From contig NZ_CP012602.1 of assembly GCF_001278805.1 (NCBI RefSeq), positions 1,580,001-1,644,000 on the forward strand: DNA of 64,000 nt. Direction: 5' to 3'. The first letter of the stretch is position 1; every line of letters begins with the position of its first letter. The notes under the pieces were generated by a model. It was given only the letters and a program-made list of their open reading frames with translations, was not told the origin of the DNA and did no database searches. Shown piece by piece: positions 1 through 64,000 of the stretch. Origin of the DNA: Bacillus sp. FJAT-18017 (GTDB lineage: Bacteria > Bacillota > Bacilli > Bacillales > Cytobacillaceae). The position numbers and the translations under genes are program-made.

Positions 1-2285
<2,285 letters not shown>

Positions 2286-2399
2286 TATTTGATTACTTGA
2301 TGTTCTTCTGATTCTTCCTTTACGATTACCCAGTTTTGAGGGAATAAATTTCCCCTTGAAAAAAATCAAAAAGACATTATAATAATATATGTCTTCATT

Positions 2400-2517
<118 letters not shown>

Positions 2518-2522
2518 AAGAT

Positions 2523-2598
2523 GGAGGATTAGCTCAGCTGGGAGAGCATCTGCCTTACAAGCAGAGGGTCGGCGGTTCGATCCCGTCATCCTCCACCA
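2523..2598 (+). tRNA. tRNA-Val(TAC)
   Basis: Full cloverleaf with anticodon loop cttacaa (TAC) and genome-encoded CCA. It is the first tRNA of the array. Confidence 0.97.
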
Positions 2599-2603
2599 TT
2601 TAT

Positions 2604-2676
<73 letters not shown>

Positions 2677-2721
2677 CCTTTTCGAGCCGTTACTATTTGT
2701 TTTAGAGTAACATTTTGTTTA

Positions 2722-2797
2722 GAGCCATTAGCTCAGTTGGTAGAGCATCTGACTTTTAATCAGAGGGTCGAAGGTTCGAGTCCTTCATGGCTCACCA
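2722..2797 (+). tRNA. tRNA-Lys(TTT)
   Basis: Cloverleaf with anticodon loop cttttaa (TTT) and encoded CCA. Its wobble uridine would be a target of the mnm5 modification genes at 45-46.6 kb, if those carry out that modification here. Confidence 0.97.
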
Positions 2798-2806
2798 TTT
2801 TAATAT

Positions 2807-2888
2807 GCGGGTGTGGCGGAATTGGCAGACGCACCAGACTTAGGATCTGGCGCCGCGAGGCGTGGGGGTTCGACTCCCTTCACCCGCA
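2807..2888 (+). tRNA. tRNA-Leu(TAG)
   Basis: Class II tRNA with a long variable arm and anticodon loop cttagga (TAG). CCA is not encoded. Confidence 0.97.
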
Positions 2889-2898
2889 CTTTATTCAC

Positions 2899-2973
2899 GC
2901 GGAAGTAGTTCAGTGGTAGAACACCACCTTGCCAAGGTGGGGGTCGCGGGTTCGAATCCCGTCTTCCGCTCCA
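2899..2973 (+). tRNA. tRNA-Gly(GCC)
   Basis: Cloverleaf with anticodon loop ttgccaa (GCC) and encoded CCA. Confidence 0.97.
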
Positions 2974-2981
2974 AGATATAT

Positions 2982-3067
2982 GCCGGGGTGGCGGAACTGG
3001 CAGACGCACAGGACTTAAAATCCTGCGGTAGGTGACTACCGTACCGGTTCGATTCCGGTCCTCGGCA
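2982..3067 (+). tRNA. tRNA-Leu(TAA)
   Basis: Class II tRNA with a long variable arm and anticodon loop cttaaaa (TAA). CCA is not encoded. Confidence 0.97.
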
Positions 3068-3083
3068 TTTCTTTTTTAAATAT

Positions 3084-3160
<77 letters not shown>

Positions 3161-3167
3161 TCATTAT

Positions 3168-3244
3168 CGGGAAGTAGCTCAGCTTGGTAGAGCACTTGGT
3201 TTGGGACCAAGGGGTCGCAGGTTCGAATCCTGTCTTCCCGACCA
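3168..3244 (+). tRNA. tRNA-Pro(TGG)
   Basis: Cloverleaf with anticodon loop tttggga (TGG) and encoded CCA. Confidence 0.97.
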
Positions 3245-3260
3245 GCAGAATTTATTTAAT

Positions 3261-3336
3261 GGGGGATTAGCTCAGCTGGGAGAGCGCCTGCCTTGCACGC
3301 AGGAGGTCAGCGGTTCGATCCCGCTATCCTCCACCA
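3261..3336 (+). tRNA. tRNA-Ala(TGC)
   Basis: Cloverleaf with anticodon TGC and encoded CCA. The acceptor stem gggggat/atcctcc contains one G-T pair. Confidence 0.97.
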
Positions 3337-3357
3337 TTAATATTTAATTAAACATAT

Positions 3358-3434
3358 GGCGGTGTAGCTCAGCTGGCTAGAGCGTACGGTTCATACCCGT
3401 AAGGTCGGGGGTTCGATCCCCTCCGCCGCTACCA
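3358..3434 (+). tRNA. tRNA-Met(CAT), elongator
   Basis: Cloverleaf with anticodon loop ttcatac (CAT) and encoded CCA. The body matches the Bacillus elongator methionine tRNA. It is one of three CAT tRNAs in the array and is distinct from the initiator at 3842 and the Ile-type at 3590. Confidence 0.92.
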
Positions 3435-3444
3435 TTCTTTACAA

Positions 3445-3471
3445 GGACCTTTAGCTCAGCTGGTTAGAGCA
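3445..3471 (+). pseudogene. tRNA-Ile(CAT) 5' fragment
   Basis: These 27 nt are identical to the first 27 nt of the intact tRNA at 3590-3663 (acceptor 5' strand plus D arm). They are followed by about 118 nt that do not form the rest of a tRNA. A short stretch near 3547-3555 (gacagacggtt) weakly resembles the anticodon-arm start. This is a broken or partly duplicated tRNA copy inside the transcribed array. Confidence 0.85.
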
Positions 3472-3589
3472 ACGAGCAAGGCTTCATTGATTTAACTGCG
3501 AGTTGTACTCATCGAGCTGCTACTTGAATAAGCTTTCTGAGATGAGGACAGACGGTTAAAAGAAGATTACTGGTATTAATTTTAACTAT

Positions 3590-3663
3590 GGACCTTTAGC
3601 TCAGCTGGTTAGAGCAGACGGCTCATAACCGTCCGGTCGTAGGTTCGAGTCCTACAAGGTCCA
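3590..3663 (+). tRNA. tRNA-Ile(CAT), lysidine-type
   Basis: Cloverleaf with anticodon loop ctcataa (CAT) and no encoded CCA. The body resembles the Bacillus isoleucine tRNA whose CAT anticodon is converted by TilS to lysidine to read ATA. Assigning it to Ile rather than Met rests on remembered similarity and on the separate elongator and initiator Met genes nearby. Confidence 0.85.
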
Positions 3664-3680
3664 CCTGATTTATTATAAAT

Positions 3681-3773
3681 GGAGGAATACCCAAGTCTGG
3701 CTGAAGGGATCGGTCTTGAAAACCGACAGGCGGGTTAAACCGCGCGGGGGTTCGAATCCCTCTTCCTCCGCCA
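3681..3773 (+). tRNA. tRNA-Ser(TGA)
   Basis: Class II tRNA with a long variable arm, anticodon loop cttgaaa (TGA) and encoded CCA. Confidence 0.97.
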
Positions 3774-3841
3774 TTTATTTTTCTGAGTTGGTCAGTCGAT
3801 GCTTTCTTAGGGCATAGACAAAACTTTATACTTTTTATCGT

Positions 3842-3915
<74 letters not shown>

Positions 3916-3918
3916 TTC

Positions 3919-3995
3919 GGTCTGGTAGTTCAGTTGGTTAGAATGCCTGCCTGTCACGCAGGAGGTCGCGGGTTCGAGTCCCGTCCAGACCGCCA
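3919..3995 (+). tRNA. tRNA-Asp(GTC)
   Basis: Cloverleaf with anticodon loop ctgtcac (GTC) and encoded CCA. It begins only 3 nt after the initiator tRNA. Confidence 0.97.
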
Positions 3996-4003
3996 TTTTT
4001 TAT

Positions 4004-4079
4004 GGCTCAGTAGCTCAGTCGGTAGAGCAATGGACTGAAAATCCATGTGTCGGCGGTTCGATTCCGTCCTGAGCCACCA
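4004..4079 (+). tRNA. tRNA-Phe(GAA)
   Basis: Cloverleaf with anticodon loop ctgaaaa (GAA) and encoded CCA. Confidence 0.97.
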
Positions 4080-4094
4080 TTACATTTTGATAAT

Positions 4095-4171
4095 GGCGAT
4101 TGTGGCGAAGTGGTTAACGCACCTGATTGTGGTTCAGGCATTCGTGGGTTCGATTCCCATCAGTCGCCCCA
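4095..4171 (+). tRNA. tRNA-His(GTG)
   Basis: Cloverleaf with anticodon loop ttgtggt (GTG) and encoded CCA. The start includes the extra G at position -1 facing discriminator C, the identity element of His tRNA. Confidence 0.96.
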
Positions 4172-4186
4172 TTCATAACTTAATAT

Positions 4187-4260
4187 GCGGGTGTAGTTTA
4201 ATGGTAAAACTCCAGCCTTCCAAGCTGATGTCGTGGGTTCGATTCCCATCACCCGCTCCA
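4187..4260 (+). tRNA. tRNA-Gly(TCC)
   Basis: Cloverleaf with anticodon loop cttccaa (TCC) and encoded CCA. Confidence 0.97.
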
Positions 4261-4265
4261 TATGT

Positions 4266-4342
<77 letters not shown>

Positions 4343-4381
4343 TTTTTGTGTGAAAAAATTAAAATTCATGATATTTATTAT

Positions 4382-4456
4382 TCCGCAGTAGCTCAGTGGT
4401 AGAGCAATCGGCTGTTAACCGATCGGTCGTAGGTTCGAGTCCTACCTGCGGAGCCA
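4382..4456 (+). tRNA. tRNA-Asn(GTT)
   Basis: Cloverleaf with anticodon loop ctgttaa (GTT) and encoded CCA. Confidence 0.97.
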
Positions 4457-4459
4457 TTT

Positions 4460-4547
4460 GGGGAAGTACTCAAGAGGCTGAAGAGGCGCCCCTGCTAAGG
4501 GTGTAGGTCGGGTAACCGGCGCGAGGGTTCAAATCCCTCCTTCTCCG
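4460..4547 (+). tRNA. tRNA-Ser(GCT)
   Basis: Class II tRNA with a long variable arm and anticodon loop ctgctaa (GCT). CCA is not encoded. Confidence 0.96.
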
Positions 4548-4555
4548 TTCCTTAT

Positions 4556-4627
4556 GGCCCCTTGGTCAAGCGGTTAAGACACCGCCCTTTCACGGCGGTA
4601 ACACGGGTTCGAATCCCGTAGGGGTCA
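4556..4627 (+). tRNA. tRNA-Glu(TTC)
   Basis: Cloverleaf with anticodon loop ctttcac (TTC). CCA is not encoded. It is the last tRNA of the array, followed directly by a terminator. Confidence 0.97.
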
Positions 4628-4634
4628 TCCTGAA

Positions 4635-4667
4635 AAGGCTGCAGACATTTTGTCTGCAGCCTTTTTT
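4635..4667 (+). terminator. rho-independent terminator of the rrn-tRNA operon
   Basis: A long stem aaggctgcagaca/tgtctgcagcctt with a short T loop is followed by six T. It closes the rRNA-tRNA transcription unit. Confidence 0.95.
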
Positions 4668-4723
4668 CTATATTTAAGAAGCTTTTTTGCGACTGAGGAT
4701 AACCTTTTTATCCTCATTTCTAC

Positions 4724-4900
4724 GTCTAGCTCCACAAAGGAATGCTTCCCTCGACATTGCACAGCATGAAATTAAACGTACAAAAACTTCAGACCTTCTC
4801 CATGTGATAAAGTCATTCACGAAAGCGCTTAGTGCTCCTGCGCTAAAGCGATTCTTGGATAACATATCTTCAGCTCGTCGCAAAGCCCGCGAAGCTTTAT
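4724..4900 (+). repeat. degenerate copy of interspersed intergenic element (family R1)
   Basis: It starts with gtctagctccacaaaggaa and continues with aacttcagaccttctcc and gataaagtcattc. These are diverged forms of blocks also found at 7902, 28348 and 29899 and, inverted, at 15120. No coding potential is seen; open frames here lack ribosome-binding sites. The 3' boundary is uncertain. Confidence 0.6.
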
Positions 4901-5543
4901 GAAGATGCTGCTTCATTGAGTGATGCAGGGTAATTGCTTTCGCATTTTAATTACTCCCCACAACTTGCCTGATGCGAGAAAAAGACGACGCACCAGGAAA
5001 AGCTGCGCAAACTTCACTTTAACAAAACTCCTGTTTCTTCTCTTAAATAAGTCTCTTATTTTCAGAAATTTTTTAAAAAATTTTAACAAATAGGATTAGT
5101 TTCTATTAAATTTGGGTATCTAATTAAAATCTAATAGTATTGTCCCCCTGGTTTACCTGGATACTTCTTGCTCGTTAAACCCAGTCCTTATGTAGGTTAC
5201 ATACCTTTTCCCCGTTTGGCAGTCATTAAGTTGCCATATTTCGTTCGACATATCAAAGGGAAATTTGTCTGTTAGTGGTATAAAGTTTATCATTTAATCC
5301 GCTTTAGGGTTGGATTGATAGACTTTTTAAAGGTTTATCACCTTTTTTGTCAAAATAGAACGGATTTTTTTTAAAGGGATATTGGTTAAACAAACGAATT
5401 ATAGAGCGGAATAGGAATATTCTTTTCAAAGGGGAAAAGAGTATCACAACAAAAACGGTGAAACTTGAAAAATAGTTTAGGCCCTAGCATTTCGCCTATC
5501 GTAAGTTGTGGGGTATGGGGGATTAACGGTTCCAATCTTTAAA
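4901..5543. other. AT-rich non-coding stretch upstream of glgC
   Basis: There is no credible gene here: no open frame has a ribosome-binding site and none resembles a known family. The stretch is AT-rich and presumably holds the glg promoter, but I could not identify a confident sigma-A or sigma-E promoter by eye. A small imperfect hairpin lies around 5421-5452 (gaatattc...gagtatc). Confidence 0.4.
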
Positions 5544-5622
5544 AATCCGGGCGGCCAGAAAAAAGCCTTTTGAGGTGTAGGGGATACCTCAGATTCAGGC
5601 TTTATTTATTAATGTCCGGATT
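5544..5622 (+). promoter_or_regulatory. nested hairpin in the glgC leader
   Basis: Three nested helices are visible: aatccgg (5544-5550) with ccggatt (5616-5622), aaagcct (5562-5568) with aggcttt (5597-5603), and tgaggt (5571-5576) with acctca (5586-5591). The structure ends 1-2 nt before the Shine-Dalgarno gagaggag of glgC, so folding could affect translation or act as a weak attenuator. It matches no riboswitch class I know. A regulatory role is inference. Confidence 0.5.
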
Positions 5623-5639
5623 AAGAGAGGAGCGGCTGG

Positions 5640-6785
5640 ATGGAGAAGAAAAAATGTGTGGCAATGCTTCTGGCTGGAGGCCAGGGAACAAGGCTAAAGC
5701 AATTGACTGAGACCATAGCAAAGCCTGCAGTCCCTTTTGGAGGCAAATATAGAATTATTGATTTTACCTTAAGTAATTGTACTAATTCTGGTATTGATAC
5801 CGTAGGGGTTCTTACCCAATACCAACCTATGCTTTTAAATTCTTATATTGGAATTGGAAGTGCATGGGACCTCGATAGAACGGATGGCGGGGTTACTGTA
5901 TTGCCTCCATTTAGCGAATCTGCGGATGTTAAATGGTACACAGGAACTGCATGTGCTGTTTATCAAAATCTCAATTATTTAAGGCAGTATGACCCGGAAT
6001 ATGTACTGATTCTTTCCGGCGACCACATTTATAAGATGAACTATGAAGATATGCTGCAATACCATATTGCAAGAAACGCCGATGTAACCATATCTGTAGT
6101 TGAAGTTCCAAGAGCAGAGGCAAGCCGGTTCGGAATTATGAATACCGGGTCAGATATGCAGGTTCTAGAATTTGAAGAGAAGCCTGAAAATCCAAAAAGC
6201 ACTCTAGCATCCATGGGCATTTATATTTTTAACTGGGAAGTCCTTAAAAATTCCCTGGAGTCGGATTATAGTAATCCAAACTCGAGCCATGACTTTGGCA
6301 AGGATATAATCCCTAGCCTGGTTAAGGGGCAGGAACAGGTATATGCCTATCCTTTTAGCGGCTATTGGAAGGATGTAGGCACAGTCGAGAGCCTATGGGA
6401 AGCGAATATGGATCTTCTTGATGAAAATTGCCCGCTTGATTTATTTGATCATGGCTGGAGAATCTATTCTGTTAATCCAAATCAGCCTCCGCAGTTCATA
6501 TCTAGTGATGCTACTATTATGGAATCTCTAATAAATGAGGGTTGTACGATAGAAGGAGATATTGTTCGGTCCGTAGTTTTTCAAGGAGTCAGTGTTGGTA
6601 ATGGCGCCTATATAAAGGACTCAGTCATCATGCCGGAAGCCATCATCGGCAAGAACACCTCCATAGAGCGTGCAATTGTTCCTGCGAATATGAAGGTTCC
6701 AGATGGCATGGTGATTTGCCCCGAACCCGGGAAAATAGTATTAGTTGATGAAAAATTATGTCAGGAATACAACTTGGCTAAATGA
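5640..6785 (+). CDS. glgC: glucose-1-phosphate adenylyltransferase, catalytic subunit GlgC
   Basis: GlgC makes ADP-glucose from glucose-1-phosphate and ATP, the committed step of bacterial glycogen synthesis. The 381-residue product has the family length (about 380). It shows the nucleotide-binding start [12 protein letters not shown] (about residues 12-23), the [15 protein letters not shown] segment, [10 protein letters not shown] (about 126) and a C-terminal left-handed beta-helix region (about 290-370). The ATG follows gagaggag at 8-nt spacing. glgD follows after 16 nt, so the two form an operon. In B. subtilis glgC and glgD sit in a glgBCDAP operon; here glgB, glgA and glgP are absent from the locus and must be elsewhere or missing. 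Confidence 0.96.
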
Positions 6786-6801
6786 AAAAGGAGGGACAGG
6801 A

Positions 6802-7854
6802 ATGTTAAAACAGCTATTAGGTGTAATTGATGCTGCTGCTAACCACGAAGATCTGCAGGAATTGTTGCTGCACAGGCCAGTCGCTGCCCTGCCTTTTGCC
6901 GGAAGATACCGACTTATTGATTTTGCCCTGTCAAGTATGGTGAACTCGGGTATAGGAAGTGTTGCAGTCTTTCCTAGAGGAAGCTACCGCTCACTTATGG
7001 ATCATCTGGGATCCGGAAAGAATTGGGATCTAAATCGAAAAAGGGATGGATTATTCTTTTTTCCTCCTATGGAGGTAAAGGATAATGATTTCAGAGGAAC
7101 GGGATGCTTTGCACATTTTGCAGAAAATCTCGACTTCTTCTATAGGAGTACACAGGAATATACGTTAGTATCAAATTCCTACACAGTAATCAATGATGAC
7201 TTAAGGACAATGCTAGATACGCACCAGAAATATGGGTGTGACATCACTGAGGTTTATAAAAATGGAAAAGCTTTAAATATTTACTTGTTGAAAACATCAC
7301 TCTTAATTGATTTAATCGAGAACAGAGAAGATACAGGATATAGAAGTCTTGATGATGTAATTGACGATTTTTCGAGCCCTTATACTAGCTGCAGGTTTGA
7401 ATATAAAGGCTACGCAGAACAAGTAGATTCCATAAAAAGCTATTACAAGATTAGTATGGATTTGCTTAACCCAACTGTCTGGCATACTCTTTTTAAGAAA
7501 GAACAGCCGGTATTCACCAAGGTTAAGGATGAGCCACCTTCCCATTATTATAAAGGTTCTAGTGTTAAGAGGGCCCTTTTGGCTAACGGCTGCAAGGTAA
7601 GGGGAGAGGTGGAAAATAGTATAATCTCCAGAGGAGTAAGCATAGGACAGGAAGCGATTATTCGAAATAGTATTATTATGCAGAAGAGCCAAATCGGCGA
7701 AAATTGTATCCTTGAGTCGGTGATCCTGGATAAGGATGTTAAAGTTGAACCTGGAACAATTCTTATTGGAAGTCCGCAGAATCCTATCGTTATAGGAAAA
7801 GGTTCAGTTGTCCAGCCGACTGCTGCAAAAGCTAGCTCTCTTTTGGCTTTGTAG
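6802..7854 (+). CDS. glgD: glucose-1-phosphate adenylyltransferase, regulatory-type subunit GlgD
   Basis: This is a 350-residue GlgC paralogue that partners GlgC in Bacillus ADP-glucose pyrophosphorylase. I chose the ATG at 6802 because aaaggaggga (6787-6796) precedes it at normal spacing; an in-frame start upstream would overlap glgC and lacks a site. It keeps the FAGRYRLIDFALSSMVNSG segment (about residue 30-50) and a C-terminal beta-helix (about 265-340). It lacks the canonical N-terminal GGxGTRL nucleotide loop, which reads IDAAANHEDL, as expected for the non-catalytic GlgD type. It ends at a strong terminator, so the operon is only glgCD. Confidence 0.94.
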   Translation: MLKQLLGVIDAAANHEDLQELLLHRPVAALPFAGRYRLIDFALSSMVNSGIGSVAVFPRGSYRSLMDHLGSGKNWDLNRKRDGLFFFPPMEVKDNDFRGTGCFAHFAENLDFFYRSTQEYTLVSNSYTVINDDLRTMLDTHQKYGCDITEVYKNGKALNIYLLKTSLLIDLIENREDTGYRSLDDVIDDFSSPYTSCRFEYKGYAEQVDSIKSYYKISMDLLNPTVWHTLFKKEQPVFTKVKDEPPSHYYKGSSVKRALLANGCKVRGEVENSIISRGVSIGQEAIIRNSIIMQKSQIGENCILESVILDKDVKVEPGTILIGSPQNPIVIGKGSVVQPTAAKASSLLAL

Positions 7855-7861
7855 AATCTCA

Positions 7862-7898
7862 AAAACAGCCTTCCCACTTACGGGGAGGCTGTTTTTTT
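7862..7898 (+). terminator. terminator after glgD
   Basis: The stem aacagccttccc/ggggaggctgtt with a 6-nt loop is followed by T7. Confidence 0.92.
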
Positions 7899-7901
7899 AA
7901 T

Positions 7902-8049
7902 GTCTAGCTTCAGTGCCTATCGCCTATCAAACTTCAGGCCTCCTCGCTACGATAAGTCATCATCGAATCGCTAGCGCTCTTCGTGATTCCTTTATCTCAG
8001 TCGAAGTCCCTCCATTTTGTACGGCGATGATCAAGGCACTTACGCTTTG
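7902..8049 (+). repeat. interspersed intergenic element, family R1 (short form)
   Basis: This element of about 148 bp starts gtctagcttcagtgcctat, contains ctacgataagtcatcatcga, tcttcgtgattcctt and ctcagtcgaagtccctcc, and ends ggcacttacgcttt. The copy at 29899-30046 is nearly the same throughout, and that at 28348-28655 has the same blocks with two insertions. It lies between the convergent ends of glgD and yteA. Confidence 0.85.
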
Positions 8050-8059
8050 CTATTTATAA

Positions 8060-8809
8060 TCAATCCTCTTCCAAATAGCTATCTTTACGCTTATACGGGA
8101 CATCTCCCATTTGTGATTCTATTCCTTTTCGATCAAGGGTTTCTTCAAGGTTTTCCAGCTTTTGTACCTTACTGAACTGGCGGTTTCCACCTTCGATATC
8201 GTTCGAAACTATTTCCTCGATATCCTCCGCTTGGGCTTCTTCATTAACTCCTTTATTATATAAGTCATTGTAGTTGTCATAATCCCCAACCATATCCTGT
8301 GGGCCATCCGCTGTTCCATAGCGGGCAACCTCTTCGAAACTGTCATTCGTATCAATAACTCCGCCCTCGCTTCTGCCTCGGAATGAATTAGGAATGGACG
8401 GCGTTAGGACATCCTCTTCTACCGGCCGGTCGGTAGCAGGAACCTTTTCAGGAGTATGTTCAACGCAATATAGCGTTGAAGGGAGTGCTTCAAGCCTCTC
8501 AAAAGGAATTTCCTTTTCACACTCACGGCAGATTCCATATGTTCCATCTTCCATAGCGGCTAATGCTTCTTTTACTTTTTCCAACTCGCTTCCCGCATGA
8601 CCCTCAAGGGCATAGTCTTTCTCTCTTTCATACAGTTCTGTCCCCAAGTCAGCAGGATGATTGTCAAGTGAAGATAACTCCCCAACCGTTTCGGTTTCTG
8701 CATCTTTCCGGTCAGTATAACCGTCTTCCATTTTCAACTGGGTCTCCAGATTTGTTTCTTCCTCTTTTAATAAATATTTCAATGTATTTAACTGATTTGT
8801 CGTTAACAT
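8060..8809 (-). CDS. yteA: YteA family protein with DksA/TraR-type zinc finger
   Basis: The 249-residue acidic protein resembles B. subtilis YteA. The conserved part is ELSSLDNHPADLGTELYERE (about 45-64) followed by a DksA/TraR-like finger, CRECEKEIPFERLEALP (about 92-108) with a further Cys in LYC. The C-terminal 100 residues are very acidic and low in complexity. The start MLTTNQL at 8809 is preferred because YteA proteins begin this way; the frame stays open to 8941 but the extra 44 residues look non-coding. Its role is not established: YteA proteins are described as stress-linked, and an RNA-polymerase secondary-channel role would be inference from the finger. Confidence 0.88.
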   Translation of the reverse strand: MLTTNQLNTLKYLLKEEETNLETQLKMEDGYTDRKDAETETVGELSSLDNHPADLGTELYEREKDYALEGHAGSELEKVKEALAAMEDGTYGICRECEKEIPFERLEALPSTLYCVEHTPEKVPATDRPVEEDVLTPSIPNSFRGRSEGGVIDTNDSFEEVARYGTADGPQDMVGDYDNYNDLYNKGVNEEAQAEDIEEIVSNDIEGGNRQFSKVQKLENLEETLDRKGIESQMGDVPYKRKDSYLEED

Positions 8810-9047
8810 AAATTCCACATCCGTTTCGTTGCGTTTTACTCTTCCTGTAGTATTTTTGATACCCTTCCGGATTGTAATGAAAACATAAACCCGCTTTGGG
8901 GTTTCAATACGGACTGAGGGTTTCAGCCGATATAAAGGCATCAGGAGGAGCGAAAGCCCAATCGTATGTAGTGAGTAGACCTATCGCAAAACGGCGGCAC
9001 ATTCTCAAAACAACTTTCCCAAAGTGGCGCATTGCAATAGGAAATGC

Positions 9048-9077
9048 AAAAAGCCCCTGCATATGCAGGAGCTTTGA
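9048..9077 (-). terminator. terminator of menA
   Basis: Read on the minus strand, the stem aaagctcctgc/gcaggggcttt is followed by T residues. It lies just beyond the menA stop. Confidence 0.85.
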
Positions 9078-9085
9078 TAAACTTA

Positions 9086-10021
9086 TTAAATGAAGTGGCC
9101 AATGAATAAACCAATGGCAAGCAAGAAACCAAAAATTGTATTGGTTTGTGCCGTTGCTTTCATTGCTGGCATCATTTCAATAGGGGTTCTGCCGGCTTTG
9201 AATCCCTTTACTGCCAGAATAGGCTTTGGCAAACTTAGAACGACAATAGCAGCCCAAGGTGAAATAATTTGTAATACAATTAGTACCGCGACAATTATAT
9301 AAGCAGCTGTAAACATTCCGGCAAGGAATCGAATCGCATTGACCCTGCCAAGTAGAATCGCGAGTGTTTTCCTTCCAAATTCCTTATCTCCGTCCAAATC
9401 CCGGATATTATTCGAAAGCAGGATTGCTCCAACAAGAATAGATACAGGAATCGAAACCAAAATACTTACACCCGTAACATAACCTGTCTGAATAAAGAAT
9501 GAAATTAAAATGATTAAACAACCCATGAAGAAGCCGGCAAATAGTTCCCCGAATGGTGTATAGGCGATAGGCTTTGGACCACCCGTGTAAAGATAGCCGA
9601 ACAGCATGGAAATACTCCCTATTACTGCAATCCACCAACTGCTTTCCATGCAAATGTAGATACCCAGCAAGACGGATATGCCGTATAAAAGCAGAGCCAG
9701 TTGCATGACTGTCGCTGGTTTTATACCATCTCTGACTATGGCACCGCCAATACCAATAGAATGTTCGTTGTCTAGTCCGCGTTTAAAGTCATAGTATTCA
9801 TTAAACATATTTGTAGCCGCCTGGATCAAAAGGCAGGCGAGCAGCATTGCACCAAACAGAAGACCATTTATTTTTCCTTCTTCAAGTGCGAGGACAGTAC
9901 CCAAAAAAACTGGGACAAATGCAGCAGTCAAGGTATGGGGGCGTGTTAGCTGCCACCATGCGTGAAAACCGCGATTGGATTCTGGGATATGGGGTGTGCC
10001 TGTCTGTAATTGTGTCTGCAT
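9086..10021 (-). CDS. menA: 1,4-dihydroxy-2-naphthoate polyprenyltransferase MenA
   Basis: This UbiA-superfamily membrane prenyltransferase joins a polyprenyl diphosphate to 1,4-dihydroxy-2-naphthoate, giving demethylmenaquinone. The 311 residues contain about nine membrane segments. They carry the two Asp-rich Mg-diphosphate motifs, NMFNEYYDFKRGLD (about 76-89) and NNIRDLDGDKEFGRK (about 208-222). The ATG at 10021 follows agggagtg. It is transcribed away from menFDHBEC, which makes the substrate, so the 301-bp gap carries both promoters. This divergent menA/menF arrangement is common in Bacillus. Confidence 0.96.
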   Translation of the reverse strand: MQTQLQTGTPHIPESNRGFHAWWQLTRPHTLTAAFVPVFLGTVLALEEGKINGLLFGAMLLACLLIQAATNMFNEYYDFKRGLDNEHSIGIGGAIVRDGIKPATVMQLALLLYGISVLLGIYICMESSWWIAVIGSISMLFGYLYTGGPKPIAYTPFGELFAGFFMGCLIILISFFIQTGYVTGVSILVSIPVSILVGAILLSNNIRDLDGDKEFGRKTLAILLGRVNAIRFLAGMFTAAYIIVAVLIVLQIISPWAAIVVLSLPKPILAVKGFKAGRTPIEMMPAMKATAQTNTIFGFLLAIGLFIGHFI

Positions 10022-10322
10022 GCATTACACTCCCTGATGTAGTAGTATAGCAATGAATTCTTATATGCCACATTTAAGTGTATGAAATTTAAGGAAAGGT
10101 GTCAATTACTTTTTCCTGCCAGCTTCCAGTCAGTTTACCGGATTTACCCTTGTGGAAAATTAGGAATGTAGCTTAATCGAGGTTTGTGACAGAATAGGAT
10201 ATAATATAGGAAAAAACATGGTGACTGTGACTACTGTTATTGACACTCCCGCAATTTGAGTAGTATTTTTAAATAGGTTTTAAACTGAATGGGGACAGTG
10301 GTTTGCGCTGTTTGGAGGGATA
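10022..10322. promoter_or_regulatory. divergent menA/menF promoter region
   Basis: This intergenic region separates the two divergent men transcripts. A good -10-like tataat lies at 10200-10205 on the plus strand, but I see no convincing -35 at 16-18 nt upstream, so the promoter call is weak. No hairpin or riboswitch was recognised. Confidence 0.4.
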
Positions 10323-11735
10323 ATGTTGGTTACCATCCACGATACAGAGTTAAAGGAAGGCATCCTTCAAGGAATAATTAGAGCAAAGGAATTAGGCAGG
10401 CCTGTGCTGGTAAGTGAGGTTAGCAAGGTTGGAGCTATGGATCCTTTGTTGTTTTTTGCCAGTGGAAAAGAAGAGTTCCTGGGGGAACGTTTTTTTTGGA
10501 AAAGTCCAGGAGAGGAAATTACTATAGCCGGACTTGGAATTGCCGCGCAATTGAGTGTTGATTCCGATAATGGCCGGTTTACGATTATTAATAAACAATG
10601 GGATAGGTTTATAAAGGATAGCATCGTAATGAACAGCTATTCTTCTGAGGCTATTGGGCCTCTAATGTTTGGCGGGTTTGCATTTGACCCACAAAAGCCA
10701 AGAACAGCGTTATGGTCAAAATACCAGGATGCTTTGTTTCACATTCCCCGCTTTATGGTTTCTGTTTTGAAGGGGGATGTATATTTAACTACAAACATCA
10801 TGTGTACGAAGTATGATGGAATATCACTTTTCACTAAGGTTTCCTCTGAGAGGGAGGCCCTATTAAATAAAGCAATTAAGGGTTCAGAGGGTGAAAAATC
10901 TTCCCTTGTCCGAGTTGAAGAAATTGGCGCTGCTGAATGGAAGCAGACCGTAAAAAATTTAGTAGAAGATTTAAATAATGGCGGACCGCTTAAGAAGGTG
11001 GTTCTGGCAAGGGAGCTTCGTCTTTATTTTGATGGCGTGATTGACTCGGTTAAAATTCTTGGCAAGCTGAAGGAACAGCAAAAAACTAGTTTTGTGTTCT
11101 CTTTTGAATCTGCGGGAGATAGCTTTATCGGTGCTTCACCAGAACGTCTCGTAAAGAAGGCAGGAATGAAAGTCCAATCAGCCTGCCTTGCCGGCTCGAT
11201 TCCAAGAGGTGGGACGGATGTTGAAGATAAGAAATTGGGTGACCTGTTGCTGTCGGACGAAAAAAACCTTTCGGAGCATCAGTATGTAGTTGATATGATA
11301 CGGGAGGCATTGGAGGAGACCTGCGAATCGGTTTTCATTCCAGAAAAGCCCCAACTAATGAAGATAAGGGATATACAGCACTTATATACACCTGCAGAAG
11401 GAATTGCTAAGGAAAAGACAAGCCTGCTTCAACTGGTTGACAGACTTCATCCAACTCCTGCTTTAGGCGGGCTTCCAAAAGAATTGGCAGTAGAAAAGAT
11501 CCGTGAGATGGAGAATCTTGATCGTGGTTTGTATGCTGCACCGGTTGGGTGGCTGGATTATTCCGGGAATGGTGAATTTGCTGTGGCAATTCGGTCAGGT
11601 CTAATTCAGGGAAACGAAGCATCCCTGTTTGCAGGCTGTGGTGTAGTTGCAAATTCAGATGCAGATAGTGAATACCTGGAAACAGGCCTTAAATTCAGGC
11701 CGATGCTTTCAGCCCTTGGAGGAGTACAGGAATGA
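10323..11735 (+). CDS. menF: isochorismate synthase MenF
   Basis: MenF converts chorismate to isochorismate, the first step of menaquinone synthesis. The 470-residue protein has the chorismate-binding fold over its C-terminal half: KVVLARELRL (about 222), FVFSFESAGDSFIGASPERLV (about 258-278), the segment around SEHQYVVDMIREALE (about 318) and HPTPALGGLP (about 378-387). The ATG follows tggaggga. Its last 4 nt overlap the start of menD (atga), indicating translational coupling. MenF, rather than a salicylate or enterobactin-type isochorismate synthase, is assigned from the operon. Confidence 0.96.
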   Translation: MLVTIHDTELKEGILQGIIRAKELGRPVLVSEVSKVGAMDPLLFFASGKEEFLGERFFWKSPGEEITIAGLGIAAQLSVDSDNGRFTIINKQWDRFIKDSIVMNSYSSEAIGPLMFGGFAFDPQKPRTALWSKYQDALFHIPRFMVSVLKGDVYLTTNIMCTKYDGISLFTKVSSEREALLNKAIKGSEGEKSSLVRVEEIGAAEWKQTVKNLVEDLNNGGPLKKVVLARELRLYFDGVIDSVKILGKLKEQQKTSFVFSFESAGDSFIGASPERLVKKAGMKVQSACLAGSIPRGGTDVEDKKLGDLLLSDEKNLSEHQYVVDMIREALEETCESVFIPEKPQLMKIRDIQHLYTPAEGIAKEKTSLLQLVDRLHPTPALGGLPKELAVEKIREMENLDRGLYAAPVGWLDYSGNGEFAVAIRSGLIQGNEASLFAGCGVVANSDADSEYLETGLKFRPMLSALGGVQE

Positions 11736-13480
11736 ATCATCAAGAATCATTAACATCCTATTTGGCTGCATTCGTAGCTGAACTTGTTAAAACTGGTATA
11801 AAGGAAGTTGTCATTAGCCCTGGTTCGCGCTCTACACCAATGGCATTGGTTATGGCAGAACATCCGGAGCTAAAAATTCATATTCATGTCGATGAACGCT
11901 CTGCCGCATTTTTCGCTCTTGGTCTGGCAAAGGGAAGCGGTAAGCCTGTTGCTATTCTTTGTACATCCGGTACGGCAGCGGCAAATTATTTCCCGGCTAT
12001 CGTTGAGGCCAAGTATTCCCGTATTCCTCTGCTAGTATTGACTGCGGATAGGCCGCATGAATTAAGAGACGTTGGTGCTCCTCAGGCGATTGACCAAATT
12101 GATTTATATGGCAAGCATGTTAAGTGGTTTTCGGAAATGGCACTGCCTGAGGAAGGCTCTGATATGATCAGATACGCCCGGACCGTTTGCGCCAGGGCTG
12201 TTTCAAAGGCAACGGAATTACCAGCTGGGCCAGTTCATCTTAACTTCCCATTCCGTGAACCGCTTATACCAAAGCTGGATAAAGAGCAGCTATTTGAAAT
12301 GCTGGAAAGGCCGCAAAAGTATGTTTCAATTAGCCGCGGCAGACTTGAACTATCGGAGGAAGAATACAAGGAGATTGCCCTTGTTTTAAACAGTAATAAA
12401 AAAGGAATCATTGTATGCGGCCACCTCGAGGCAGGCAGTTTAAAAACGAGGATAGAGAGTCTGTCCAGAAAGACAGGCTACCCAATTCTTGCCGACCCTC
12501 TTTCACAGCTTAGAAGCAGCAAAGTAAGCCGGGAATTGCTTATTGATACATATGATGCATTCCTCCGTTTACCTGAAGCAAAATCTTTGCTAAAGCCAGA
12601 AGTTGTGATTCGTTTTGGTGCGATGCCAGTCTCCAAAGCATTGACAACTTTCCTTCGGGAAAACCATAGTGCCCGCCAATTTGTTATTGATGGCGGTGAT
12701 GGATGGCGTGATCCTCACTCATTATCAACCGAAATGATTTACTGTGATGAAGAACTTTTTTGTGAAGGCCTACTTCCGTTTGTAGAATCAAATTATGATA
12801 GTTTGTACATGAATGAGTGGTCTGATGTAAATCACTTGTCAAAAGAAACGATGATTTCCGAATTAAACCGTGATGCGCTTACAGAAAGCATTGTTTACAA
12901 TCAACTGCAGGAGCTTCTTCCCGAAGGAGCCAGCATCTTTGTCGGAAATAGTATGCCCATTAGGGACTTGGACAGCTTCTTTTGGCTGAACGATAAAAAT
13001 ATTCGAGTCCTGGCCAATCGTGGGGCTAACGGGATCGATGGGATTATCTCCAGTGCGCTCGGAGCATCTGTCCATGCAAAGCCGATGTATCTTGTACTTG
13101 GCGATTTAACATTTTATCATGATATGAACGGACTCCTCCCCGCAAAGTTATATGGGCTCGATATCACAATTATTATCATCAATAATAATGGAGGAGGAAT
13201 TTTCTCTTTCCTTCCGCAGTCGAATGAAAAGAAGAACTTTGAGTTACTATTTGGAACACCAACCGGGCTTGATTTTTCCCATGCAGCCGCTTTATATGGC
13301 GGAGCATTCACCCGTGTCGAAACCCTGGTCGATTTTAAGAATGCAATAATGAAGGCCAGAGAAGTTCATGGCTTAAAAATTATTGAAGTTATGAGTGATA
13401 GAGAAACAAATACTGCTGACCATCGAAGAATCTGGAATTCGGTTTCCCAGGAAATAAAAAAGCTGGTTGACTTATCATGA
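11732..13480 (+). CDS. menD: SEPHCHC synthase MenD (ThDP-dependent)
   Basis: MenD decarboxylates 2-oxoglutarate with thiamine diphosphate and adds the product to isochorismate, giving 2-succinyl-5-enolpyruvyl-6-hydroxy-3-cyclohexene-1-carboxylate. The 582 residues match the family length. The N-terminal Pyr domain shows VVISPGSRSTPMAL (about 22-35) and VDERSAAFFALGLAKGSGKP (about 52-71). The C-terminal PP domain carries the diphosphate-binding GDLTFYHDMNGL...NNNGGGIF motif (about 454-490). It overlaps menF and menH by 4 nt on each side, as part of a tightly coupled operon. Confidence 0.97.
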   Translation: MNHQESLTSYLAAFVAELVKTGIKEVVISPGSRSTPMALVMAEHPELKIHIHVDERSAAFFALGLAKGSGKPVAILCTSGTAAANYFPAIVEAKYSRIPLLVLTADRPHELRDVGAPQAIDQIDLYGKHVKWFSEMALPEEGSDMIRYARTVCARAVSKATELPAGPVHLNFPFREPLIPKLDKEQLFEMLERPQKYVSISRGRLELSEEEYKEIALVLNSNKKGIIVCGHLEAGSLKTRIESLSRKTGYPILADPLSQLRSSKVSRELLIDTYDAFLRLPEAKSLLKPEVVIRFGAMPVSKALTTFLRENHSARQFVIDGGDGWRDPHSLSTEMIYCDEELFCEGLLPFVESNYDSLYMNEWSDVNHLSKETMISELNRDALTESIVYNQLQELLPEGASIFVGNSMPIRDLDSFFWLNDKNIRVLANRGANGIDGIISSALGASVHAKPMYLVLGDLTFYHDMNGLLPAKLYGLDITIIIINNNGGGIFSFLPQSNEKKNFELLFGTPTGLDFSHAAALYGGAFTRVETLVDFKNAIMKAREVHGLKIIEVMSDRETNTADHRRIWNSVSQEIKKLVDLS

Positions 13481-14286
13481 ATGCCGGAATTAATGGGTTG
13501 GACTACCATATTGAAATAACCGGAGAGGGGTCTCCGCTCTTGCTGCTCCATGGGTTTACCGGGAGCAGCGGAACATGGCAGCCCTTCTTCGAAAAATGGG
13601 GAGCCCACTCAACCCTTATTTGTCCGGATTTACCTGGTCATGGCAGAACCACGCCAATTCCTGAGCCTGAACGGCTTTCCATGGAAAATACGGTCGAGGA
13701 CCTTAAGTGTATTTTGGATTATTTCAAGATTGAAAAGGCAGACATCCTCGGCTATTCAATGGGTGGAAGAGTGGCGCTTGCTTTTGCACTTACCTTCCCT
13801 GAAAGAGTTCGGAATCTTATTTTGGAAAGCTCGTCTCCAGGGCTGGAAAATTCCGATGATCGAAAGTCAAGGCGCATGAAAGACAACCAACTTGCCAACT
13901 TTATAAAGGAGCATGGCATCGAGGAGTTTGTCGATTATTGGGAAAACATCCCCCTATTCTCCTCGCTTCAGTCTTTACCTAACGGAATTACTTCCAGGGT
14001 AAGGAAGGAACGTTTGAGAAACAGCCCTGAAGGCCTTGCAAACTCATTGATTGGCATTGGGACTGGTATCCAGCCTTCTTATTGGAAAAGGCTTGGAGAA
14101 CTTGATTGCAGGACTTTGCTCATCGCAGGCAGCAAAGATGAAAAGTATTGCAAAATTGCTAAAGAAATGGCAGCGAGGATAAAAAATTGCAGAATTGAAT
14201 TGGTTTATGAGGCTGGACATGCAATTCATGTGGAACAATCGGAAAAGTTTGGTACAATAGTAAGTGGGTTTTTGACAAATACATAG
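13477..14286 (+). CDS. menH: SHCHC synthase MenH (alpha/beta hydrolase fold)
   Basis: MenH eliminates pyruvate from SEPHCHC to give 2-succinyl-6-hydroxy-2,4-cyclohexadiene-1-carboxylate. The 269-residue alpha/beta hydrolase has the [10 protein letters not shown] oxyanion segment (about 25-34), nucleophile elbow GYSMGG (Ser about 94), the acid in AGSKDEKY (Asp about 217) and His in [10 protein letters not shown] (about 247). The start overlaps the menD stop by 4 nt and menB follows after 14 nt. The operon position separates it from general esterases of the same fold. Confidence 0.94.
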
Positions 14287-14300
14287 AGGAGGTTATCCAT

Positions 14301-15119
14301 TTGGCAGTAGAATGGGTGGCAGAGCGCCAATACGACGAAATTCTATACGAAACATATAATGGTATTGCAAAAGTAACCATCAACCGTCCGCATGTACATA
14401 ATGCGTTTACTCCAAAAACGGTAACGGAAATGATTGATGCCTTTGCTTATGCAAGGGATGATTCCAAGATTGGTGTAATTATTCTTACTGGTGCAGGAGA
14501 TAAGGCTTTCTGTTCCGGCGGTGACCAAAAAGTAAGAGGCCATGGCGGCTATGTTGGGTCTGATGAGATTCCGCGCCTGAACGTACTTGACCTTCAGCGT
14601 TTAATCCGTGTCATACCAAAGCCGGTTATCTCAATGGTAAAAGGCTATGCGATCGGTGGCGGGCATGTTCTTCACGTTGTCAGCGATTTAACCATTGCCG
14701 CAGATAACGCAATCTTTGGACAAACTGGCCCGAAAGTCGGCAGCTTTGATGCGGGCTATGGCTCAGGTTATCTTGCTAGAATCGTTGGCCATAAAAAGGC
14801 CCGTGAAATCTGGTACCTTTGCCGCCAGTACAATGCCCAGGAAGCTCTTGACATGGGCCTTGTCAACAAAGTTGTACCACTTGATCAAGTTGAAGAGGAA
14901 ACAATCCAATGGTGTGAGGAAATCCTTGAGAAGAGCCCAACTGCCATTCGTTTCCTAAAAGCCGCGATGAATGCAGATACAGACGGACTTGCCGGTCTTC
15001 AGCAGTTTGCCGGAGATGCAACACTTCTTTATTACACAACCGATGAAGCAAAAGAAGGCCGCGATGCATTTAAGGAAAAACGCAAGCCAGACTTCGGCCA
15101 ATTCCCAAGATTTCCATAA
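14301..15119 (+). CDS. menB: 1,4-dihydroxy-2-naphthoyl-CoA synthase MenB
   Basis: MenB is a crotonase-fold enzyme that cyclises o-succinylbenzoyl-CoA to 1,4-dihydroxy-2-naphthoyl-CoA. The 272 residues are nearly identical in pattern to B. subtilis Men[19 protein letters not shown] (about 70-87), [23 protein letters not shown] (about 141-163) and the C-terminal [11 protein letters not shown]. The [10 protein letters not shown] segment has Gly where bicarbonate-dependent MenB enzymes do, so a bicarbonate-using type is inferred. The start is TTG at 14301, supported by gaggagg at 14286-14292. After menB the operon is interrupted by about 370 bp with a repeat and a hairpin before menE. Confidence 0.96.
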
Positions 15120-15345
15120 GAAAAGCGGAAGCTCCCGTTTAGCGCCGTATGGCCTCCTCGAAAAGACTACCGCCTTTTCTTCGTGCGATGCTAATGCTTC
15201 CGAAGCATTCCTTGTGGAGGGCCTGGACATGAGATAAAGGAAACACGAAGAGCGCAAGCGATTCGATGTTGACTTATCGTAGTGAGGGGACCGAAGGACA
15301 CTAGGCGTTGGGAGCTGCAGCTGGACAAAAGAAAAGCGGAAGCTC
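15120..15345 (-). repeat. interspersed intergenic element, family R1 (inverted, long form)
   Basis: Read on the minus strand this copy carries ctacgataagtcaacatcga, gctcttcgtgtttcctttat and the cacaaggaatgcttc block also seen at 28348. It is therefore the long form in opposite orientation to the copies at 7902, 28348 and 29899. It begins 1 nt after the menB stop. Confidence 0.75.
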
Positions 15346-15386
15346 CTTTTGTTGGAGCTAGTTATACAGGTGCGTTTAAATGTAAT

Positions 15387-15420
15387 TCACAGCTTGATGG
15401 AAATCCCATCAAGCTGTTTT
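15387..15420 (+). terminator. hairpin between menB and menE
   Basis: The perfect 12-bp stem acagcttgatgg (15389-15400)/ccatcaagctgt (15406-15417) has a 5-nt loop. It is followed by tttt then cc, so it is a moderate terminator. It may cut menE-menC expression relative to menFDHB, or stabilise the upstream 3' end. Confidence 0.7.
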
Positions 15421-15492
15421 CCTATTTGTATGAATACGATAACTCAGTTCCGGGACAATACACGGGATAGAGCGTTAAAGAAGGTGTACATC

Positions 15493-16983
15493 ATGACTAT
15501 GAGAATGCCGCATTTTTTGAAAAAAAGAGCCTTCCTTACTCCGGATCGCCCGGCATTATTATTTAATAATCAGCTGTTAACATTTAAAGAACTATATGAG
15601 AAAAGTCTGTCACTTGCTGCCAAGTTAACTTCAGCAGGTGTTGATTCCAGCACATTTACTGGGGTTCTAATAAAAAACAATCTTGAATCAGCCATCCTTC
15701 TATATGCGTTACAGTTATGCGGGGCACCTGCTGTGATGCTAAACAACAGATTAACTGCTGCTGAAATTGCCTGGCAGCTCCAGGATGCAAATGTCAGCAT
15801 CCTCATAAGTGAACCATCACTAACTTCTTTAGCTAACGAGGCAGCATCAAGCCATGAATCCGTTACGACCTTAACCTTCACTGAACTTTCCTCCATAAAG
15901 CCCGCTAATTGGATTCCATCAGATGAGGTGTCCCTTGAAGACATTTGCACTGTCATGTATACATCGGGTACAACCGGACATCCAAAGGGGGTTTTACAAA
16001 CCTATGGAAATCATTGGTGGAGTGCCTCGGGTTCAGCACTTAATCTAGGTATGACCGAACACGATACTTGGCTCTGCACAGTACCGCTCTTTCATATAAG
16101 CGGCTACTCGATTCTTATAAGAGGAATTGTTTATGGCAATCTTGTCATCTTACATGAACATTTTGACCCAAAGCATGTGGTCAAAGATATTATAGAGAAA
16201 AAAGTCTCGTATATGAGTATTGTCGGAACAGCTTTAAATCGCGTGTTGGATGAACTGGGTAACAGGAGTCTTCCGGAAACATTTCGGTGTATGCTGCTCG
16301 GGGGCGGACCAGCCCCGCTTCCGCTACTTGAAGCATGCCTCCGGCGGAATGTCCCTGTTTTCCAAACGTATGGCATGACGGAGACTGCATCTCAATCGGC
16401 TACGCTTGCTGCTGAGTATAGTTTGTCTAAATTAGGTTCAGCAGGGAAGCCGCTATTCCCGGTTTCTATCAAGATTCAGCTCGAAGATGGAAACGAGGCA
16501 CCAGCCGGGGGGGAGGGAGAAATCCTTGTTAAAGGTCCTAATGTTACGCCTGGGTATTTGAACCGGCCGGAGGCTACAGCGGAAAAGATTGTGGATGGCT
16601 GGTTCCATACAGGTGATATTGGCAAGTTGGATGAGGAAGGTTTCTTGTATGTAATTGACAGGAGATCTGATTTAATCATTTCGGGCGGGGAAAACATTTA
16701 TCCAGCAGAAGTCGAAAGTGTACTCGTTTCTCATCCATATGTTTGGGACGCAGGGGTAGCAGGGATTTCCCACTCCGAATGGGGACAGGTTCCTGTTGCA
16801 TTCTTGATTTTAATGGATGGCCATTCACTTACTGAAGAGGAATTACGGTCTTATTGTCTTTCCAGGCTAGCTAAATATAAAGTCCCTCGGAGTTTTTATT
16901 TTGTAAAAGAGCTTCCAAGAAACGCATCCAACAAGCTTCTGCGTAGAAACCTAATTAGCCTTATCGGGGGAGACCTTATATGA
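15493..16983 (+). CDS. menE: o-succinylbenzoate-CoA ligase MenE
   Basis: MenE activates o-succinylbenzoate with ATP and CoA. The 496-residue AMP-forming ligase shows the P-loop MYTSGTTGHPKG (about 156-167), A5 motif QTYGMTE, A7 motif GWFHTGDIG, A8 DRRSDLIISGGENIYP and the A10 lysine in PRNASNKLLR near the C-terminus. The frame is open from 15349, but the ATG at 15493 (MTMRMPHFL) is chosen because gaaggtg precedes it and family members start at this point. The stop overlaps menC by 4 nt. Confidence 0.95.
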   Translation: MTMRMPHFLKKRAFLTPDRPALLFNNQLLTFKELYEKSLSLAAKLTSAGVDSSTFTGVLIKNNLESAILLYALQLCGAPAVMLNNRLTAAEIAWQLQDANVSILISEPSLTSLANEAASSHESVTTLTFTELSSIKPANWIPSDEVSLEDICTVMYTSGTTGHPKGVLQTYGNHWWSASGSALNLGMTEHDTWLCTVPLFHISGYSILIRGIVYGNLVILHEHFDPKHVVKDIIEKKVSYMSIVGTALNRVLDELGNRSLPETFRCMLLGGGPAPLPLLEACLRRNVPVFQTYGMTETASQSATLAAEYSLSKLGSAGKPLFPVSIKIQLEDGNEAPAGGEGEILVKGPNVTPGYLNRPEATAEKIVDGWFHTGDIGKLDEEGFLYVIDRRSDLIISGGENIYPAEVESVLVSHPYVWDAGVAGISHSEWGQVPVAFLILMDGHSLTEEELRSYCLSRLAKYKVPRSFYFVKELPRNASNKLLRRNLISLIGGDLI

Positions 16984-18086
16984 ATCTCCATTCAATCAAG
17001 TTATCAGTTATTTCCATGCCATTAAAACATCCCTTTCATACACATCTGGAAACAGTTAGCGTCAGGGAAGGGATACTGGTTGAGGTTTGTGATAAAGAAG
17101 GATTAGAAGGATATGGTGAAGGAGTGGCCTTCTCATCACCTTGGTACACGGAAGAGACTGTTGCGAGTAGCTTTTCGGTTATCAGATCTTCTTTAATCCC
17201 TCTGCTTCAAAAAAATGCAATAAGACATCCTAATGAAGTATTTGAGGTATTTAGTGCAGTCCGACGAAATCATATGGCAAAGTCGGCTGTTGAAATGGCT
17301 TTGTGGGACTTGTTTTCGAAGGAAAAAGGGAAGCCCCTTTCACGGTCCATAGGAAGCGAAAAACAACACATACCTTCAGGGGTTGTCGTTGCTGCGAGGA
17401 ACGAAGCCGAGGCACTCGAACAAACCGCGCGTTATGTGGAAGAGGGCTATCAGCGAATCAAGGTGAAAATAGGCCCTTCCAATGATTATTCGTTGCTATC
17501 AGCAATTAGGAGGGACTTTCCTGAATTGCCAATCATGGCAGATGCCAATTCTGCTTATACTCTTAAAGATGCAGATAAACTGAAGGCCCTTGATGATTTA
17601 GGCTTACTTATGATAGAACAGCCACTAGCTTACGATGACTTTATTGAGCATGCGAAGCTTCAGAAGATGATTTCTACACCAATATGCCTGGATGAGAGTA
17701 TTTCTTCGTATTCAGATGTTGTCCTCGCCTTAGAAATGGGCAGCTGCAAAATATTAACGATAAAGGCAGGCAAAGTCGGTGGTCTCCGTGAGGCAATCCG
17801 AATCCATGATTATTGCAAAAGTAGGGGCATTCAAGTTTGGTGTGGAGGAATGATCGAGTTTGGGGTGTCCCGGGCACATAACGTAGCTCTTGCATCCCTG
17901 CCTGGCTTTACTATCCCGGGTGATATTTCATCCTCGTCCCGCTTTTGGGAAGAGGATATCATTACACCGGAAATAACGGTTAAGGACGGCTGGATATCGA
18001 TACCAGAGGGAGACGGGATAGGATTTGAGCTTAATCGGAAACGGCTTTCTAAAATCACTGTCCATACGGAAACCTTTACCCTTTAA
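16980..18086 (+). CDS. menC: o-succinylbenzoate synthase MenC
   Basis: MenC is an enolase-superfamily dehydratase that aromatises SHCHC to o-succinylbenzoate. The 368 residues include the catalytic lysine segment IKVKIGP (about 160), metal ligands in MADANSAY (Asp about 189), IEQPL (Glu about 214) and LDESI (Asp about 239), and the second lysine in IKAGKVGG (about 263). It is the last gene of the men operon, coupled to menE by a 4-nt overlap and followed by a strong terminator. Some homologues also racemise N-acyl amino acids; the operon supports MenC. Confidence 0.95.
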   Translation: MNLHSIKLSVISMPLKHPFHTHLETVSVREGILVEVCDKEGLEGYGEGVAFSSPWYTEETVASSFSVIRSSLIPLLQKNAIRHPNEVFEVFSAVRRNHMAKSAVEMALWDLFSKEKGKPLSRSIGSEKQHIPSGVVVAARNEAEALEQTARYVEEGYQRIKVKIGPSNDYSLLSAIRRDFPELPIMADANSAYTLKDADKLKALDDLGLLMIEQPLAYDDFIEHAKLQKMISTPICLDESISSYSDVVLALEMGSCKILTIKAGKVGGLREAIRIHDYCKSRGIQVWCGGMIEFGVSRAHNVALASLPGFTIPGDISSSSRFWEEDIITPEITVKDGWISIPEGDGIGFELNRKRLSKITVHTETFTL

Positions 18087-18103
18087 TTTATAATATCTTA
18101 GAA

Positions 18104-18136
18104 AAAGAAGCTGCACAGACAGCTTCTTTTTTTTGC
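18104..18136 (+). terminator. terminator of the men operon
   Basis: The stem aaagaagctg/cagcttcttt with a 6-nt loop is followed by a T run. Confidence 0.92.
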
Positions 18137-18256
18137 CTACTACTAAGGGAGTATTTGGCTCAAAATGATAGGCTATCTGTAGTATTTTTACTATATTTAT
18201 AGATTGGAAGCAGGAATTCCACCGAATATTCAGAATATAATTACCTATGGAAAAAG

Positions 18257-18274
18257 AATGAATGTTCATTCATT
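18257..18274 (+). promoter_or_regulatory. palindromic operator candidate (TetR-type)
   Basis: A perfect inverted repeat, aatgaatg-tt-cattcatt, lies 27 bp upstream of the YhgE-like gene start. TGAATG/CATTCA half-sites are typical of TetR-family operators such as B. subtilis FadR boxes, although the spacing here is shorter. YhgE/Pip genes are often paired with a TetR regulator, but none is encoded next to this one. Confidence 0.6.
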
Positions 18275-18301
18275 TTCTTAAAATTAATAAGGAGGTTGGT
18301 T

Positions 18302-20632
18302 ATGGAACAATTCTCAACGTCTCTTTCAGTACTGAGAGAGAGAAAAGGTGCAGTCATTGCAATTATTGCAGTCATACTGGTACCACTTATTTATGCTGCG
18401 CTGATCCTTTCTGCTTCATGGGGCCCTTATGACAATCTGTCAAATCTGCCTGTTGCTGTAGTAAACAATGATTTAGGCGCTATGTCAGGTAATGAAGAAA
18501 TTAATGCGGGCAATCAGCTTGTTGATTCACTTAAGGAAAGCATGACACTAGGTTTTAAGTTTGTCAGTTCTGAAGAGGCAAAAAAGGGGATGGATGATTT
18601 AACGTATTATATGACAATCGAAATACCAGAGGACTTTTCACATAGAATTACAACAGTTCTTGATGAGAATCCACAAATCCCGGAGCTGACCTATACACAA
18701 AATGAAGGCTTGCACTTCATGGCGGCACAGGTCACAAATAAAGCTGCAGAACAGATCAGGGAGCAGCTGGGGAACCAAATAACCGAAACTTATGTCCGGA
18801 ATGTCTTTACTCAGCTTGAACAGGTGGCTGCGGGCTTCAAGGATGGGGCAGAGGGTTCCACAAAAATTAACGAGGGCTCTGCTAAGCTGAAGGATGGGAC
18901 TGGACAGATTCTTAGTTCTCTTGAAACAAAAGCTCCAGATATTAGCAGGCTGGCAAATGGTGCTAAAGAATTGAAGGCCGGTACCGGGGAACTAGCTTCG
19001 AAAATTCAGAGCGGAACATCTGGGGTTACTCAGCTTGCAGACGGTTCAAAGACATTGTCGGCTGGATTAGGAGAATTAAATGGCGGCGCCAGAGAATTGG
19101 ACAAAGGAGCAAAAGATCTTAATGCCGGTGCTGAGGAACTGGACGCTGGTGCCAAAGACCTTAATGCCGGTGCCAAAGAACTGAAGGCAGGTACAGAAAA
19201 GGTTCTAACGGGATTGGAAGGGGTACAAGCTGCAATTAATGACAGGCTTGCACCGAAAAGTAAGGAATTTGCTGCCGGAATGACAAAGTACAAGAACGAT
19301 ACTGCTCCCCTTGTACCAGGTGCGCAGGCTATAGCTGATGGTATTGAGGAAATGGCTACGAATCCTTTATTTGCGGCTTATTTCGCAGTAAACCCAGACT
19401 TAAAAAGGCTAAGGGAAGGCAGTAAGGAGCTGGCGGCAGGCGTAAATAAAGCAAATCAGGCTTTTAAGGAAAAATTAGAGCCAGGCGCACACCAAATCGC
19501 CAATGGGATTGATAGTACCGATGAAAAGGTAGATGATGTTAAGGCTGGCGTAGATAAGCTTGTTGCTGGCCAAAAGACATTGGATAAAGGAATGGGTGAT
19601 TTGTTGGCAGGTACGGGTAAGTTGGCTGCAGGTACTTCGAGGTTATCTGCTGGATCTTCTCAGCTTGCCGGTGGTACAACGAAGCTTGCGGCAGGTTCTA
19701 CTCAACTCTCAGATGGAGCTAAGAGGCTGGCTGATGGAAACTCAACATTACAAAATTCCTGGGCTGCACTTTCCGATGGTGCAAACAAAATTAATAATGG
19801 GATGGCGCAAGTAAGTGACGGTAACCAAACTGTGAATACAGGCTGGGGAACTCTGACTGAAGGAGTTAAACAAGTTGATAATGGCATCGGTCAAGTTGAA
19901 AGCGGTTCCAAGGAGCTAGCGGACGGCTTGAAAGGCGGTGCTGATAAAGTGGGGGCTATTAAGGCGGAAGACTCCAATATTGCGCAGTTTGCTTCTCCTG
20001 TCGCCCTTAAGAAAAATGTTTTAAATAGTTTCCCAATGTATCGTTACGCGAATGCCCCTTATGTTCTCGCACTAGCACTGTTTGTTGGTGTTTTGGTGAT
20101 GACAGTTGTATTTAATATGAGAAAGCCTGATACACAAGAAGTATCCAGCTTCACTTGGTACAGTTCGTTATTTAGTAAAATGGCTGGTGTCGCTGTACTG
20201 CAAGCTTTGATTGCAGGGATATGTACGCTGTTTTTCTTGAAGCTTTCCGTTTATCACAGTATTCTTCTGATTATTTTTGCTATAATAGCAAGTCTTGCCT
20301 TCCTGTCTATTGTATTTTTCCTTGTGGCTGCGGCAGGAAACATTGGAAGATTTATTGCATTTGTCTTTCTGGTTCTTCAGCTTTCAACAACAGGCTCGAG
20401 CTTGCCAATCGCTATGCTTCCGGAAGGATTGCGTACACTCAGTACGTTCCTGCCAATGCGCTATGCAATCGACAGTTTCAGGTCGATTATTTCACTCGAT
20501 AATGCAGGTGCGGGATGGGCCAATATATTTGTGCTATTATTCTTCCTGATTGCCGGGCTTGCGCTGACAGCCATTGTGGCATTTGTCCAAAATAGGCGAA
20601 CAAATACAGCTACTCCAGCAAGAGTCGCATAG
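18302..20632 (+). CDS. YhgE/Pip domain-containing membrane protein
   Basis: The 776-residue protein has one N-terminal membrane segment (about 18-40), a large extracytoplasmic region, and five or six C-terminal membrane segments (about 590-765). This is the architecture of YhgE/Pip (phage-infection-type) proteins of the ABC-2-like superfamily. The central region is a run of heptads of the type LxxGxxx: residues about 225-300, with near-identical units rich in AGAKEL/NAGA, and about 430-485 (KLAAGTS, RLSAGSS and similar). It is probably an elongated coiled rod. I start at ATG 18302, 6 nt after ggagg; the TTG at 18296 is too close to it. Homologues are linked to ESX/type VII export or phage reception, but the function here is unknown. 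No ESX gene is adjacent. Confidence 0.85.
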   Translation: MEQFSTSLSVLRERKGAVIAIIAVILVPLIYAALILSASWGPYDNLSNLPVAVVNNDLGAMSGNEEINAGNQLVDSLKESMTLGFKFVSSEEAKKGMDDLTYYMTIEIPEDFSHRITTVLDENPQIPELTYTQNEGLHFMAAQVTNKAAEQIREQLGNQITETYVRNVFTQLEQVAAGFKDGAEGSTKINEGSAKLKDGTGQILSSLETKAPDISRLANGAKELKAGTGELASKIQSGTSGVTQLADGSKTLSAGLGELNGGARELDKGAKDLNAGAEELDAGAKDLNAGAKELKAGTEKVLTGLEGVQAAINDRLAPKSKEFAAGMTKYKNDTAPLVPGAQAIADGIEEMATNPLFAAYFAVNPDLKRLREGSKELAAGVNKANQAFKEKLEPGAHQIANGIDSTDEKVDDVKAGVDKLVAGQKTLDKGMGDLLAGTGKLAAGTSRLSAGSSQLAGGTTKLAAGSTQLSDGAKRLADGNSTLQNSWAALSDGANKINNGMAQVSDGNQTVNTGWGTLTEGVKQVDNGIGQVESGSKELADGLKGGADKVGAIKAEDSNIAQFASPVALKKNVLNSFPMYRYANAPYVLALALFVGVLVMTVVFNMRKPDTQEVSSFTWYSSLFSKMAGVAVLQALIAGICTLFFLKLSVYHSILLIIFAIIASLAFLSIVFFLVAAAGNIGRFIAFVFLVLQLSTTGSSLPIAMLPEGLRTLSTFLPMRYAIDSFRSIISLDNAGAGWANIFVLLFFLIAGLALTAIVAFVQNRRTNTATPARVA

Positions 20633-20639
20633 AATTCAT

Positions 20640-20672
20640 GCCTCTGAAGCATTGCTTCAGGGGCTTTTCACT
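20640..20672 (+). terminator. terminator after the YhgE-like gene
   Basis: The stem gcctctgaagc/gcttcaggggc with a 3-nt loop is followed by tttt. Confidence 0.88.
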
Positions 20673-20685
20673 CTTTTAGAGTTAG

Positions 20686-20714
20686 TTGCATAAATTATCT
20701 GAACACAATATAAT
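20686..20714 (+). promoter_or_regulatory. sigma-A promoter upstream of the ABC-F leader
   Basis: The -35 ttgcat (20686-20691) and -10 tataat (20709-20714) are exactly 17 nt apart. Transcription would start near 20721, giving a leader of about 370 nt before the ABC-F start codon. Confidence 0.75.
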
Positions 20715-20751
20715 TAAAAGAGAACAAATTTGGACTTTTAAGGAGGTGGAA

Positions 20752-20889
20752 ATGAGATGGACCGTTCTGTTGGATTGCATGGGCAATTTTTGGAATTTAT
20801 CTATATTTGCCGTGCAATTTTTCATGAAATTGCTTTTAACGGGATACGTATGCCCAAATTTAGCAATTGAATTGAAAACAGACCGGTAA
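20752..20889 (+). CDS. small leader peptide or small membrane protein (45 aa)
   Basis: The ATG at 20752 is preceded by the strong aaggaggtg (20740-20748) and by a good promoter, so this small frame is probably translated. The 45-residue product has one hydrophobic stretch (about 13-35, rich in Phe, Leu and Trp) and ends in a charged tail ELKTDR. I recognise no family. It lies between the promoter and a terminator-like structure in front of an ABC-F gene. It may be a regulatory upstream ORF for ribosome-mediated attenuation or an independent small membrane protein. Translation is supported by its sites; the role is inference. Confidence 0.6.
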   Translation: MRWTVLLDCMGNFWNLSIFAVQFFMKLLLTGYVCPNLAIELKTDR

Positions 20890-20924
20890 GAGATCTCTAT
20901 TTCCTCCTCGATAATATAAAACTG

Positions 20925-21040
20925 TGGCTTACATGGGTACACCCTATGGAGTGTACCCTAGATACTCCTGGACATCAGGGGCCAAGCCATTAGTTAACTG
21001 TCGATAGGCCATGGAAGTTAACTCTTCCATGGCTTTTTTG
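20925..21040 (+). promoter_or_regulatory. attenuator-like leader of the ABC-F gene
   Basis: A closing helix tggctt (20925-20930)/aagcca (20984-20989) encloses two hairpins: gggtacac (20935-20942)/gtgtaccc (20951-20958) and a small cctg/cagg loop (about 20967-20979). A 10-bp terminator follows, gccatggaag (21008-21017)/cttccatggc (21024-21033) plus T6. Two alternatives compete with it: aagccat (20984-20990) can pair with atggctt (21029-21035), and the two copies of self-complementary agttaact (20992-20999, 21016-21023) can pair with each other. This mutually exclusive layout is what an attenuator or riboswitch looks like. I recognise no known aptamer. Confidence 0.65.
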
Positions 21041-21091
21041 TGTAAAAGAAGCCTCTTACCATAAGATTTTAATGACGAAAGGAAGAGGAAC

Positions 21092-22984
21092 ATGACCCTT
21101 TGCAGCATACAGCAAATTTCAAAAATGTTTGGTGGAAATAAAATCTTTGAAAATTTGTCTTTTGAAATACAGGAGAAAGACAGGATAGGTTTAGTTGGCC
21201 GAAATGGAACCGGAAAGACAACTATCTTTAAGTTGATGGCAGATATTGAAACTCCAGATGAAGGCGGGATTCATATTAAAAGAGGGGCGAAGATAGGGTA
21301 CTTGGCCCAAATCCCGCAATACCCTCAAGGAACAAAGGGCTTGCAAGTCCTGAAAACTGCTTTTACTGAAGTTTTGAAAACAGCATACCGCCTAAGGGAG
21401 CTAGAAGTAAGGATGGCAAGCGAAACAGACGATGTAAAACTATCTAAAGACATAGAAGATTATGGCCGATTGCAGGATGAATTCATGCTTTCTGGTGGAT
21501 ACGAGATGGAAGCGGATATAGGAAAAGTTGCAAATGGGTTAGGAATAAGCGATTTGCTTCATACAGAATTCCGGAAATTAAGCGGGGGTGAGCAGACAAA
21601 GATTTGTCTGGGGTTAGTACTCCTACAGAAACCGGATTTACTCCTGCTGGATGAGCCGACGAACCACCTCGATATTGCCGCTGTCGAATGGCTGGAGGAA
21701 TACCTGAAGGAGTATGATGGAACAATCATCTGCGTTTCGCATGACCGTTATTTTCTTGATAATGTAATAACAAAGGTTTTTGACCTTGAAGACGGCGAAC
21801 TTACGATTTACCATTCAAATTATTCAGGTTTTGTAAAAGAGAAAGAAGAGCGGCTCTTGCAAGAGTTCCAGGCATACCAGGAGCAGCAGAAGAAGATAAA
21901 GAAAATGAAGGAGGCAATTAAGCGCCTCAGGGAATGGGCAAACCAGGCTAATCCGCCAAATGAAGGGCTTCATAAACGGGCCAGGAACATGGAACGGGCA
22001 CTCGAACGGATGGAAAAATTGAAACGTCCAGTTCTGGACCGAAAGCAAATGGGCCTGGAATTTGAGAAAACCGACCGGAGCGGAAAAGAAGTTTTTATCA
22101 TGAAAAATGTTTCGAAAACATTTGGAGGCAAGCAACTATTTGATGAAGCAAACTTCTTTGTCCAATACTTGGACCGAACCGCAATTGTTGGGCCAAACGG
22201 AACAGGTAAATCGACTATCATTAAAATGCTTCTTGATGAGGTGAAGCCGGATAACGGTGAAGTTAAGCTGGGAAGCAATGTGAAGATAGGCTATCTCTCT
22301 CAGCATTTTACAATAGGCAATCCCAATTTGAAGCTGATTGATGTATTCCGTGACGAGGTGCATGTAAGCGAAGGAGAGGCACGCCATATTCTGGCAAAGT
22401 TCCTGTTTTACGGCCCGAATGTATTTCGAAAGGCAGGCCAATTAAGCGGGGGAGAGAAAATGAGGCTTCGGCTTGCCCAGTTAATGCACCAGGATATTAA
22501 CTTCCTAGTCCTGGACGAGCCGACCAATCACCTTGATATTGATTCGCGAGAAGTACTGGAGGATGCATTGGAAGAGTTCAAAGGGACGATCCTCGCTGTA
22601 TCCCATGATAGATATTTTTTAAATAAACTTTTTACAAAGACCTACTGGCTTCATAACCGAAAGCTTCATTATTTCGAGGGGGGCTATTCCTGGGCAAAAG
22701 AAAAACTTAATGAGCTCCATTCAAAAGAAGCCGTATTTGAGCCTGAACACCCACAGCAAAAAGCTGTTAAACAACGAGCTCCGAGGCTGGAAGGAAAGCA
22801 GCAGATAATGAGTCTGGATGAGGTAGAATCTATTCTTATCAAGTTAGAAGAGAAATTAGCTTCTCTGGAGACACAATTGCTATTGGAAACTGACCTTGAC
22901 GAGCTGCAAACGTTATTCCATGAAAAAGAAAAACTCGAAGCAGAACGTGAAACCCTCTATGAGCAACTCGAAGGATTACTATAG
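21092..22984 (+). CDS. ABC-F family ATP-binding protein
   Basis: A soluble protein of 630 residues with two ABC domains and no membrane part, characteristic of ABC-F factors that act on the ribosome E site. The first domain has Walker A GRNGTGKTT (about 36-44), signature LSGGEQ and Walker B LLLLDEPTNHLD. The second has GPNGTGKST (about 366-374), LSGGEK and FLVLDEPTNHLD. A basic linker rich in Lys/Arg/Glu (about 255-325) lies between them, followed by a C-terminal coiled coil (about 590-630). Whether it is a housekeeping factor (YfmR/YdiF-like) or an antibiotic-protection type cannot be decided by eye. The attenuator-like leader resembles regulation of resistance ABC-F genes such as vmlR, which favours drug-responsive expression. 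Confidence 0.9.
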   Translation: MTLCSIQQISKMFGGNKIFENLSFEIQEKDRIGLVGRNGTGKTTIFKLMADIETPDEGGIHIKRGAKIGYLAQIPQYPQGTKGLQVLKTAFTEVLKTAYRLRELEVRMASETDDVKLSKDIEDYGRLQDEFMLSGGYEMEADIGKVANGLGISDLLHTEFRKLSGGEQTKICLGLVLLQKPDLLLLDEPTNHLDIAAVEWLEEYLKEYDGTIICVSHDRYFLDNVITKVFDLEDGELTIYHSNYSGFVKEKEERLLQEFQAYQEQQKKIKKMKEAIKRLREWANQANPPNEGLHKRARNMERALERMEKLKRPVLDRKQMGLEFEKTDRSGKEVFIMKNVSKTFGGKQLFDEANFFVQYLDRTAIVGPNGTGKSTIIKMLLDEVKPDNGEVKLGSNVKIGYLSQHFTIGNPNLKLIDVFRDEVHVSEGEARHILAKFLFYGPNVFRKAGQLSGGEKMRLRLAQLMHQDINFLVLDEPTNHLDIDSREVLEDALEEFKGTILAVSHDRYFLNKLFTKTYWLHNRKLHYFEGGYSWAKEKLNELHSKEAVFEPEHPQQKAVKQRAPRLEGKQQIMSLDEVESILIKLEEKLASLETQLLLETDLDELQTLFHEKEKLEAERETLYEQLEGLL

Positions 22985-23017
22985 GCATAGCTGCCAAAAT
23001 TAGATAGGACAAAATGA

Positions 23018-23052
23018 ACAAAGAGGCTATCCATAGGGCAGCCTCTTTGTTA
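23018..23052. terminator. bidirectional terminator between the ABC-F gene and ythB
   Basis: The stem acaaagaggct/agcctctttgt sits in the convergent gap, with T residues on one side and A residues on the other. Confidence 0.88.
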
Positions 23053-23056
23053 TGGT

Positions 23057-24115
23057 CTAGGATTTACTTGGGTCTTCGCGTTTTTGACGTAAATACTTTT
23101 TATCATGCATGAAAAGACTCCAAAAATATATAAAGCCAGGGAAGAGAATGGCGAACCCGACTATATATGTAGCAAAAACCGCCCTAAATGAGTTTGGATC
23201 AGTGAAGGCAGAATGAATCGTCACGTCAGGATAGACGAGATATGGCAAATGCGCTTTACCATACACATAGCTTGCCACGAGGTACTGGCCAGTTATCGCG
23301 ATAACGGCAAGCCTGGGCATTCCAATCACTTTTTTCCCATCCTTTAAAGAGGGAAGGAAAAGAGCAAGCCCGCCTAGCAGGAAAAATCCGAAAGAAAGAA
23401 ATAGCAAAGGAATGTATTCGAGCATTCTTTCGTAAAGCCAGCTTACCTCTCTTTCAAGTGTAATCATGATGGCAAGAGTCATAACTATGGAAACGGGCCC
23501 CATGATAAGAGCATCACGCCGATATACTTTGTAGGCATCCATTTCATCCGATACTTTTGAATAGTCCGCCAAGAGGAGCGAAGATAAAAAGAGAGTGGAG
23601 CTGATTGCAAAAGCAAAAAAAGCATACTCGTTCGGGCTTGTAAAGAGACGACCAAGATTAAGTGTCTGACGGCCTCCTTCGAGTGTATCGATGTATTGGC
23701 CGTGGGTAATCGGCAAAACACTTATCAGAAGTCCAGGTATCAAGAAACCGCATATACCAGAAACATATGTCAAAGGCTTCCTGTACTCTTCAGCAATATT
23801 TGAGAATACAAGAAACGCGCTCCTTAAAGCAAGCAACGCAAGTATGATGCTCCCTGGAATAAGCAATACAGTTCCGAGAGTATAGGCTCCCCTTGGAAAC
23901 AGGCTGTATACTGCGATAACCAGAGCAACAATAAAGGTATTCGTTACTTCCCATGTCGGGGACAAATATCGGTTGGCAATATTCGTTGCCTTTGATTTTG
24001 GTTTATTGATGTAAATCATTGACCAGAAGCCTGCCCCAAAGTCCATCGTCGCCATGACGGCATATATAAAGACAAAACCCCAGAGGATGGTAATTGCTAT
24101 ATAGGCATCAACCAT
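23057..24115 (-). CDS. ythB: bd-type quinol oxidase subunit II (YthB/CydB-like)
   Basis: The 352-residue membrane protein has about nine hydrophobic helices and the N-terminal pattern of the CydB/AppB family (LWGFVFIYAVMATMDFGAGFW). With YthA it would form a cytochrome bd-type terminal oxidase that oxidises menaquinol and reduces oxygen to water without pumping protons. It follows ythA by 11 nt and is co-transcribed. The pair resembles B. subtilis YthAB rather than CydAB; this rests on remembered pattern and should be confirmed by alignment. Confidence 0.9.
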   Translation of the reverse strand: MVDAYIAITILWGFVFIYAVMATMDFGAGFWSMIYINKPKSKATNIANRYLSPTWEVTNTFIVALVIAVYSLFPRGAYTLGTVLLIPGSIILALLALRSAFLVFSNIAEEYRKPLTYVSGICGFLIPGLLISVLPITHGQYIDTLEGGRQTLNLGRLFTSPNEYAFFAFAISSTLFLSSLLLADYSKVSDEMDAYKVYRRDALIMGPVSIVMTLAIMITLEREVSWLYERMLEYIPLLFLSFGFFLLGGLALFLPSLKDGKKVIGMPRLAVIAITGQYLVASYVYGKAHLPYLVYPDVTIHSAFTDPNSFRAVFATYIVGFAILFPGFIYFWSLFMHDKKYLRQKREDPSKS

Positions 24116-24126
24116 CAGTCAACCTC

Positions 24127-25488
24127 CTATGTGTTTGAACTGAACAGCTGTTCATCCGGATTTTCAGCACGGTCGAGATCCCGCTGAACGGGATTTTTTT
24201 TGAAAAAATAGAGCAAAACAAAAATTGCTGCTGCTCCCAAGATGACATATACACTTGAAAACAGTATATATAGCGGCCCAAGATTTGTCTGAGTTGTCAC
24301 TGATTCGGCGGTAGTAAGCATCCTGTAAATGTTCCATGGCTGACGGCCTGTGCAGGCGAAAATCCAGCCTAATTCAATTGCGAGAATGGCAAGAGGTCCA
24401 GAAGCCACATATGACCAGAGCAGCCATTTCGGATATTTCGGCTTTTTTAATATTTTTTTCCAGAAGAGGCCGAATAATGATATTGCGATTAAAAATGTAC
24501 CTATGAAAACCATTCCATTGAACAGTGTGTGGATAAACAGAGGCGGCCATTCCTCCTCAGGCCATTCATTCAGCCCTTTTACAACAGTGCCGAAATTATT
24601 ACCTGCAAGGAAGCTTAGCGCCCACGGGATTTCAACGCCGTATTTAACCTCTTTGGTTTCAGGGTCTAGAACACCGCCAATTGCAAGTGGAGCATGGGAC
24701 TGGGTCTCAAATAATCCTTCAGCTGCCGCAAGCTTCTCTGGCTGGTATTCATGGAGCATTTGGGCAGATTCATGCCCGTTAACTGCAGTAAGGAGTGAAA
24801 ACACTGCACCTACTACAAGTGACAGGAAAAGGGCTTTTTGATGGAACTTATAAATTCTTGAGCCGTATTCCACTCGCATCATTTTAAAGCCAGCGACCAT
24901 TGCTACCACAAATGCCCCAACAACATAAGCTGAAAGGGCGACATGCCCTGCAGTTACGAAAAAGCTTGGGTTGAAAAAAGCAGCCCATGGGTCAACATTT
25001 ACAATCTCACCGTTCACAATGTCAAAGCCTGCAGGTGTTCCCTGGAAGGCGTGGACATTGGTTATTAAGACAGCAGAGGCAAGCGCACCGAGGGCTACTA
25101 AAGTGAGGCTTGCAATCCGCATCCACGGTTTGATTCGTTCAGCTGCATACACATAGATCGACATAAACAAGGCTTCAACAAAGAAAGCGTAAATTTCGAT
25201 TTGAAATGGCAATGCCATCACCCTGCCGATCACTTCCATAAATCCAGGCCATAGCAAAGAAAGCTGCACACCGGCAATCGTGCCAGTCGGGATGCCGACT
25301 CCGAGCAGGACTGCAAATGCTTTAGTCCAGCGTTTGGCCATGACAACATATTCAAGGTCCTTTGTCCGTTGATATTGAAGTTCGGCCAACAGAATCATAA
25401 GTGGCAGACCAACCCCAATTGTGGCATGGATTATATGGAACCCCATAGTAGTGCCAAATAGGGACCTCGCAATCGTTAAGTCACTCAT
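24127..25488 (-). CDS. ythA: bd-type quinol oxidase subunit I (YthA/CydA-like)
   Basis: The 453-residue haem-carrying subunit of a cytochrome bd-type oxidase begins DLTIARSLFGTTMGFHIIHATIGVG, placing the expected N-terminal His haem ligand (about 18). It carries the quinol-site GRQPW motif (about 386). The periplasmic Q loop is relatively short, as in YthA/cyanide-insensitive oxidase types. At least nine membrane helices are evident. The ATG follows aagggaga. It is the first gene of the ythAB pair; I saw no convincing Rex or FNR site upstream. Confidence 0.92.
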   Translation of the reverse strand: MSDLTIARSLFGTTMGFHIIHATIGVGLPLMILLAELQYQRTKDLEYVVMAKRWTKAFAVLLGVGIPTGTIAGVQLSLLWPGFMEVIGRVMALPFQIEIYAFFVEALFMSIYVYAAERIKPWMRIASLTLVALGALASAVLITNVHAFQGTPAGFDIVNGEIVNVDPWAAFFNPSFFVTAGHVALSAYVVGAFVVAMVAGFKMMRVEYGSRIYKFHQKALFLSLVVGAVFSLLTAVNGHESAQMLHEYQPEKLAAAEGLFETQSHAPLAIGGVLDPETKEVKYGVEIPWALSFLAGNNFGTVVKGLNEWPEEEWPPLFIHTLFNGMVFIGTFLIAISLFGLFWKKILKKPKYPKWLLWSYVASGPLAILAIELGWIFACTGRQPWNIYRMLTTAESVTTQTNLGPLYILFSSVYVILGAAAIFVLLYFFKKNPVQRDLDRAENPDEQLFSSNT

Positions 25489-25565
25489 TGTATTCTCCCT
25501 TTCAAAAATTACATAGCTTCAGTGTTCACCAAAGTGGGAGATTTTACACAATTTTTCAGGATATG

Positions 25566-25600
25566 AAAAATCACCCTATCCATTGGGACAGGGTGATTTT
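25566..25600 (-). terminator. terminator after the zinc-binding lipoprotein gene
   Basis: On the minus strand the stem aaaatcaccctgtcc/ggatagggtgatttt has a small loop and is followed by T residues. Confidence 0.88.
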
Positions 25601-25605
25601 GATGT

Positions 25606-26544
25606 TTAATTCATTGCTTTCTCAAGGGTTTTTAGATTTTGTTCCATGAGGGTAAAATAGGTTTCCTTGTTTTTAATATTCTTATCAGTCAATGTTGAGA
25701 GGTTATGGACCTTGAGAAGCTCAGCATCTGTTTCTGCCGCAATGGTTTCAGCAAGCTTTGAGGTCACATTCTGTTCTACTAGAATGTATTGAATTCCATA
25801 CTTATTAATAGTCCCAATAATTTTTTCCATATCTTTTTGGGTAGGTTCGCTTGAGGTTGACATCCCGGCAATTGAAATTTGTTCAATTCCATATCTAGAC
25901 TCCCAATAACCGAACGCTGCATGAGAAACAATAATTTTATTCAATTTTGCATTGGATGCAGTTTCCTTAAAGCTTTGATCAAGTTTGTCGAGTTCCCCAA
26001 TTAGTTCATTATAATTTTGCTCAAACTCAGTTCTCAATTCTGGTTTCTGTTCAGAAAGAGCGTCCTTAATTGATTCCGCAAGCTCTTTGGCATATATCGG
26101 ATCTAGCCAAACATGGGGATCAATATCTCCATGTTCATGACCTTCTTCATTTTCTTCGTGTTCTTCATGTCCGGATTTCTCGTCGTTTTCTGGATGGATA
26201 TCCTGTGCTGCAGCAACCATTTGGACATCTTCATCTTTGAGGGTTGATTTTGCTTTGTCAACGAACCCTTCCAAACCTAACCCGATATAGAAGAACAAAT
26301 CTGATTCAGCCAAGGCAATCATATCCTTTTGGGAGGGCTCAAACGAGTGTTCATCCGCCCCGGAAGGATAAATTGTATGGACTTCTGCATGGTCACCAGC
26401 AATTCTGGCTGCGAAGTACTGCAAAGGAAAAACAGTTGTGTAAATGGTTAGTGTATCTTTTTTATTCTTTTGTCCCGCGTCACTGCCATTGCCACAGCCG
26501 GCTAGCAGTATAATTGTAATTAAAGCAGTAAGAAGTTTTTTCAT
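25606..26544 (-). CDS. zinc ABC transporter substrate-binding lipoprotein (ZnuA/AdcA/TroA family)
   Basis: This cluster A-I substrate-binding lipoprotein delivers Zn(II) to an ABC importer. The 312 residues have a signal peptide with lipobox LLAGC (Cys about 17). Metal-site histidines appear in GADEHSFEPS (about 63), DIDPHVWLDP (about 140) and SHAAFGYW (about 207). The acidic His-rich loop EEHEENEEGHEHGD (about 126-139) is typical of zinc rather than manganese proteins. Two Zur-like boxes precede it. No permease or ATPase gene lies nearby, so it is an orphan binding protein that must work with a transporter encoded elsewhere. Confidence 0.92.
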   Translation of the reverse strand: MKKLLTALITIILLAGCGNGSDAGQKNKKDTLTIYTTVFPLQYFAARIAGDHAEVHTIYPSGADEHSFEPSQKDMIALAESDLFFYIGLGLEGFVDKAKSTLKDEDVQMVAAAQDIHPENDEKSGHEEHEENEEGHEHGDIDPHVWLDPIYAKELAESIKDALSEQKPELRTEFEQNYNELIGELDKLDQSFKETASNAKLNKIIVSHAAFGYWESRYGIEQISIAGMSTSSEPTQKDMEKIIGTINKYGIQYILVEQNVTSKLAETIAAETDAELLKVHNLSTLTDKNIKNKETYFTLMEQNLKTLEKAMN

Positions 26545-26557
26545 GGTAAGCCTCCTG

Positions 26558-26580
26558 TAAATCGTAGCAATTCCGATTTA
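26558..26580 (-). promoter_or_regulatory. Zur box 1
   Basis: The 23-bp sequence has perfect outer arms taaatcg/cgattta and differs at only a few central positions from the B. subtilis Zur consensus taaatcgtaatnattacgattta (quoted from memory). It lies immediately upstream of the Shine-Dalgarno site, so bound Zur would block transcription of the zinc lipoprotein gene. Confidence 0.85.
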
Positions 26581-26599
26581 AAAAATAAAAAAATATAAG

Positions 26600-26622
26600 T
26601 AATGCGTAATGATTCCGATTTA
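26600..26622 (-). promoter_or_regulatory. Zur box 2
   Basis: A second 23-bp match runs from taatgcgtaat to gattccgattta, 42 bp (about four helical turns) from box 1. Placed between the divergent zinc lipoprotein and carbonic anhydrase genes, it could affect both promoters. Confidence 0.75.
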
Positions 26623-26756
26623 GTGACTTGATAATAATACATAAAATATAAGACGAAAGCAAGTGAAAATTGGTCATCAATAAAAAAATCATGTATTCTT
26701 ATAAAGGTGCTAAATAATTGCACGCTTATTTTATGTTTAGGAAAGGTGAAAAAGAC

Positions 26757-27314
26757 ATGGAAAAACTGAATGAAATTCTTGAATACAATAAGCACTTTGT
26801 CGAAAACAAAGAATATGAAAAATTCCAAACGACGAAATTCCCAAATAAGAAGGCAGTCATTCTAACATGTATGGATACCCGCCTGCTTGAACTATTACCG
26901 AAAGCAATGAATTTATCGAATGGTGATGTAAAATTAATTAAAAACGCTGGTGCATTGATTGCCCATCCATTTGGAAGTATTATGCGAAGCATTTTGGTGG
27001 CAGTTTATGAGCTGCAAGCTGACGAGGTATTCGTCATCGGCCATTATGACTGCGGCATGAGCTCCTTGAAGGCGGAAACGATGATGGAGAAAATGAAGGC
27101 AAGGGGAGTCAGACAGGAAACCCTCGACACTCTCGATTATTCAGGGATTGAAATTAATAGTTGGCTTCATGGTTTTGATAATGTGACTGAAAGTGTGAAA
27201 CATAGTGTCGAGACAATAAAAAAACATCCGCTTATGCCAGCAGATGTTAATGTACACGGTCTCGTCATCGATCCGGAGACAGGCAGACTTGATTTGGTTG
27301 TAGAGGGCTATTAA
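26757..27314 (+). CDS. ytiB: beta-carbonic anhydrase (YtiB-like)
   Basis: This zinc enzyme interconverts CO2 and bicarbonate. The 185-residue beta-class protein has zinc ligands in TCMDTR (Cys about 39, Asp about 41) and HYDC (His about 98, Cys about 101), plus NAGA (about 65). ATG 26757 is chosen because aggaaaggtg precedes it; an upstream in-frame start has no site. It is divergent from the zinc lipoprotein across two Zur boxes and may share zinc-dependent control. Its stop is only 1 nt from the convergent yidD stop. Confidence 0.93.
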   Translation: MEKLNEILEYNKHFVENKEYEKFQTTKFPNKKAVILTCMDTRLLELLPKAMNLSNGDVKLIKNAGALIAHPFGSIMRSILVAVYELQADEVFVIGHYDCGMSSLKAETMMEKMKARGVRQETLDTLDYSGIEINSWLHGFDNVTESVKHSVETIKKHPLMPADVNVHGLVIDPETGRLDLVVEGY

Positions 27315-27315
27315 A

Positions 27316-27576
27316 TTATTGCTGGTGCTTATGATCGGAATGCTTGCGGAAACCAGGCCATTGCTCAGGGACTGGGTCAACACCCCCGGGATGGAGCGGA
27401 TGGCACCTAAGGATTCTTTTTATGGTCAGATATCCGCCCTTAAAAGCGCCGTATTGCCTGATTGCCTCCAGACCGTAGCTTGAGCAGGTAGGATAGAATC
27501 GGCAGCTCGGCGGTTTTAGGGGAGAGATGGCTTTCTGATAAAACCGGATAAGCCCGATCAATAATTTTTTAAACAT
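27316..27576 (-). CDS. yidD: membrane protein insertion efficiency factor YidD
   Basis: This is a small (86 aa) YidD/YtjA family protein thought to assist YidC/SpoIIIJ in membrane insertion. The conserved core [23 protein letters not shown] (about 12-34) and the HPGGVDPVP segment (about 61-69) are present. Start 27576 is chosen for its aaggaga site; the frame is open 10 codons further. It is transcribed convergently to the carbonic anhydrase gene with no terminator between them. Confidence 0.94.
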
Positions 27577-27759
27577 ATAAATAATCTCCTTGGCTCTTAG
27601 TAACAATGGTTTACTAGAGAATGAGCAATTATATTTTTCTTTTCCTACTTTACCACAACAGGGAAAGAATCGTCTAAAAGGTGAATTTCCTTAAAAGTAG
27701 ATGAAAATAGTCGGATTTTATGATATGATACTAGGAAAAGGAAAAAAGGAGTGACATTT

Positions 27760-28233
27760 ATGCCTTCAGTTGAAAGTTTTGAACTTGATCACGATGCAGT
27801 TAAAGCCCCTTATGTCCGCCACTGTGGTGTTCACAAGGTAGGCAGCGACGGCGTTGTTAATAAATTTGATATTCGTTTTTGCCAGCCAAACAAACAAGCA
27901 ATGAAGCCAGATTCAATTCATACACTTGAGCACTTGCTTGCTTTTAATATCCGTAAGCATTCCGAGAAATATGACCATTTTGACATTATTGATATTTCCC
28001 CGATGGGATGCCAAACTGGTTACTATCTTGTTGTCAGCGGTGAACCGACAGTCGGAGAAATCATTGACTTGCTTGATGCTACAATGAAGGAAGCTGTGGA
28101 AATTACCGATATTCCAGCCGCGAATGAAAAACAATGCGGACAGGCAAAGCTGCATGACCTTGAAGGTGCGAAGAAGTTAATGCGCTTCTGGCTGACACAA
28201 AGCAAGGAAGATCTTAAACAAGTATTTGCTTAA
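27760..28233 (+). CDS. luxS: S-ribosylhomocysteine lyase LuxS
   Basis: LuxS cleaves S-ribosylhomocysteine to homocysteine and the AI-2 precursor DPD, recycling the S-adenosylmethionine by-product. The 157 residues match the family length. Metal ligands lie in HTLEH (about 54-58) and near Cys about 126 (KQCGQAK), with catalytic Cys in [10 protein letters not shown] (about 84). ATG 27760 follows aaaaggag; the GTG 9 nt upstream overlaps that site. It is monocistronic, closed by a strong terminator. It belongs to the same methyl cycle as metK at 38 kb. Confidence 0.97.
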
Positions 28234-28252
28234 TCTAAATCTTAATTAATAC

Positions 28253-28290
28253 GAAAAGAGGCTTTCCACGATGGAAAAGCCTCTTTTTTT
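28253..28290 (+). terminator. terminator of luxS
   Basis: The stem aaaagaggctttcc/ggaaaagcctctttt is followed by a T run. Confidence 0.93.
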
Positions 28291-28347
28291 GTCGTTAACA
28301 AATTTTAAATTTCGCAACTGGATAACTTTTAGATAGAGTTTGTCAAC

Positions 28348-28655
28348 GTCTAGCTCCACAAGGAAGGCTTCCCCGAAATTACATCGCACGAAATTACGCG
28401 ATAGTGTAATGAGGAGCGCCTATCGCCTAGCAAACTTCAGGCCTTTTCCCTACGATAAGTCATCATCGAATCGCTTTCGCTCTTCGTGATTCCTTTACCC
28501 CACCTTAAAGGACAGTAGGCCTCCTTCGTCGGCAACTGTCCCTAAAGGTCCGATTCATTCACCTAACCATCAGCAAAAAGCGCTGATGGAAGGTTCATTT
28601 TATCTCAGTCGAAGTCCCTCCATTTTGTACGGCGATAACCAAGGCGCTTGCGCTT
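28348..28655 (+). repeat. interspersed intergenic element, family R1 (long composite form)
   Basis: It has the same outer and core blocks as the 148-bp copies, but two additional stretches enlarge it to about 308 bp. One follows gtctagctcca (cacaaggaaggcttcc...gtaatgaggag). The other follows gattccttta (ccccaccttaaaggacagtaggcc...ggttcatttta). The final block ctcagtcgaagtccctcc and the ending ggcgcttgcgctttt are retained. It lies in the convergent gap between luxS and ytzI. Confidence 0.85.
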
Positions 28656-28673
28656 TTGTTCCTTTGAAACCCA

Positions 28674-28832
28674 TTAATGCCGTGGTTCCCTCTCCTGATG
28701 GGCTTCAACAGTGGATGCTTGGTCGACAGGGTCGACCGTGTGCTTAAAGCCATAAGCCTTAGATGTTGTAATGACTGCCAAAGCGATGACTGCGAAAATA
28801 ATAATAAAAGAAATTACCATAATTATGACCAT
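28674..28832 (-). CDS. ytzI: YtzI-like small single-pass membrane protein
   Basis: This is a 52-residue protein: one hydrophobic segment (about 1-22) followed by TTSKAYGFKHTVDP and a hydrophilic tail. That pattern is what I recall for Bacillus YtzI, which has no known function. Start 28832 is chosen because aaggggg lies 6 nt upstream; longer in-frame starts reach 28901 but would read through the site. Confidence 0.7.
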   Translation of the reverse strand: MVIIMVISFIIIFAVIALAVITTSKAYGFKHTVDPVDQASTVEAHQEREPRH

Positions 28833-28990
28833 ACCCATCCCCCTTACCGCTACTCTTACTTCCATTTTACCATAAGGCATTCGGACATTGGGAGTAGCCA
28901 TAAAATCAGTATTTTTGTTCAGTCAAAAGCAATGAACGAAAAAAAGAGCCTCTCTCAAGGCCCTTCTTAACCCAACCCCTATGTAATGAT

Positions 28991-29245
28991 CTAATGTATA
29001 TTCCTAGGATGAAAGCCTGTCGGCCGTTGTCCATATTCATCCTTGGCGAACTTAACCTTAAGGCTCTCAATTAAGTAGATGCCCATTAAATTATACAATT
29101 CTTGTTTATCCATTTCCTGAATCAGCGCCAACAAATCTTCGTGGCTCATTTCCTCAAGAAAAGCGAAGGCAAGCATATCGATATCCTCTTCGTCTCCGGT
29201 AAGCTTGTTGCGGTATAATTCGTAAAGCTCATCAACCAATTTCAC
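28991..29245 (-). CDS. small acidic protein, DUF6154-like
   Basis: The 84-residue soluble protein starts MKLVDELYELYRNKLTGDEEDIDML and contains Leu-rich acidic helices. It resembles a small conserved Bacillus family I recall as DUF6154; function unknown. The start is GTG at 29245, 8 nt after ggagg; the GTG at 29254 is part of the site itself. It is monocistronic and close to ytzI on the same strand. Confidence 0.65.
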   Translation of the reverse strand: MKLVDELYELYRNKLTGDEEDIDMLAFAFLEEMSHEDLLALIQEMDKQELYNLMGIYLIESLKVKFAKDEYGQRPTGFHPRNIH

Positions 29246-29502
29246 AACATTCACCTCCAGACAAGAGAAATTTTTTTATAAAGTGAAATAGGCTTCTTCT
29301 GCCGTTATCTCTATACTAATTAAATACCCTTTGCATCGAAAAGTATTCCTTTAGTTTGAAGCATCATTTCTTATTTTAAACAATCTATGGCTTTAGTGGT
29401 AAAAAAATGATTAAAAGTATAAAAAAATATTGTTGAGGGATACAAAGATAAACGGGTTTGCAATTCCGCTGCATACATTCAGGCAGGGAGGGTTTGACAA
29501 TC

Positions 29503-29832
29503 ATGGATGGTCAAAAGAAAACGTATTATGTTTCAATAGCAAATGGCGAGATTTCTCAAAGTGCGACCAGTTCACCCTGGAATTTTAAGATTGAAGCAAC
29601 CGATGAAGAAATTACAACATTACGGGAATATTTTGATGAAAATTATACCCATGAGTTAGGGAATTTTGTCAGAGCGCATATCCCATATGTGGAATACCAC
29701 CATGATAAGGATAATGACGCTTATGATATCGGTATGCAAAAGATATACAGTATGATTTATGATCTTGGGGACAAGCAGGCAAGGAATCATATTGAATCAA
29801 TGGGTATTCTAAACCAGCCGCCTAACCCCTAA
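29503..29832 (+). CDS. conserved hypothetical protein (109 aa)
   Basis: The start MDGQKKTYYVSIANGEIS is chosen for its agggaggg site; the frame is open upstream to 29458 without one. The protein is soluble, acidic and single-domain, with a recognisable EATDEEITTLREYFDENY helix and HIPYVEYHHDKDNDAYD. It resembles short Bacillus proteins found near the ytk genes, but I do not know a function. No catalytic motif is evident. Confidence 0.7.
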   Translation: MDGQKKTYYVSIANGEISQSATSSPWNFKIEATDEEITTLREYFDENYTHELGNFVRAHIPYVEYHHDKDNDAYDIGMQKIYSMIYDLGDKQARNHIESMGILNQPPNP

Positions 29833-29898
29833 GTTTCTAGCATTTAAAGAAACTTTAGCTTTCGCGACTGTGGAAGACTTTTTATTGAGCGTGTCTAC

Positions 29899-30046
29899 GT
29901 CTAGCTCCAGCGCCTATCGCCTAGCAAACTTCAGGTCTTCTCCCTACGATAAGTCATCATCGAATCGCTGCAGCTCTTCGTGATTCCTATATCTCAGTCG
30001 AAGCCCCTCCTTTTTGTACGGCGATGAGCAAGGCGCTTGCGCTTTT
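29899..30046 (+). repeat. interspersed intergenic element, family R1 (short form)
   Basis: This copy of about 148 bp is close to that at 7902-8049, with the shared block ctacgataagtcatcatcga and the ending ggcgcttgcgctttttt. It abuts the stop codon of the minus-strand lipoprotein gene (tta at 30047-30049). Its GC-rich ending gcgcttgcgc plus T6 could act as a terminator for plus-strand transcripts. Confidence 0.85.
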
Positions 30047-30877
30047 TTACTTGGTTTCTTCAACTACAGCATCCGGAACGGAAATCTCAGTAAGTGAATT
30101 AAAGTTTGTATAAACTCCATCAAGTTCCTGGATTAGTTTTACAGGCTTTGAATTTGAGAACCATTCCATTTCTATCTTTACATTTAACCGCGAAGGATAG
30201 AAGGTTTTTTTATTAAGAGCGATTTCATAATCTAAATCTTTAATCGAGAGATTGGCGAGAAGCTCTTTATTTTCCTGCAAATCAGAAGGCAACGTGCTTT
30301 TTGCAAATTCCTGCATACCTTGGTCGCTGTCAGTTGCTTTAAGCATGACAACATATTCTTCTTCGCCTTCCTTTAACTCAAGATTGCCTTCATAATGAGA
30401 AGCCTTGTTGAGTTCGGCTGCCGGATTAAGCTTGCCGGCAGCGGCAGATAGGGCTTTTTCCGCTGAAGAGGCCGGATGCTTTGTCCACAACCTATTTCTG
30501 CTGTCATATACAAACATTCCTTGTTCGGTATAGTAGGCTTCTGTAAGATAGGGAATTTCTCCTCCTACCATCCTCATTTCCGACTTTTGGTGAAAGGATA
30601 AAGGATTCGTCATTACATCAGTATTTAGGACTGAAGACAGTTTTATGTCTTTTTGTTCATTCTGTTCTGAAATTAGTTGTTCAATTGTCAAATTGACTGA
30701 CAGACTATCTAGGAATTCAAAGGCTTTCTCAGCTTCATGGAGGACCTGAGTGGCTGTTAATTCGGTATCCATAGCATCTGCCGGCTTTTTCTCTGAGACA
30801 CTTTCATCTTTGGTGGAGCATGCGGATAGTACAAATAGAAGGAAAATTCCTGTGATAATGTTTGCTGTTTTCCCCAA
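30047..30877 (-). CDS. lipoprotein, DUF6612-like
   Basis: The 276-residue lipoprotein has signal peptide MGKTANIITGIFLLFVLSAC with the lipidated Cys at about 20. The rest is a soluble beta-rich domain with DMxTNPLSFHQ and YYTEQGMFVYDSR, as in LolA/LppX-like DUF6612 proteins of Firmicutes. A lipid- or ligand-binding role on the membrane surface is inference from the fold family. The start is TTG at 30877 with ggaggagg upstream. It is transcribed alone, divergent from the Nudix gene. Confidence 0.75.
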   Translation of the reverse strand: MGKTANIITGIFLLFVLSACSTKDESVSEKKPADAMDTELTATQVLHEAEKAFEFLDSLSVNLTIEQLISEQNEQKDIKLSSVLNTDVMTNPLSFHQKSEMRMVGGEIPYLTEAYYTEQGMFVYDSRNRLWTKHPASSAEKALSAAAGKLNPAAELNKASHYEGNLELKEGEEEYVVMLKATDSDQGMQEFAKSTLPSDLQENKELLANLSIKDLDYEIALNKKTFYPSRLNVKIEMEWFSNSKPVKLIQELDGVYTNFNSLTEISVPDAVVEETK

Positions 30878-31036
30878 ATATGTCCTCCTCCCCGGTAGTT
30901 TCGAACGTTACTCTCTTTTTAGCCTATCCTAAAAATGTAAAACATGATTTTACAAAAATAATTGATGCCAATTCTTTTTAAAGCTACCATTAAAGTAGTG
31001 ATACAGCTACCATTTCTATTTTGCGAGGGTAAATAT

Positions 31037-31519
31037 ATGGTCGAGTTTAAAGACATTAATGGGAACAGAATTGAGCTTTCTTTTTCAAAAATCACCTTTT
31101 CCGGGCTGGCAGGCCATGTATTAATCATGTGCGAGTTTAATGGCAGCTGGCTGTTGACAAAGCACAGCGTAAGGGGATTGGAATTCCCTGGAGGAAAAGT
31201 AGAACAGGAAGAAACCCTAGAAGAAGCTGCACGAAGGGAAGTAAATGAAGAAACAGGCGCAGTCCTCAAAGAGCTCTTATGGATTGCCGATTATCGCGTA
31301 ACGGACAAGGACACAGGTGAGTCTTTCGTAAAGGCGGTTTTCTGGGGAATTGCCGACAGGATTGAACAAAAGGAGACATATTACGAAACAGAAGGGCCAA
31401 CTTTGCTAAAAGGAAATCTCGATCTGGAACGGCATGGCCAAAAGTTCAGTTTTATTATGAAGGATGAAGTCATAGGGGAGTGCCTCAAACAATTGGAAAA
31501 GGTCAGGGGAGAACAATAA
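31037..31519 (+). CDS. ytkD: Nudix hydrolase YtkD
   Basis: The 160-residue protein has a perfect Nudix box, GGKVEQEETLEEAARREVNEETG (about 56-78), matching GX5EX7REUXEEXGU. It resembles B. subtilis YtkD, reported to hydrolyse oxidised purine nucleoside triphosphates and to have RNA 5' pyrophosphohydrolase activity. ATG 31037 is chosen for the gagggt site and YtkD-like start MVEFKD; the frame is open upstream. Substrate preference cannot be read from sequence. Confidence 0.88.
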   Translation: MVEFKDINGNRIELSFSKITFSGLAGHVLIMCEFNGSWLLTKHSVRGLEFPGGKVEQEETLEEAARREVNEETGAVLKELLWIADYRVTDKDTGESFVKAVFWGIADRIEQKETYYETEGPTLLKGNLDLERHGQKFSFIMKDEVIGECLKQLEKVRGEQ

Positions 31520-31563
31520 TGGACGGCCGGCATAAAAGTGCTCGGCCGTATTTTTCTACCAGT

Positions 31564-32370
31564 CTATTCTTTTACAAGCTTTCTTTCAACCAGGGCTACA
31601 AGCTGATACATAAGGGTTGCGAATACGGCTATAACAAGGAGTGAGAGCAGGACCAGGGTGAAATTGAACACCTGGAATCCATAAATAATCATATAGCCCA
31701 GGCCTTTCGAGGAAGCCAGGAATTCCCCAACAATGACACCGACCCATGAAAGGCCGACATTTACCTTCAAGGTCGAGATGATAGTCGGAAATGAAGCAGG
31801 GAGAATTGCTTCCTTAAAGCACTGAAACCTCGTTGCCCCGAAGGTCTGTAAGACTTTTAGGTAATTGGGATCGACTTCCCTAAAAGAGGTGTAAACGACG
31901 ATGGTAGTGATTATGATTGATATAATCGCTCCCATTGAGATAATTGAAGCAAAACCAGGACCCATTGCAACTATTAAAATTGGCCCTAGCGCGACTTTAG
32001 GCATGGCATTCAGGACAACAAGATAAGGGTCTAAAATTCTTGATAAAAGCGGTGACCACCAAAGGATGGCCGCAATCAATGTTCCCAGGAACGTTCCCAA
32101 CAGAAAACCGGCGACCGTTTCGGTCAGGGTTATGCCGAGGTCAGCAAGAAGTGTCCCGTCCTGCAGTTTTGTAAAAAGCAATTGCCATATTTTTGTTGGT
32201 GAGCTGAAAATGAGAGGATCAACCCATTCCTTCCGGCTGCTGATTTCCCAAACAGAGAAAAACGCAGCAAATATTAGAAGCTGATAAAATCGGACTAAAA
32301 GCTGTTCTTTTTTTAGACTCTTTAAATATTGAGCATGCTGGGAGCTGATGAGGGTCTGATGGTTATTCAA
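31564..32370 (-). CDS. ytlD: ABC transporter permease (SsuC/TauC/ThiX type)
   Basis: The 268-residue permease has about six membrane helices and the EAA-like cytoplasmic loop around [26 protein letters not shown] (about 165-190). The start is TTG at 32370, overlapping the ATPase stop by 8 nt and preceded by aaggagctggag; the longer frame to 32436 would overlap the ATPase gene further. With the ATPase and binding protein upstream it forms an importer of the nitrate/sulfonate/taurine/thiamine-precursor class, corresponding by synteny to B. subtilis ytlD. The substrate is unknown. Confidence 0.85.
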
Positions 32371-33127
32371 GTGACTCCAGCTCCTTCCATATTTCTTTAA
32401 ACAATTTTCCATAGCTTTCGTGGTTTCTAGTATCAAATGGCTGGAGTTTTCTTAATTCCTCAGGAATATCAAAAACTTTATGGATGCGGCCCGGGCTTGC
32501 CGAAAATAAGTAAACACGATCGCTCATGGCAATGGCTTCTCCAATATCGTGTGTCACCAGGATAGCTGTCTTTCCCAGACTTTTTAATGTTGTTAATACA
32601 AGGTCCTCAAGCTTTAATTTCGATTGGTAGTCCAGCGCGGAGAATGGCTCGTCAAGCATGAGCACCTTTGGTTCGGCTGTAAGTGTCCGGGCAAGGGCAG
32701 CCCGTTGCCTCATTCCTCCAGATAGCTGCTTAGGCAACTTTTTTTCAACTCCTGGCAACCCAATATCCTCCAGAAGCTTTATTGCCTGAGCCTTCCTTTT
32801 CGATGTTAAGTTTTTCGAAAGTTTAAGGCCAATCAGAACATTTTCCTCAATTGTTTTCCAGGGGAAAAGGTAATCCTGCTGGAGCATATATCCGATATCG
32901 CTCCTTGCCTGTTCGATTTCTTTGCCGCCAAGCTGAACATAACCCTCAGTTGGCTTAATCAGGCCGGCAATGATCGAAAGCAAGGTCGTCTTTCCACAGC
33001 CGCTCGGGCCCAGGAAGGAAATGAACTCTCCCTCCTCAAGAGAGAGAGTTATATTGGAGAGGGCCGTAACAGCCATATCTTTAGTAAAATAAGTGTGGCT
33101 AATTCCTTCAATGGATAGGAAACTCAT
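32363..33127 (-). CDS. ytlC: ABC transporter ATP-binding protein (SsuB/TauB type)
   Basis: The 254-residue ATPase shows Walker [10 protein letters not shown] (about 40-48), Q-loop [11 protein letters not shown], signature [15 protein letters not shown] (about 137), Walker [13 protein letters not shown] (about 161) and H-loop VTHDI. It energises the YtlD permease. Spacing to the binding-protein gene upstream is 78 nt, and it overlaps the permease by 8 nt. It follows aaaggagg. Confidence 0.92.
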
Positions 33128-33205
33128 GCAGCGGCCTCCTTTGTTTTATCTCAATTGGTTATCCATAATGGAGGGCCTAATATCTGCCCTCCATTAAAGG
33201 AAATA

Positions 33206-34210
33206 TTATTTTACTTTTTCAGCTATCTCTGTGTTTACGAGTGTTTCATGCTCAATCCGCTTAGGGAGCTCTCCTGCTTCATCCATGATATTCTGGAGGT
33301 TATCCCATTCTTCTTGATCAAGGATGGGGTCCGTTGCGAATGAACCCTGGCTCTTGTATCGTTCAATTACCGTTGCCATTATGTCGAGGTCTGTGTCTTC
33401 AAAGTAAGGCTGAATCGCTTTTGCAATTTCTTTTGAATCAGTATCCTGAACCCATTGCTGTGCTTTGTAGATTGCTTTAGTGAAGCTTTCAATGGTTTTA
33501 GCGTTTTCTTTCATATAGCTTTCTTTTGCCATAAAAGTGGTATAAGGAATATGTCCGGACTCGGTTCCAAATGAAGCAATAACATGGCCTTTTCCTTCTT
33601 TTTCAAATATGCTGGCAGTTGGTTCAAAGAGCTGAACAAAGTCGCCTGTCCCGGATGCAAAGGCTGTCGCGATGTTCGCGAAGTCGATATTCTGGATTAG
33701 AGTTAAATCTTTGTGCGGGTCAATTCCGTGTTTTTTTAAAACAAACTCGCCAGCCATCTGAGGCATGCCGCCTTTGCGTTGGCCAAGGAAGGTAGTGCCT
33801 TTCAGCATATCCCAGGAAAAGTTATCGATTTTTTCGCGGGCTACGAGAAAAGTCCCGTCCGTTTGTGTTAGCTGGGCAAAGTTGATGACTGGGTCACTTG
33901 AGCCCTGTGCCTGCACATAAATGGATGTTTCTGATCCGACAAGGGCGATATCAGCACCATTGGAGAGAAGGGCAGTCATAGTTTTGTCGCCTCCAGGTGT
34001 TGTCGTTACCTGCACATCCAGCCCCTCGTCTTTAAAAAAGCCTTTTGCAAGGGCAACATATTGAGGAGTGTAGAATAGTGAATGGGTTACTTCTGCGACA
34101 CGCACCTTTTCAAGCTTTTTCTCTGCGGGTTTAATCTGGCAAGCTGCAAGGGGCAATGCAAGAAGCAAAGCAATCAAGAGCAGGCAACTTCTCTTGAACC
34201 GTTTGAACAT
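33206..34210 (-). CDS. ytlA: ABC transporter substrate-binding lipoprotein (NMT1/SsuA/ThiY family)
   Basis: The 334-residue lipoprotein has signal peptide and lipobox ALPLAAC (Cys about 24). It has the NMT1-type fold start VRVAEVTHSLFYTPQYVALAKGFFKDEGLDV (about 37-67). Its family binds nitrate, taurine, aliphatic sulfonates or the thiamine pyrimidine precursor. No thi or ssu genes and no riboswitch lie next to it, so the substrate is open. It is first in the ytlACD operon; I saw no TPP or S-box element upstream. Confidence 0.9.
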   Translation of the reverse strand: MFKRFKRSCLLLIALLLALPLAACQIKPAEKKLEKVRVAEVTHSLFYTPQYVALAKGFFKDEGLDVQVTTTPGGDKTMTALLSNGADIALVGSETSIYVQAQGSSDPVINFAQLTQTDGTFLVAREKIDNFSWDMLKGTTFLGQRKGGMPQMAGEFVLKKHGIDPHKDLTLIQNIDFANIATAFASGTGDFVQLFEPTASIFEKEGKGHVIASFGTESGHIPYTTFMAKESYMKENAKTIESFTKAIYKAQQWVQDTDSKEIAKAIQPYFEDTDLDIMATVIERYKSQGSFATDPILDQEEWDNLQNIMDEAGELPKRIEHETLVNTEIAEKVK

Positions 34211-34318
34211 AGTGGTTTACCTCCCGAATTAAATGAATTGGGCTAAGGGCCTGTGATATCGTATGAAACAGAAATGATTGTGTGAATGCCCATAAGGGGA
34301 AAATAAGGAGGAAATTGA

Positions 34319-35110
34319 ATGGAAAAAGCAGTCGATGGAAAAATCATCACAATGGAAACATTCCCGTCTCCAAATCCTGATATTGGTTTATGGCTTATTA
34401 CATATATGTCAGGCGGTTTAAAGGTAAAAGGCCTCCTCGCAAAGCCCCTTGAAGGAGAAACATTTGATGCATTTTTGTATTTGAGGGGGGGAATAAAAAA
34501 TGTAGGAAAAGTACGGCCCGCAAGAATTGCTCAGTTTGCTTCTGAAGGCTTTGTAGTTTTTGCGCCTTTTTATAGGGGCAACCAGGGAGGAGAAGGCGAT
34601 GAAGACTTCGCAGGTGAAGACCGGCTTGACGCTTTCTCCGCTTTCCAATTACTAAAAGGAATACCGGGAGTCTCTCATGTCCATATTTTTGGTTTCTCAA
34701 GAGGGGGAGTTATGGCATTATTAACAGCCCTCGAGTTTCCTGAGTCTGCATCTGTCGTTACATGGGGCGGTGTAAGCGATATGAGCCTCACGTATGTGGA
34801 GCGTGAAGATTTAAGAAGGATGATGAAGAGGGTCATCGGAGGAACCCCGGTGAAATATCCAGAACGGTATGAAAGCAGGACACCGTTATACGAGCTGGAA
34901 CGGCTTGTCCCACAGGTATTGATTATTCATGGTGTTCATGATGATAATGTATCAATCGACCATGCCTACAGGTTGGAAAAACGGCTCAAAGAACTTGGAA
35001 AGGACCCGGAAACGTGGTACTTCGATGACTTTACTCACTACTTTCCCCCGGCCGTAAATAGAAAAGTCGTCAAAGACCTCTGTGCGTGGATGAAAAGGCA
35101 GGCAAAGTAG
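34319..35110 (+). CDS. ytmA: alpha/beta hydrolase (prolyl oligopeptidase-like, YtmA)
   Basis: The 263-residue alpha/beta hydrolase has nucleophile motif GFSRGG (Ser about 124), acid in HGVHDDNVS (Asp about 203) and His in DFTHYF (about 240). The triad layout and FYRGNQGGEGDEDFAGEDRLDA segment are typical of S9 peptidase-like esterases. It matches B. subtilis YtmA by position next to the ytl genes. The ATG follows aaggagga. It may be an acylaminoacyl-peptidase or a general esterase; the substrate is unknown. Confidence 0.85.
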   Translation: MEKAVDGKIITMETFPSPNPDIGLWLITYMSGGLKVKGLLAKPLEGETFDAFLYLRGGIKNVGKVRPARIAQFASEGFVVFAPFYRGNQGGEGDEDFAGEDRLDAFSAFQLLKGIPGVSHVHIFGFSRGGVMALLTALEFPESASVVTWGGVSDMSLTYVEREDLRRMMKRVIGGTPVKYPERYESRTPLYELERLVPQVLIIHGVHDDNVSIDHAYRLEKRLKELGKDPETWYFDDFTHYFPPAVNRKVVKDLCAWMKRQAK

Positions 35111-35154
35111 TGGTACTATAGAATCAAAGGATTAAGTGTAAAGGAGGAACAGTT

Positions 35155-35397
35155 ATGGGGATGCCTCTTGAACTCAACACCATGATTGTGACAAAAGGCA
35201 AGGAACAAAGAATTGAGGAAAACTTGTTTATCCTAGAGAAGGCAGGATACCGTCTTTATCCTATTGATATCCCAATCGACATCAGAAGGACAATTGATGC
35301 CGATTCAAGTGGGACAGCGAAAATTATGAAGGTTGAATGGGAAGGCGCGTTAACGCGGATTACCTATGAACTCACCTCTCTTTACTCACCGAATTAA
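35155..35397 (+). CDS. ytmB: YtmB family protein (DUF2584)
   Basis: The 80-residue soluble protein has the family pattern MIVTKGKEQRIEENLFILEKAGYRLYP (about 10-36). YtmB-like DUF2584 proteins are restricted to Bacillales and have no assigned function. It follows ytmA by 44 nt with its own aaggagga and is probably co-transcribed. It ends at a terminator shared with convergent pckA. A second ATG two codons in (35161) is possible. Confidence 0.82.
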   Translation: MGMPLELNTMIVTKGKEQRIEENLFILEKAGYRLYPIDIPIDIRRTIDADSSGTAKIMKVEWEGALTRITYELTSLYSPN

Positions 35398-35415
35398 CAG
35401 ACATGCGGAAGTGCC

Positions 35416-35453
35416 AAAAAAAGAGGCTTCTCACAGGGAAGCCTCTTTTTTGT
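35416..35453. terminator. bidirectional terminator between ytmB and pckA
   Basis: The stem aaaaaagaggcttc/gaagcctctttttt with a 7-nt loop has T runs on both strands. Confidence 0.92.
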
Positions 35454-35460
35454 CCAGAAA

Positions 35461-37047
35461 TTATTGTAGTGGACCGCCAAATTGTTCAATTGCAGGGTCA
35501 ACGCCTTGGAACTTTTTAAAGTTTTCACGGAACTGGCCTGCCAATTCTGTAGCTTTGCGCTTATAGTCTGCAGCATCCTGCCATGTTTTTTCCGGCTGGA
35601 GGACCGCATCGGGAACTCCCGGTACATGAAGCGGTACATAAAGGCCGAAAATCTCATCCCGGACAGTATCAATATTGTTAAGTTCGCCTCCGAGTGCAGC
35701 CTGAATCATGGCACGAGTATAGCTTAGCTTCATCCTGCTGCCAACTCCGTACTCTCCGCCGGTCCATCCAGTATTAACGAGAAAGACCTTTGAGTTATGC
35801 TCAAGGATTTTTTCTCCAAGCATTTCTGCGTAGCGGTTTGCTGGAAGCGGAAGGAAAGGAGCGCCAAAGCATGTTGAGAAGGTGGCTTGGGGCGATGAAA
35901 TGCCCCGTTCTGTTCCGGCCAGCTTAGACGTATATCCGCTTAGAAAATGGTACATGGCCTGTTCCTTTGTTAGTTTTGAAATTGGAGGGAGTACCCCAAA
36001 TGCATCCGCTGTAAGGAATACAATTGTATTTGGATGGCCAGCAACGCTTGGTGTAACGATATTACGAATTGCTTCTAGCGGATAGGCTGCTCTCGTGTTT
36101 TCTGTTAACGTGCCATCATCATAATTAGTTTCACGGGTGTACAGGTCGACCGCAACATTTTCAAGTACTGCCCCAAAACAGATGGCCTCAAAAATTTGAG
36201 GTTCTTTTTCTCTTGAAAGGTTGATGGTCTTGGCATAGCAGCCGCCTTCAATATTAAATACCCCATTGGATGACCAGCCATGCTCATCATCTCCAATCAG
36301 CCGGCGGTTAGCATCGGCTGAAAGCGTTGTCTTTCCAGTTCCCGATAATCCGAAAAATAAGGCGACATCTCCTTCCCTGCCGACGTTCGCGGAGCAATGC
36401 ATCGGCATGATTCCGGATTCAGGGAGGAGGTAATTCATAACTGAGAAAATAGATTTTTTCATTTCTCCTGCATATTCAGTTCCACCAATAAGGACGGTTC
36501 TTTTTTCAAAAGAAATAATGATGAATGTTTCCGAGTTTGTTCCATCAAGAACAGGGTCCGCCTTAAAGCCCGGAGCTGAAATGACTGTGAATTCCGGTTT
36601 ATATGAAGAAAAATCGGAATGGCCCGGACGGATGAACAATTGGCGGGCGAATAAATTATGCCAGGCAAATTCATTGATAACTTGTATAGGCAGCTGGTAT
36701 TTTTTATCGGCACCGGCATAACCGTTAAAAACAAAAAGTTCATTTTTTTGTTTTAAATACTCAATTACTTTATTATATAAGGTAGTAAAGTTTTTTTCGG
36801 AAATAGGGCGGTTAATCTTGCCCCAGTCAATCTTGCCTCTGACGGAAGGCTCGTCGACTATAAATTTATCTTCTGGAGAGCGTCCAGTGTATTTACCGGT
36901 CGAAACGGATACGGCACCTGTTGAAGTAAGGATGCCTTCCCCGCGGCTTAGAACTTTTTCGACGAGTTGGGGTACAGAAAGTTGGGTAAGTATGTTTTCC
37001 CCGTTTAAGAGATTGCACAGGTTCTCAGGAATTTGTACTCCGTTCAT
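35461..37047 (-). CDS. pckA: phosphoenolpyruvate carboxykinase (ATP)
   Basis: PckA decarboxylates and phosphorylates oxaloacetate to phosphoenolpyruvate with ATP, the entry step of gluconeogenesis. The 528 residues match the ATP-type family. They include the substrate loop [18 protein letters not shown] (about 50-67), kinase-1 P-loop [13 protein letters not shown] (about 233-245), IGDDEHGW (about 251-258) and an [13 protein letters not shown] segment. The ATG has aagggga at wide spacing. It is monocistronic. Catabolite control is known in B. subtilis, but I could not confirm a CcpN or cre site here. Confidence 0.97.
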
Positions 37048-37174
37048 GTTAATTTAATTTCCCCTTTTTGATATTTTAGTGAATCCTCATCCCGAAAACA
37101 GTATAACACATTAGCATAAATGGGGTATATTATTAAACGTTTGATTAATTTAAAAAAATGGAGGCGGTTACGGC

Positions 37175-37540
37175 TTGCTTGCGCTCTATGATGGAAACTG
37201 TGCTTTATGCAAAGCTTCGAAGGAAAAGTCAAATAAACTTGACTGGTTAGGGCGGATTCAGTGGATTTCGTTGCAGGAGTATGAAAAAAAAGGCCTGCAG
37301 CCTTCTTTTCGCGCGATAGACTTGAGGCGGGAGCTCCATCTTATAGAAGGTGTGAAGGTTTATAAAGGCTTTTTTGCCGCCAGAAAAATGCTCCTCCAAT
37401 TTCCGTTAACCATATTGCCAGCCCTCCTGCTCTATATTCCCTTCGCATCACTCATTGGTATTCCAATCTATAACTGGATTGCAAGGAACCGCTACAAATG
37501 GATGGGAACAACCTGTGAGGATGGAAGTTGCTCACTTTAA
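37175..37540 (+). CDS. DCC-family thiol-disulfide oxidoreductase-like protein (DUF393)
   Basis: The 121-residue protein begins with YDGNCALCKASK, the DCC motif with a CxxC pair (Cys about 9 and 12) that gives the family its name. It has one likely membrane segment (about 75-96) and ends TCEDGSCSL with another CxxxxC. The start is TTG at 37175 with ggagg 10 nt upstream; no upstream in-frame start is better. The redox function is inferred from the motif, and no partner is adjacent. Confidence 0.82.
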   Translation: MLALYDGNCALCKASKEKSNKLDWLGRIQWISLQEYEKKGLQPSFRAIDLRRELHLIEGVKVYKGFFAARKMLLQFPLTILPALLLYIPFASLIGIPIYNWIARNRYKWMGTTCEDGSCSL

Positions 37541-37603
37541 TCAAGTTTTATTCACCATGTTTGCCATTTTGCCAAAAACTAATTAAAAATTTGGTTAAAT
37601 CCA

Positions 37604-37631
37604 TTGACATGCCTTTTGAGTATGATAATAT
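37604..37631 (+). promoter_or_regulatory. sigma-A promoter of the metK S-box unit
   Basis: A perfect -35 ttgaca (37604-37609) is followed at 16 nt by taatat (37626-37631). The S-box RNA begins shortly after. Confidence 0.7.
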
Positions 37632-37648
37632 TTACCCTTGAACGGATA

Positions 37649-37822
37649 CTCTCTTATCCTGAGCCGGTGGAGGGACAGGCCCTACGAAGCCCGGCAACCT
37701 GCTGAATAGCGACAATTTTCAGAAAAGGTGCCAACCTGACGCAAGGCGATTGCCTTGAACGATAAGAGTGAAAGGCGCTAATCATTCAATTGAACCTTTC
37801 CTCTAACCAGGGAAGGTTTTTT
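37649..37822 (+). promoter_or_regulatory. SAM-I (S-box) riboswitch with terminator, metK leader
   Basis: The P1 helix is ctcttatc (37650-37657)/gataagag (37761-37768). Conserved S-box elements are ctgagccggtggagggac (37659 on), gccctacgaagcccggcaacc and the ggtgccaacctgac-gcaa segment. The terminator aaccttycct/agggaaggtt plus T6 lies at about 37792-37822. S-adenosylmethionine binding should terminate transcription before metK, giving end-product control of its synthesis. The metK start is 250 nt further on. Confidence 0.96.
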
Positions 37823-38071
37823 ATTTTGCTCCACCTCAATTTAGGCAGTGGTATACATATTTAGACATAAAAACCCTATGTTTACTTCATACTACTTAGG
37901 GAAATGAGTACCGTGACCGAGGTTTTTGGCTGGCCGGATCGTGACCTAAGCTGACCTCATTAAATTAATAAACTAGCCGCTAAATCTGGAGGCTTAGTTG
38001 CTCCAATAGGAGAGTGAAATTTGTTTTAATTTTTACTGTCCTATCAGTTAAAAAATATAGGAGGAATCCAG
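37823..38071 (+). other. long untranslated segment between S-box terminator and metK
   Basis: This 249-nt stretch has no gene and ends in the metK site ggaggaatcc. A short self-complementary element tggag...ctcca lies at about 37987-38004. No second promoter was identified by eye. Confidence 0.4.
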
Positions 38072-39271
38072 ATGCCATCAAAACGTCGTTTATTTACTTC
38101 TGAATCAGTCACAGAAGGTCATCCAGATAAAATCTGCGACCAAATTTCTGATTCGATTTTAGACGCAATCCTGGAAAAGGACGCAAATGCCCGTGTTGCA
38201 GCTGAAACGTCTGTTACAACCGGTCTAGTCCTCGTAGCAGGGGAAATTACTACTTCAACGTATGTTGATATTCCAAAAATTGTACGCGAAACAATTAGGG
38301 AAATTGGTTATACACGCGCCAAATATGGCTTTGACGCTGATACCTGTGCAGTATTAACTGCAATTGACGAGCAATCTGCCGATATCGCACAAGGTGTTGA
38401 CCAAGCATTAGAAGCCCGTGAAGGACAAATGAGTGATGAGGAAATTGAAGCGATTGGTGCGGGTGACCAAGGCCTTATGTTCGGCTTTGCCTGCAACGAG
38501 ACCGAAGAGCTAATGCCGCTTCCTATTTCACTTGCACATAAACTGTCACGCAGGCTGGCTGAAGTCCGTAAAAACGAAACACTTGCATACTTGCGCCCCG
38601 ATGGGAAAACTCAGGTAACGGTTGAATACGATGAAAAAGATAAGCCAGTTCGTATTGATACCATTGTTATCTCCACCCAGCACAGCCAAAAGGCAACATT
38701 AGAGCAAATCCAAAAAGATTTAAAAGAACATGTCATTAACCCTGTTGTTCCTTCTGATTTAATTGATGAAAACACTAAGTATTTCATCAATCCAACTGGC
38801 CGTTTTGTTATCGGTGGACCTCAAGGGGATGCCGGTCTCACAGGCCGTAAAATCATTGTTGATACGTACGGCGGTTATGCCCGCCACGGCGGGGGAGCAT
38901 TCTCCGGTAAAGATCCAACAAAAGTTGACCGTTCCGCTGCCTATGCTGCCCGGTATGTTGCTAAAAATATTGTAGCGGCAGGCCTTGCAGAAAAAGTTGA
39001 AGTCCAGCTTGCCTATGCTATCGGTGTAGCGCGCCCAGTATCAATTTCTATTGATACTTTCGGAACTGGTACAGTAAATGAAGACATCCTGATTGAACTA
39101 GTTGAATCAAACTTCGACCTGCGTCCTGCTGGTATTATCAATATGCTTGATTTGCGCAAGCCAATTTACAGGCAGACAGCTGCCTACGGGCACTTTGGCC
39201 GCAATGATGTTGACCTCCCTTGGGAGCGTACCGATAAGGCAGCGATTTTAAAGGAACAAGCATCTAAATAG
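38072..39271 (+). CDS. metK: S-adenosylmethionine synthetase MetK
   Basis: MetK makes S-adenosylmethionine from methionine and ATP. The 399 residues carry the signature segments [12 protein letters not shown] (about 16-27), [10 protein letters not shown] (about 128-137) and [16 protein letters not shown] (about 270-285). It sits under an S-box riboswitch that senses its product and is followed by a terminator, so it is monocistronic. LuxS at 28 kb recycles the by-product of SAM use. Confidence 0.98.
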
Positions 39272-39281
39272 GTTTAAATAT

Positions 39282-39320
39282 CGGGGGTTACATGATGATG
39301 ATGTAACTCCCGTTTTTCTT
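39282..39320 (+). terminator. terminator of metK
   Basis: The stem cgggggttacat/atgtaactcccg contains one G-T pair and is followed by tttttctttttc. Confidence 0.9.
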
Positions 39321-39426
39321 TTTCGTCAAATTGTCTGATGGTGTTTAAAGCAATTTTTCTGGGTAGTAGTATCCTAGCAGCGAGTAGCTTTAAGAAGCAG
39401 CCGTGGCTAATTTTTCCTGCAGCTAT

Positions 39427-39488
39427 CTATGCCATTTTTTACTGAAAAATGATAGTATAATATGGCATGCCGAAAATAAATGGCATAG
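39427..39488 (+). promoter_or_regulatory. inverted repeat around the asnB promoter
   Basis: Perfect 11-bp arms ctatgccattt (39427-39437) and aaatggcatag (39478-39488) flank a -10-like tataat (39456-39461) and a central palindrome ggcatgcc (39463-39470). The arrangement suggests an operator or a looped regulatory site. The -35 is weak, which would fit an activated or repressed promoter. No known binding protein is assigned. Confidence 0.5.
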
Positions 39489-39541
39489 CAAATCAACCAT
39501 GCGTAAATAAAATGCAATGATCGGAGTAGGTGAACTACATA

Positions 39542-41434
39542 ATGTGCGGTTTTATAGGTTGTGTCCATGAACAGCCACAAAGTTATTCAGGTGAAGACAA
39601 ACAGCTATTTAAAAACATGAATGATATCATCACACACAGGGGTCCTGATGATGATGGTTACTATTTTGATGAACATATCCAGTTTGGGTTTAGACGCCTA
39701 AGCATTATTGATATTGAATGCGGAGCTCAGCCGCTTACTTACGAAAATGAGCGATATTGGATTATTTTTAATGGAGAAGTTTACAACTATGTTGAGCTTC
39801 GTGATGAGCTGTTAAAAGAGGGATTAAATTTTGCTACACATTCTGATACAGAAGTCATCATTGCTTTATACAGCCATCTGAAGGAAAAAGCTGTTGAAAG
39901 ACTTCGTGGCATGTTTGCATTTGTAATTTGGGATAAGCAAGAAAAGGTATTGTTCGGAGCACGTGACCACTTTGGTATTAAGCCATTCTTTTATCATGAA
40001 GAAGGTGGAAGGACCTACTTTGCTTCTGAAAAGAAAAGTATTTTGCTTGCACTGGATAAAAAGGAAATGAACTACGATTCGCTTCAGCATTATCTGACCT
40101 ATCAGTTCGTCCCTGAACCAGAGACGATGACAGAAGGTATCCATAAGCTTGAACCAGGCCACTATTTTATTAAAAAAGCAGGCAAGCCAATGGAAATCAA
40201 ACGTTACTGGAAGGCTCATTTTTCACCGGTCGCAAAGCCGGAGGAAGAATTTACAAAGGAAATCCGTGATATCCTCTTCGATTCAGTCAAAATCCATATG
40301 CGTTCCGATGTTCCTGTAGGCTCATTCCTTTCAGGCGGGATTGACTCATCTATCATCGCTGCGATTGCCAAGGAGTTCCACCCTGCAATTAAGACGTTCT
40401 CGGTAGGATTTGAACGAAACGGCTTTAGTGAAATTGATGTCGCGAAGGAAACAGCGGAAAAGCTCGGTGTAGAGAATATCTCGTATGTGATTACGCCTGA
40501 AGAATATATCAATGAGATTCCTAAAATTATGTGGCATATGGATGACCCGCTGGCTGATCCGGCTTGCGTGCCGCTCTATTTTGTTGCCCGTGAAGCAAGG
40601 AAGCATGTTACTGTTGTCCTGTCAGGGGAAGGTGCGGACGAATTGTTCGGCGGCTACAATATTTACCGTGAACCAGGCGATTTGCAGGTTTTCAACAAAA
40701 TCCCGCGTGTCGGCAAAGTCCTTTTAAAAGGGATAGCAGGTATCATGCCTGAAGGAACAAAAGGTAAGAGCTTTATCGAGCGGGGAGTAACTCCAATGGA
40801 GGAACGCTACATTGGAAATGCCAAAATGTTCACCGAGGACGAAAAGCGCGAACTTTTAAATGTATACAAAAATGGCCTTGATTTTACTGACATTACAAAA
40901 CGGCTTTATGCGGAGAGTACCGGATACAACCCTGTTGACCGTATGCAGTATATTGATATTCACACCTGGATGCGCGGGGATATTCTTTTAAAAGCAGACA
41001 GAGTGACAATGGCACATTCCCTGGAGCTTCGTGTACCGTTTCTTGATAAAGAAGTATTCCGGGTTGCATCGCAAATTCCATCAGACTTAAAAACAGCTAA
41101 TGGAACGACGAAATACATTTTGCGGAAAGCAGCCGAAAGCTTTGTGCCAGCGCACGTTCTAGACAGGAAGAAGCTTGGTTTCCCTGTACCGATCCGCCAC
41201 TGGCTCAAGGATGAAATGAATACTTGGGCGAAGGATATCATCCGCGAAAGCAATACAGATCATTTATTCAATAAACAGTATGTATTGAAGCTGCTCGATG
41301 ACCATTGCCAGGGCAAAGCAGACAACAGCCGGAAAATCTGGACTGTTCTTATGTTTATGGTTTGGCATCAAGTCTTTGTTGAAGAGAAGTATTCGTTTGG
41401 TCAAGCAGGCCAGTTCCAAACCGCGAAAAATTAA
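39542..41434 (+). CDS. asnB: asparagine synthase (glutamine-hydrolysing) AsnB
   Basis: AsnB transfers ammonia from glutamine to aspartate. I start at ATG 39542 because this places the catalytic Cys as residue 2 (MCGFIG), which must become N-terminal; the frame is open 12 nt further. The 630 residues comprise an N-terminal class II glutaminase domain (to about 210, including HRGPDDDGYY and NGEVYNY) and a synthetase domain with PP-loop SGGIDSS (about 260-266). It lies between metK and ytoA as in B. subtilis. The end is closed by a hairpin shared with ytoA. Confidence 0.96.
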   Translation: MCGFIGCVHEQPQSYSGEDKQLFKNMNDIITHRGPDDDGYYFDEHIQFGFRRLSIIDIECGAQPLTYENERYWIIFNGEVYNYVELRDELLKEGLNFATHSDTEVIIALYSHLKEKAVERLRGMFAFVIWDKQEKVLFGARDHFGIKPFFYHEEGGRTYFASEKKSILLALDKKEMNYDSLQHYLTYQFVPEPETMTEGIHKLEPGHYFIKKAGKPMEIKRYWKAHFSPVAKPEEEFTKEIRDILFDSVKIHMRSDVPVGSFLSGGIDSSIIAAIAKEFHPAIKTFSVGFERNGFSEIDVAKETAEKLGVENISYVITPEEYINEIPKIMWHMDDPLADPACVPLYFVAREARKHVTVVLSGEGADELFGGYNIYREPGDLQVFNKIPRVGKVLLKGIAGIMPEGTKGKSFIERGVTPMEERYIGNAKMFTEDEKRELLNVYKNGLDFTDITKRLYAESTGYNPVDRMQYIDIHTWMRGDILLKADRVTMAHSLELRVPFLDKEVFRVASQIPSDLKTANGTTKYILRKAAESFVPAHVLDRKKLGFPVPIRHWLKDEMNTWAKDIIRESNTDHLFNKQYVLKLLDDHCQGKADNSRKIWTVLMFMVWHQVFVEEKYSFGQAGQFQTAKN

Positions 41435-41442
41435 AAACATAA

Positions 41443-41477
41443 AAGGAGGCGACCCGGCCGGGCCAGCCTCCTTCTCT
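41443..41477. terminator. bidirectional hairpin between asnB and ytoA
   Basis: The stem aaggaggc (41443-41450)/gcctcctt (41466-41473) has an inner cccggccggg palindrome. It has T-rich flanks on the ytoA side (minus strand) and weaker ones on the asnB side. Confidence 0.75.
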
Positions 41478-41484
41478 ATAATGA

Positions 41485-42009
41485 CTATTCCTGGTTTCCT
41501 TGAGAAACGGCTTTGTAATACTGGGCCTTTTCTGCGTATTCCTTTGTAATTCTTTGCATCTCCCTGATATCATCCTCATTCAGTTCCCTAATCACCTTTG
41601 CCGGCCGGCCGAGGGCCAGTGTGCCGGGAGGGATTTTTTTGCCAGGCGGCACAAGGCTTCCAGCACCTATAAATGCACCTTCGCCTATTTCAGCTTTATC
41701 CATGACAATTGAGCCCATTCCAACAAGGGAATTCTGGCGAAGAATACAGCTGTGTAAAATGCATTGATGCCCCACAGTCACCTCATCTTCAATGATAAGC
41801 GGGTTATTCGGGCTCTGATGAAGGACAGAGTTGTCCTGTATACTGACTTTTTTACCAATGATAGTTGGAGCGATGTCACCACGGATTACGGTGTTGTACC
41901 ATACACTTGATTCCGGGCCGATTTCAACATCACCACTTATGGTCACAAAATCTGCGATGAATGCCGTATTATGTATTTGTGGATACTTCCCTTTATATGG
42001 GTAAATCAT
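41485..42009 (-). CDS. ytoA: gamma-carbonic anhydrase-like hexapeptide protein YtoA
   Basis: The 174-residue protein has a left-handed beta-helix made of isoleucine-patch hexapeptides (about 14-125) and a C-terminal helix. It carries metal-site histidines in VLHQS (about 69), VGHQC (about 86) and LHSC (about 91), as in gamma-class carbonic anhydrases and the PaaY/YrdA group. It follows ggagtg. Enzymatic carbonic anhydrase activity of this subgroup is not certain. Confidence 0.88.
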   Translation of the reverse strand: MIYPYKGKYPQIHNTAFIADFVTISGDVEIGPESSVWYNTVIRGDIAPTIIGKKVSIQDNSVLHQSPNNPLIIEDEVTVGHQCILHSCILRQNSLVGMGSIVMDKAEIGEGAFIGAGSLVPPGKKIPPGTLALGRPAKVIRELNEDDIREMQRITKEYAEKAQYYKAVSQGNQE

Positions 42010-42145
42010 TTTGACACTCCTTTAATACAAGCTATACAAGATGAACCAATGAATCTTATCTTAATCGGAGCAGAAGGCGCGAAGGACTCGTTCGAAAATG
42101 CAAAAAACGCATTTCTCCTGTGGTGCTTTTCAGGGACGATTATTC

Positions 42146-42252
42146 AACGTCCTGTGGGAGCAGCGGGACAGGTGAGACCCCACAGGCGAAAAGCGCCGAG
42201 GAGGCTCACCGCCCGCCCCACGGAAAGCGAAGCGCCTGGAGCGGAAATTAAA
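42146..42252 (+). repeat. Bacillaceae-type GC-rich interspersed repeat (family R2)
   Basis: The segment aggtgagaccccacaggcg, then gccgaggaggctcaccgccc, then ggaaagcgaagcgcctgg is a GC-rich, strongly self-complementary element (ggtgagacc/ggctcacc). I recognise it as common in Bacillaceae intergenic regions. It differs in composition from its surroundings and is unrelated to family R1. It lies upstream of ytpA, between the divergent ytoA and ytpA. Confidence 0.8.
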
Positions 42253-42392
42253 AAGCTTAAACTAATTAGTTCTTCTTTTATACTATTATTGTAACGAAGC
42301 AGCAGGCAGATGCAAAGCATATTGGGTATTCCAAGCACTTAAGTGTGATATAGTACTTTAATGAACAGTTCGGTCTTTAGGAGGAATTTTGT

Positions 42393-43196
42393 ATGTGGAA
42401 ATGGGAAGCAGACGGTGAAGCAAAGGCAGTAATTGTCATGGTTCATGGGGCAATGGAGCACCACCGCCGCTATGGCTGGCTGATTGAAATGTGGAGAACA
42501 TCCGGTTTTCATGTAATTATGGGTGATCTTCCCGGACAGGGAATGACAACACGGTCAAGCCGCGGCCATATCGATTCCTTCGATGATTATTTGGTTGAAG
42601 TAAAGGATTGGATTCAAGCAGCATATACATATGGCCTGCCTGTGTTTTTGCTGGGGCATAGCATGGGTGGATTAATTTCGATACGGCTCTTGCAAGAAGA
42701 ACAACTTACTCTGGCAGGAGTCATTCTTTCCTCGCCTTGCCTGGGGCTCATTCACCAGCCTTCCAAGGTTATTAATGGCCTTTCTTATGGTTTGAATGTA
42801 GTTTTCCCATCCCTTCGCATGAATTCGGGACTCACTGTCCAGATGGCTACCCGGAACAAAGATGTCCAGGAAGCAGATTCAAATGATACTTTGTACGTTA
42901 CCAAGGTATCTGTCCGCTGGTACCGTGAACTGCAGGACGCTATGAAAACGGCCTTCGAAGAGCTTGATAAAACTCAGGATACGCCAACTCTTGTTATGCA
43001 GGCTGGGGATGACCTGATCGTAAATAAAAAGGCAGTCAGCACCTGGTTCAATCATGCTCCGCTGTCTGAAAAACGTTATAAAGAGTGGCCGGGTTTGTAC
43101 CATGAAATTTTCAACGAGCCAGAGCGTGAGCAAGTGTTTCAATACTCAATTGATTTTGTTCATAGCCAATTGCGCGCAATCGGTTATGTTCTTTAA
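42393..43196 (+). CDS. ytpA: alpha/beta hydrolase YtpA (lysophospholipase-like)
   Basis: The 267-residue serine hydrolase has HGAMEHHRRY (about 17-26), nucleophile elbow GHSMGG (Ser about 90), acid in AGDDLIVN (Asp about 206) and His in GLYHEIFNE (about 234). This is the monoacylglycerol lipase/lysophospholipase layout. B. subtilis YtpA is reported as a phospholipase that makes the lysophospholipid antibiotic bacilysocin; whether that holds here is inference. The ATG follows aggaggaat. A tandem repeat array lies between it and ytpB. Confidence 0.88.
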   Translation: MWKWEADGEAKAVIVMVHGAMEHHRRYGWLIEMWRTSGFHVIMGDLPGQGMTTRSSRGHIDSFDDYLVEVKDWIQAAYTYGLPVFLLGHSMGGLISIRLLQEEQLTLAGVILSSPCLGLIHQPSKVINGLSYGLNVVFPSLRMNSGLTVQMATRNKDVQEADSNDTLYVTKVSVRWYRELQDAMKTAFEELDKTQDTPTLVMQAGDDLIVNKKAVSTWFNHAPLSEKRYKEWPGLYHEIFNEPEREQVFQYSIDFVHSQLRAIGYVL

Positions 43197-43247
43197 AAGG
43201 TAGGATGGAGCTCCGTTTTTTTAAGGTCTCCTTCCTTTATTATTTTC

Positions 43248-43576
43248 GATGAAGGATGGCTGGCACGATTTAAATGACTGTTGCCGTCTTCATAGGCTTG
43301 ATGAAGGATGGTAAGCCTTGATTTTAAGGACTGTTTCCGTCTTCATAAGCTCGATGAAGGATGGTAAGCCTTGATTTTAAGGACTGTTCCCGTCTTCATA
43401 AGCTCGATGAAGGATGGTAAGGCCCTATTTAAAGGACTGTTCCCGTCTTCATAAGCTCGATGAAGGATGGTAAGCCCTTATTTAAAGGTCTGTTCCCCTC
43501 TTCATAAACCCAATAAAGGAAGGATAGCCATTGGTTTTTGGCTAATTTCCGTCTTTATTAGTAGATTAAAGGAAAC
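43248..43576 (+). repeat. tandem array A, 52-53 bp period, about 6 units
   Basis: Units begin at gatgaagg at 43248, 43300, 43353, 43406 and 43459, with diverged units at 43512 and 43564 (periods 52, 53, 53, 53, 53, 52). The middle units are nearly identical. At each junction cttcat-aagctcg-atgaag forms a hairpin, and cctt...aagg forms another inside the unit. The array lies between ytpA and ytpB, both on the plus strand. It has no coding frame: the period is not a multiple of three. Confidence 0.93.
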
Positions 43577-43634
43577 ACTAGAATCCAGCTTACTTTTTTA
43601 AAAAAATGTGCAAATACAAGTAGGTGATTTAGAA

Positions 43635-44705
43635 TTGATTATTCCAGCAAAACCAGTCAGCCTGATGGCTCTAAGTTATAGAAAGATATTCCCTGCTGTT
43701 AAGGAAGAATTGGGTTATTGGAAACAGCGGGCAGAAGCAATTCCGAATCATGAGCTCCGTAATCAGGCAATTGCAAGCATCAACACCAAAACGTTTCATT
43801 GCGAGGGCGGTTCCATCATTGCTTTAATAGCAAAAAACGAGTATAGAAAGGCAATTAAATTTATTGTGGCCTACCAAACCATCAGTGATTACCTGGATAA
43901 CCTTTGTGATCGCAGTACCTCACTTGACCCCGATGATTTTGCCGCCCTCCACGATGCTATGTTTGATGCCCTCTTGCCTGGGCCAAGCCTTGGTGATTAT
44001 TATAGCAAAAGGAAAGACAAGGATGATGGTGGTTATTTAGCCGATCTCGTTGGCACGTGTAAACAAGTCCTTCAATCTGTAAGCAGTTATCCTATTATCC
44101 AGGATCATCTTCTCGATCTTTGTGGCTATTACTGTGAACTTCAGGTCCACAAACACGTCCACCCCGATGAAAGGGAAGGACGGCTGAAGGAATGGTTTAG
44201 CCGCCATAAAAAAAGAATGCCTGAGATGGATTGGTATGAATTTTCTGCTTGTTCCGGCTCGACGCTGGGTGTTTTTTGCCTCGTTTCCTATGCGATAGGA
44301 AGTCCAATGGGGGAGGAGAATGCCAAGAAAGTAGTTAATGGTTATTTTCCCTATATCCAAGGGCTCCATATTCTATTGGATTATTTTATTGATCAAGATG
44401 AGGACAGGCTTGGCGGAGACTTGAATTTTTGTTTTTATTATCGAAATCAGGAAGTCCTGTTTAATCGATTGCTCCACTTTATGGAAGAAGCTGATCGCCA
44501 TACAGAAGGGCTTCCACATCAGCATTTCCATATGATGATCAATCGAGGGCTTTTGGGATTATATTTGTCAGACAGTAAGGTGCAAAGCCAAGAGAGTGTC
44601 AGGAAGCTTGCTAAAAAAATTATAAAAGCGGGCGGCCCAGTAAGTAAATTCTTTTATATGAACGGACTGGCATACAGGTTTTTTCAAAAGGCTCGTCTAA
44701 ACTAA
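43635..44705 (+). CDS. ytpB: tetraprenyl-beta-curcumene synthase YtpB (DUF2600)
   Basis: The 356-residue soluble terpene synthase of the YtpB family cyclises tetraprenyl diphosphate to tetraprenyl-beta-curcumene, a precursor of sesquarterpenes in Bacillus. Family blocks are TKTFHCEGGSI (about 52), VAYQTISDYLDNLCDRST (about 80-97, the Asp-rich metal site), ACSGSTLGVFCL and GLHILLDYFIDQDEDRLGGDLNFCFYY (about 240-266). I prefer TTG 43635 because taggtg lies 8 nt upstream; GTG 43608 is in frame but has no site. Confidence 0.88.
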   Translation: MIIPAKPVSLMALSYRKIFPAVKEELGYWKQRAEAIPNHELRNQAIASINTKTFHCEGGSIIALIAKNEYRKAIKFIVAYQTISDYLDNLCDRSTSLDPDDFAALHDAMFDALLPGPSLGDYYSKRKDKDDGGYLADLVGTCKQVLQSVSSYPIIQDHLLDLCGYYCELQVHKHVHPDEREGRLKEWFSRHKKRMPEMDWYEFSACSGSTLGVFCLVSYAIGSPMGEENAKKVVNGYFPYIQGLHILLDYFIDQDEDRLGGDLNFCFYYRNQEVLFNRLLHFMEEADRHTEGLPHQHFHMMINRGLLGLYLSDSKVQSQESVRKLAKKIIKAGGPVSKFFYMNGLAYRFFQKARLN

Positions 44706-44776
44706 AGTTGCTGTGCGGCCTGTAATACAGGAAACGTTCCATTTCAACCTCTGTATAAGACGAAATGAAAAATTGG

Positions 44777-44975
44777 ATTGGTAACATTTCTAGCTCTACG
44801 ACAGCCAAAATATAATCAACGCCTGATTGGTAACATTTGAAGCTTTTCGATGGGCTAAAATGTAACCAACAAGCCTGATTGGTAACATTTGAAGCTTTTC
44901 TATAGGCTAAAATGTAACCAATAAGCCGTATTGGAAACATTTCAAGCTCCGAAGCCAGTCGAAATGTAACCCATA
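44777..44975 (+). repeat. tandem array B, 49-52 bp period, 4 units
   Basis: Units start at attgg at 44777, 44826, 44878 and 44930 (periods 49, 52, 52). Each carries acattt, gaagct (less clear in unit 1), agg and aaatgt within 31 nt, so acattt and aaatgt can close a hairpin. Units 2 and 3 are nearly identical. It lies between the convergent ytpB and ytqB. The 106-codon minus-strand open frame across it is an artefact. Confidence 0.9.
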
Positions 44976-45041
44976 AGCTTGCTCTGGGCCGTTGCCAGGC
45001 AATTTTTCCAGTTCGGTGTCAAACCAAGTTAAATTAACACG

Positions 45042-45072
45042 AAAAGGCATTCGCATCAGCGAATGCCTTTTC
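45042..45072 (-). terminator. terminator overlapping the ytqB stop codon
   Basis: On the minus strand the stem aaaaggcattcgc/gcgaatgcctttt has a 4-nt loop. The TGA stop (tca at 45056-45058) sits in the loop and stem, so translation ends inside the hairpin. Confidence 0.88.
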
Positions 45073-45640
45073 TCTTTTCAATGGCTACAATAAAGGGAGG
45101 ATTGTTTTTCTGATTGATGAAACAGTATTGCAGGACATGGGCCTGTTTTTGGTCGAGCCCACCAGCAAATTTAAGTAAACCGTCACGTTCTTCCTCGCCC
45201 CCATCATGTCCATGATAGACGACAAGAACGATAATTCCTCCGGGTTTAAGCATTGCAAATAGCTGATCAACAGCCGAAATAGTTGTCCCTGGTTTGGTTA
45301 TTATACTTTTGTCGCTGCCCGGAAGGTAACCAAGATTAAAAATGGCCGCGTGTATCTCGCCATGAAAACTCGCAGGAATACACGAAGATACATGCTCATG
45401 GCCTGTTTGGAACAGCTTTACCCTATCAGCTATCCCGCTTTGTTCAAGCCGGGCAGAGGTAGAGCTAATTGCTTCAGGCTGAATATCGAAAGAGAAAACA
45501 GTACCGGTTTCTCCAACAAGATTGGCCAGGAACAGGGTATCATGTCCGTTTCCCATCGTTGCATCGACCGCGCTGCCGCCTTCCTCAACGGCTTTTTGTA
45601 ATAGGCCTCTTGCGAAAGGGAGTATTCCATCAAGCTTCAT
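45056..45640 (-). CDS. mnmM: tRNA mnm5(s2)U methyltransferase MnmM (YtqB)
   Basis: The 194-residue SAM methyltransferase has motif I DATMGNGHDTLFLA (about 26-39), FSFDIQ (about 50) and NLGYLPGSDKSI (about 102-113), characteristic of YtqB. YtqB proteins were recently assigned as MnmM, which methylates nm5(s2)U34 to mnm5(s2)U34 in Gram-positive tRNAs. Start 45640 (MKLDGIL) gives a correct spacing to aaaaagg; the ATG at 45649 is too close. It is co-transcribed with ytqA 16 nt upstream. Confidence 0.88.
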   Translation of the reverse strand: MKLDGILPFARGLLQKAVEEGGSAVDATMGNGHDTLFLANLVGETGTVFSFDIQPEAISSTSARLEQSGIADRVKLFQTGHEHVSSCIPASFHGEIHAAIFNLGYLPGSDKSIITKPGTTISAVDQLFAMLKPGGIIVLVVYHGHDGGEEERDGLLKFAGGLDQKQAHVLQYCFINQKNNPPFIVAIEKRKGIR

Positions 45641-45656
45641 AGTGAACATCCTTTTT

Positions 45657-46634
45657 TCATATCGAAACTTCCACCTTTTTGTAAAACTTTCCCTGCCAAC
45701 TGTTACGGCGCAGCAGTTCAGCGTCGATTGCGTTTAAGACTTCCCACTTATTTACACTCCACATTGGACCGATCATGAGATTTATTGGTCCGTCACCGGT
45801 TATCCGATGGATAATCATTTCAGGCGGCAGTACCTCAAGCTGATCACAGACAAGGTTGATGTACTCGTCAAAGGACAAAAACTCAAGCATGCCTTTTTCA
45901 TATTGTTTCACCATAGGTGTTCCTTTGAGAAGGTGAAGAAGATGGATTTTTATTCCTTGTACATCTAGTTTTGCAACCTCTAGAGCCGTTTCCATCATCA
46001 TATCGGTTGTTTCAAGTGGCAGGCCGTTAATAATATGGGTACAGATTCGGATTCCATGTTTTCTAAGTTTTTCTACACCTTTTACATAACAGTCAAAGTC
46101 ATGAGCCCTGTTCACAATTTGAGCAGTCTTCTCATGTATAGTCTGCAGGCCAAGTTCAACCCAGAGGTAGGTCCGTTCATTTAACTCGGCAAGATACTCG
46201 ACAACGTCATCAGGCAGGCAATCCGGCCGGGTTGCAATTGAAAGCCCAACTACGCCCTCTTTATTAAGCACAGTTTCAAACTTTTCCCGGAGCTCGGAAA
46301 CTGGAGCATGCGTATTTGTAAATGCCTGAAAATAGGCCATGTATTTGCCATCTTTCCATTTTGAATGCATCTTTGCCTTTATTTCATTGAATTGAACCTC
46401 AAGCTCATCGGTGCGCCTTCCTGCAAAATCCCCGGAACCTGCTGCACTGCAAAATGTACAGCCGCCATGGGCAACCGTGCCGTCACGGTTCGGGCAATCG
46501 AAGCCGCCATCCAGGGCAATCTTGAATACTTTATGGCCGAACTGGCTGCGCAAGTGATAATTCCAGGAATGGTACCTTTTATGGTCTAGTGCATATGGGA
46601 AAGGGTTTAAATGTTTCAATTGGGGACACCCCAT
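45657..46634 (-). CDS. ytqA: radical SAM protein YtqA (TIGR01212 family)
   Basis: The 325-residue radical SAM enzyme has Cys in DCPNRDGTVAHGGCTFC (about 46-62), an unusual spacing typical of this family, followed by SAAGSGDFAGRR. B. subtilis YtqA has been proposed as MnmL, converting cmnm5U34 toward nm5U34 before MnmM methylates it; the ytqA-ytqB pair fits that, but I recall this assignment less firmly. ATG 46634 lacks a clear site. TTG at 46619, preceded by ggggtg, is a real alternative. Confidence 0.85.
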   Translation of the reverse strand: MGCPQLKHLNPFPYALDHKRYHSWNYHLRSQFGHKVFKIALDGGFDCPNRDGTVAHGGCTFCSAAGSGDFAGRRTDELEVQFNEIKAKMHSKWKDGKYMAYFQAFTNTHAPVSELREKFETVLNKEGVVGLSIATRPDCLPDDVVEYLAELNERTYLWVELGLQTIHEKTAQIVNRAHDFDCYVKGVEKLRKHGIRICTHIINGLPLETTDMMMETALEVAKLDVQGIKIHLLHLLKGTPMVKQYEKGMLEFLSFDEYINLVCDQLEVLPPEMIIHRITGDGPINLMIGPMWSVNKWEVLNAIDAELLRRNSWQGKFYKKVEVSI

Positions 46635-46825
46635 TTATTCATTAGTTTTGCCAGAGATTATGACATAAAATGAATTTTACCATGAAAGTGTACGTTGAGC
46701 CATTTCATTTCTTCCCAATAATATCGAGTGATAGTTAACGCTGTAGTGAACAAAATAAGAAGGAAACTGCTTTACGCAGGTTCCGGTCCAAGGTAAGGAC
46801 TGATAAATCAGTAGGGGGGAATCCA

Positions 46826-47089
46826 ATGGCAACCCGCCAATCAATTGAAGACTACATCCATAGATGCCAGGAAGCGATTGAGTTTGCGCAGGATCAGTAT
46901 AACCATACTGCAAGGCAGGAGCATTATAACGCAGAGGGTTATACCCAAGCGTTGCAGACACTCGAGGATGCTTATAATGAGATGGCTGTCCTTGCCATGA
47001 GTGCGAACTCGCAGCAGCGCGAAAGGCTGAACAGGATGAGGCTTCAGCTTCAGCAAGTCCAGAACGATCTAATTCTGCAGCGCTACTAG
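46826..47089 (+). CDS. ytzC: YtzC family protein (DUF2524)
   Basis: The 87-residue, entirely helical and charged protein contains IEDYIHRCQEAIEFAQDQY and a Gln/Arg-rich C-terminal helix. This fits the YtzC (DUF2524) family of Bacillales, function unknown. The ATG follows tagggggga. A 55-codon gene follows after 13 nt, probably in the same transcript. Confidence 0.8.
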   Translation: MATRQSIEDYIHRCQEAIEFAQDQYNHTARQEHYNAEGYTQALQTLEDAYNEMAVLAMSANSQQRERLNRMRLQLQQVQNDLILQRY

Positions 47090-47102
47090 GGAGGCTAACT
47101 GA

Positions 47103-47270
47103 ATGAAAAAACGTTCGAAACAAAATAACCCTGAGCAAAAAACGCGTAATGGCTATAATAGCCAGGACGTAGAGGTAGGCACTGATCTTAACCTGATTGA
47201 CAGGGCAAAGGAAGCGTATGAAAAGAAAGGCGGACAGCCGGTTAAATCAAAAATGCATGTTGAAAATTAA
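47103..47270 (+). CDS. small hydrophilic protein (55 aa), unrecognised
   Basis: The ATG at 47103 follows agggaggc, 13 nt after ytzC, and the frame ends at 47270 just before a strong terminator. The 55-residue product is Lys/Asn/Gln-rich with an acidic centre (DVEVGTDLNLIDRAKEAYEKKGG) and no hydrophobic segment. I do not recognise a family; the composition resembles minor small spore proteins, but no GPR cleavage motif is seen. Position, ribosome site and terminator make it a likely gene. Confidence 0.65.
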   Translation: MKKRSKQNNPEQKTRNGYNSQDVEVGTDLNLIDRAKEAYEKKGGQPVKSKMHVEN

Positions 47271-47283
47271 CCGTGTTTTAGTA

Positions 47284-47318
47284 AAGGCAGGAACCTAAAA
47301 TTGGTTCCTGCCTTTTTA
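47284..47318 (+). terminator. terminator after ytzC and the 55-aa gene
   Basis: The stem aaaggcaggaacc/ggttcctgccttt is followed by T residues. Confidence 0.92.
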
Positions 47319-47505
47319 TATTTTGGCTGTATTAGTTTAATTAGCCTATATTTTAAAAAGCTTGTGAAGGAAGTTCATAAATTCTTCATATTTTCTTCAC
47401 AGCTTTCACAAAAATAAAAATATCCTATTTCTGCGGAAATTACGGAATTATCGGTTGAAACCATTAGAGAGGCGTTCACAATTCGGTAAGAACTCGGAAA
47501 AATTT

Positions 47506-47521
47506 TGTGATTTAGGTCACA
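47506..47521 (+). promoter_or_regulatory. FNR-type binding site upstream of the nrf operon
   Basis: The sequence tgtga-tttagg-tcaca is a perfect match to the Bacillus Fnr/Crp-type consensus TGTGA-N6-TCACA. A taaata -10 candidate at 47545-47550 would place transcription start near 47556, about 42 nt from the box centre, the classic position for activation under anoxia. Confidence 0.85.
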
Positions 47522-47633
47522 GAATGGCATTCTTATCCATGGTTTAAATAAGATATCAACTTGAATGTTTTCTTACATGCGTAGGCAAAAAAAATATTAG
47601 CGTAAAGCAAGCCCATGGAAAGGAAGTGGCAAG

Positions 47634-48587
47634 ATGGGCAAGAAATTAGCAAGCATACTCATCTGTTTTATTTTAATGTTGCCGGGAGCGGCTTTTGCAG
47701 AAGAAAAGAATGAAAATGTTCTTAAGCTTGAAGAACTGACAGTCCAAGTTCTCCCTGAGTTTGCAAAACATCCTGAGGATAAGGAAACGGCTCAGCCCCC
47801 TTTGTTGATTGGTTACCAGGGCAGCCTGATTAATTCATCGGATAAGGCTCAAAAGGGGAAAATTGAGATTCCGCTGCCAGTAGAAGAAAAGAATTTCCGG
47901 ATTGGCTTTGTAGCGGATTATGCCAGTGACCTGTCTCAAATGTTCGAAATTGAATATGAGCTGGATAAAGAAAAAGGGACGATAGCCTGGGAAACGAGCA
48001 GGGAGATTGAACCAAACGAACAATATAAATTCATTATTGAATTTTATACAGATGCTATAAAAAAAGACAAAGAGTCAAAATCTCTTAACTATACCTTCAC
48101 AAGCTTTACAGATATTACAATGTTCAATTTGGCTGTCGTGGAACCAATGGAATCTTCAAAGGTAAAGCTTGACCCTGTTCCAACTGAAACGCCGCATGGT
48201 GACACATACGGGTTGACTAAGCATATCTACCAAGTTAAATCGATGAAGCCAGGCCAGGAGTTCAATGTCAAACTTGCCTACGACCGCAATGAAACGAAAA
48301 CAACAAATGAACTGATGGAATCGAAAGTCGGTAAACAATCCCCGGCGAAAGCCATCAAGACGGATAAAGTTCCGCTTGGCCTTACAATCGCAGGTATTTC
48401 CGCAGCGAGTATCCTTGCTGCAGGATTGTTGCTTCTATTTTTTAAAAGGCGCCAGAAAGCTCTGCCTGAAGCTGTGATTGAAGCCGATGTATCCGGGTTT
48501 AAGAAAGCTCAGCTTCGCAAAATGCTGATTGATGGCTCGATTACTGAAGATGAATACAACGAATTGCAAAAGAAATTAAAGAGTTAG
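47634..48587 (+). CDS. membrane-anchored extracytoplasmic protein, first gene of the nrf operon
   Basis: The 317-residue protein has signal peptide MGKKLASILICFILMLPGAAFA, an extracytoplasmic beta-rich domain (about 25-240), one C-terminal membrane segment (about 246-268) and a short cytoplasmic tail (GFKKAQLRKMLIDGSITEDEYNELQKKL) that resembles a SHOCT-like motif. It has no haem CxxC. One HxxxY (HGDTY, about 195-199) is present, the motif type used by CcmE to hold haem, but a chance match is likely. I recognise no named family. Its place directly before a CcmF-like gene suggests a role in cytochrome c maturation. Confidence 0.75.
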   Translation: MGKKLASILICFILMLPGAAFAEEKNENVLKLEELTVQVLPEFAKHPEDKETAQPPLLIGYQGSLINSSDKAQKGKIEIPLPVEEKNFRIGFVADYASDLSQMFEIEYELDKEKGTIAWETSREIEPNEQYKFIIEFYTDAIKKDKESKSLNYTFTSFTDITMFNLAVVEPMESSKVKLDPVPTETPHGDTYGLTKHIYQVKSMKPGQEFNVKLAYDRNETKTTNELMESKVGKQSPAKAIKTDKVPLGLTIAGISAASILAAGLLLLFFKRRQKALPEAVIEADVSGFKKAQLRKMLIDGSITEDEYNELQKKLKS

Positions 48588-48609
48588 AGGCAGCGGGGAG
48601 GGCGGCAGC

Positions 48610-50592
48610 ATGTATGTAGTCGGAAATTTATCGTTAGTGCTTGGTATCATGCTTTCCGCCTATACCCTTACCGCGACAGTTTTTGGAATCAGGAAGCGGA
48701 GCACCCAATGGCTGGATAGTGCAAAGGGCGGTGTGCTCGGTATTCTTGTTTCGGTCCTGGCAGCATCTGCTTTCCTGATTTACTTCCTGGCTACAGGCCA
48801 TTATGAATTCACGTATGTGGCTTCCTATACAAATGATTCACTGCCGCTTATTTATAAAATGACTGCCTTTTGGGCTGGCAACGCCGGATCGCTTCTTCTT
48901 TGGACGGCGCTGCTGGCTATCTATACAGCTGTTGTCGCATTATCAACAGGCAGAAACAATCCATACAAACCTTACGCACTCGCGGTTCTCGCAATGAACT
49001 TGTTGTTTTTCTTCATTGTTATGCTGGTTCTGGCAAATCCGTTTGAGATATCGGAAACAGTGCCTGAGGATGGCAACGGACTAAATCCAATGCTTCAAAA
49101 TCCGGGAATGGTTCTTCATCCGATCACACTTTATCTTGGCTATGTTGGGCTCGCAGTTCCCTTTGCCTATGCAATGGCATCCCTCATGTTGAAGAACATG
49201 GACTCGTCCTGGCTTAGGCTGACCCGGAGATGGACACTGACTGCCTGGCTGTTCCTGACAGCCGGCAACCTGATTGGAGCCTGGTGGGCATATGTTGAGC
49301 TTGGCTGGGGCGGGTATTGGGCATGGGACCCGGTTGAAAACGCTTCTTTCATGCCGTGGCTGACTGTTTCAGCATTGCTTCATTCAGTGATGATTCAGGA
49401 ACGCAAAAATATGCTGAGGAAATGGAACTTGATTCTTGTCATCGTCTCATATGGTCTGACTTTATTTGGAACGTTCCTTGTACGGAGCGGCATCCTGACG
49501 AGTGTACACGCATTTGCGGATAGCAGCCTTGGAACTTATTTCTTTATATTCCTATCCTTCATGGTTCTATTTGCAGCCTACCTGGTTGTTTCGAGGTATG
49601 GGCTCATCCAGGCAAAGAGTGTTCCCGTAACAGCCATTTTTTCGAAGGAAAGCAGTTTCCTGCTTAACAACTATATCCTGCTGGCTGCCGCCTTCGCGGT
49701 TTTCTGGGGAACAATTTTTCCGCTCTTATCAGAAACGTTCATTGGAACAAAGATTAATACAGGTGCACCATATTTCAACAAGGTAATGGCACCAATCCTG
49801 CTTGGGCTCATCCTGCTGATGGCGGCCTGCCCGGTCATTCCCTGGCAAAAAGCAAGCCCTGCACGCTTTCTTAGGCAGATTCGCTGGCCGCTGGCTGCCG
49901 CAACAGTATTTGCAGTACTGCTGATTATTAACGGTGTTGAAGGTGCTTTTGCCATTATCGGTATATCAGCCTGCATGTTCATGCTTTCAACTCATGTCGC
50001 GGAAATAGCCAATGGTATAAAAGCCCGACGGAAGGCAACTTCTGAGAATTTTGTCCTTGCTGCATTAAAGCTTTTTAAGAAAAACAGCCGCAGGTACGGA
50101 GGCTATATCGTCCATATTGGCATTGGTGTGCTGGCTGTCGGGGTGATTAGCTCACAGGCCTATCCTCTGGAAGTCATTAAAACAGTGAATCGAGGAGAAA
50201 GCATCAAAATTGGCGGATACGAACTCACCTTCAAAAGCTTCCAGGAAATCGAAAAAAGCGACCGTGATATTTTGTACGCTGAAATCGCAGTTATCCGCGA
50301 TGGAAGAGAGCTTGATTCGGTTTATCCAGAAAAAATTTACTACGATAACTGGGCAGAGCCTTCCACTGAAGTAGCTGTACAGTCACATTGGAATGAGGAC
50401 TTGTATGTCGTTCTCAGTTCATGGGAAACCAAGAATAAAATCACAATCCTGGCCCGGGTGAATCCATTTATTAGCTGGATTTGGGCAGGCGGTTACATCA
50501 TGCTTGCCGGGATTATAATAGCATTGTTTGGCGGCAGGCGGATGGCAGGCCAATCAATTGTTCAGTTTATCACAGAAAGGCGGGCATCCTGA
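48610..50592 (+). CDS. CcmF/NrfE-family haem lyase subunit
   Basis: The 660-residue polytopic protein of the haem-handling CcmF/CcsA superfamily has at least 13 membrane segments. The tryptophan-rich WWD domain reads WGGYWAWDPVENASFMPW (about 236-253), and HxxxS-type histidines are nearby (LLHSV). It resembles CcmF and NrfE (about 650 residues) rather than CcsA/ResC, which are shorter. In enterobacteria NrfEFG attaches the special haem of NrfA; here the gene lies upstream of a CcmH-like, a CcmI-like and nrfHA, giving the same set. Its stop overlaps the next start by 1 nt. Confidence 0.92.
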   Translation: MYVVGNLSLVLGIMLSAYTLTATVFGIRKRSTQWLDSAKGGVLGILVSVLAASAFLIYFLATGHYEFTYVASYTNDSLPLIYKMTAFWAGNAGSLLLWTALLAIYTAVVALSTGRNNPYKPYALAVLAMNLLFFFIVMLVLANPFEISETVPEDGNGLNPMLQNPGMVLHPITLYLGYVGLAVPFAYAMASLMLKNMDSSWLRLTRRWTLTAWLFLTAGNLIGAWWAYVELGWGGYWAWDPVENASFMPWLTVSALLHSVMIQERKNMLRKWNLILVIVSYGLTLFGTFLVRSGILTSVHAFADSSLGTYFFIFLSFMVLFAAYLVVSRYGLIQAKSVPVTAIFSKESSFLLNNYILLAAAFAVFWGTIFPLLSETFIGTKINTGAPYFNKVMAPILLGLILLMAACPVIPWQKASPARFLRQIRWPLAAATVFAVLLIINGVEGAFAIIGISACMFMLSTHVAEIANGIKARRKATSENFVLAALKLFKKNSRRYGGYIVHIGIGVLAVGVISSQAYPLEVIKTVNRGESIKIGGYELTFKSFQEIEKSDRDILYAEIAVIRDGRELDSVYPEKIYYDNWAEPSTEVAVQSHWNEDLYVVLSSWETKNKITILARVNPFISWIWAGGYIMLAGIIIALFGGRRMAGQSIVQFITERRAS

Positions 50593-51083
50593 TGGGCAGG
50601 AATGGACTAGTAAAAAATGCATCAATTCTTGCTGCACTGTTGCTGGTTCTTTTACCCTCGGCTGCTCTGGCTGCTTATACTGCCAATTCCCCTGAATTCA
50701 GGGAAGTGGTGGGCGAGCTCCATATGGATGGCCATTCAGAGCACGAACTCACTACCTGCAAGGTAAGGAAAGTGTACAACAGTGAAGTGCTTGACATGCT
50801 TAACGAAGGCATGAAACCGGATGAGGTTATCAAGCATTACACAGATGAGCTTGGCCCTCAGGCGCTTAAGATTCCTGAAAGGCAAGGAAGCGGACTGCTT
50901 GCCTGGCTAATCCCGGGTGCCGGAGTACTTGCGGGAGGTGCGGCCGTATCGATTGCCATCAGAAGGGTGACCACAGCTAAATCTGTAAAGCCATCCACAG
51001 GTGAGGAAATGTCGCCTCACACCAGCAGGGAATTTTCGAGCTTGGAAAAAACACTGGACAATGAGCGGAAAAGGCACTTTTAA
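50592..51083 (+). CDS. CcmH/NrfF-like cytochrome c maturation protein with a single motif Cys
   Basis: The 163-residue protein has signal or anchor MGRNGLVKNASILAALLLVLLPSAALA, then a three-helix CcmH-type domain with SEVLDMLNEGMKPDEVIKHYTDELGPQAL (about 64-92), and a second membrane segment (about 102-120). CcmH normally carries LRCxxC; here the corresponding segment reads LTTCKVRK (Cys about 56), so the second Cys is missing. It starts at the ATG overlapping the ccmF-like stop. A thioreduction role is therefore uncertain; haem presentation is possible. Confidence 0.78.
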   Translation: MGRNGLVKNASILAALLLVLLPSAALAAYTANSPEFREVVGELHMDGHSEHELTTCKVRKVYNSEVLDMLNEGMKPDEVIKHYTDELGPQALKIPERQGSGLLAWLIPGAGVLAGGAAVSIAIRRVTTAKSVKPSTGEEMSPHTSREFSSLEKTLDNERKRHF

Positions 51084-51108
51084 CAACAGTGAGGGAGGAT
51101 TGGTGTAG

Positions 51109-51426
51109 ATGCTGTTCATTATACTTTCAAGTGCATTAATGATTGCCGTCTGCCTCTACCTGATTCTTAGTCCCTTTTTCACAGAAAAAAAGGCCGCTCC
51201 TCTTTTCAGCAAGGAGAGTTTCGACCTTGAATCCGTATATGAAGCTGTAAACGAATTGGAAATGGATGCGTTAATGAACAAGATTTCCGCAGAAGACTTT
51301 GGAAGCCTTAAAGATTCTTATTATCGAATTGCGGCTGAAGCGATCGAACAGAAAAACAAAGCGGATGAAGACATCCTCGAAGCGCTGAAAGAGATACGCA
51401 GCGAAAAACGCCAGCCGGAAAATTGA
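51109..51426 (+). CDS. small CcmI N-terminal-like membrane protein
   Basis: The 105-residue protein has one N-terminal membrane segment (about 2-23) and a charged helix pair ELEMDALMNKISAEDFGSLKDSYYRIAAEAI (about 48-79). This resembles the N-terminal membrane-anchored part of CcmI, which holds apocytochrome for ligation. The TPR part of CcmI/NrfG is absent. It belongs to the maturation set between the CcmH-like gene and nrfH. The assignment rests on pattern and context. Confidence 0.65.
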   Translation: MLFIILSSALMIAVCLYLILSPFFTEKKAAPLFSKESFDLESVYEAVNELEMDALMNKISAEDFGSLKDSYYRIAAEAIEQKNKADEDILEALKEIRSEKRQPEN

Positions 51427-51532
51427 AGGCGGCATCACTAAAACAGGCTCTGCCTGAGAAAGCAATACTCAAACTTGGTTAGAACACATAGGTGTTTTAA
51501 TAGATTAAACATTTACCTGGGGAGGTGAAAGA

Positions 51533-52048
51533 ATGTTTAAGAAATTATTGGCGATAGACAAAAAGATACTTATATTCGTCGCGCTGTTCGCGGGGATTGT
51601 CCTGTCTGCTGTTTCTGTAAAAGGAATGGAGTACCTGGACTCGCCAGATTTCTGCCAGAGCTGCCATATAATGGACTCTGCGTATGGATCGTTTGTTGAT
51701 TCAACCCATTCTGAATTAGCCTGTAACGATTGCCACTTGCCGCACGACAGTGAGGTAGGAAAGCTATTTAATAAAGGCAAGGCTGGTATGGGGCATATTT
51801 ATTACAACACACTTGGCACTGAGAAGATTCCGCAGGTTCTTCATGCCACGGACAAGACAGAGGAGTGGGTTGAAGGGAACTGTGTGAAATGCCACGAAAG
51901 CACACTTACCAATGTCGAGCATGATGCAAAAGAAAGCTGTACAACATGCCACAGGCTAGTACCGCATGGGAAGAACTTTAAATCAGAAGATAAATTCAAC
52001 GAGCCGCCAGTATCAGGTGAGCTGCTTGAAAATAAGGGAGGATTTTAA
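51533..52048 (+). CDS. nrfH: NrfH, tetrahaem menaquinol dehydrogenase of nitrite reductase
   Basis: NrfH is anchored in the membrane and passes electrons from menaquinol to NrfA. The 171 residues have one N-terminal helix (about 12-30) and four CxxCH motifs at Cys about 41, 64, 117 and 136. The first is followed by IM (CQSCHIM), providing the methionine ligand typical of NrfH. nrfA follows after 2 nt with translational coupling likely. Menaquinone from the men operon in this window is the expected donor. Confidence 0.96.
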   Translation: MFKKLLAIDKKILIFVALFAGIVLSAVSVKGMEYLDSPDFCQSCHIMDSAYGSFVDSTHSELACNDCHLPHDSEVGKLFNKGKAGMGHIYYNTLGTEKIPQVLHATDKTEEWVEGNCVKCHESTLTNVEHDAKESCTTCHRLVPHGKNFKSEDKFNEPPVSGELLENKGGF

Positions 52049-52050
52049 GA

Positions 52051-53493
52051 ATGAGTAAGTTCCGCTTAGGAGCGTACCTGATGCTTCTGGCTGTCATTCT
52101 AATCGTGTCCGGCTGCAGTTCCCAGGAACAAACGGCTGGCGCAAAGGCCAAGACGACAGGTCTCTCGAAGGATGAAATATCAAATGAAGCATTTAAGGAT
52201 ATGTTTCCGCTTCAATATAATAGCTATATGAAGAATGAAAAAATGGAAGATACAAAATACAGCGGCTCTGTAAAGCGTTCCAAGTACGACGCTGATAAAG
52301 AACCATATCTTCCAATCTTATTCAATGGTTATGGCTTTGCGACTGAATACAATGAAGATCGCGGCCACGTGTATGCGCTCGAAGATGTCAAAAATGTAGC
52401 TCGTATCACTGACAAGTCAGTTGGATCCTGTTACACATGTAAATCAACTGCTGTTCCACAAATGATCGAGGAAATGGGCGACGATTACTGGGGCGGCAAT
52501 TTTAAAACTGAAATTTTCCCTAAAGGGGAAGCCATGGGCCATTCGCCAATCGGCTGCTCAGACTGCCATGACCCGCAAACAATGGACCTGCGCATTACAC
52601 GACCAAGCTTTGTAAAAGGTATGGAAGCACAAGGAATTGATATTTCAAAGGCAACAAAGAATGAGCTTAGAAGCTATGTGTGTGCACAGTGTCACGTTGA
52701 ATATCATTTTGCAGCTTCCAACAGTGAAGTAACGTTCCCTTGGGACAATGGCTTCAAGCCTGAAGATATGTATGAATACTATGAAACAACTGCAAAAGAA
52801 AACGGCTTTGAAAAAGACTGGGTACACAATATTTCCGGAACACCAATGATTAAGGCTCAGCACCCTGACTTTGAAACTTTTGTTGAAGGTACGCACGGCA
52901 AAGCTAACGTATCCTGTGCAGACTGCCATATGCCATACGAGCGTGTAGACGGAAAACGTAAAATCTCTTCCCACTGGTGGACTTCACCACTTAAAACTAT
53001 GGACACATCCTGCGGCCAATGCCACGGCGACCGTGACCTAGATAAGCTGAAAGGCCGTGTTACCGAGATTCAGGATACACATATGGAGCAGCTTCATGTT
53101 GCTGAAGATGTTTCTCTGTCTGCCCACTACTATGTGAACAAAATGATTACTTCCAAGGTGCCTGCTGAGAAAATTAAGGCTGCACAAGAACATATCCGTA
53201 AAGGTCAATGGTTCTGGGATATCGTTGCTGCCGAAAGCTCTGCCGGTTTCCACAATCCACAGGGCTCGATGGATTCACTTGCTATTTCACTTGAAGAATC
53301 CAATAAGGCTATCATGATCGCAACTGAAGAGCTTGTTAAGAAAGGCGTCAATATCGATAAGCTGAAAGAGGATATTGAAAAAGCCAAGAAAGCTGTAACA
53401 AGCGAAAAAGACAACAAGAAGAAGAAGGACCACGCAATCAACGAAGAGTTCCCTCCACAGCAGCCTGTGGTTCCGGCAACTCCTAAGAAGTAA
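52051..53493 (+). CDS. nrfA: ammonia-forming cytochrome c nitrite reductase NrfA
   Basis: NrfA reduces nitrite to ammonium by six electrons. The 480-residue protein is a lipoprotein here (lipobox IVSGC, Cys about 22), as expected for a Gram-positive without periplasm. It has the catalytic CYTCK haem motif (about 127-131) and four CxxCH motifs at about 169, 211, 288 and 320, giving five haems. The Lys-ligated haem needs a dedicated lyase, which the upstream CcmF/H/I-like genes could supply. The C-terminal tail is Lys-rich (KKKKDH). A terminator follows. Confidence 0.97.
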   Translation: MSKFRLGAYLMLLAVILIVSGCSSQEQTAGAKAKTTGLSKDEISNEAFKDMFPLQYNSYMKNEKMEDTKYSGSVKRSKYDADKEPYLPILFNGYGFATEYNEDRGHVYALEDVKNVARITDKSVGSCYTCKSTAVPQMIEEMGDDYWGGNFKTEIFPKGEAMGHSPIGCSDCHDPQTMDLRITRPSFVKGMEAQGIDISKATKNELRSYVCAQCHVEYHFAASNSEVTFPWDNGFKPEDMYEYYETTAKENGFEKDWVHNISGTPMIKAQHPDFETFVEGTHGKANVSCADCHMPYERVDGKRKISSHWWTSPLKTMDTSCGQCHGDRDLDKLKGRVTEIQDTHMEQLHVAEDVSLSAHYYVNKMITSKVPAEKIKAAQEHIRKGQWFWDIVAAESSAGFHNPQGSMDSLAISLEESNKAIMIATEELVKKGVNIDKLKEDIEKAKKAVTSEKDNKKKKDHAINEEFPPQQPVVPATPKK

Positions 53494-53507
53494 AGCAATT
53501 AATACAG

Positions 53508-53542
53508 AAAGCACTGTTCCGTATTGCGGAGCGGTGCTTTTC
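53508..53542 (+). terminator. terminator of the nrf operon
   Basis: The imperfect stem aaagcactgttccg/cggagcggtgcttt is followed by ttttc. Confidence 0.8.
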
Positions 53543-53604
53543 GATTTGCAAAGGTAATTTGGGCAATGATCTGTATCTTGTCAATTTTATATAGAGGCTC
53601 TTGG

Positions 53605-53647
53605 TTGGTAACATTTTGCCGACTTTAAGGTACTGAAACGTTACCAA
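53605..53647 (+). repeat. single hairpin element related to array B
   Basis: Perfect 8-bp arms ttggtaac (53605-53612) and gttaccaa (53640-53647) enclose 27 nt. The left arm continues attttg, so it reads ttggtaacatttt like array B units. It may be a solitary or decayed unit. Confidence 0.65.
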
Positions 53648-53911
53648 TAAAGATTATTAATTAAACAGTATCGCCTGTATCATTGTTGACCCGACCGTAA
53701 TAGAAGTCCATTGTGACAACAAGAGCAATGAAACATTTATAAGGTTTGCTTTTTTTGTTGCTGGCCGGTCAGAAAAATCCATTGCATGCTATCACCAAAA
53801 GGAATAGAATAACTCTTGGTGCTTTTTTATTGGGTTCTCTAGTTTGGAAGTAATCTCACTATTTTTCCTAATCATTTGGAGCTGCACGTTTTCTATCCTA
53901 GGGGCATCGAA

Positions 53912-54118
53912 CCTTCTAGAAAAAGGTTTACTCGACGTAACTGATCCCATAAAGTATTGGTTCGTCTAGAAAAATAGGTTTACTCGACGTAACTGATCCC
54001 GTAAAGTATTGATTCGTCTAGAAAAATAGGTTTACTTGACGTAACTAGTCCGGTGATGTGTCGATGCGTCTAGAAAGATAGGTTTACTCGACGTATCTGG
54101 TCCTTTTACCCAACAAAG
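53912..54118 (+). repeat. tandem array C, 50-52 bp period, 4 units
   Basis: Copies of tctaga...aggttta.t.gacgta start at 53915, 53965, 54017 and 54069 (periods 50, 52, 52). Each unit has gtaaa/tttac complements in the order tttac (unit) and gtaaa(gt), and gacg/cgtc arms. It lies between nrfA and the MFS gene, ending 41 nt before that start codon. No start codon plus site yields a repeat peptide. Confidence 0.9.
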
Positions 54119-54159
54119 TGTCGAGAAAAAGTATTAACTGCAAAGGAGTTTCATTCATT

Positions 54160-55347
54160 ATGCCACGTTCGTTATGGCTCTTAATTATCGGGATGGTTGT
54201 CAATGTCATTGGCTCCTCGTTTTTATGGCCGTTAAATTCTATATATATTCATGATTACCTCGGTAAGTCGCTGTCGACCGCCGGGTTCGTACTGATGCTT
54301 AATTCAGCGGCAAGTGTCGCTGGCAATCTGGTTGGAGGCACCCTATTCGACCGCATCGGGGGCTATAAATCTATTTTACTTGGAATCGGCATATCTTTGA
54401 TGGCAGTGGCCGGGCTGACGCTCTGGCATGACTGGCCGCAATATGTCATTTTCCTGACGATTGCCGGATTTGGCTCCGGAATTATTTTTCCTGCAATGTA
54501 TGCGATGTCCGGGTCGGTTTGGCCAGACGGGGGCAGAAGGGCTTTTAATGCAATCTACGTTGCCCAAAACCTTGGTGTAGCAGTGGGTTCTGCATTAGGG
54601 GGAATCGTAGCAGGTATTTCCTTTGAACTAATATTCCTGGCAAACCTAATCATGTATGTTGTGTTTTTCGTCATTGCCGTTTTTGGCTACAAGGGAATCA
54701 AAGTGGCAAGCGGAGCCCAGTCTTCCGTCCTACAGGAAAATTCTCCGAGATTCAAAGGGAACAAAATCCTTCAGGCGTTATTGATTGTTTGCATTGGATA
54801 CCTGCTTTGCTGGGTCGCTTATGTACAGTGGCAGACAACGATTGCTTCCTATACCCAGGAAATTAATGTGTCTCTCACCCAGTACAGCCTTTTATGGACT
54901 GTGAATGGTGCGCTAATTGTTCTTGGACAGCCGTTCTTAAACCGTTTCCTAAAATGGTTCAATCGTTCACTTAAAGCTCAAATGGTGCTTGGAATGGTGA
55001 TTTTTGCTGTATCTTTCATTGTAGCGGCATACTCTAACAGCTTTTCCGGCTTTATGGCCGGGATGATCATCCTGACTGCCGGGGAAATGCTTATTTGGCC
55101 GGCAGTGCCAGCAATTGCCAGTGACCTCGCACCTAAAGGACGAGAGGGCTTCTACCAAGGAATTGTTAACAGCACAGCGACTGGCGGCAGAATGATTGGT
55201 CCATTGCTCGGCGGAATTCTTGTTGACTTGTATGGAATGTCAATGCTATTCATCATCCTGATTGGGCTTTTCGCTGTTTCAATTGTCACAACACTTATAT
55301 ACGACAGAGGAATTAAAGAATCAAAACAAATAGTAAAAGTGTCTTAA
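54160..55347 (+). CDS. MFS transporter (YttB-like)
   Basis: The 395-residue major facilitator has 12 predicted helices. Motif A-like sequence GGTLFDRIGGYKSI (about 60-73) lies between helices 2 and 3, with a matching loop near 220. It resembles B. subtilis YttB and other drug or metabolite exporters. The ATG at 54160 follows aaaggag; the frame is open 14 codons further, into the tandem array. The substrate is unknown. A terminator follows. Confidence 0.85.
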   Translation: MPRSLWLLIIGMVVNVIGSSFLWPLNSIYIHDYLGKSLSTAGFVLMLNSAASVAGNLVGGTLFDRIGGYKSILLGIGISLMAVAGLTLWHDWPQYVIFLTIAGFGSGIIFPAMYAMSGSVWPDGGRRAFNAIYVAQNLGVAVGSALGGIVAGISFELIFLANLIMYVVFFVIAVFGYKGIKVASGAQSSVLQENSPRFKGNKILQALLIVCIGYLLCWVAYVQWQTTIASYTQEINVSLTQYSLLWTVNGALIVLGQPFLNRFLKWFNRSLKAQMVLGMVIFAVSFIVAAYSNSFSGFMAGMIILTAGEMLIWPAVPAIASDLAPKGREGFYQGIVNSTATGGRMIGPLLGGILVDLYGMSMLFIILIGLFAVSIVTTLIYDRGIKESKQIVKVS

Positions 55348-55356
55348 TACTATCCA

Positions 55357-55389
55357 GCCCTGCCGGCTTAGGCGGGGCATTTTTTTTGA
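55357..55389 (+). terminator. terminator after the MFS gene
   Basis: The stem gccctgcc/ggcggggc with a short loop is followed by a, then T8. Confidence 0.88.
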
Positions 55390-55579
55390 AATTCTCTATT
55401 TTTGAATGAATTGAAACAAATTCGGTAATAACTGTAAATGAATCAGATGAAGTAAAGAAACGGTCGGATTCTCATGAAATATTGCAAATATCCTGGCTTA
55501 GAGCCCATTTTTCGACAGTTTGCTTGCATCCAGCAGAGATTTTATATAAAATAACACTATCTCAATCCCATATAAACAA

Positions 55580-55826
55580 CATGGCAGTGAGAAGGAGCAG
55601 TAGTGAAAGCGTCCCGCCTAGTAGAGAGCTGGCGGTTGGTGAAAGCCGGCCGGGACATTCATGAACTCGCCTTTGAGCCGCAGGCGTGAAGTAACAGTAA
55701 TGTCTGCCGTTTTCCGCGTTAAGGATGAATGAAGCGAGTGTTTGCACACTAATGTGGGTGGTACCGCGGGAAGATACATATATCCTCTCGTCCCTTTTGT
55801 AGGGATGTGGGGATTTTTTGTTTTTA
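55580..55826 (+). promoter_or_regulatory. T-box leader (leucine) of leuS
   Basis: The canonical T-box aatgtgggtggtaccgcggg lies at 55751-55770. Stem I shows the AGAGA-type segment (gtagagagctgg) and a distal ggcggttggtgaaagccggcc loop, with the specifier codon CTC (Leu) at 55676-55678. The terminator is atcctctcgtccc (55782 on) with gggatgtggggat and T6. Uncharged tRNA-Leu should pair and allow leuS transcription. A promoter ttgctt-17 nt-tatata lies at 55520-55548. Confidence 0.95.
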
Positions 55827-55954
55827 AAAAGAAAAAGCCGCCGAAGCATCTAGTTGGCACTCCAGCTTGATGTGCGGTGGGAAGCAGATCCTTTTTAACA
55901 AAAAGGAAATCGGCATGAAGCCGAAGAAAAATAAGTAATTAGGGAGGAATCCAA

Positions 55955-58366
55955 ATGAACTTCAACCATAGGGAAATAGAAAAAAAGTGGCAAACAATTT
56001 GGGAAACAGAAAAAACATTCAAAACCAACGAAGAAAAAGGCAAGCCGAAGTTCTATGCACTAGATATGTTCCCGTACCCATCCGGAGCCGGACTGCACGT
56101 GGGCCATCCTGAGGGCTATACCGCTACTGATATACTTTCGCGAATGAAACGGATGCAGGGCTACAATGTGCTTCATCCAATGGGCTGGGACGCTTTCGGC
56201 CTTCCTGCAGAGCAATACGCATTGGATACAGGAAACGATCCTGCGGAATTTACAAAGAAAAATATTGATACGTTCCGCCGCCAAATCAAATCACTTGGGT
56301 TCTCCTACGATTGGGATCGTGAATTCAGCACGACCGATCCTGACTATTATAAGTGGACGCAATGGATATTTTTGAAGCTTTATGAAAAGGGCCTTGCCTA
56401 TGTTGATGAAGTTCCGGTTAACTGGTGTCCGGCACTTGGAACTGTACTTGCGAATGAGGAAGTAATTGACGGCAAGAGCGAACGCGGAGGGCATCCTGTT
56501 GTGCGCCGCCCGATGAGGCAGTGGGTGCTTCGTATTACTGAATATGCAGATCGTTTGCTTGAAGACCTTGAAGAGCTGGATTGGCCTGAAAGCCTGAAGG
56601 ATATGCAGCGCAATTGGATCGGCCGTTCCGAGGGTGCGGAGGTTACTTTCAATATTAAAGGGCATGATGGAACATTTAAGGTTTTCACAACCCGTCCGGA
56701 TACGCTTTTCGGTGCAACTTATGCAGTACTTGCTCCTGAACATGCGTTAGTTGAAGAAATTACAACTCCTGATCAAAAAGAGGCTGTTCAGGCGTACATC
56801 GATAAGGTAAAGGCAAAGAGCGACCTTGAGCGGACTGATCTTGCGAAAGAAAAGACCGGTGTCTTCACAGGTGCATACGCCATCAACCCTGTTAATGATG
56901 AAGAAATGCCTATCTGGATTGCGGATTATGTCCTTGCAAGCTACGGTACTGGAGCCATCATGGCGGTACCTGCGCACGATGAGCGTGACTATGAGTTTGC
57001 AAAACAGTTCGGCCTTCCGATTGTTGAGGTTGTTGCCGGCGGAGATGTTGATAAAGAAGCATACACAGGCGATGGCGAGCATGTAAATTCCGGCTTCCTG
57101 AATGGCTTGAACAAACCTGACGCCATCCGTGACATGATTGCATGGCTTGAGGAAAAGGGTATTGGCACGAAGAAGGTAACGTACCGCCTTCGTGATTGGC
57201 TGTTCAGCCGTCAGCGTTATTGGGGTGAACCGATTCCAATTATCCATTGGGAAGATGGCACAAGCACTGCTGTTCCTGAAGACCAGCTGCCGCTTGTTTT
57301 ACCGAAAACAACTGATATTAAGCCTTCAGGCACAGGTGAATCACCACTTGCCAATATTACAGACTGGGTGAATGTCGTCGATCCTGAAACTGGCAAGAAG
57401 GGCCGTCGTGAAACGAATACGATGCCGCAATGGGGCGGAAGCTGCTGGTACTTCCTGCGCTACATTGATCCGAAGAATGATAAGCAGCTTGCAGATCCTG
57501 AAAAGTTAAAAGAATGGCTTCCGGTTGACATTTATATTGGCGGCGCGGAGCATGCGGTGCTTCACCTGCTATATGCCCGCTTCTGGCATAAGTTCCTGTA
57601 TGATATCGGCGTTGTTCCGACTAAAGAGCCATTCCAAAAGCTATTTAACCAGGGTATGATCCTTGGTGAAAACAATGAGAAGATGAGTAAATCAAAAGGG
57701 AATGTCGTAAACCCTGACCATATTGTTGAGACTCATGGAGCAGACACATTGCGCCTTTATGAAATGTTCATGGGACCGCTTGATGCATCTGTTGCTTGGT
57801 CAACAAATGGCCTCGATGGTGCCCGCAGGTTCCTGGACCGTATTTGGCGCCTGTTTATTGAGACTGATGGCTCTGTAAGCAAGAAAATCCAGAAAGGTGC
57901 TTCGGCTGACAATCTTGAGCGGGTTTATCACCAGACAGTGAAAAAGGTTACCGAAGACTACGAAGGGCTGCGCTTTAACACTGGAATCTCCCAGCTGATG
58001 GTCTTCATCAATGAGGCCTATAAGACTGACGTGCTTCCGAAGGAGTTTGTGGAAGGGTTCGTAAAACTTCTTTCTCCTGTAGCTCCACACGTTGCAGAAG
58101 AGCTTTGGGAAAAGCTTGGCCATACTAATACGATTTCGTACGCTCAATGGCCAACCTTCGATGAATCCAAGCTTGTTGAAAATGAAGTTGAAATCGTCGT
58201 CCAAATCAACGGCAAGGTTAAAAAGAAGGTTATGGTTCCTGCTGATGCAACCAGGGAAGCGATGGAAGAGCTGGCGAAGAAAGAAATCAGCTCCGAACTT
58301 GAAGGTAAAACTATCCGCAAGGTAATCGCAGTACCTGGCAAGCTTGTTAACATTGTAGCGAATTAA
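55955..58366 (+). CDS. leuS: leucyl-tRNA synthetase
   Basis: This class I synthetase charges tRNA-Leu. The 803 residues match Bacillus LeuS. Catalytic motifs are HIGH-like HVGH (about 48-51) and KMSKS (about 576). The CP1 editing domain spans roughly 220-420, with [11 protein letters not shown] (about 249-259) and [18 protein letters not shown] (about 328-345). The ATG follows agggagga. It is controlled by the leucine T-box upstream. A hairpin terminator precedes the rhodanese gene. Confidence 0.98.
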
Positions 58367-58441
58367 TTTTCACGGTTTAGAAGCATAATAATGGCTGTGA
58401 AGGCTGGATTATGGGAAACTGTAATGGGAAAAAAAGTTTAG

Positions 58442-58472
58442 GCATCCTCCGGAAAACCGGGGGATGTTTTTC
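58442..58472 (+). terminator. terminator after leuS
   Basis: The stem gcatcctccgg/ccgggggatg with loop aaaa is followed by T5. Confidence 0.88.
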
Positions 58473-58492
58473 CGAAAAGGGGTGTAGGTTGA

Positions 58493-58807
58493 ATGGAAGA
58501 AATTAAAACAATCTCTCCAGAAGAATTGGAAAAAAAGCTTGAAGCTGGGGAAAAGCTTGAAGTAATTGATGTGAGGGAAGACGAGGAAGTTGCCTACGGG
58601 ATGATTCCTGGCGCAAAGCATATTAAGATGGGCGATATTCCCGAAAACATGGATAAACTCGATAAAGATAAGGAATACATCTTCGTTTGCCGTTCCGGCC
58701 GCAGAAGCCTAAATGTTTGCCATTACTTGCAGGACCAAGGGTATAAAGTGGTTAATATGGAAGGCGGCATGCTTAGCTGGGAAGGCGAAGTTGAGGCCAA
58801 TTTTTAA
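58493..58807 (+). CDS. ytwF: rhodanese-like sulfurtransferase (YtwF-like)
   Basis: The single-domain rhodanese of 104 residues has the active-site loop CRSGRRS (Cys about 64) in FVCRSGRRSLNVCHYL and the usual DVREDEEVAYGMIPGAKHI segment (about 26-44). It may carry persulfide sulfur or simply be a small sulfurtransferase; no partner gene is adjacent. It is preceded by the leuS terminator and gaaaaggggtg. The name follows the B. subtilis locus near leuS and is tentative. Confidence 0.85.
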   Translation: MEEIKTISPEELEKKLEAGEKLEVIDVREDEEVAYGMIPGAKHIKMGDIPENMDKLDKDKEYIFVCRSGRRSLNVCHYLQDQGYKVVNMEGGMLSWEGEVEANF

Positions 58808-58825
58808 AGGTCCCGCAAGAGGTTT

Positions 58826-58899
58826 GACCGATAAATTGTAGATTGGACCGATAAAAACTGGAATGGACCGATAAATATTGCGATTCGACCGATAAAACA
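58826..58899 (+). repeat. tandem array E, 20-21 bp period, 4 units
   Basis: The core gaccgataaa occurs at 58826, 58846, 58866 and 58887 (periods 20, 20, 21), with loosely conserved spacers. It lies between the convergent rhodanese and SASP genes. It is too short and AT-rich to be coding. Confidence 0.88.
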
Positions 58900-58931
58900 T
58901 TTTTTGTTCTTTTAAAAGAATAAATCCAGAA

Positions 58932-58971
58932 TAAAGAGTGCTCTTTCTAACTTGAGGAGCACTCTTTTTTT
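58932..58971. terminator. terminator between the rhodanese and SASP genes
   Basis: The stem aaagagtgctc/gagcactcttt has a loop of about 13 nt and a T7 run on the plus strand. Confidence 0.85.
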
Positions 58972-59012
58972 ACCTGGAATTATAGTTTTCGAATAGCACT
59001 TGGAGTACGTAT

Positions 59013-59267
59013 TTATTGCTTTTTCATATTCTCCATCGCCATCCGTACCATTTCCTTCACCATGCTGCCGCCTAGCCTTCCGCCAACTTTACCCGCATCC
59101 TGAGCAGCAATACGGCCATTGTAGCCATGTTCCAAATGAACACCGACTTCTTTTGCCGCTTCATACTTTGCATCCTCCGGCCTGTCAGCACCCACCACTT
59201 TTGCTTTTAATTGATCGAGCTCCTGTCTTGCTTCAGGAACCAAAATTTTATTTCGACGCCTGCTCAT
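59013..59267 (-). CDS. alpha/beta-type small acid-soluble spore protein
   Basis: The 84-residue DNA-binding spore protein has the conserved blocks NKILVPEARQELDQLK (about 5-20), GPR protease-type site KYEAAKEVGV (about 33-42) and NGRIAAQDAGKVGGRLGGSMVKEMVRMA (about 49-76). It saturates spore DNA and protects it from UV and heat. Start 59267 is preferred for the aaggagg just upstream; the longer frame to 59309 reads through that site. Which of the several SASPs it is cannot be decided here. Confidence 0.92.
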   Translation of the reverse strand: MSRRRNKILVPEARQELDQLKAKVVGADRPEDAKYEAAKEVGVHLEHGYNGRIAAQDAGKVGGRLGGSMVKEMVRMAMENMKKQ

Positions 59268-59377
59268 GTTTTCAGCCTCCTTGGGCTTATTTTGCTGCAA
59301 ACGATTCAAGCTTATCCAGATGACTTATAAAAAGGTTGAATTTTGGGAAAAATGAAAATAGTAAAGGAGGGAAGAGG

Positions 59378-59560
59378 ATGATTCAGGTTAAGCTTTTCGA
59401 TAAGGAGCATGAAGCAGATTTAGAAAAGGAGATGAACCTTTTCCTAAGGAATCTTGATGAAAAAAAGCTCTACGATATTAAATACAATGTGGCTGCTATG
59501 CATGAGGATGACGATGACCAAATTTATTGCTTTTCAGCTATGGTTATCTATAGAGCCTAG
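59378..59560 (+). CDS. small sporulation protein, Cse60-like (DUF2758)
   Basis: The 60-residue protein starts MIQVKLFDKEHEADLEKEMNLFL and ends YCFSAMVIYRA. It is acidic and helical at the N-terminus with a C-terminal beta strand. The length and pattern agree with what I recall of the Cse60 family, a sigma-E-dependent sporulation protein of B. subtilis; function unknown. ATG 59378 follows aaaggaggg; the frame is open 14 codons upstream. It is divergent from the SASP gene. Confidence 0.65.
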   Translation: MIQVKLFDKEHEADLEKEMNLFLRNLDEKKLYDIKYNVAAMHEDDDDQIYCFSAMVIYRA

Positions 59561-59696
59561 ATTAAGTAAGAAATTAATCAGAGAAGTATCAAAATAATAG
59601 GACACAATTGAAATGGTAGAAGATAGCGGACAAAATGCTAAAAAATCATACGGTTTCTACACAAAAAATAGGGAAAAATCTTTTGAAATTTTTTCG

Positions 59697-59980
59697 AGTA
59701 CATTTTGAGACTGTCGGGCAGGTAAAATGTCCTTGAAATTGGTTTTCAAGTACATATTGAAACTGTCTGACAGGTGAAATGTCCTTGAAATTGGCTTTCA
59801 AGTACATTTTGGAACAGCCGGATAGGTGAAATGTCCTTGAAATTGGTTTTCAAGTACATTTTGAAGCTGTCTTACAGGTGAAATGTCCTGGAAAGTAGTT
59901 TTCGAGTACAATTTGAAGTTGTCAGTCAGATGAAATGTCCATGAAAAGTTTACGAGTACAATTTGAAACCGAGAACAGTA
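59697..59980 (+). repeat. tandem array D, 52 bp period, about 6 units
   Basis: The core agtacat/agtacaa occurs at 59697, 59749, 59801, 59853, 59905 and 59955 (periods 52, 52, 52, 52, 50). Each full unit carries acattt, gaagct-like, agg and aaatgt within 31 nt, as in array B. Between the unit hairpins there is also cttgaaa/tttcaag with a 4-nt loop. It lies between the convergent Cse60-like gene and the flavoprotein gene. Confidence 0.93.
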
Positions 59981-60010
59981 CGAAATCAAAACCAAATATT
60001 CATAAAATAG

Positions 60011-60057
60011 AATGCTGCCCCGGGTCCATTTTCTAAGACCCTTTGGAGCAGCATTTT
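60011..60057. terminator. terminator near the flavoprotein 3' end
   Basis: The stem aatgctgccccgggtc/gaccctttggagcagcatt has a small internal mismatch and is followed by ttttta on the plus strand. On the minus strand T residues are fewer. Confidence 0.8.
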
Positions 60058-60082
60058 TACGTAGTATATTTATAATAAATTA

Positions 60083-61351
60083 CTACACTTCACGGGCATA
60101 CTCCGCCGCACTTCCGCCTGCAAGCCTGCCGGTAACAAACGCAGCTGTTATGTTGTAGCCGCCGGTATAGCCATGGATGTCAAGAATTTCACCGCAAAAA
60201 TACAGTCCATCCATTTTCTTTGAGGCCATTGTCTGCGGTTCTATTTCCTTTACTGATACTCCGCCGCCGGTAACAAAGGCCTTTTCTAAGGGGAGTGTGC
60301 CGTTAACATTAAAAGTAAATTGCTTGCACATTTTACAGAAGCTCCTGATTCTGTCGTGCGGCACCTCGCCGGCAGAGACTGAAGGGTCGATGTCGCAGCG
60401 TTCGAGCAAGAATAAGAGATATCTCTCAGGAAGGAGCCCTTTCAACAGGTTCTTTATGCTTTTTTTAGGCTCTTCCTTTAATGCTGAAATGGTTTCCTGA
60501 AACAGCTCTTCTGCATTTTTGTCTGGTAGTGCATCGATTTGCATTTGAACTTCCCTAAGATCCCACTTCCTTAATGCCTTGACAACAAACTGGCTGCAGC
60601 GGAGAACAGCGGGGCCGCTGACTCCGAAATGGGTGAATAGCATGTCCATCCTATGAGTGACGAGCGGTTTGCCTTTCGGGTTCAGGACACTGACGGCTGC
60701 ACCTCTAAGCGCCAGCCCCTGTAATTCTTTCTTTTTGATAAAAGCTTCAGAGGATGTGACGGGAACTTCGGTAGGGAATAGCTCGGTAATGGTATGGCCG
60801 GCCTTTTCTGCCCATGCATATCCATCACCGGTTGAACCTGTATGCGGAACTGATTTTCCACCTACAGCAATGACGACAGCCCCTGCTTCTACTTTTGTTC
60901 CATTTGCAAGCAAGACGCCGGTTGTACGGCCTTCTTCAAACAGTAAATCCCGGACAGGTGAGTTAGTAAAAATCTTAACCTTCAACTCCTCCAGCTTACT
61001 CAATAGTGCATCAACAACAGATTGTGCTTTGTCTGTTACGGGGAACATCCTACCGTGGTCTTCTTCCTTCAACTGAATTCCGAGCCCTTCGAAAAAAGCA
61101 ATAATGTCCTCATTGCTGAAAAGAGAGAATCCGCTGTATAAAAATCGGCCGTTGCCGGGAATATGCTTGATGATTTCATCAACAGGAAGCCTATTCGTGA
61201 CATTGCAGCGCCCTCCGCCGGAAATGGCCAGCTTTCTGCCGAGTTTGTCTCCTTTATCAATAAGCAGAACCTTAGCGCCCTTTGCTCCAGCCGCAGCCGC
61301 TGCCATCAGACCAGATGGGCCACCGCCAATGACAATAACATCGTATTTCAT
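60083..61351 (-). CDS. ytfP: HI0933-type flavoprotein (YtfP/BaiN family)
   Basis: The 422-residue FAD-binding protein shows an N-terminal Rossmann [20 protein letters not shown] (about 9-28), [17 protein letters not shown] (about 37-53) and a C-terminal [26 protein letters not shown] (about 387-412). Members are annotated as NAD(P)/FAD-dependent oxidoreductases, and BaiN reduces bile-acid intermediates; the reaction here is unknown. It is divergent from murJ. The ATG has only a weak site. The position matches B. subtilis ytfP. Confidence 0.88.
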
Positions 61352-61580
61352 TTTTACAACACCAACTTTATCATTTATCCAGTTACATTATTTACTGGTT
61401 TCTTATCATTATAAACATACTCTGTAATTGTGACCAAATGCGAAATTAATCGAAATGTAAGGAGTGGCAGTGGCGAATTGGGGAAAAGAAAGGTACACTA
61501 CTAATTAGCGTGTTTTTATAACTACCTGTATCCAGTGTGATTGCGGGTATTTGCTCATTTCTAATGTAAGAAGGGATTTT

Positions 61581-63182
61581 ATGTCATCAAAGCTTATTAG
61601 AGGAACGTTTATCCTGACTCTTGGAACCATGATTTCCAAGATGCTCGGGTTATTTTATGTTATTCCGTTTACCAGGCTTGTTGGGTTGGACGGGACAGCT
61701 TTATACCAATATTCGTATATTCCTTATACAATTTTCATCAGTATTGCGACTGCAGGCATACCACTTGCTGTATCAAAATTCATAGCAAAATATAATGCCC
61801 TTGAAGAATATGCGGTTGGAAGAAGGCTTTTTAAATCTGGATTGGTCGTCATGCTATGTACTGGAATTCTTTCATTTCTCATTCTGTATTTTTCGGCTCC
61901 TCTTTTGGCACAGGGAAAAACACAGCCGGCAGAAGACATTATTTCAGTCATCCGGGCTGTCTCGTTTGCTTTGATTGTTGTTCCTTTTATGAGTATGATC
62001 CGTGGCTTTTTTCAGGGACATCAGTCAATGGGACCGTCTGCAGTCTCACAGGTTGTAGAACAGGTTGTCAGAATTACGTTTGTTTTAGTTGGGGCTTACA
62101 TCATTTTGGAATTTATGGGCGGAGATACTGTAGACGCTGTTAGAGCAGCTACCTTTGCTGCCTTTATAGGGGCAATTGGCAGTCTGTTCGTGTTAGCCTG
62201 GTATTGGATTAAACGAAAACCCGGCCTGGATAAATTACTTGAACAAGATAAGGGTACAGTGAATATCTCTTTAAAAGAAATGTACAAGGAGATTCTGATA
62301 TATGCAGCTCCGTTTGTACTTGTTGGGATAGCGAATCCGCTATTTCAATTTATTGATCAGCTTACGTTCGAGAATGCATTGGTTCAAGCTGGGGTGAAGG
62401 CTAAAGATGCCGGCGACGCATTTTCTATTTTGAATTTCCAATCCCACAAACTAGTTATTATACCAGTGTCGCTTGCGACTGCATTTTCGTTGACACTTGT
62501 ACCTAGTGTTACAAAAGCATTTGTTGAGGGGGACAGAAAGGGTCTTAATTTTCAGCTGAACCAGACGTTCCAGGTGCTATTATTCCTGACGCTGCCTGCA
62601 GCCGCTGGACTTGCACTGCTTGCCGAGCCTTTTTATACCGTATTCTACGGTCCTATGGAACTTGGAACTGAGGTGCTGAAAATGTATGCACCGGTTGCGA
62701 TTTTGTTTGCCTTATTCTCTGTAACGGCAGCGATTCTTCAAGGAATCAATGAGCAGAAATGGACTATCCTAAGCTTGCTGACAGGTTTGTTGATAAAGCT
62801 TACTTTCAATATCCCGCTTATTAAAGCATTCGAAACTGATGGTGCCATTGCGGCTACCGCTTTAGGCTACGGGGCGGCTATCATGATTAATTTAATCATT
62901 ATTAAAAAATATTCAGGGTACCGGTTTAGGCTGGTGCTTCGCAGGAGTTTATTAATTGTTATTTTTGGAGCTCTCATGCTCGCAGCCTCAGCTGTCACAT
63001 ACCGGCTCTTATCGAACTACCTTTCACCAGAGGTTGAATGGCAGTCTCTAATTCTCATTGCTGTAACAGCACTTGTTGGCGGGGCTGTGTATTTCTACCT
63101 TTCCATAAAAACCCGCTTAATTTACTTCCTGTTTGGGGACAAGGTTGACAGGCTGCTGGGTAAACTGAGGATACGAGTCTAG
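61581..63182 (+). CDS. murJ: lipid II flippase MurJ (YtgP), MOP superfamily
   Basis: The 533-residue protein has about 14 membrane helices and the MviN/SpoVB-like start LIRGTFILTLGTMISKMLGLFYVIPFTRLVG (about 5-35). Positively charged residues line the N-terminal lobe (including MSMIRGFFQGHQSMGPSAVSQVVEQV). B. subtilis YtgP was shown to act as MurJ, moving lipid II across the membrane for peptidoglycan synthesis. Close relatives such as SpoVB share the fold; synteny with ytfP favours MurJ. ATG 61581 follows aagaaggga; the longer frame from 61551 has no site. Confidence 0.9.
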   Translation: MSSKLIRGTFILTLGTMISKMLGLFYVIPFTRLVGLDGTALYQYSYIPYTIFISIATAGIPLAVSKFIAKYNALEEYAVGRRLFKSGLVVMLCTGILSFLILYFSAPLLAQGKTQPAEDIISVIRAVSFALIVVPFMSMIRGFFQGHQSMGPSAVSQVVEQVVRITFVLVGAYIILEFMGGDTVDAVRAATFAAFIGAIGSLFVLAWYWIKRKPGLDKLLEQDKGTVNISLKEMYKEILIYAAPFVLVGIANPLFQFIDQLTFENALVQAGVKAKDAGDAFSILNFQSHKLVIIPVSLATAFSLTLVPSVTKAFVEGDRKGLNFQLNQTFQVLLFLTLPAAAGLALLAEPFYTVFYGPMELGTEVLKMYAPVAILFALFSVTAAILQGINEQKWTILSLLTGLLIKLTFNIPLIKAFETDGAIAATALGYGAAIMINLIIIKKYSGYRFRLVLRRSLLIVIFGALMLAASAVTYRLLSNYLSPEVEWQSLILIAVTALVGGAVYFYLSIKTRLIYFLFGDKVDRLLGKLRIRV

Positions 63183-63223
63183 AATTCAAGATAGCGACGA
63201 AAAAGAATGAGGAGTGAGTTCCT

Positions 63224-63943
63224 TTGCGAATAGATAAAATGCTCGCCAATCTTGGCTATGGAAGCAGAAAGGAAGTAAAGCAGCTTCTGAAAAGCGGCAC
63301 CGTTAAAGTAAATGGAACTTCTATTAAAGATGCTAAACAGCATATTGACCCGGAACAAGACACAGTTACGGTGAATGGAACTGAAATAGAGTACAGGGAA
63401 TTTGTTTATCTGATGATGAATAAACCACCGGGTGTAATATCAGCGACGGAAGACAACCGGGACGAAACAGTCATAGATTTGCTTGAGTTGGAAGAACAGG
63501 TATTTGAACCTTTCCCGGTTGGAAGGCTTGACAAGGATACCGAAGGGCTTTTATTAATTACAAATGACGGACAGTTATCCCATCGCTTGCTTTCACCAAA
63601 AAAACATGTTCCTAAAACATATTTTGCTGTTATAGAAGGCGAAGTAACAGAAGAGGATGTGGAGGCGTTCTCTAAGGGAGTTACCCTTGAAGATGGTTAT
63701 CATACGAAGCCAGGTGAATTAAAAATCTTAAAATCTGGCTTAATGTCTGATATCGAGCTGACGATAACAGAGGGAAAGTTTCATCAGGTAAAGAGAATGT
63801 TCCAGTCTGTAGGGAAGCGTGTTGTCTACCTGAAACGAATTTCTATGGGCCCGCTTCTACTTGATGAAACGCTCGAACTCGGTGAATATCGGGAATTGAC
63901 TGACGAGGAATTAGAAAGCCTGATGAATTATCAGCCTGAATAA
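63224..63943 (+). CDS. RsuA-family 16S rRNA pseudouridine synthase
   Basis: The 239-residue protein has an N-terminal S4 RNA-binding domain (MRIDKMLANLGYGSRKEVKQLLKSG, about 1-25) and the RsuA/RluB catalytic loop GRLDKDTEGLLL (Asp about 104). RsuA-type enzymes modify U516 of 16S rRNA; RluB/E/F relatives modify 23S rRNA, so the exact target is not certain. The start is TTG at 63224 with aggagtgag upstream. It follows murJ by 41 nt. Confidence 0.88.
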   Translation: MRIDKMLANLGYGSRKEVKQLLKSGTVKVNGTSIKDAKQHIDPEQDTVTVNGTEIEYREFVYLMMNKPPGVISATEDNRDETVIDLLELEEQVFEPFPVGRLDKDTEGLLLITNDGQLSHRLLSPKKHVPKTYFAVIEGEVTEEDVEAFSKGVTLEDGYHTKPGELKILKSGLMSDIELTITEGKFHQVKRMFQSVGKRVVYLKRISMGPLLLDETLELGEYRELTDEELESLMNYQPE

Positions 63944-63954
63944 AGTTAATAAGA

Positions 63955-63985
63955 TGCGGCTGGGGATGAACCCCAGCCACTTGTT
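63955..63985 (+). terminator. possible terminator after the pseudouridine synthase
   Basis: The stem gcggctgggg/ccccagcc-ac with loop atgaa is followed by ttgttt, a weak T tract. The window ends shortly after. Confidence 0.55.
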
Positions 63986-64000
63986 TCAATGGAGTCCTAC

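What the first reader, a model, noticed from the sequence alone, without database searches (positions are those of the whole stretch)
43248..59980. Four different intergenic tandem arrays share a common period of about 52 bp
Arrays A (43.2 kb), B (44.8 kb), C (53.9 kb) and D (59.7 kb) are separate in sequence, yet all repeat at 49-53 bp, mostly 52 or 53, in 4-6 units. All lie downstream of genes or in convergent gaps, and all contain inverted repeats. B and D share one framework: acattt, gaagct, agg and aaatgt within the same 31-nt span. A constant length with drifting sequence (about five helical turns) suggests selection for spacing, for example phased binding of a protein or a chain of RNA hairpins, or a shared amplification mechanism. 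I know of no named Bacillus family that matches, but could not search. This is the strongest candidate for something undescribed.
Basis: partly seen in the sequence, partly recalled or inferred. Interest (0 to 1): 0.7.

Follow-up and report, generated by a model that had tools for sequence, protein, structure and literature searches.

The report
52-bp satellite arrays in Bacillus
The four repeat arrays belong to a known but unexplained class of bacterial satellite DNA whose units keep a length of about 52 base pairs while their sequence changes; the evidence here favours a role as DNA rather than as RNA hairpins, and one jumping gene of this genome was found only inside such arrays.

Summary
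Observation confirmed: arrays A-D have periods 53, 52, 52, 52. They belong to a genome-wide class: in 864 kb sampled, 27 of 44 arrays with period 30 or more have period 51-53 or twice that. Six of seven same-genus genomes sampled show such arrays (none in 20 kb of the seventh), several with unrelated sequences; four of six genera sampled elsewhere in the family do too. The class is in print: '52 nt tandem repeats' of Bacillus (Subirana & Messeguer 2021, PMC8161180), function unknown. New here: units carry imperfect inverted arms that are conserved but, in the best-sampled family, do not covary; stem mismatches show no RNA signature (G.T 107, A.C 107 cells; terminators 71 to 26); and a 1380-bp transposase-bearing element has five identical copies in the genome, all five inside such arrays, four within 1 bp of a dyad centre. 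Best reading: double-stranded DNA platforms of about five helical turns per unit, probably for phased protein binding (0.45). RNA hairpin chains are disfavoured. No binding protein was identified.

The parts
43248..43565 (.). Array A, family F5: five units of 52-53 bp and a degenerate sixth; arms CCGTCTTCAT / ATGAAGGA around a 7-nt loop
   Evidence: 20 + 38 matches by strand of its pattern in the genome, control 0; two units in the sister species EB01
44776..44975 (.). Array B, family F1: units of 49, 52, 52 bp and a degenerate fourth; arms TTGGTAACATTT / AAATGTAACCAA; convergent gap
53605..53647 (.). Lone F1 unit; EB01 has an array of about three units at this place
53913..54130 (.). Array C, family F6: units of 50, 52, 52, 52 bp; arms CGTCTAG / CTCGACG; just upstream of an MFS gene
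59683..59995 (.). Array D, family F3: units of 52, 52, 52, 52, 50 bp and a degenerate sixth; arms AAATGTCCTTGAA / TTCAAGTACATTT around a 7-nt loop; convergent gap
   Evidence: two units fewer in EB01

Best explanation
The arrays are members of the published class of 52-nt satellites of Bacillaceae (near certain; the confidence below is for the mechanism). Most likely mechanism: they act as double-stranded DNA. Each unit is about five helical turns long and carries a pair of inverted, similar but not identical, arms that are half-sites for one or more DNA-binding proteins; the constant length keeps successive sites in phase, so that proteins can line up along the array in intergenic, often convergent, gaps. 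Arrays grow and shrink by whole units; arm sequences drift and families rise and fall by lineage, while the length stays. Shown: constant length, arms more conserved than spacers, whole-unit copy-number change, no RNA signature, all five copies of one insertion element inside arrays. Inferred: that a protein binds, that it lines up along the array, and what the cell gains.
For: Period: 27 of 44 sampled arrays of period 30+ are 51-53 bp or doublets; 82 of 97 unit steps equal the mode of their array and 90 of 97 are 51-53; the same period with unrelated arms in other species. Arms: more alike between units than spacers in 29 of 34 arrays and in 11 of 15 with the dyad chosen on other units; in 86 F1 units each arm keeps its own sequence, with a fixed A.A mismatch in 60 and G.T in 48. 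Not RNA: G.T 107 against A.C 107, terminators 71 against 26; no covariation beyond shuffles. Recognised in trans: all five copies of one element sit in arrays of two families with different arms. Place: 12 of 33 arrays with both neighbours known are in convergent gaps against 57 of 382 gaps, p 0.005 (crude ORF calls, arrays of five genomes against gaps of one).
Against: No binding protein was found or searched for in a way that could find one. Different arms in one genome would need several proteins or a reader of something other than arm sequence. The substitution rate in arrays is not lower than in flanking non-coding DNA (141 of 1203 against 124 of 1769; 38 of 527 against 60 of 873 in the three one-to-one arrays). 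The gap-to-substitution ratio between adjacent units is not clearly lower than in flanks (66/487 against 23/124, p 0.26). Inverted arms beat shuffles in only 5 of 15 consensus units made here and 16 of 27 published ones, and loop sizes vary, so no single arm geometry holds for the class.
Confidence: 0.45

Rival explanations
1. Satellites without a host function. The length was inherited from an ancestral 52-bp repeat, or is set by the machinery that amplifies it; arms stay alike through recombination and palindrome-templated repair between copies; arrays persist because they sit in harmless gaps.
For: Whole-unit gain and loss between sister species; families expand and shrink by lineage: F6 has 10 + 5 matches by strand here and 46 + 36 in EB01; near-neutral substitution; no array found by TRF at the orthologous 20 kb of two related species; some families look related by descent.
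Against: Length holds at 51-53 over unrelated sequences and several genera; arms are more conserved than loops and spacers; no small indel in the three one-to-one orthologous arrays against 11 in their flanks.
Confidence: 0.3
2. Chains of RNA hairpins: transcribed arrays that fold into one stem-loop per unit and act as small RNA, sponge or 3'-end stabiliser.
For: The units fold; the class is transcribed in B. coagulans RNA-seq (passages of PMC8625621; also PMC8161180); one double compensatory change in an orthologous unit; cells with a change on both sides 9 against 5.0 in shuffles (15 of 500).
Against: G.T 107 equals A.C 107 over 41 arrays, by columns 16 against 12, while terminators in the same DNA give 71 against 26 (the stem criterion there is stricter). 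Covariation score and number of covarying pairs are at the shuffled level. No Rfam match. The within-array lean of cells (155 of 214, expected 142) is not seen by columns (24 of 28, expected 25).
Confidence: 0.1
3. Single-strand DNA hairpins worked on by a Y1 (HUH) transposase, as in REP/RAYT systems.
For: Imperfect palindromes with fixed mismatches; several families per genome; Y1 transposase hits in 8 of 8 genomes of the genus.
Against: Of five RAYT-like loci inspected, two (L188, L192) have their own CTAGT-type arrays of period 130 and two more (L190, L191) CTAGT-bearing inverted repeats; no 52-bp repeat family is listed in any of the five 2-kb stretches. G010 has a 103-bp array (2 x 51.5) but no Y1 hit.
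Confidence: 0.1

Closest known systems
52-nt tandem repeats (satellites) of Bacillus, Subirana & Messeguer 2021 (PMC8161180, main text seen in full; supplements not seen; their 2020 J Bacteriol paper is not held)
   Same: Constant unit of 51-53 nt, non-coding, variable sequence, several families per genome, species-specific, short signals and their reverse in one unit, arrays only partly conserved between strains
   Different: Nothing that separates these arrays from the class. Added here: arm anatomy, tests against RNA pairing, comparison with orthologues, insertion element targeting
sopC centromere of plasmid F: twelve 43-bp tandem repeats with 16-bp inverted repeats bound by ParB/SopB (one passage of PMC6238139)
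   Same: Tandem array of fixed period with an inverted repeat per unit
   Different: One locus on a plasmid and one sequence there; here dozens of chromosomal loci and at least eight families, and no known binder
REP/BIME palindromes and insertion elements that target them (passages of PMC1525189 and PMC3733652)
   Same: Intergenic palindromic repeats; some insertion elements have all copies in REPs (ISPsy8 5/5), an IS256-family case has 5/7
   Different: REPs are small palindromes tagged by GTAG or CGTC, with a RAYT partner in several genomes and no fixed 52-bp period; here the RAYT-like genes inspected lie beside another repeat family or none

Membership tests
52-nt satellites of Bacillus (Subirana & Messeguer) | Unit of 51-53 nt, not a multiple of three as a rule, non-coding | tested here: met
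   intergenic in the window
52-nt satellites of Bacillus (Subirana & Messeguer) | Several families per genome with one length and different sequence | tested here: met
   eight families named by eye in the 864-kb sample
52-nt satellites of Bacillus (Subirana & Messeguer) | Families specific to a species or close relatives | tested here: met
   F1 in 3 of 61 genomes, F2 in 3 of 21; F4 is wider, 8 of 21
52-nt satellites of Bacillus (Subirana & Messeguer) | Mostly 4-10 units, number not conserved between strains | tested here: met
   TRF copies 2.3-5.6 in most arrays, up to 9.8 as single units; 6 against 2 units for array A in EB01
RNA hairpin family | G.U pairs tolerated on the transcribed strand, stem covariation | tested here: not met
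RNA hairpin family | Match to an Rfam family at its gathering score | tested here: not met
REP/RAYT system | Repeat family found beside its own RAYT gene | tested here: not met
   five RAYT-like loci, no 52-bp repeat in their 2 kb
CRISPR array | Unrelated spacers between near-identical repeats | tested here: not met
   spacers of one array are on average 76% alike; cas genes were not searched for
sopC-like centromere | Tandem units each with an inverted repeat | tested here: met
sopC-like centromere | Cognate ParB-type protein that binds the unit | not tested
   no search for ParB paralogues was made; binding needs the bench

The most novel reading that the evidence does not exclude
The 52-bp satellites are a chromosomal nucleoprotein scaffold of Bacillaceae, read by its five-turn spacing rather than by one fixed sequence, and marked strongly enough in the cell that a transposase puts every copy of its element into it, at the dyad centre in one family and 6 bp from a dyad in another family of unrelated arms. 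The element would then be a natural probe of the bound state of the arrays.
Probability: 0.3. Interest if true: 0.78.

Novelty: new member of a known kind. Interest (0 to 1): 0.5.

Why it matters
A satellite class with constant length and free sequence has been in print since 2020 without a function. The tests here move it from 'RNA or DNA' towards DNA, give a unit anatomy that can be footprinted, and offer a handle: an insertion element found only in these arrays (5 of 5 copies), which makes the question of what marks an array directly testable.

Tried and rejected
RNA hairpin chain: mismatch and covariation tests went against it. A first version of the mismatch test (58 against 61) left out stem columns with under 40% Watson-Crick pairs and so dropped fixed wobbles; it was repeated on all stem columns.

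RAYT/REPIN link: RAYT-like genes were inspected and lie beside another repeat family or none. In one search the ORF picked automatically for L190 is not the transposase.

Arm geometry of two plus three helical turns: fits F1, F2, F3 and the TTAG/CCGAA family of G001 by eye, not F7 and F8, and fitted loops run from 3 to 13 nt; not claimed as general.

Indel suppression: mixed. Zero small indels in 527 aligned array positions against 11 in 873 for three one-to-one arrays, but 12 in 1203 against 23 in 1769 over all seven regions, and adjacent units do not differ clearly from flanks. Length itself is kept (arrays were found by regular period, which favours this). One search was invalid (arrays aligned to themselves) and is not used.

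Phages and plasmids: array B has no match in either collection at E 0.01.

Before, 3 of 86 units were dropped as lone chance hits outside arrays. In one search, 2 of the 17 arrays given had under four units and were skipped. In one search's tally one 106-bp array was dropped after reading its units.

Literature: nine searches. No paper on an insertion element that targets 52-nt satellites was seen in the listings; that is a statement on those two searches only.
Full report
OBSERVATION. Context: A lies between two + genes, B and D in convergent gaps, C just upstream of an MFS gene. No Rfam family matches them.

GENOME-WIDE PEAK. The pattern of array B's arms (GGTAACATTT-N19-AAATGTAACC, up to 3 mismatches) gives 46 + 46 matches by strand in the 5.27-Mb genome, 61 distinct places, against 1 + 0 for the reversed pattern; in that listing all 29 neighbours closer than 60 bp are exactly 52 bp apart (my count). 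In EB01 one pair is 103 bp apart, so there are exceptions. In 40 evenly spread stretches plus the window (864 kb) TRF gives 65 non-overlapping arrays of period 20 or more, 44 of period 30 or more. Of the 44, 22 have period 51-53 and five more (103, 103, 104, 104, 106) are doublets; a second 106-bp array is not of this kind. I sorted the units by eye into eight families: F1 (array B), F2, F3 (D), F4, F5 (A), F6 (C), F7, F8. Whole-genome matches: F2 58 places, F4 61 places, F5 20 + 38, F3 31 + 24 and F6 10 + 5 by strand; control 0 in this genome for each. F5 steps are 53 bp in most listed arrays.

RELATIVES. G001, without F1, has six arrays of 51-52 bp or multiples in 280 kb, with other sequences; G003, G004 and G006 have one, two and one in 20 kb each, G002 none in 20 kb; G007 has nine and G005 three in 220 kb each. 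In other genera of the family there is one each in G010 (20 kb), G016 (60 kb, 21 copies), G024 (200 kb) and G031 (200 kb), none in G013 (80 kb) and G030 (60 kb). Some families look related by descent: F7 here and a G001 family share GTGCCCGAAC and GGTAAC in the same places, and F4 resembles G001 arrays of 51 bp (by eye).

EVOLUTION. Against EB01 (92-94% identical in the two longest matches around the arrays) array A has six units against two, D two more than EB01, and the lone F1 unit faces about three. F1 arrays near 4426 and 1742 kb keep all three units; an F2 array is decayed in EB01. TRF lists no repeat of period above 12 in the orthologous 20 kb of G005 and G002. Over seven orthologous regions substitutions are 141 of 1203 in arrays and 124 of 1769 in flanking non-coding DNA, small indels 12 and 23; in the three one-to-one arrays 38 of 527 against 60 of 873, indels 0 against 11. 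In two of these, arms have 4 changes in 144 positions, loops and spacers 12 in 168. Within this genome 82 of 97 unit steps equal the mode of their array, yet the gap-to-substitution ratio between adjacent units is not clearly lower than in flanks (p 0.26). So length is kept; that indels are purged is shown only in part.

ANATOMY. In F1-F3 a unit reads [arm 12-13][loop 7-9][arm 12-13][spacer about 19]. Arms are more alike between units than spacers in 29 of 34 arrays (means 0.90 and 0.76) and in 11 of 15 when the dyad is chosen on the first two units and identity measured on the rest. In 86 F1 units the left arm is TTGGTAACRTTT while the right arm, read from the other strand, is TTGGTTACATTT: position 6 is A.A in 60, position 9 is G.T in 48, A.T in 28, A.C in 6. 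Covariation in 83 of them is at the level of shuffles (score 0.064 against 0.067; 3 pairs with double change against 2.6), with a small excess of doubly changed cells, 9 against 5.0 (15 of 500 shuffles). Inverted arms exceed shuffles in 16 of 27 published consensus units and in 5 of 15 made here, so they are frequent but not a universal feature by that test.

RNA OR DNA. If RNA hairpins were selected, G.T should exceed A.C on the transcribed strand. Over 41 arrays the cells are 107 and 107, the columns 16 and 12; cells lean to one kind within arrays (155 of 214, expected 142), columns do not (24 of 28, expected 25); since units of one array share ancestry the column count is the fairer one. 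Terminator hairpins in the same DNA, found with a stricter stem rule, give 71 and 26. Transcription of the class in B. coagulans (passages) does not decide the matter.

AN ELEMENT THAT USES THE ARRAYS. An F1 array at 1440 kb is split by an element absent at the same place in EB01. It is 1380 bp long with a Mutator-family transposase (PF00872; I call it IS256-type from memory of that domain). It has five full copies in this genome, all 100% identical, and none in G001-G007 apart from a 177-bp match of 71% in G001. All five lie in 52-bp arrays, four in F4 and one in F1, with 8-9 bp target duplications. The target centre is 0, 0, 1 and 0.5 bp from the best dyad within 8 bp in F4 and 6 bp in F1. 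Arrays make up 0.7% of the sample, or 4.3% of its gaps of 100 bp or more; five of five by chance is 1.8e-11 or 1.4e-7. Caution: the element was noticed because it splits arrays; four of the five places were known before the search and one, at 2126 kb, was found blind. That no copy lies elsewhere does not depend on this, but loss of insertions outside arrays could add to the effect. REP-targeting elements are known, one of them of the IS256 family with 5 of 7 copies (passages of PMC1525189).

WHAT IS KNOWN. Subirana & Messeguer 2021 (PMC8161180) report 1886 repeats of 51-53 nt among 4029 in 176 Bacillus genomes, with constant size and variable sequence, and propose proteins that polymerise on DNA, or small RNAs. 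The finding as worded belongs to that class.

VERDICT. A real, strong, genome-wide feature of a known but unexplained class. Added here: evidence for action as DNA, arms that look like half-sites, and the element that lands only in arrays. Interest 0.5; the open function carries most of it.

Noticed in passing
G000 793859, 1440070, 1681152, 2126050, 2229498 (loci L205, L204, L203, L202, L200): A 1380-bp element with a Mutator-family transposase has five identical copies, all inside 52-bp arrays, with 8-9 bp target duplications.
   Followed up: yes
L188:1351-1819 and L192:1180-1772; also L190, L191: RAYT-like Y1 transposase genes lie beside CTAGT-type palindromes, in two loci as arrays of period 130 (steps 42 and 88); similar CTAGT-bearing arrays of period 125-131 occur at L132:13500 and L133:2075.
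   Followed up: partly
L031:18081-18132, L015:5577-5625, L023:3191-3242: A 21-nt repeat family (TGTCCTG...CGGGAAA) recurs; periods 20-22 are the second peak in the TRF tally (17 of 65 arrays), matching the 20-21 nt class of PMC8161180.
   Followed up: no
window 58826-58896: A 20-bp tandem repeat (GACCGATAAATATTGGATTG, 3.5 copies) in the gap after a short + ORF (58493-58807) that resembles a rhodanese by eye.
   Followed up: no
G007 (EB01) whole genome, family F6: The family of array C has 10 + 5 matches by strand here but 46 + 36 in the sister species EB01: families expand by lineage.
   Followed up: no
L028:1-436: Another array, TRF period 97 with an inner repeat of about 32 bp (GGACCAGACACTAGAACTCCTGGTTCTGCAAA), not of the 52-bp class.
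   Followed up: no
window 37651-37768 and 55578-55798: SAM riboswitch, and a T-box leader upstream of a large ORF at 55955 that reads like leucyl-tRNA synthetase (gene name by eye).
   Followed up: no
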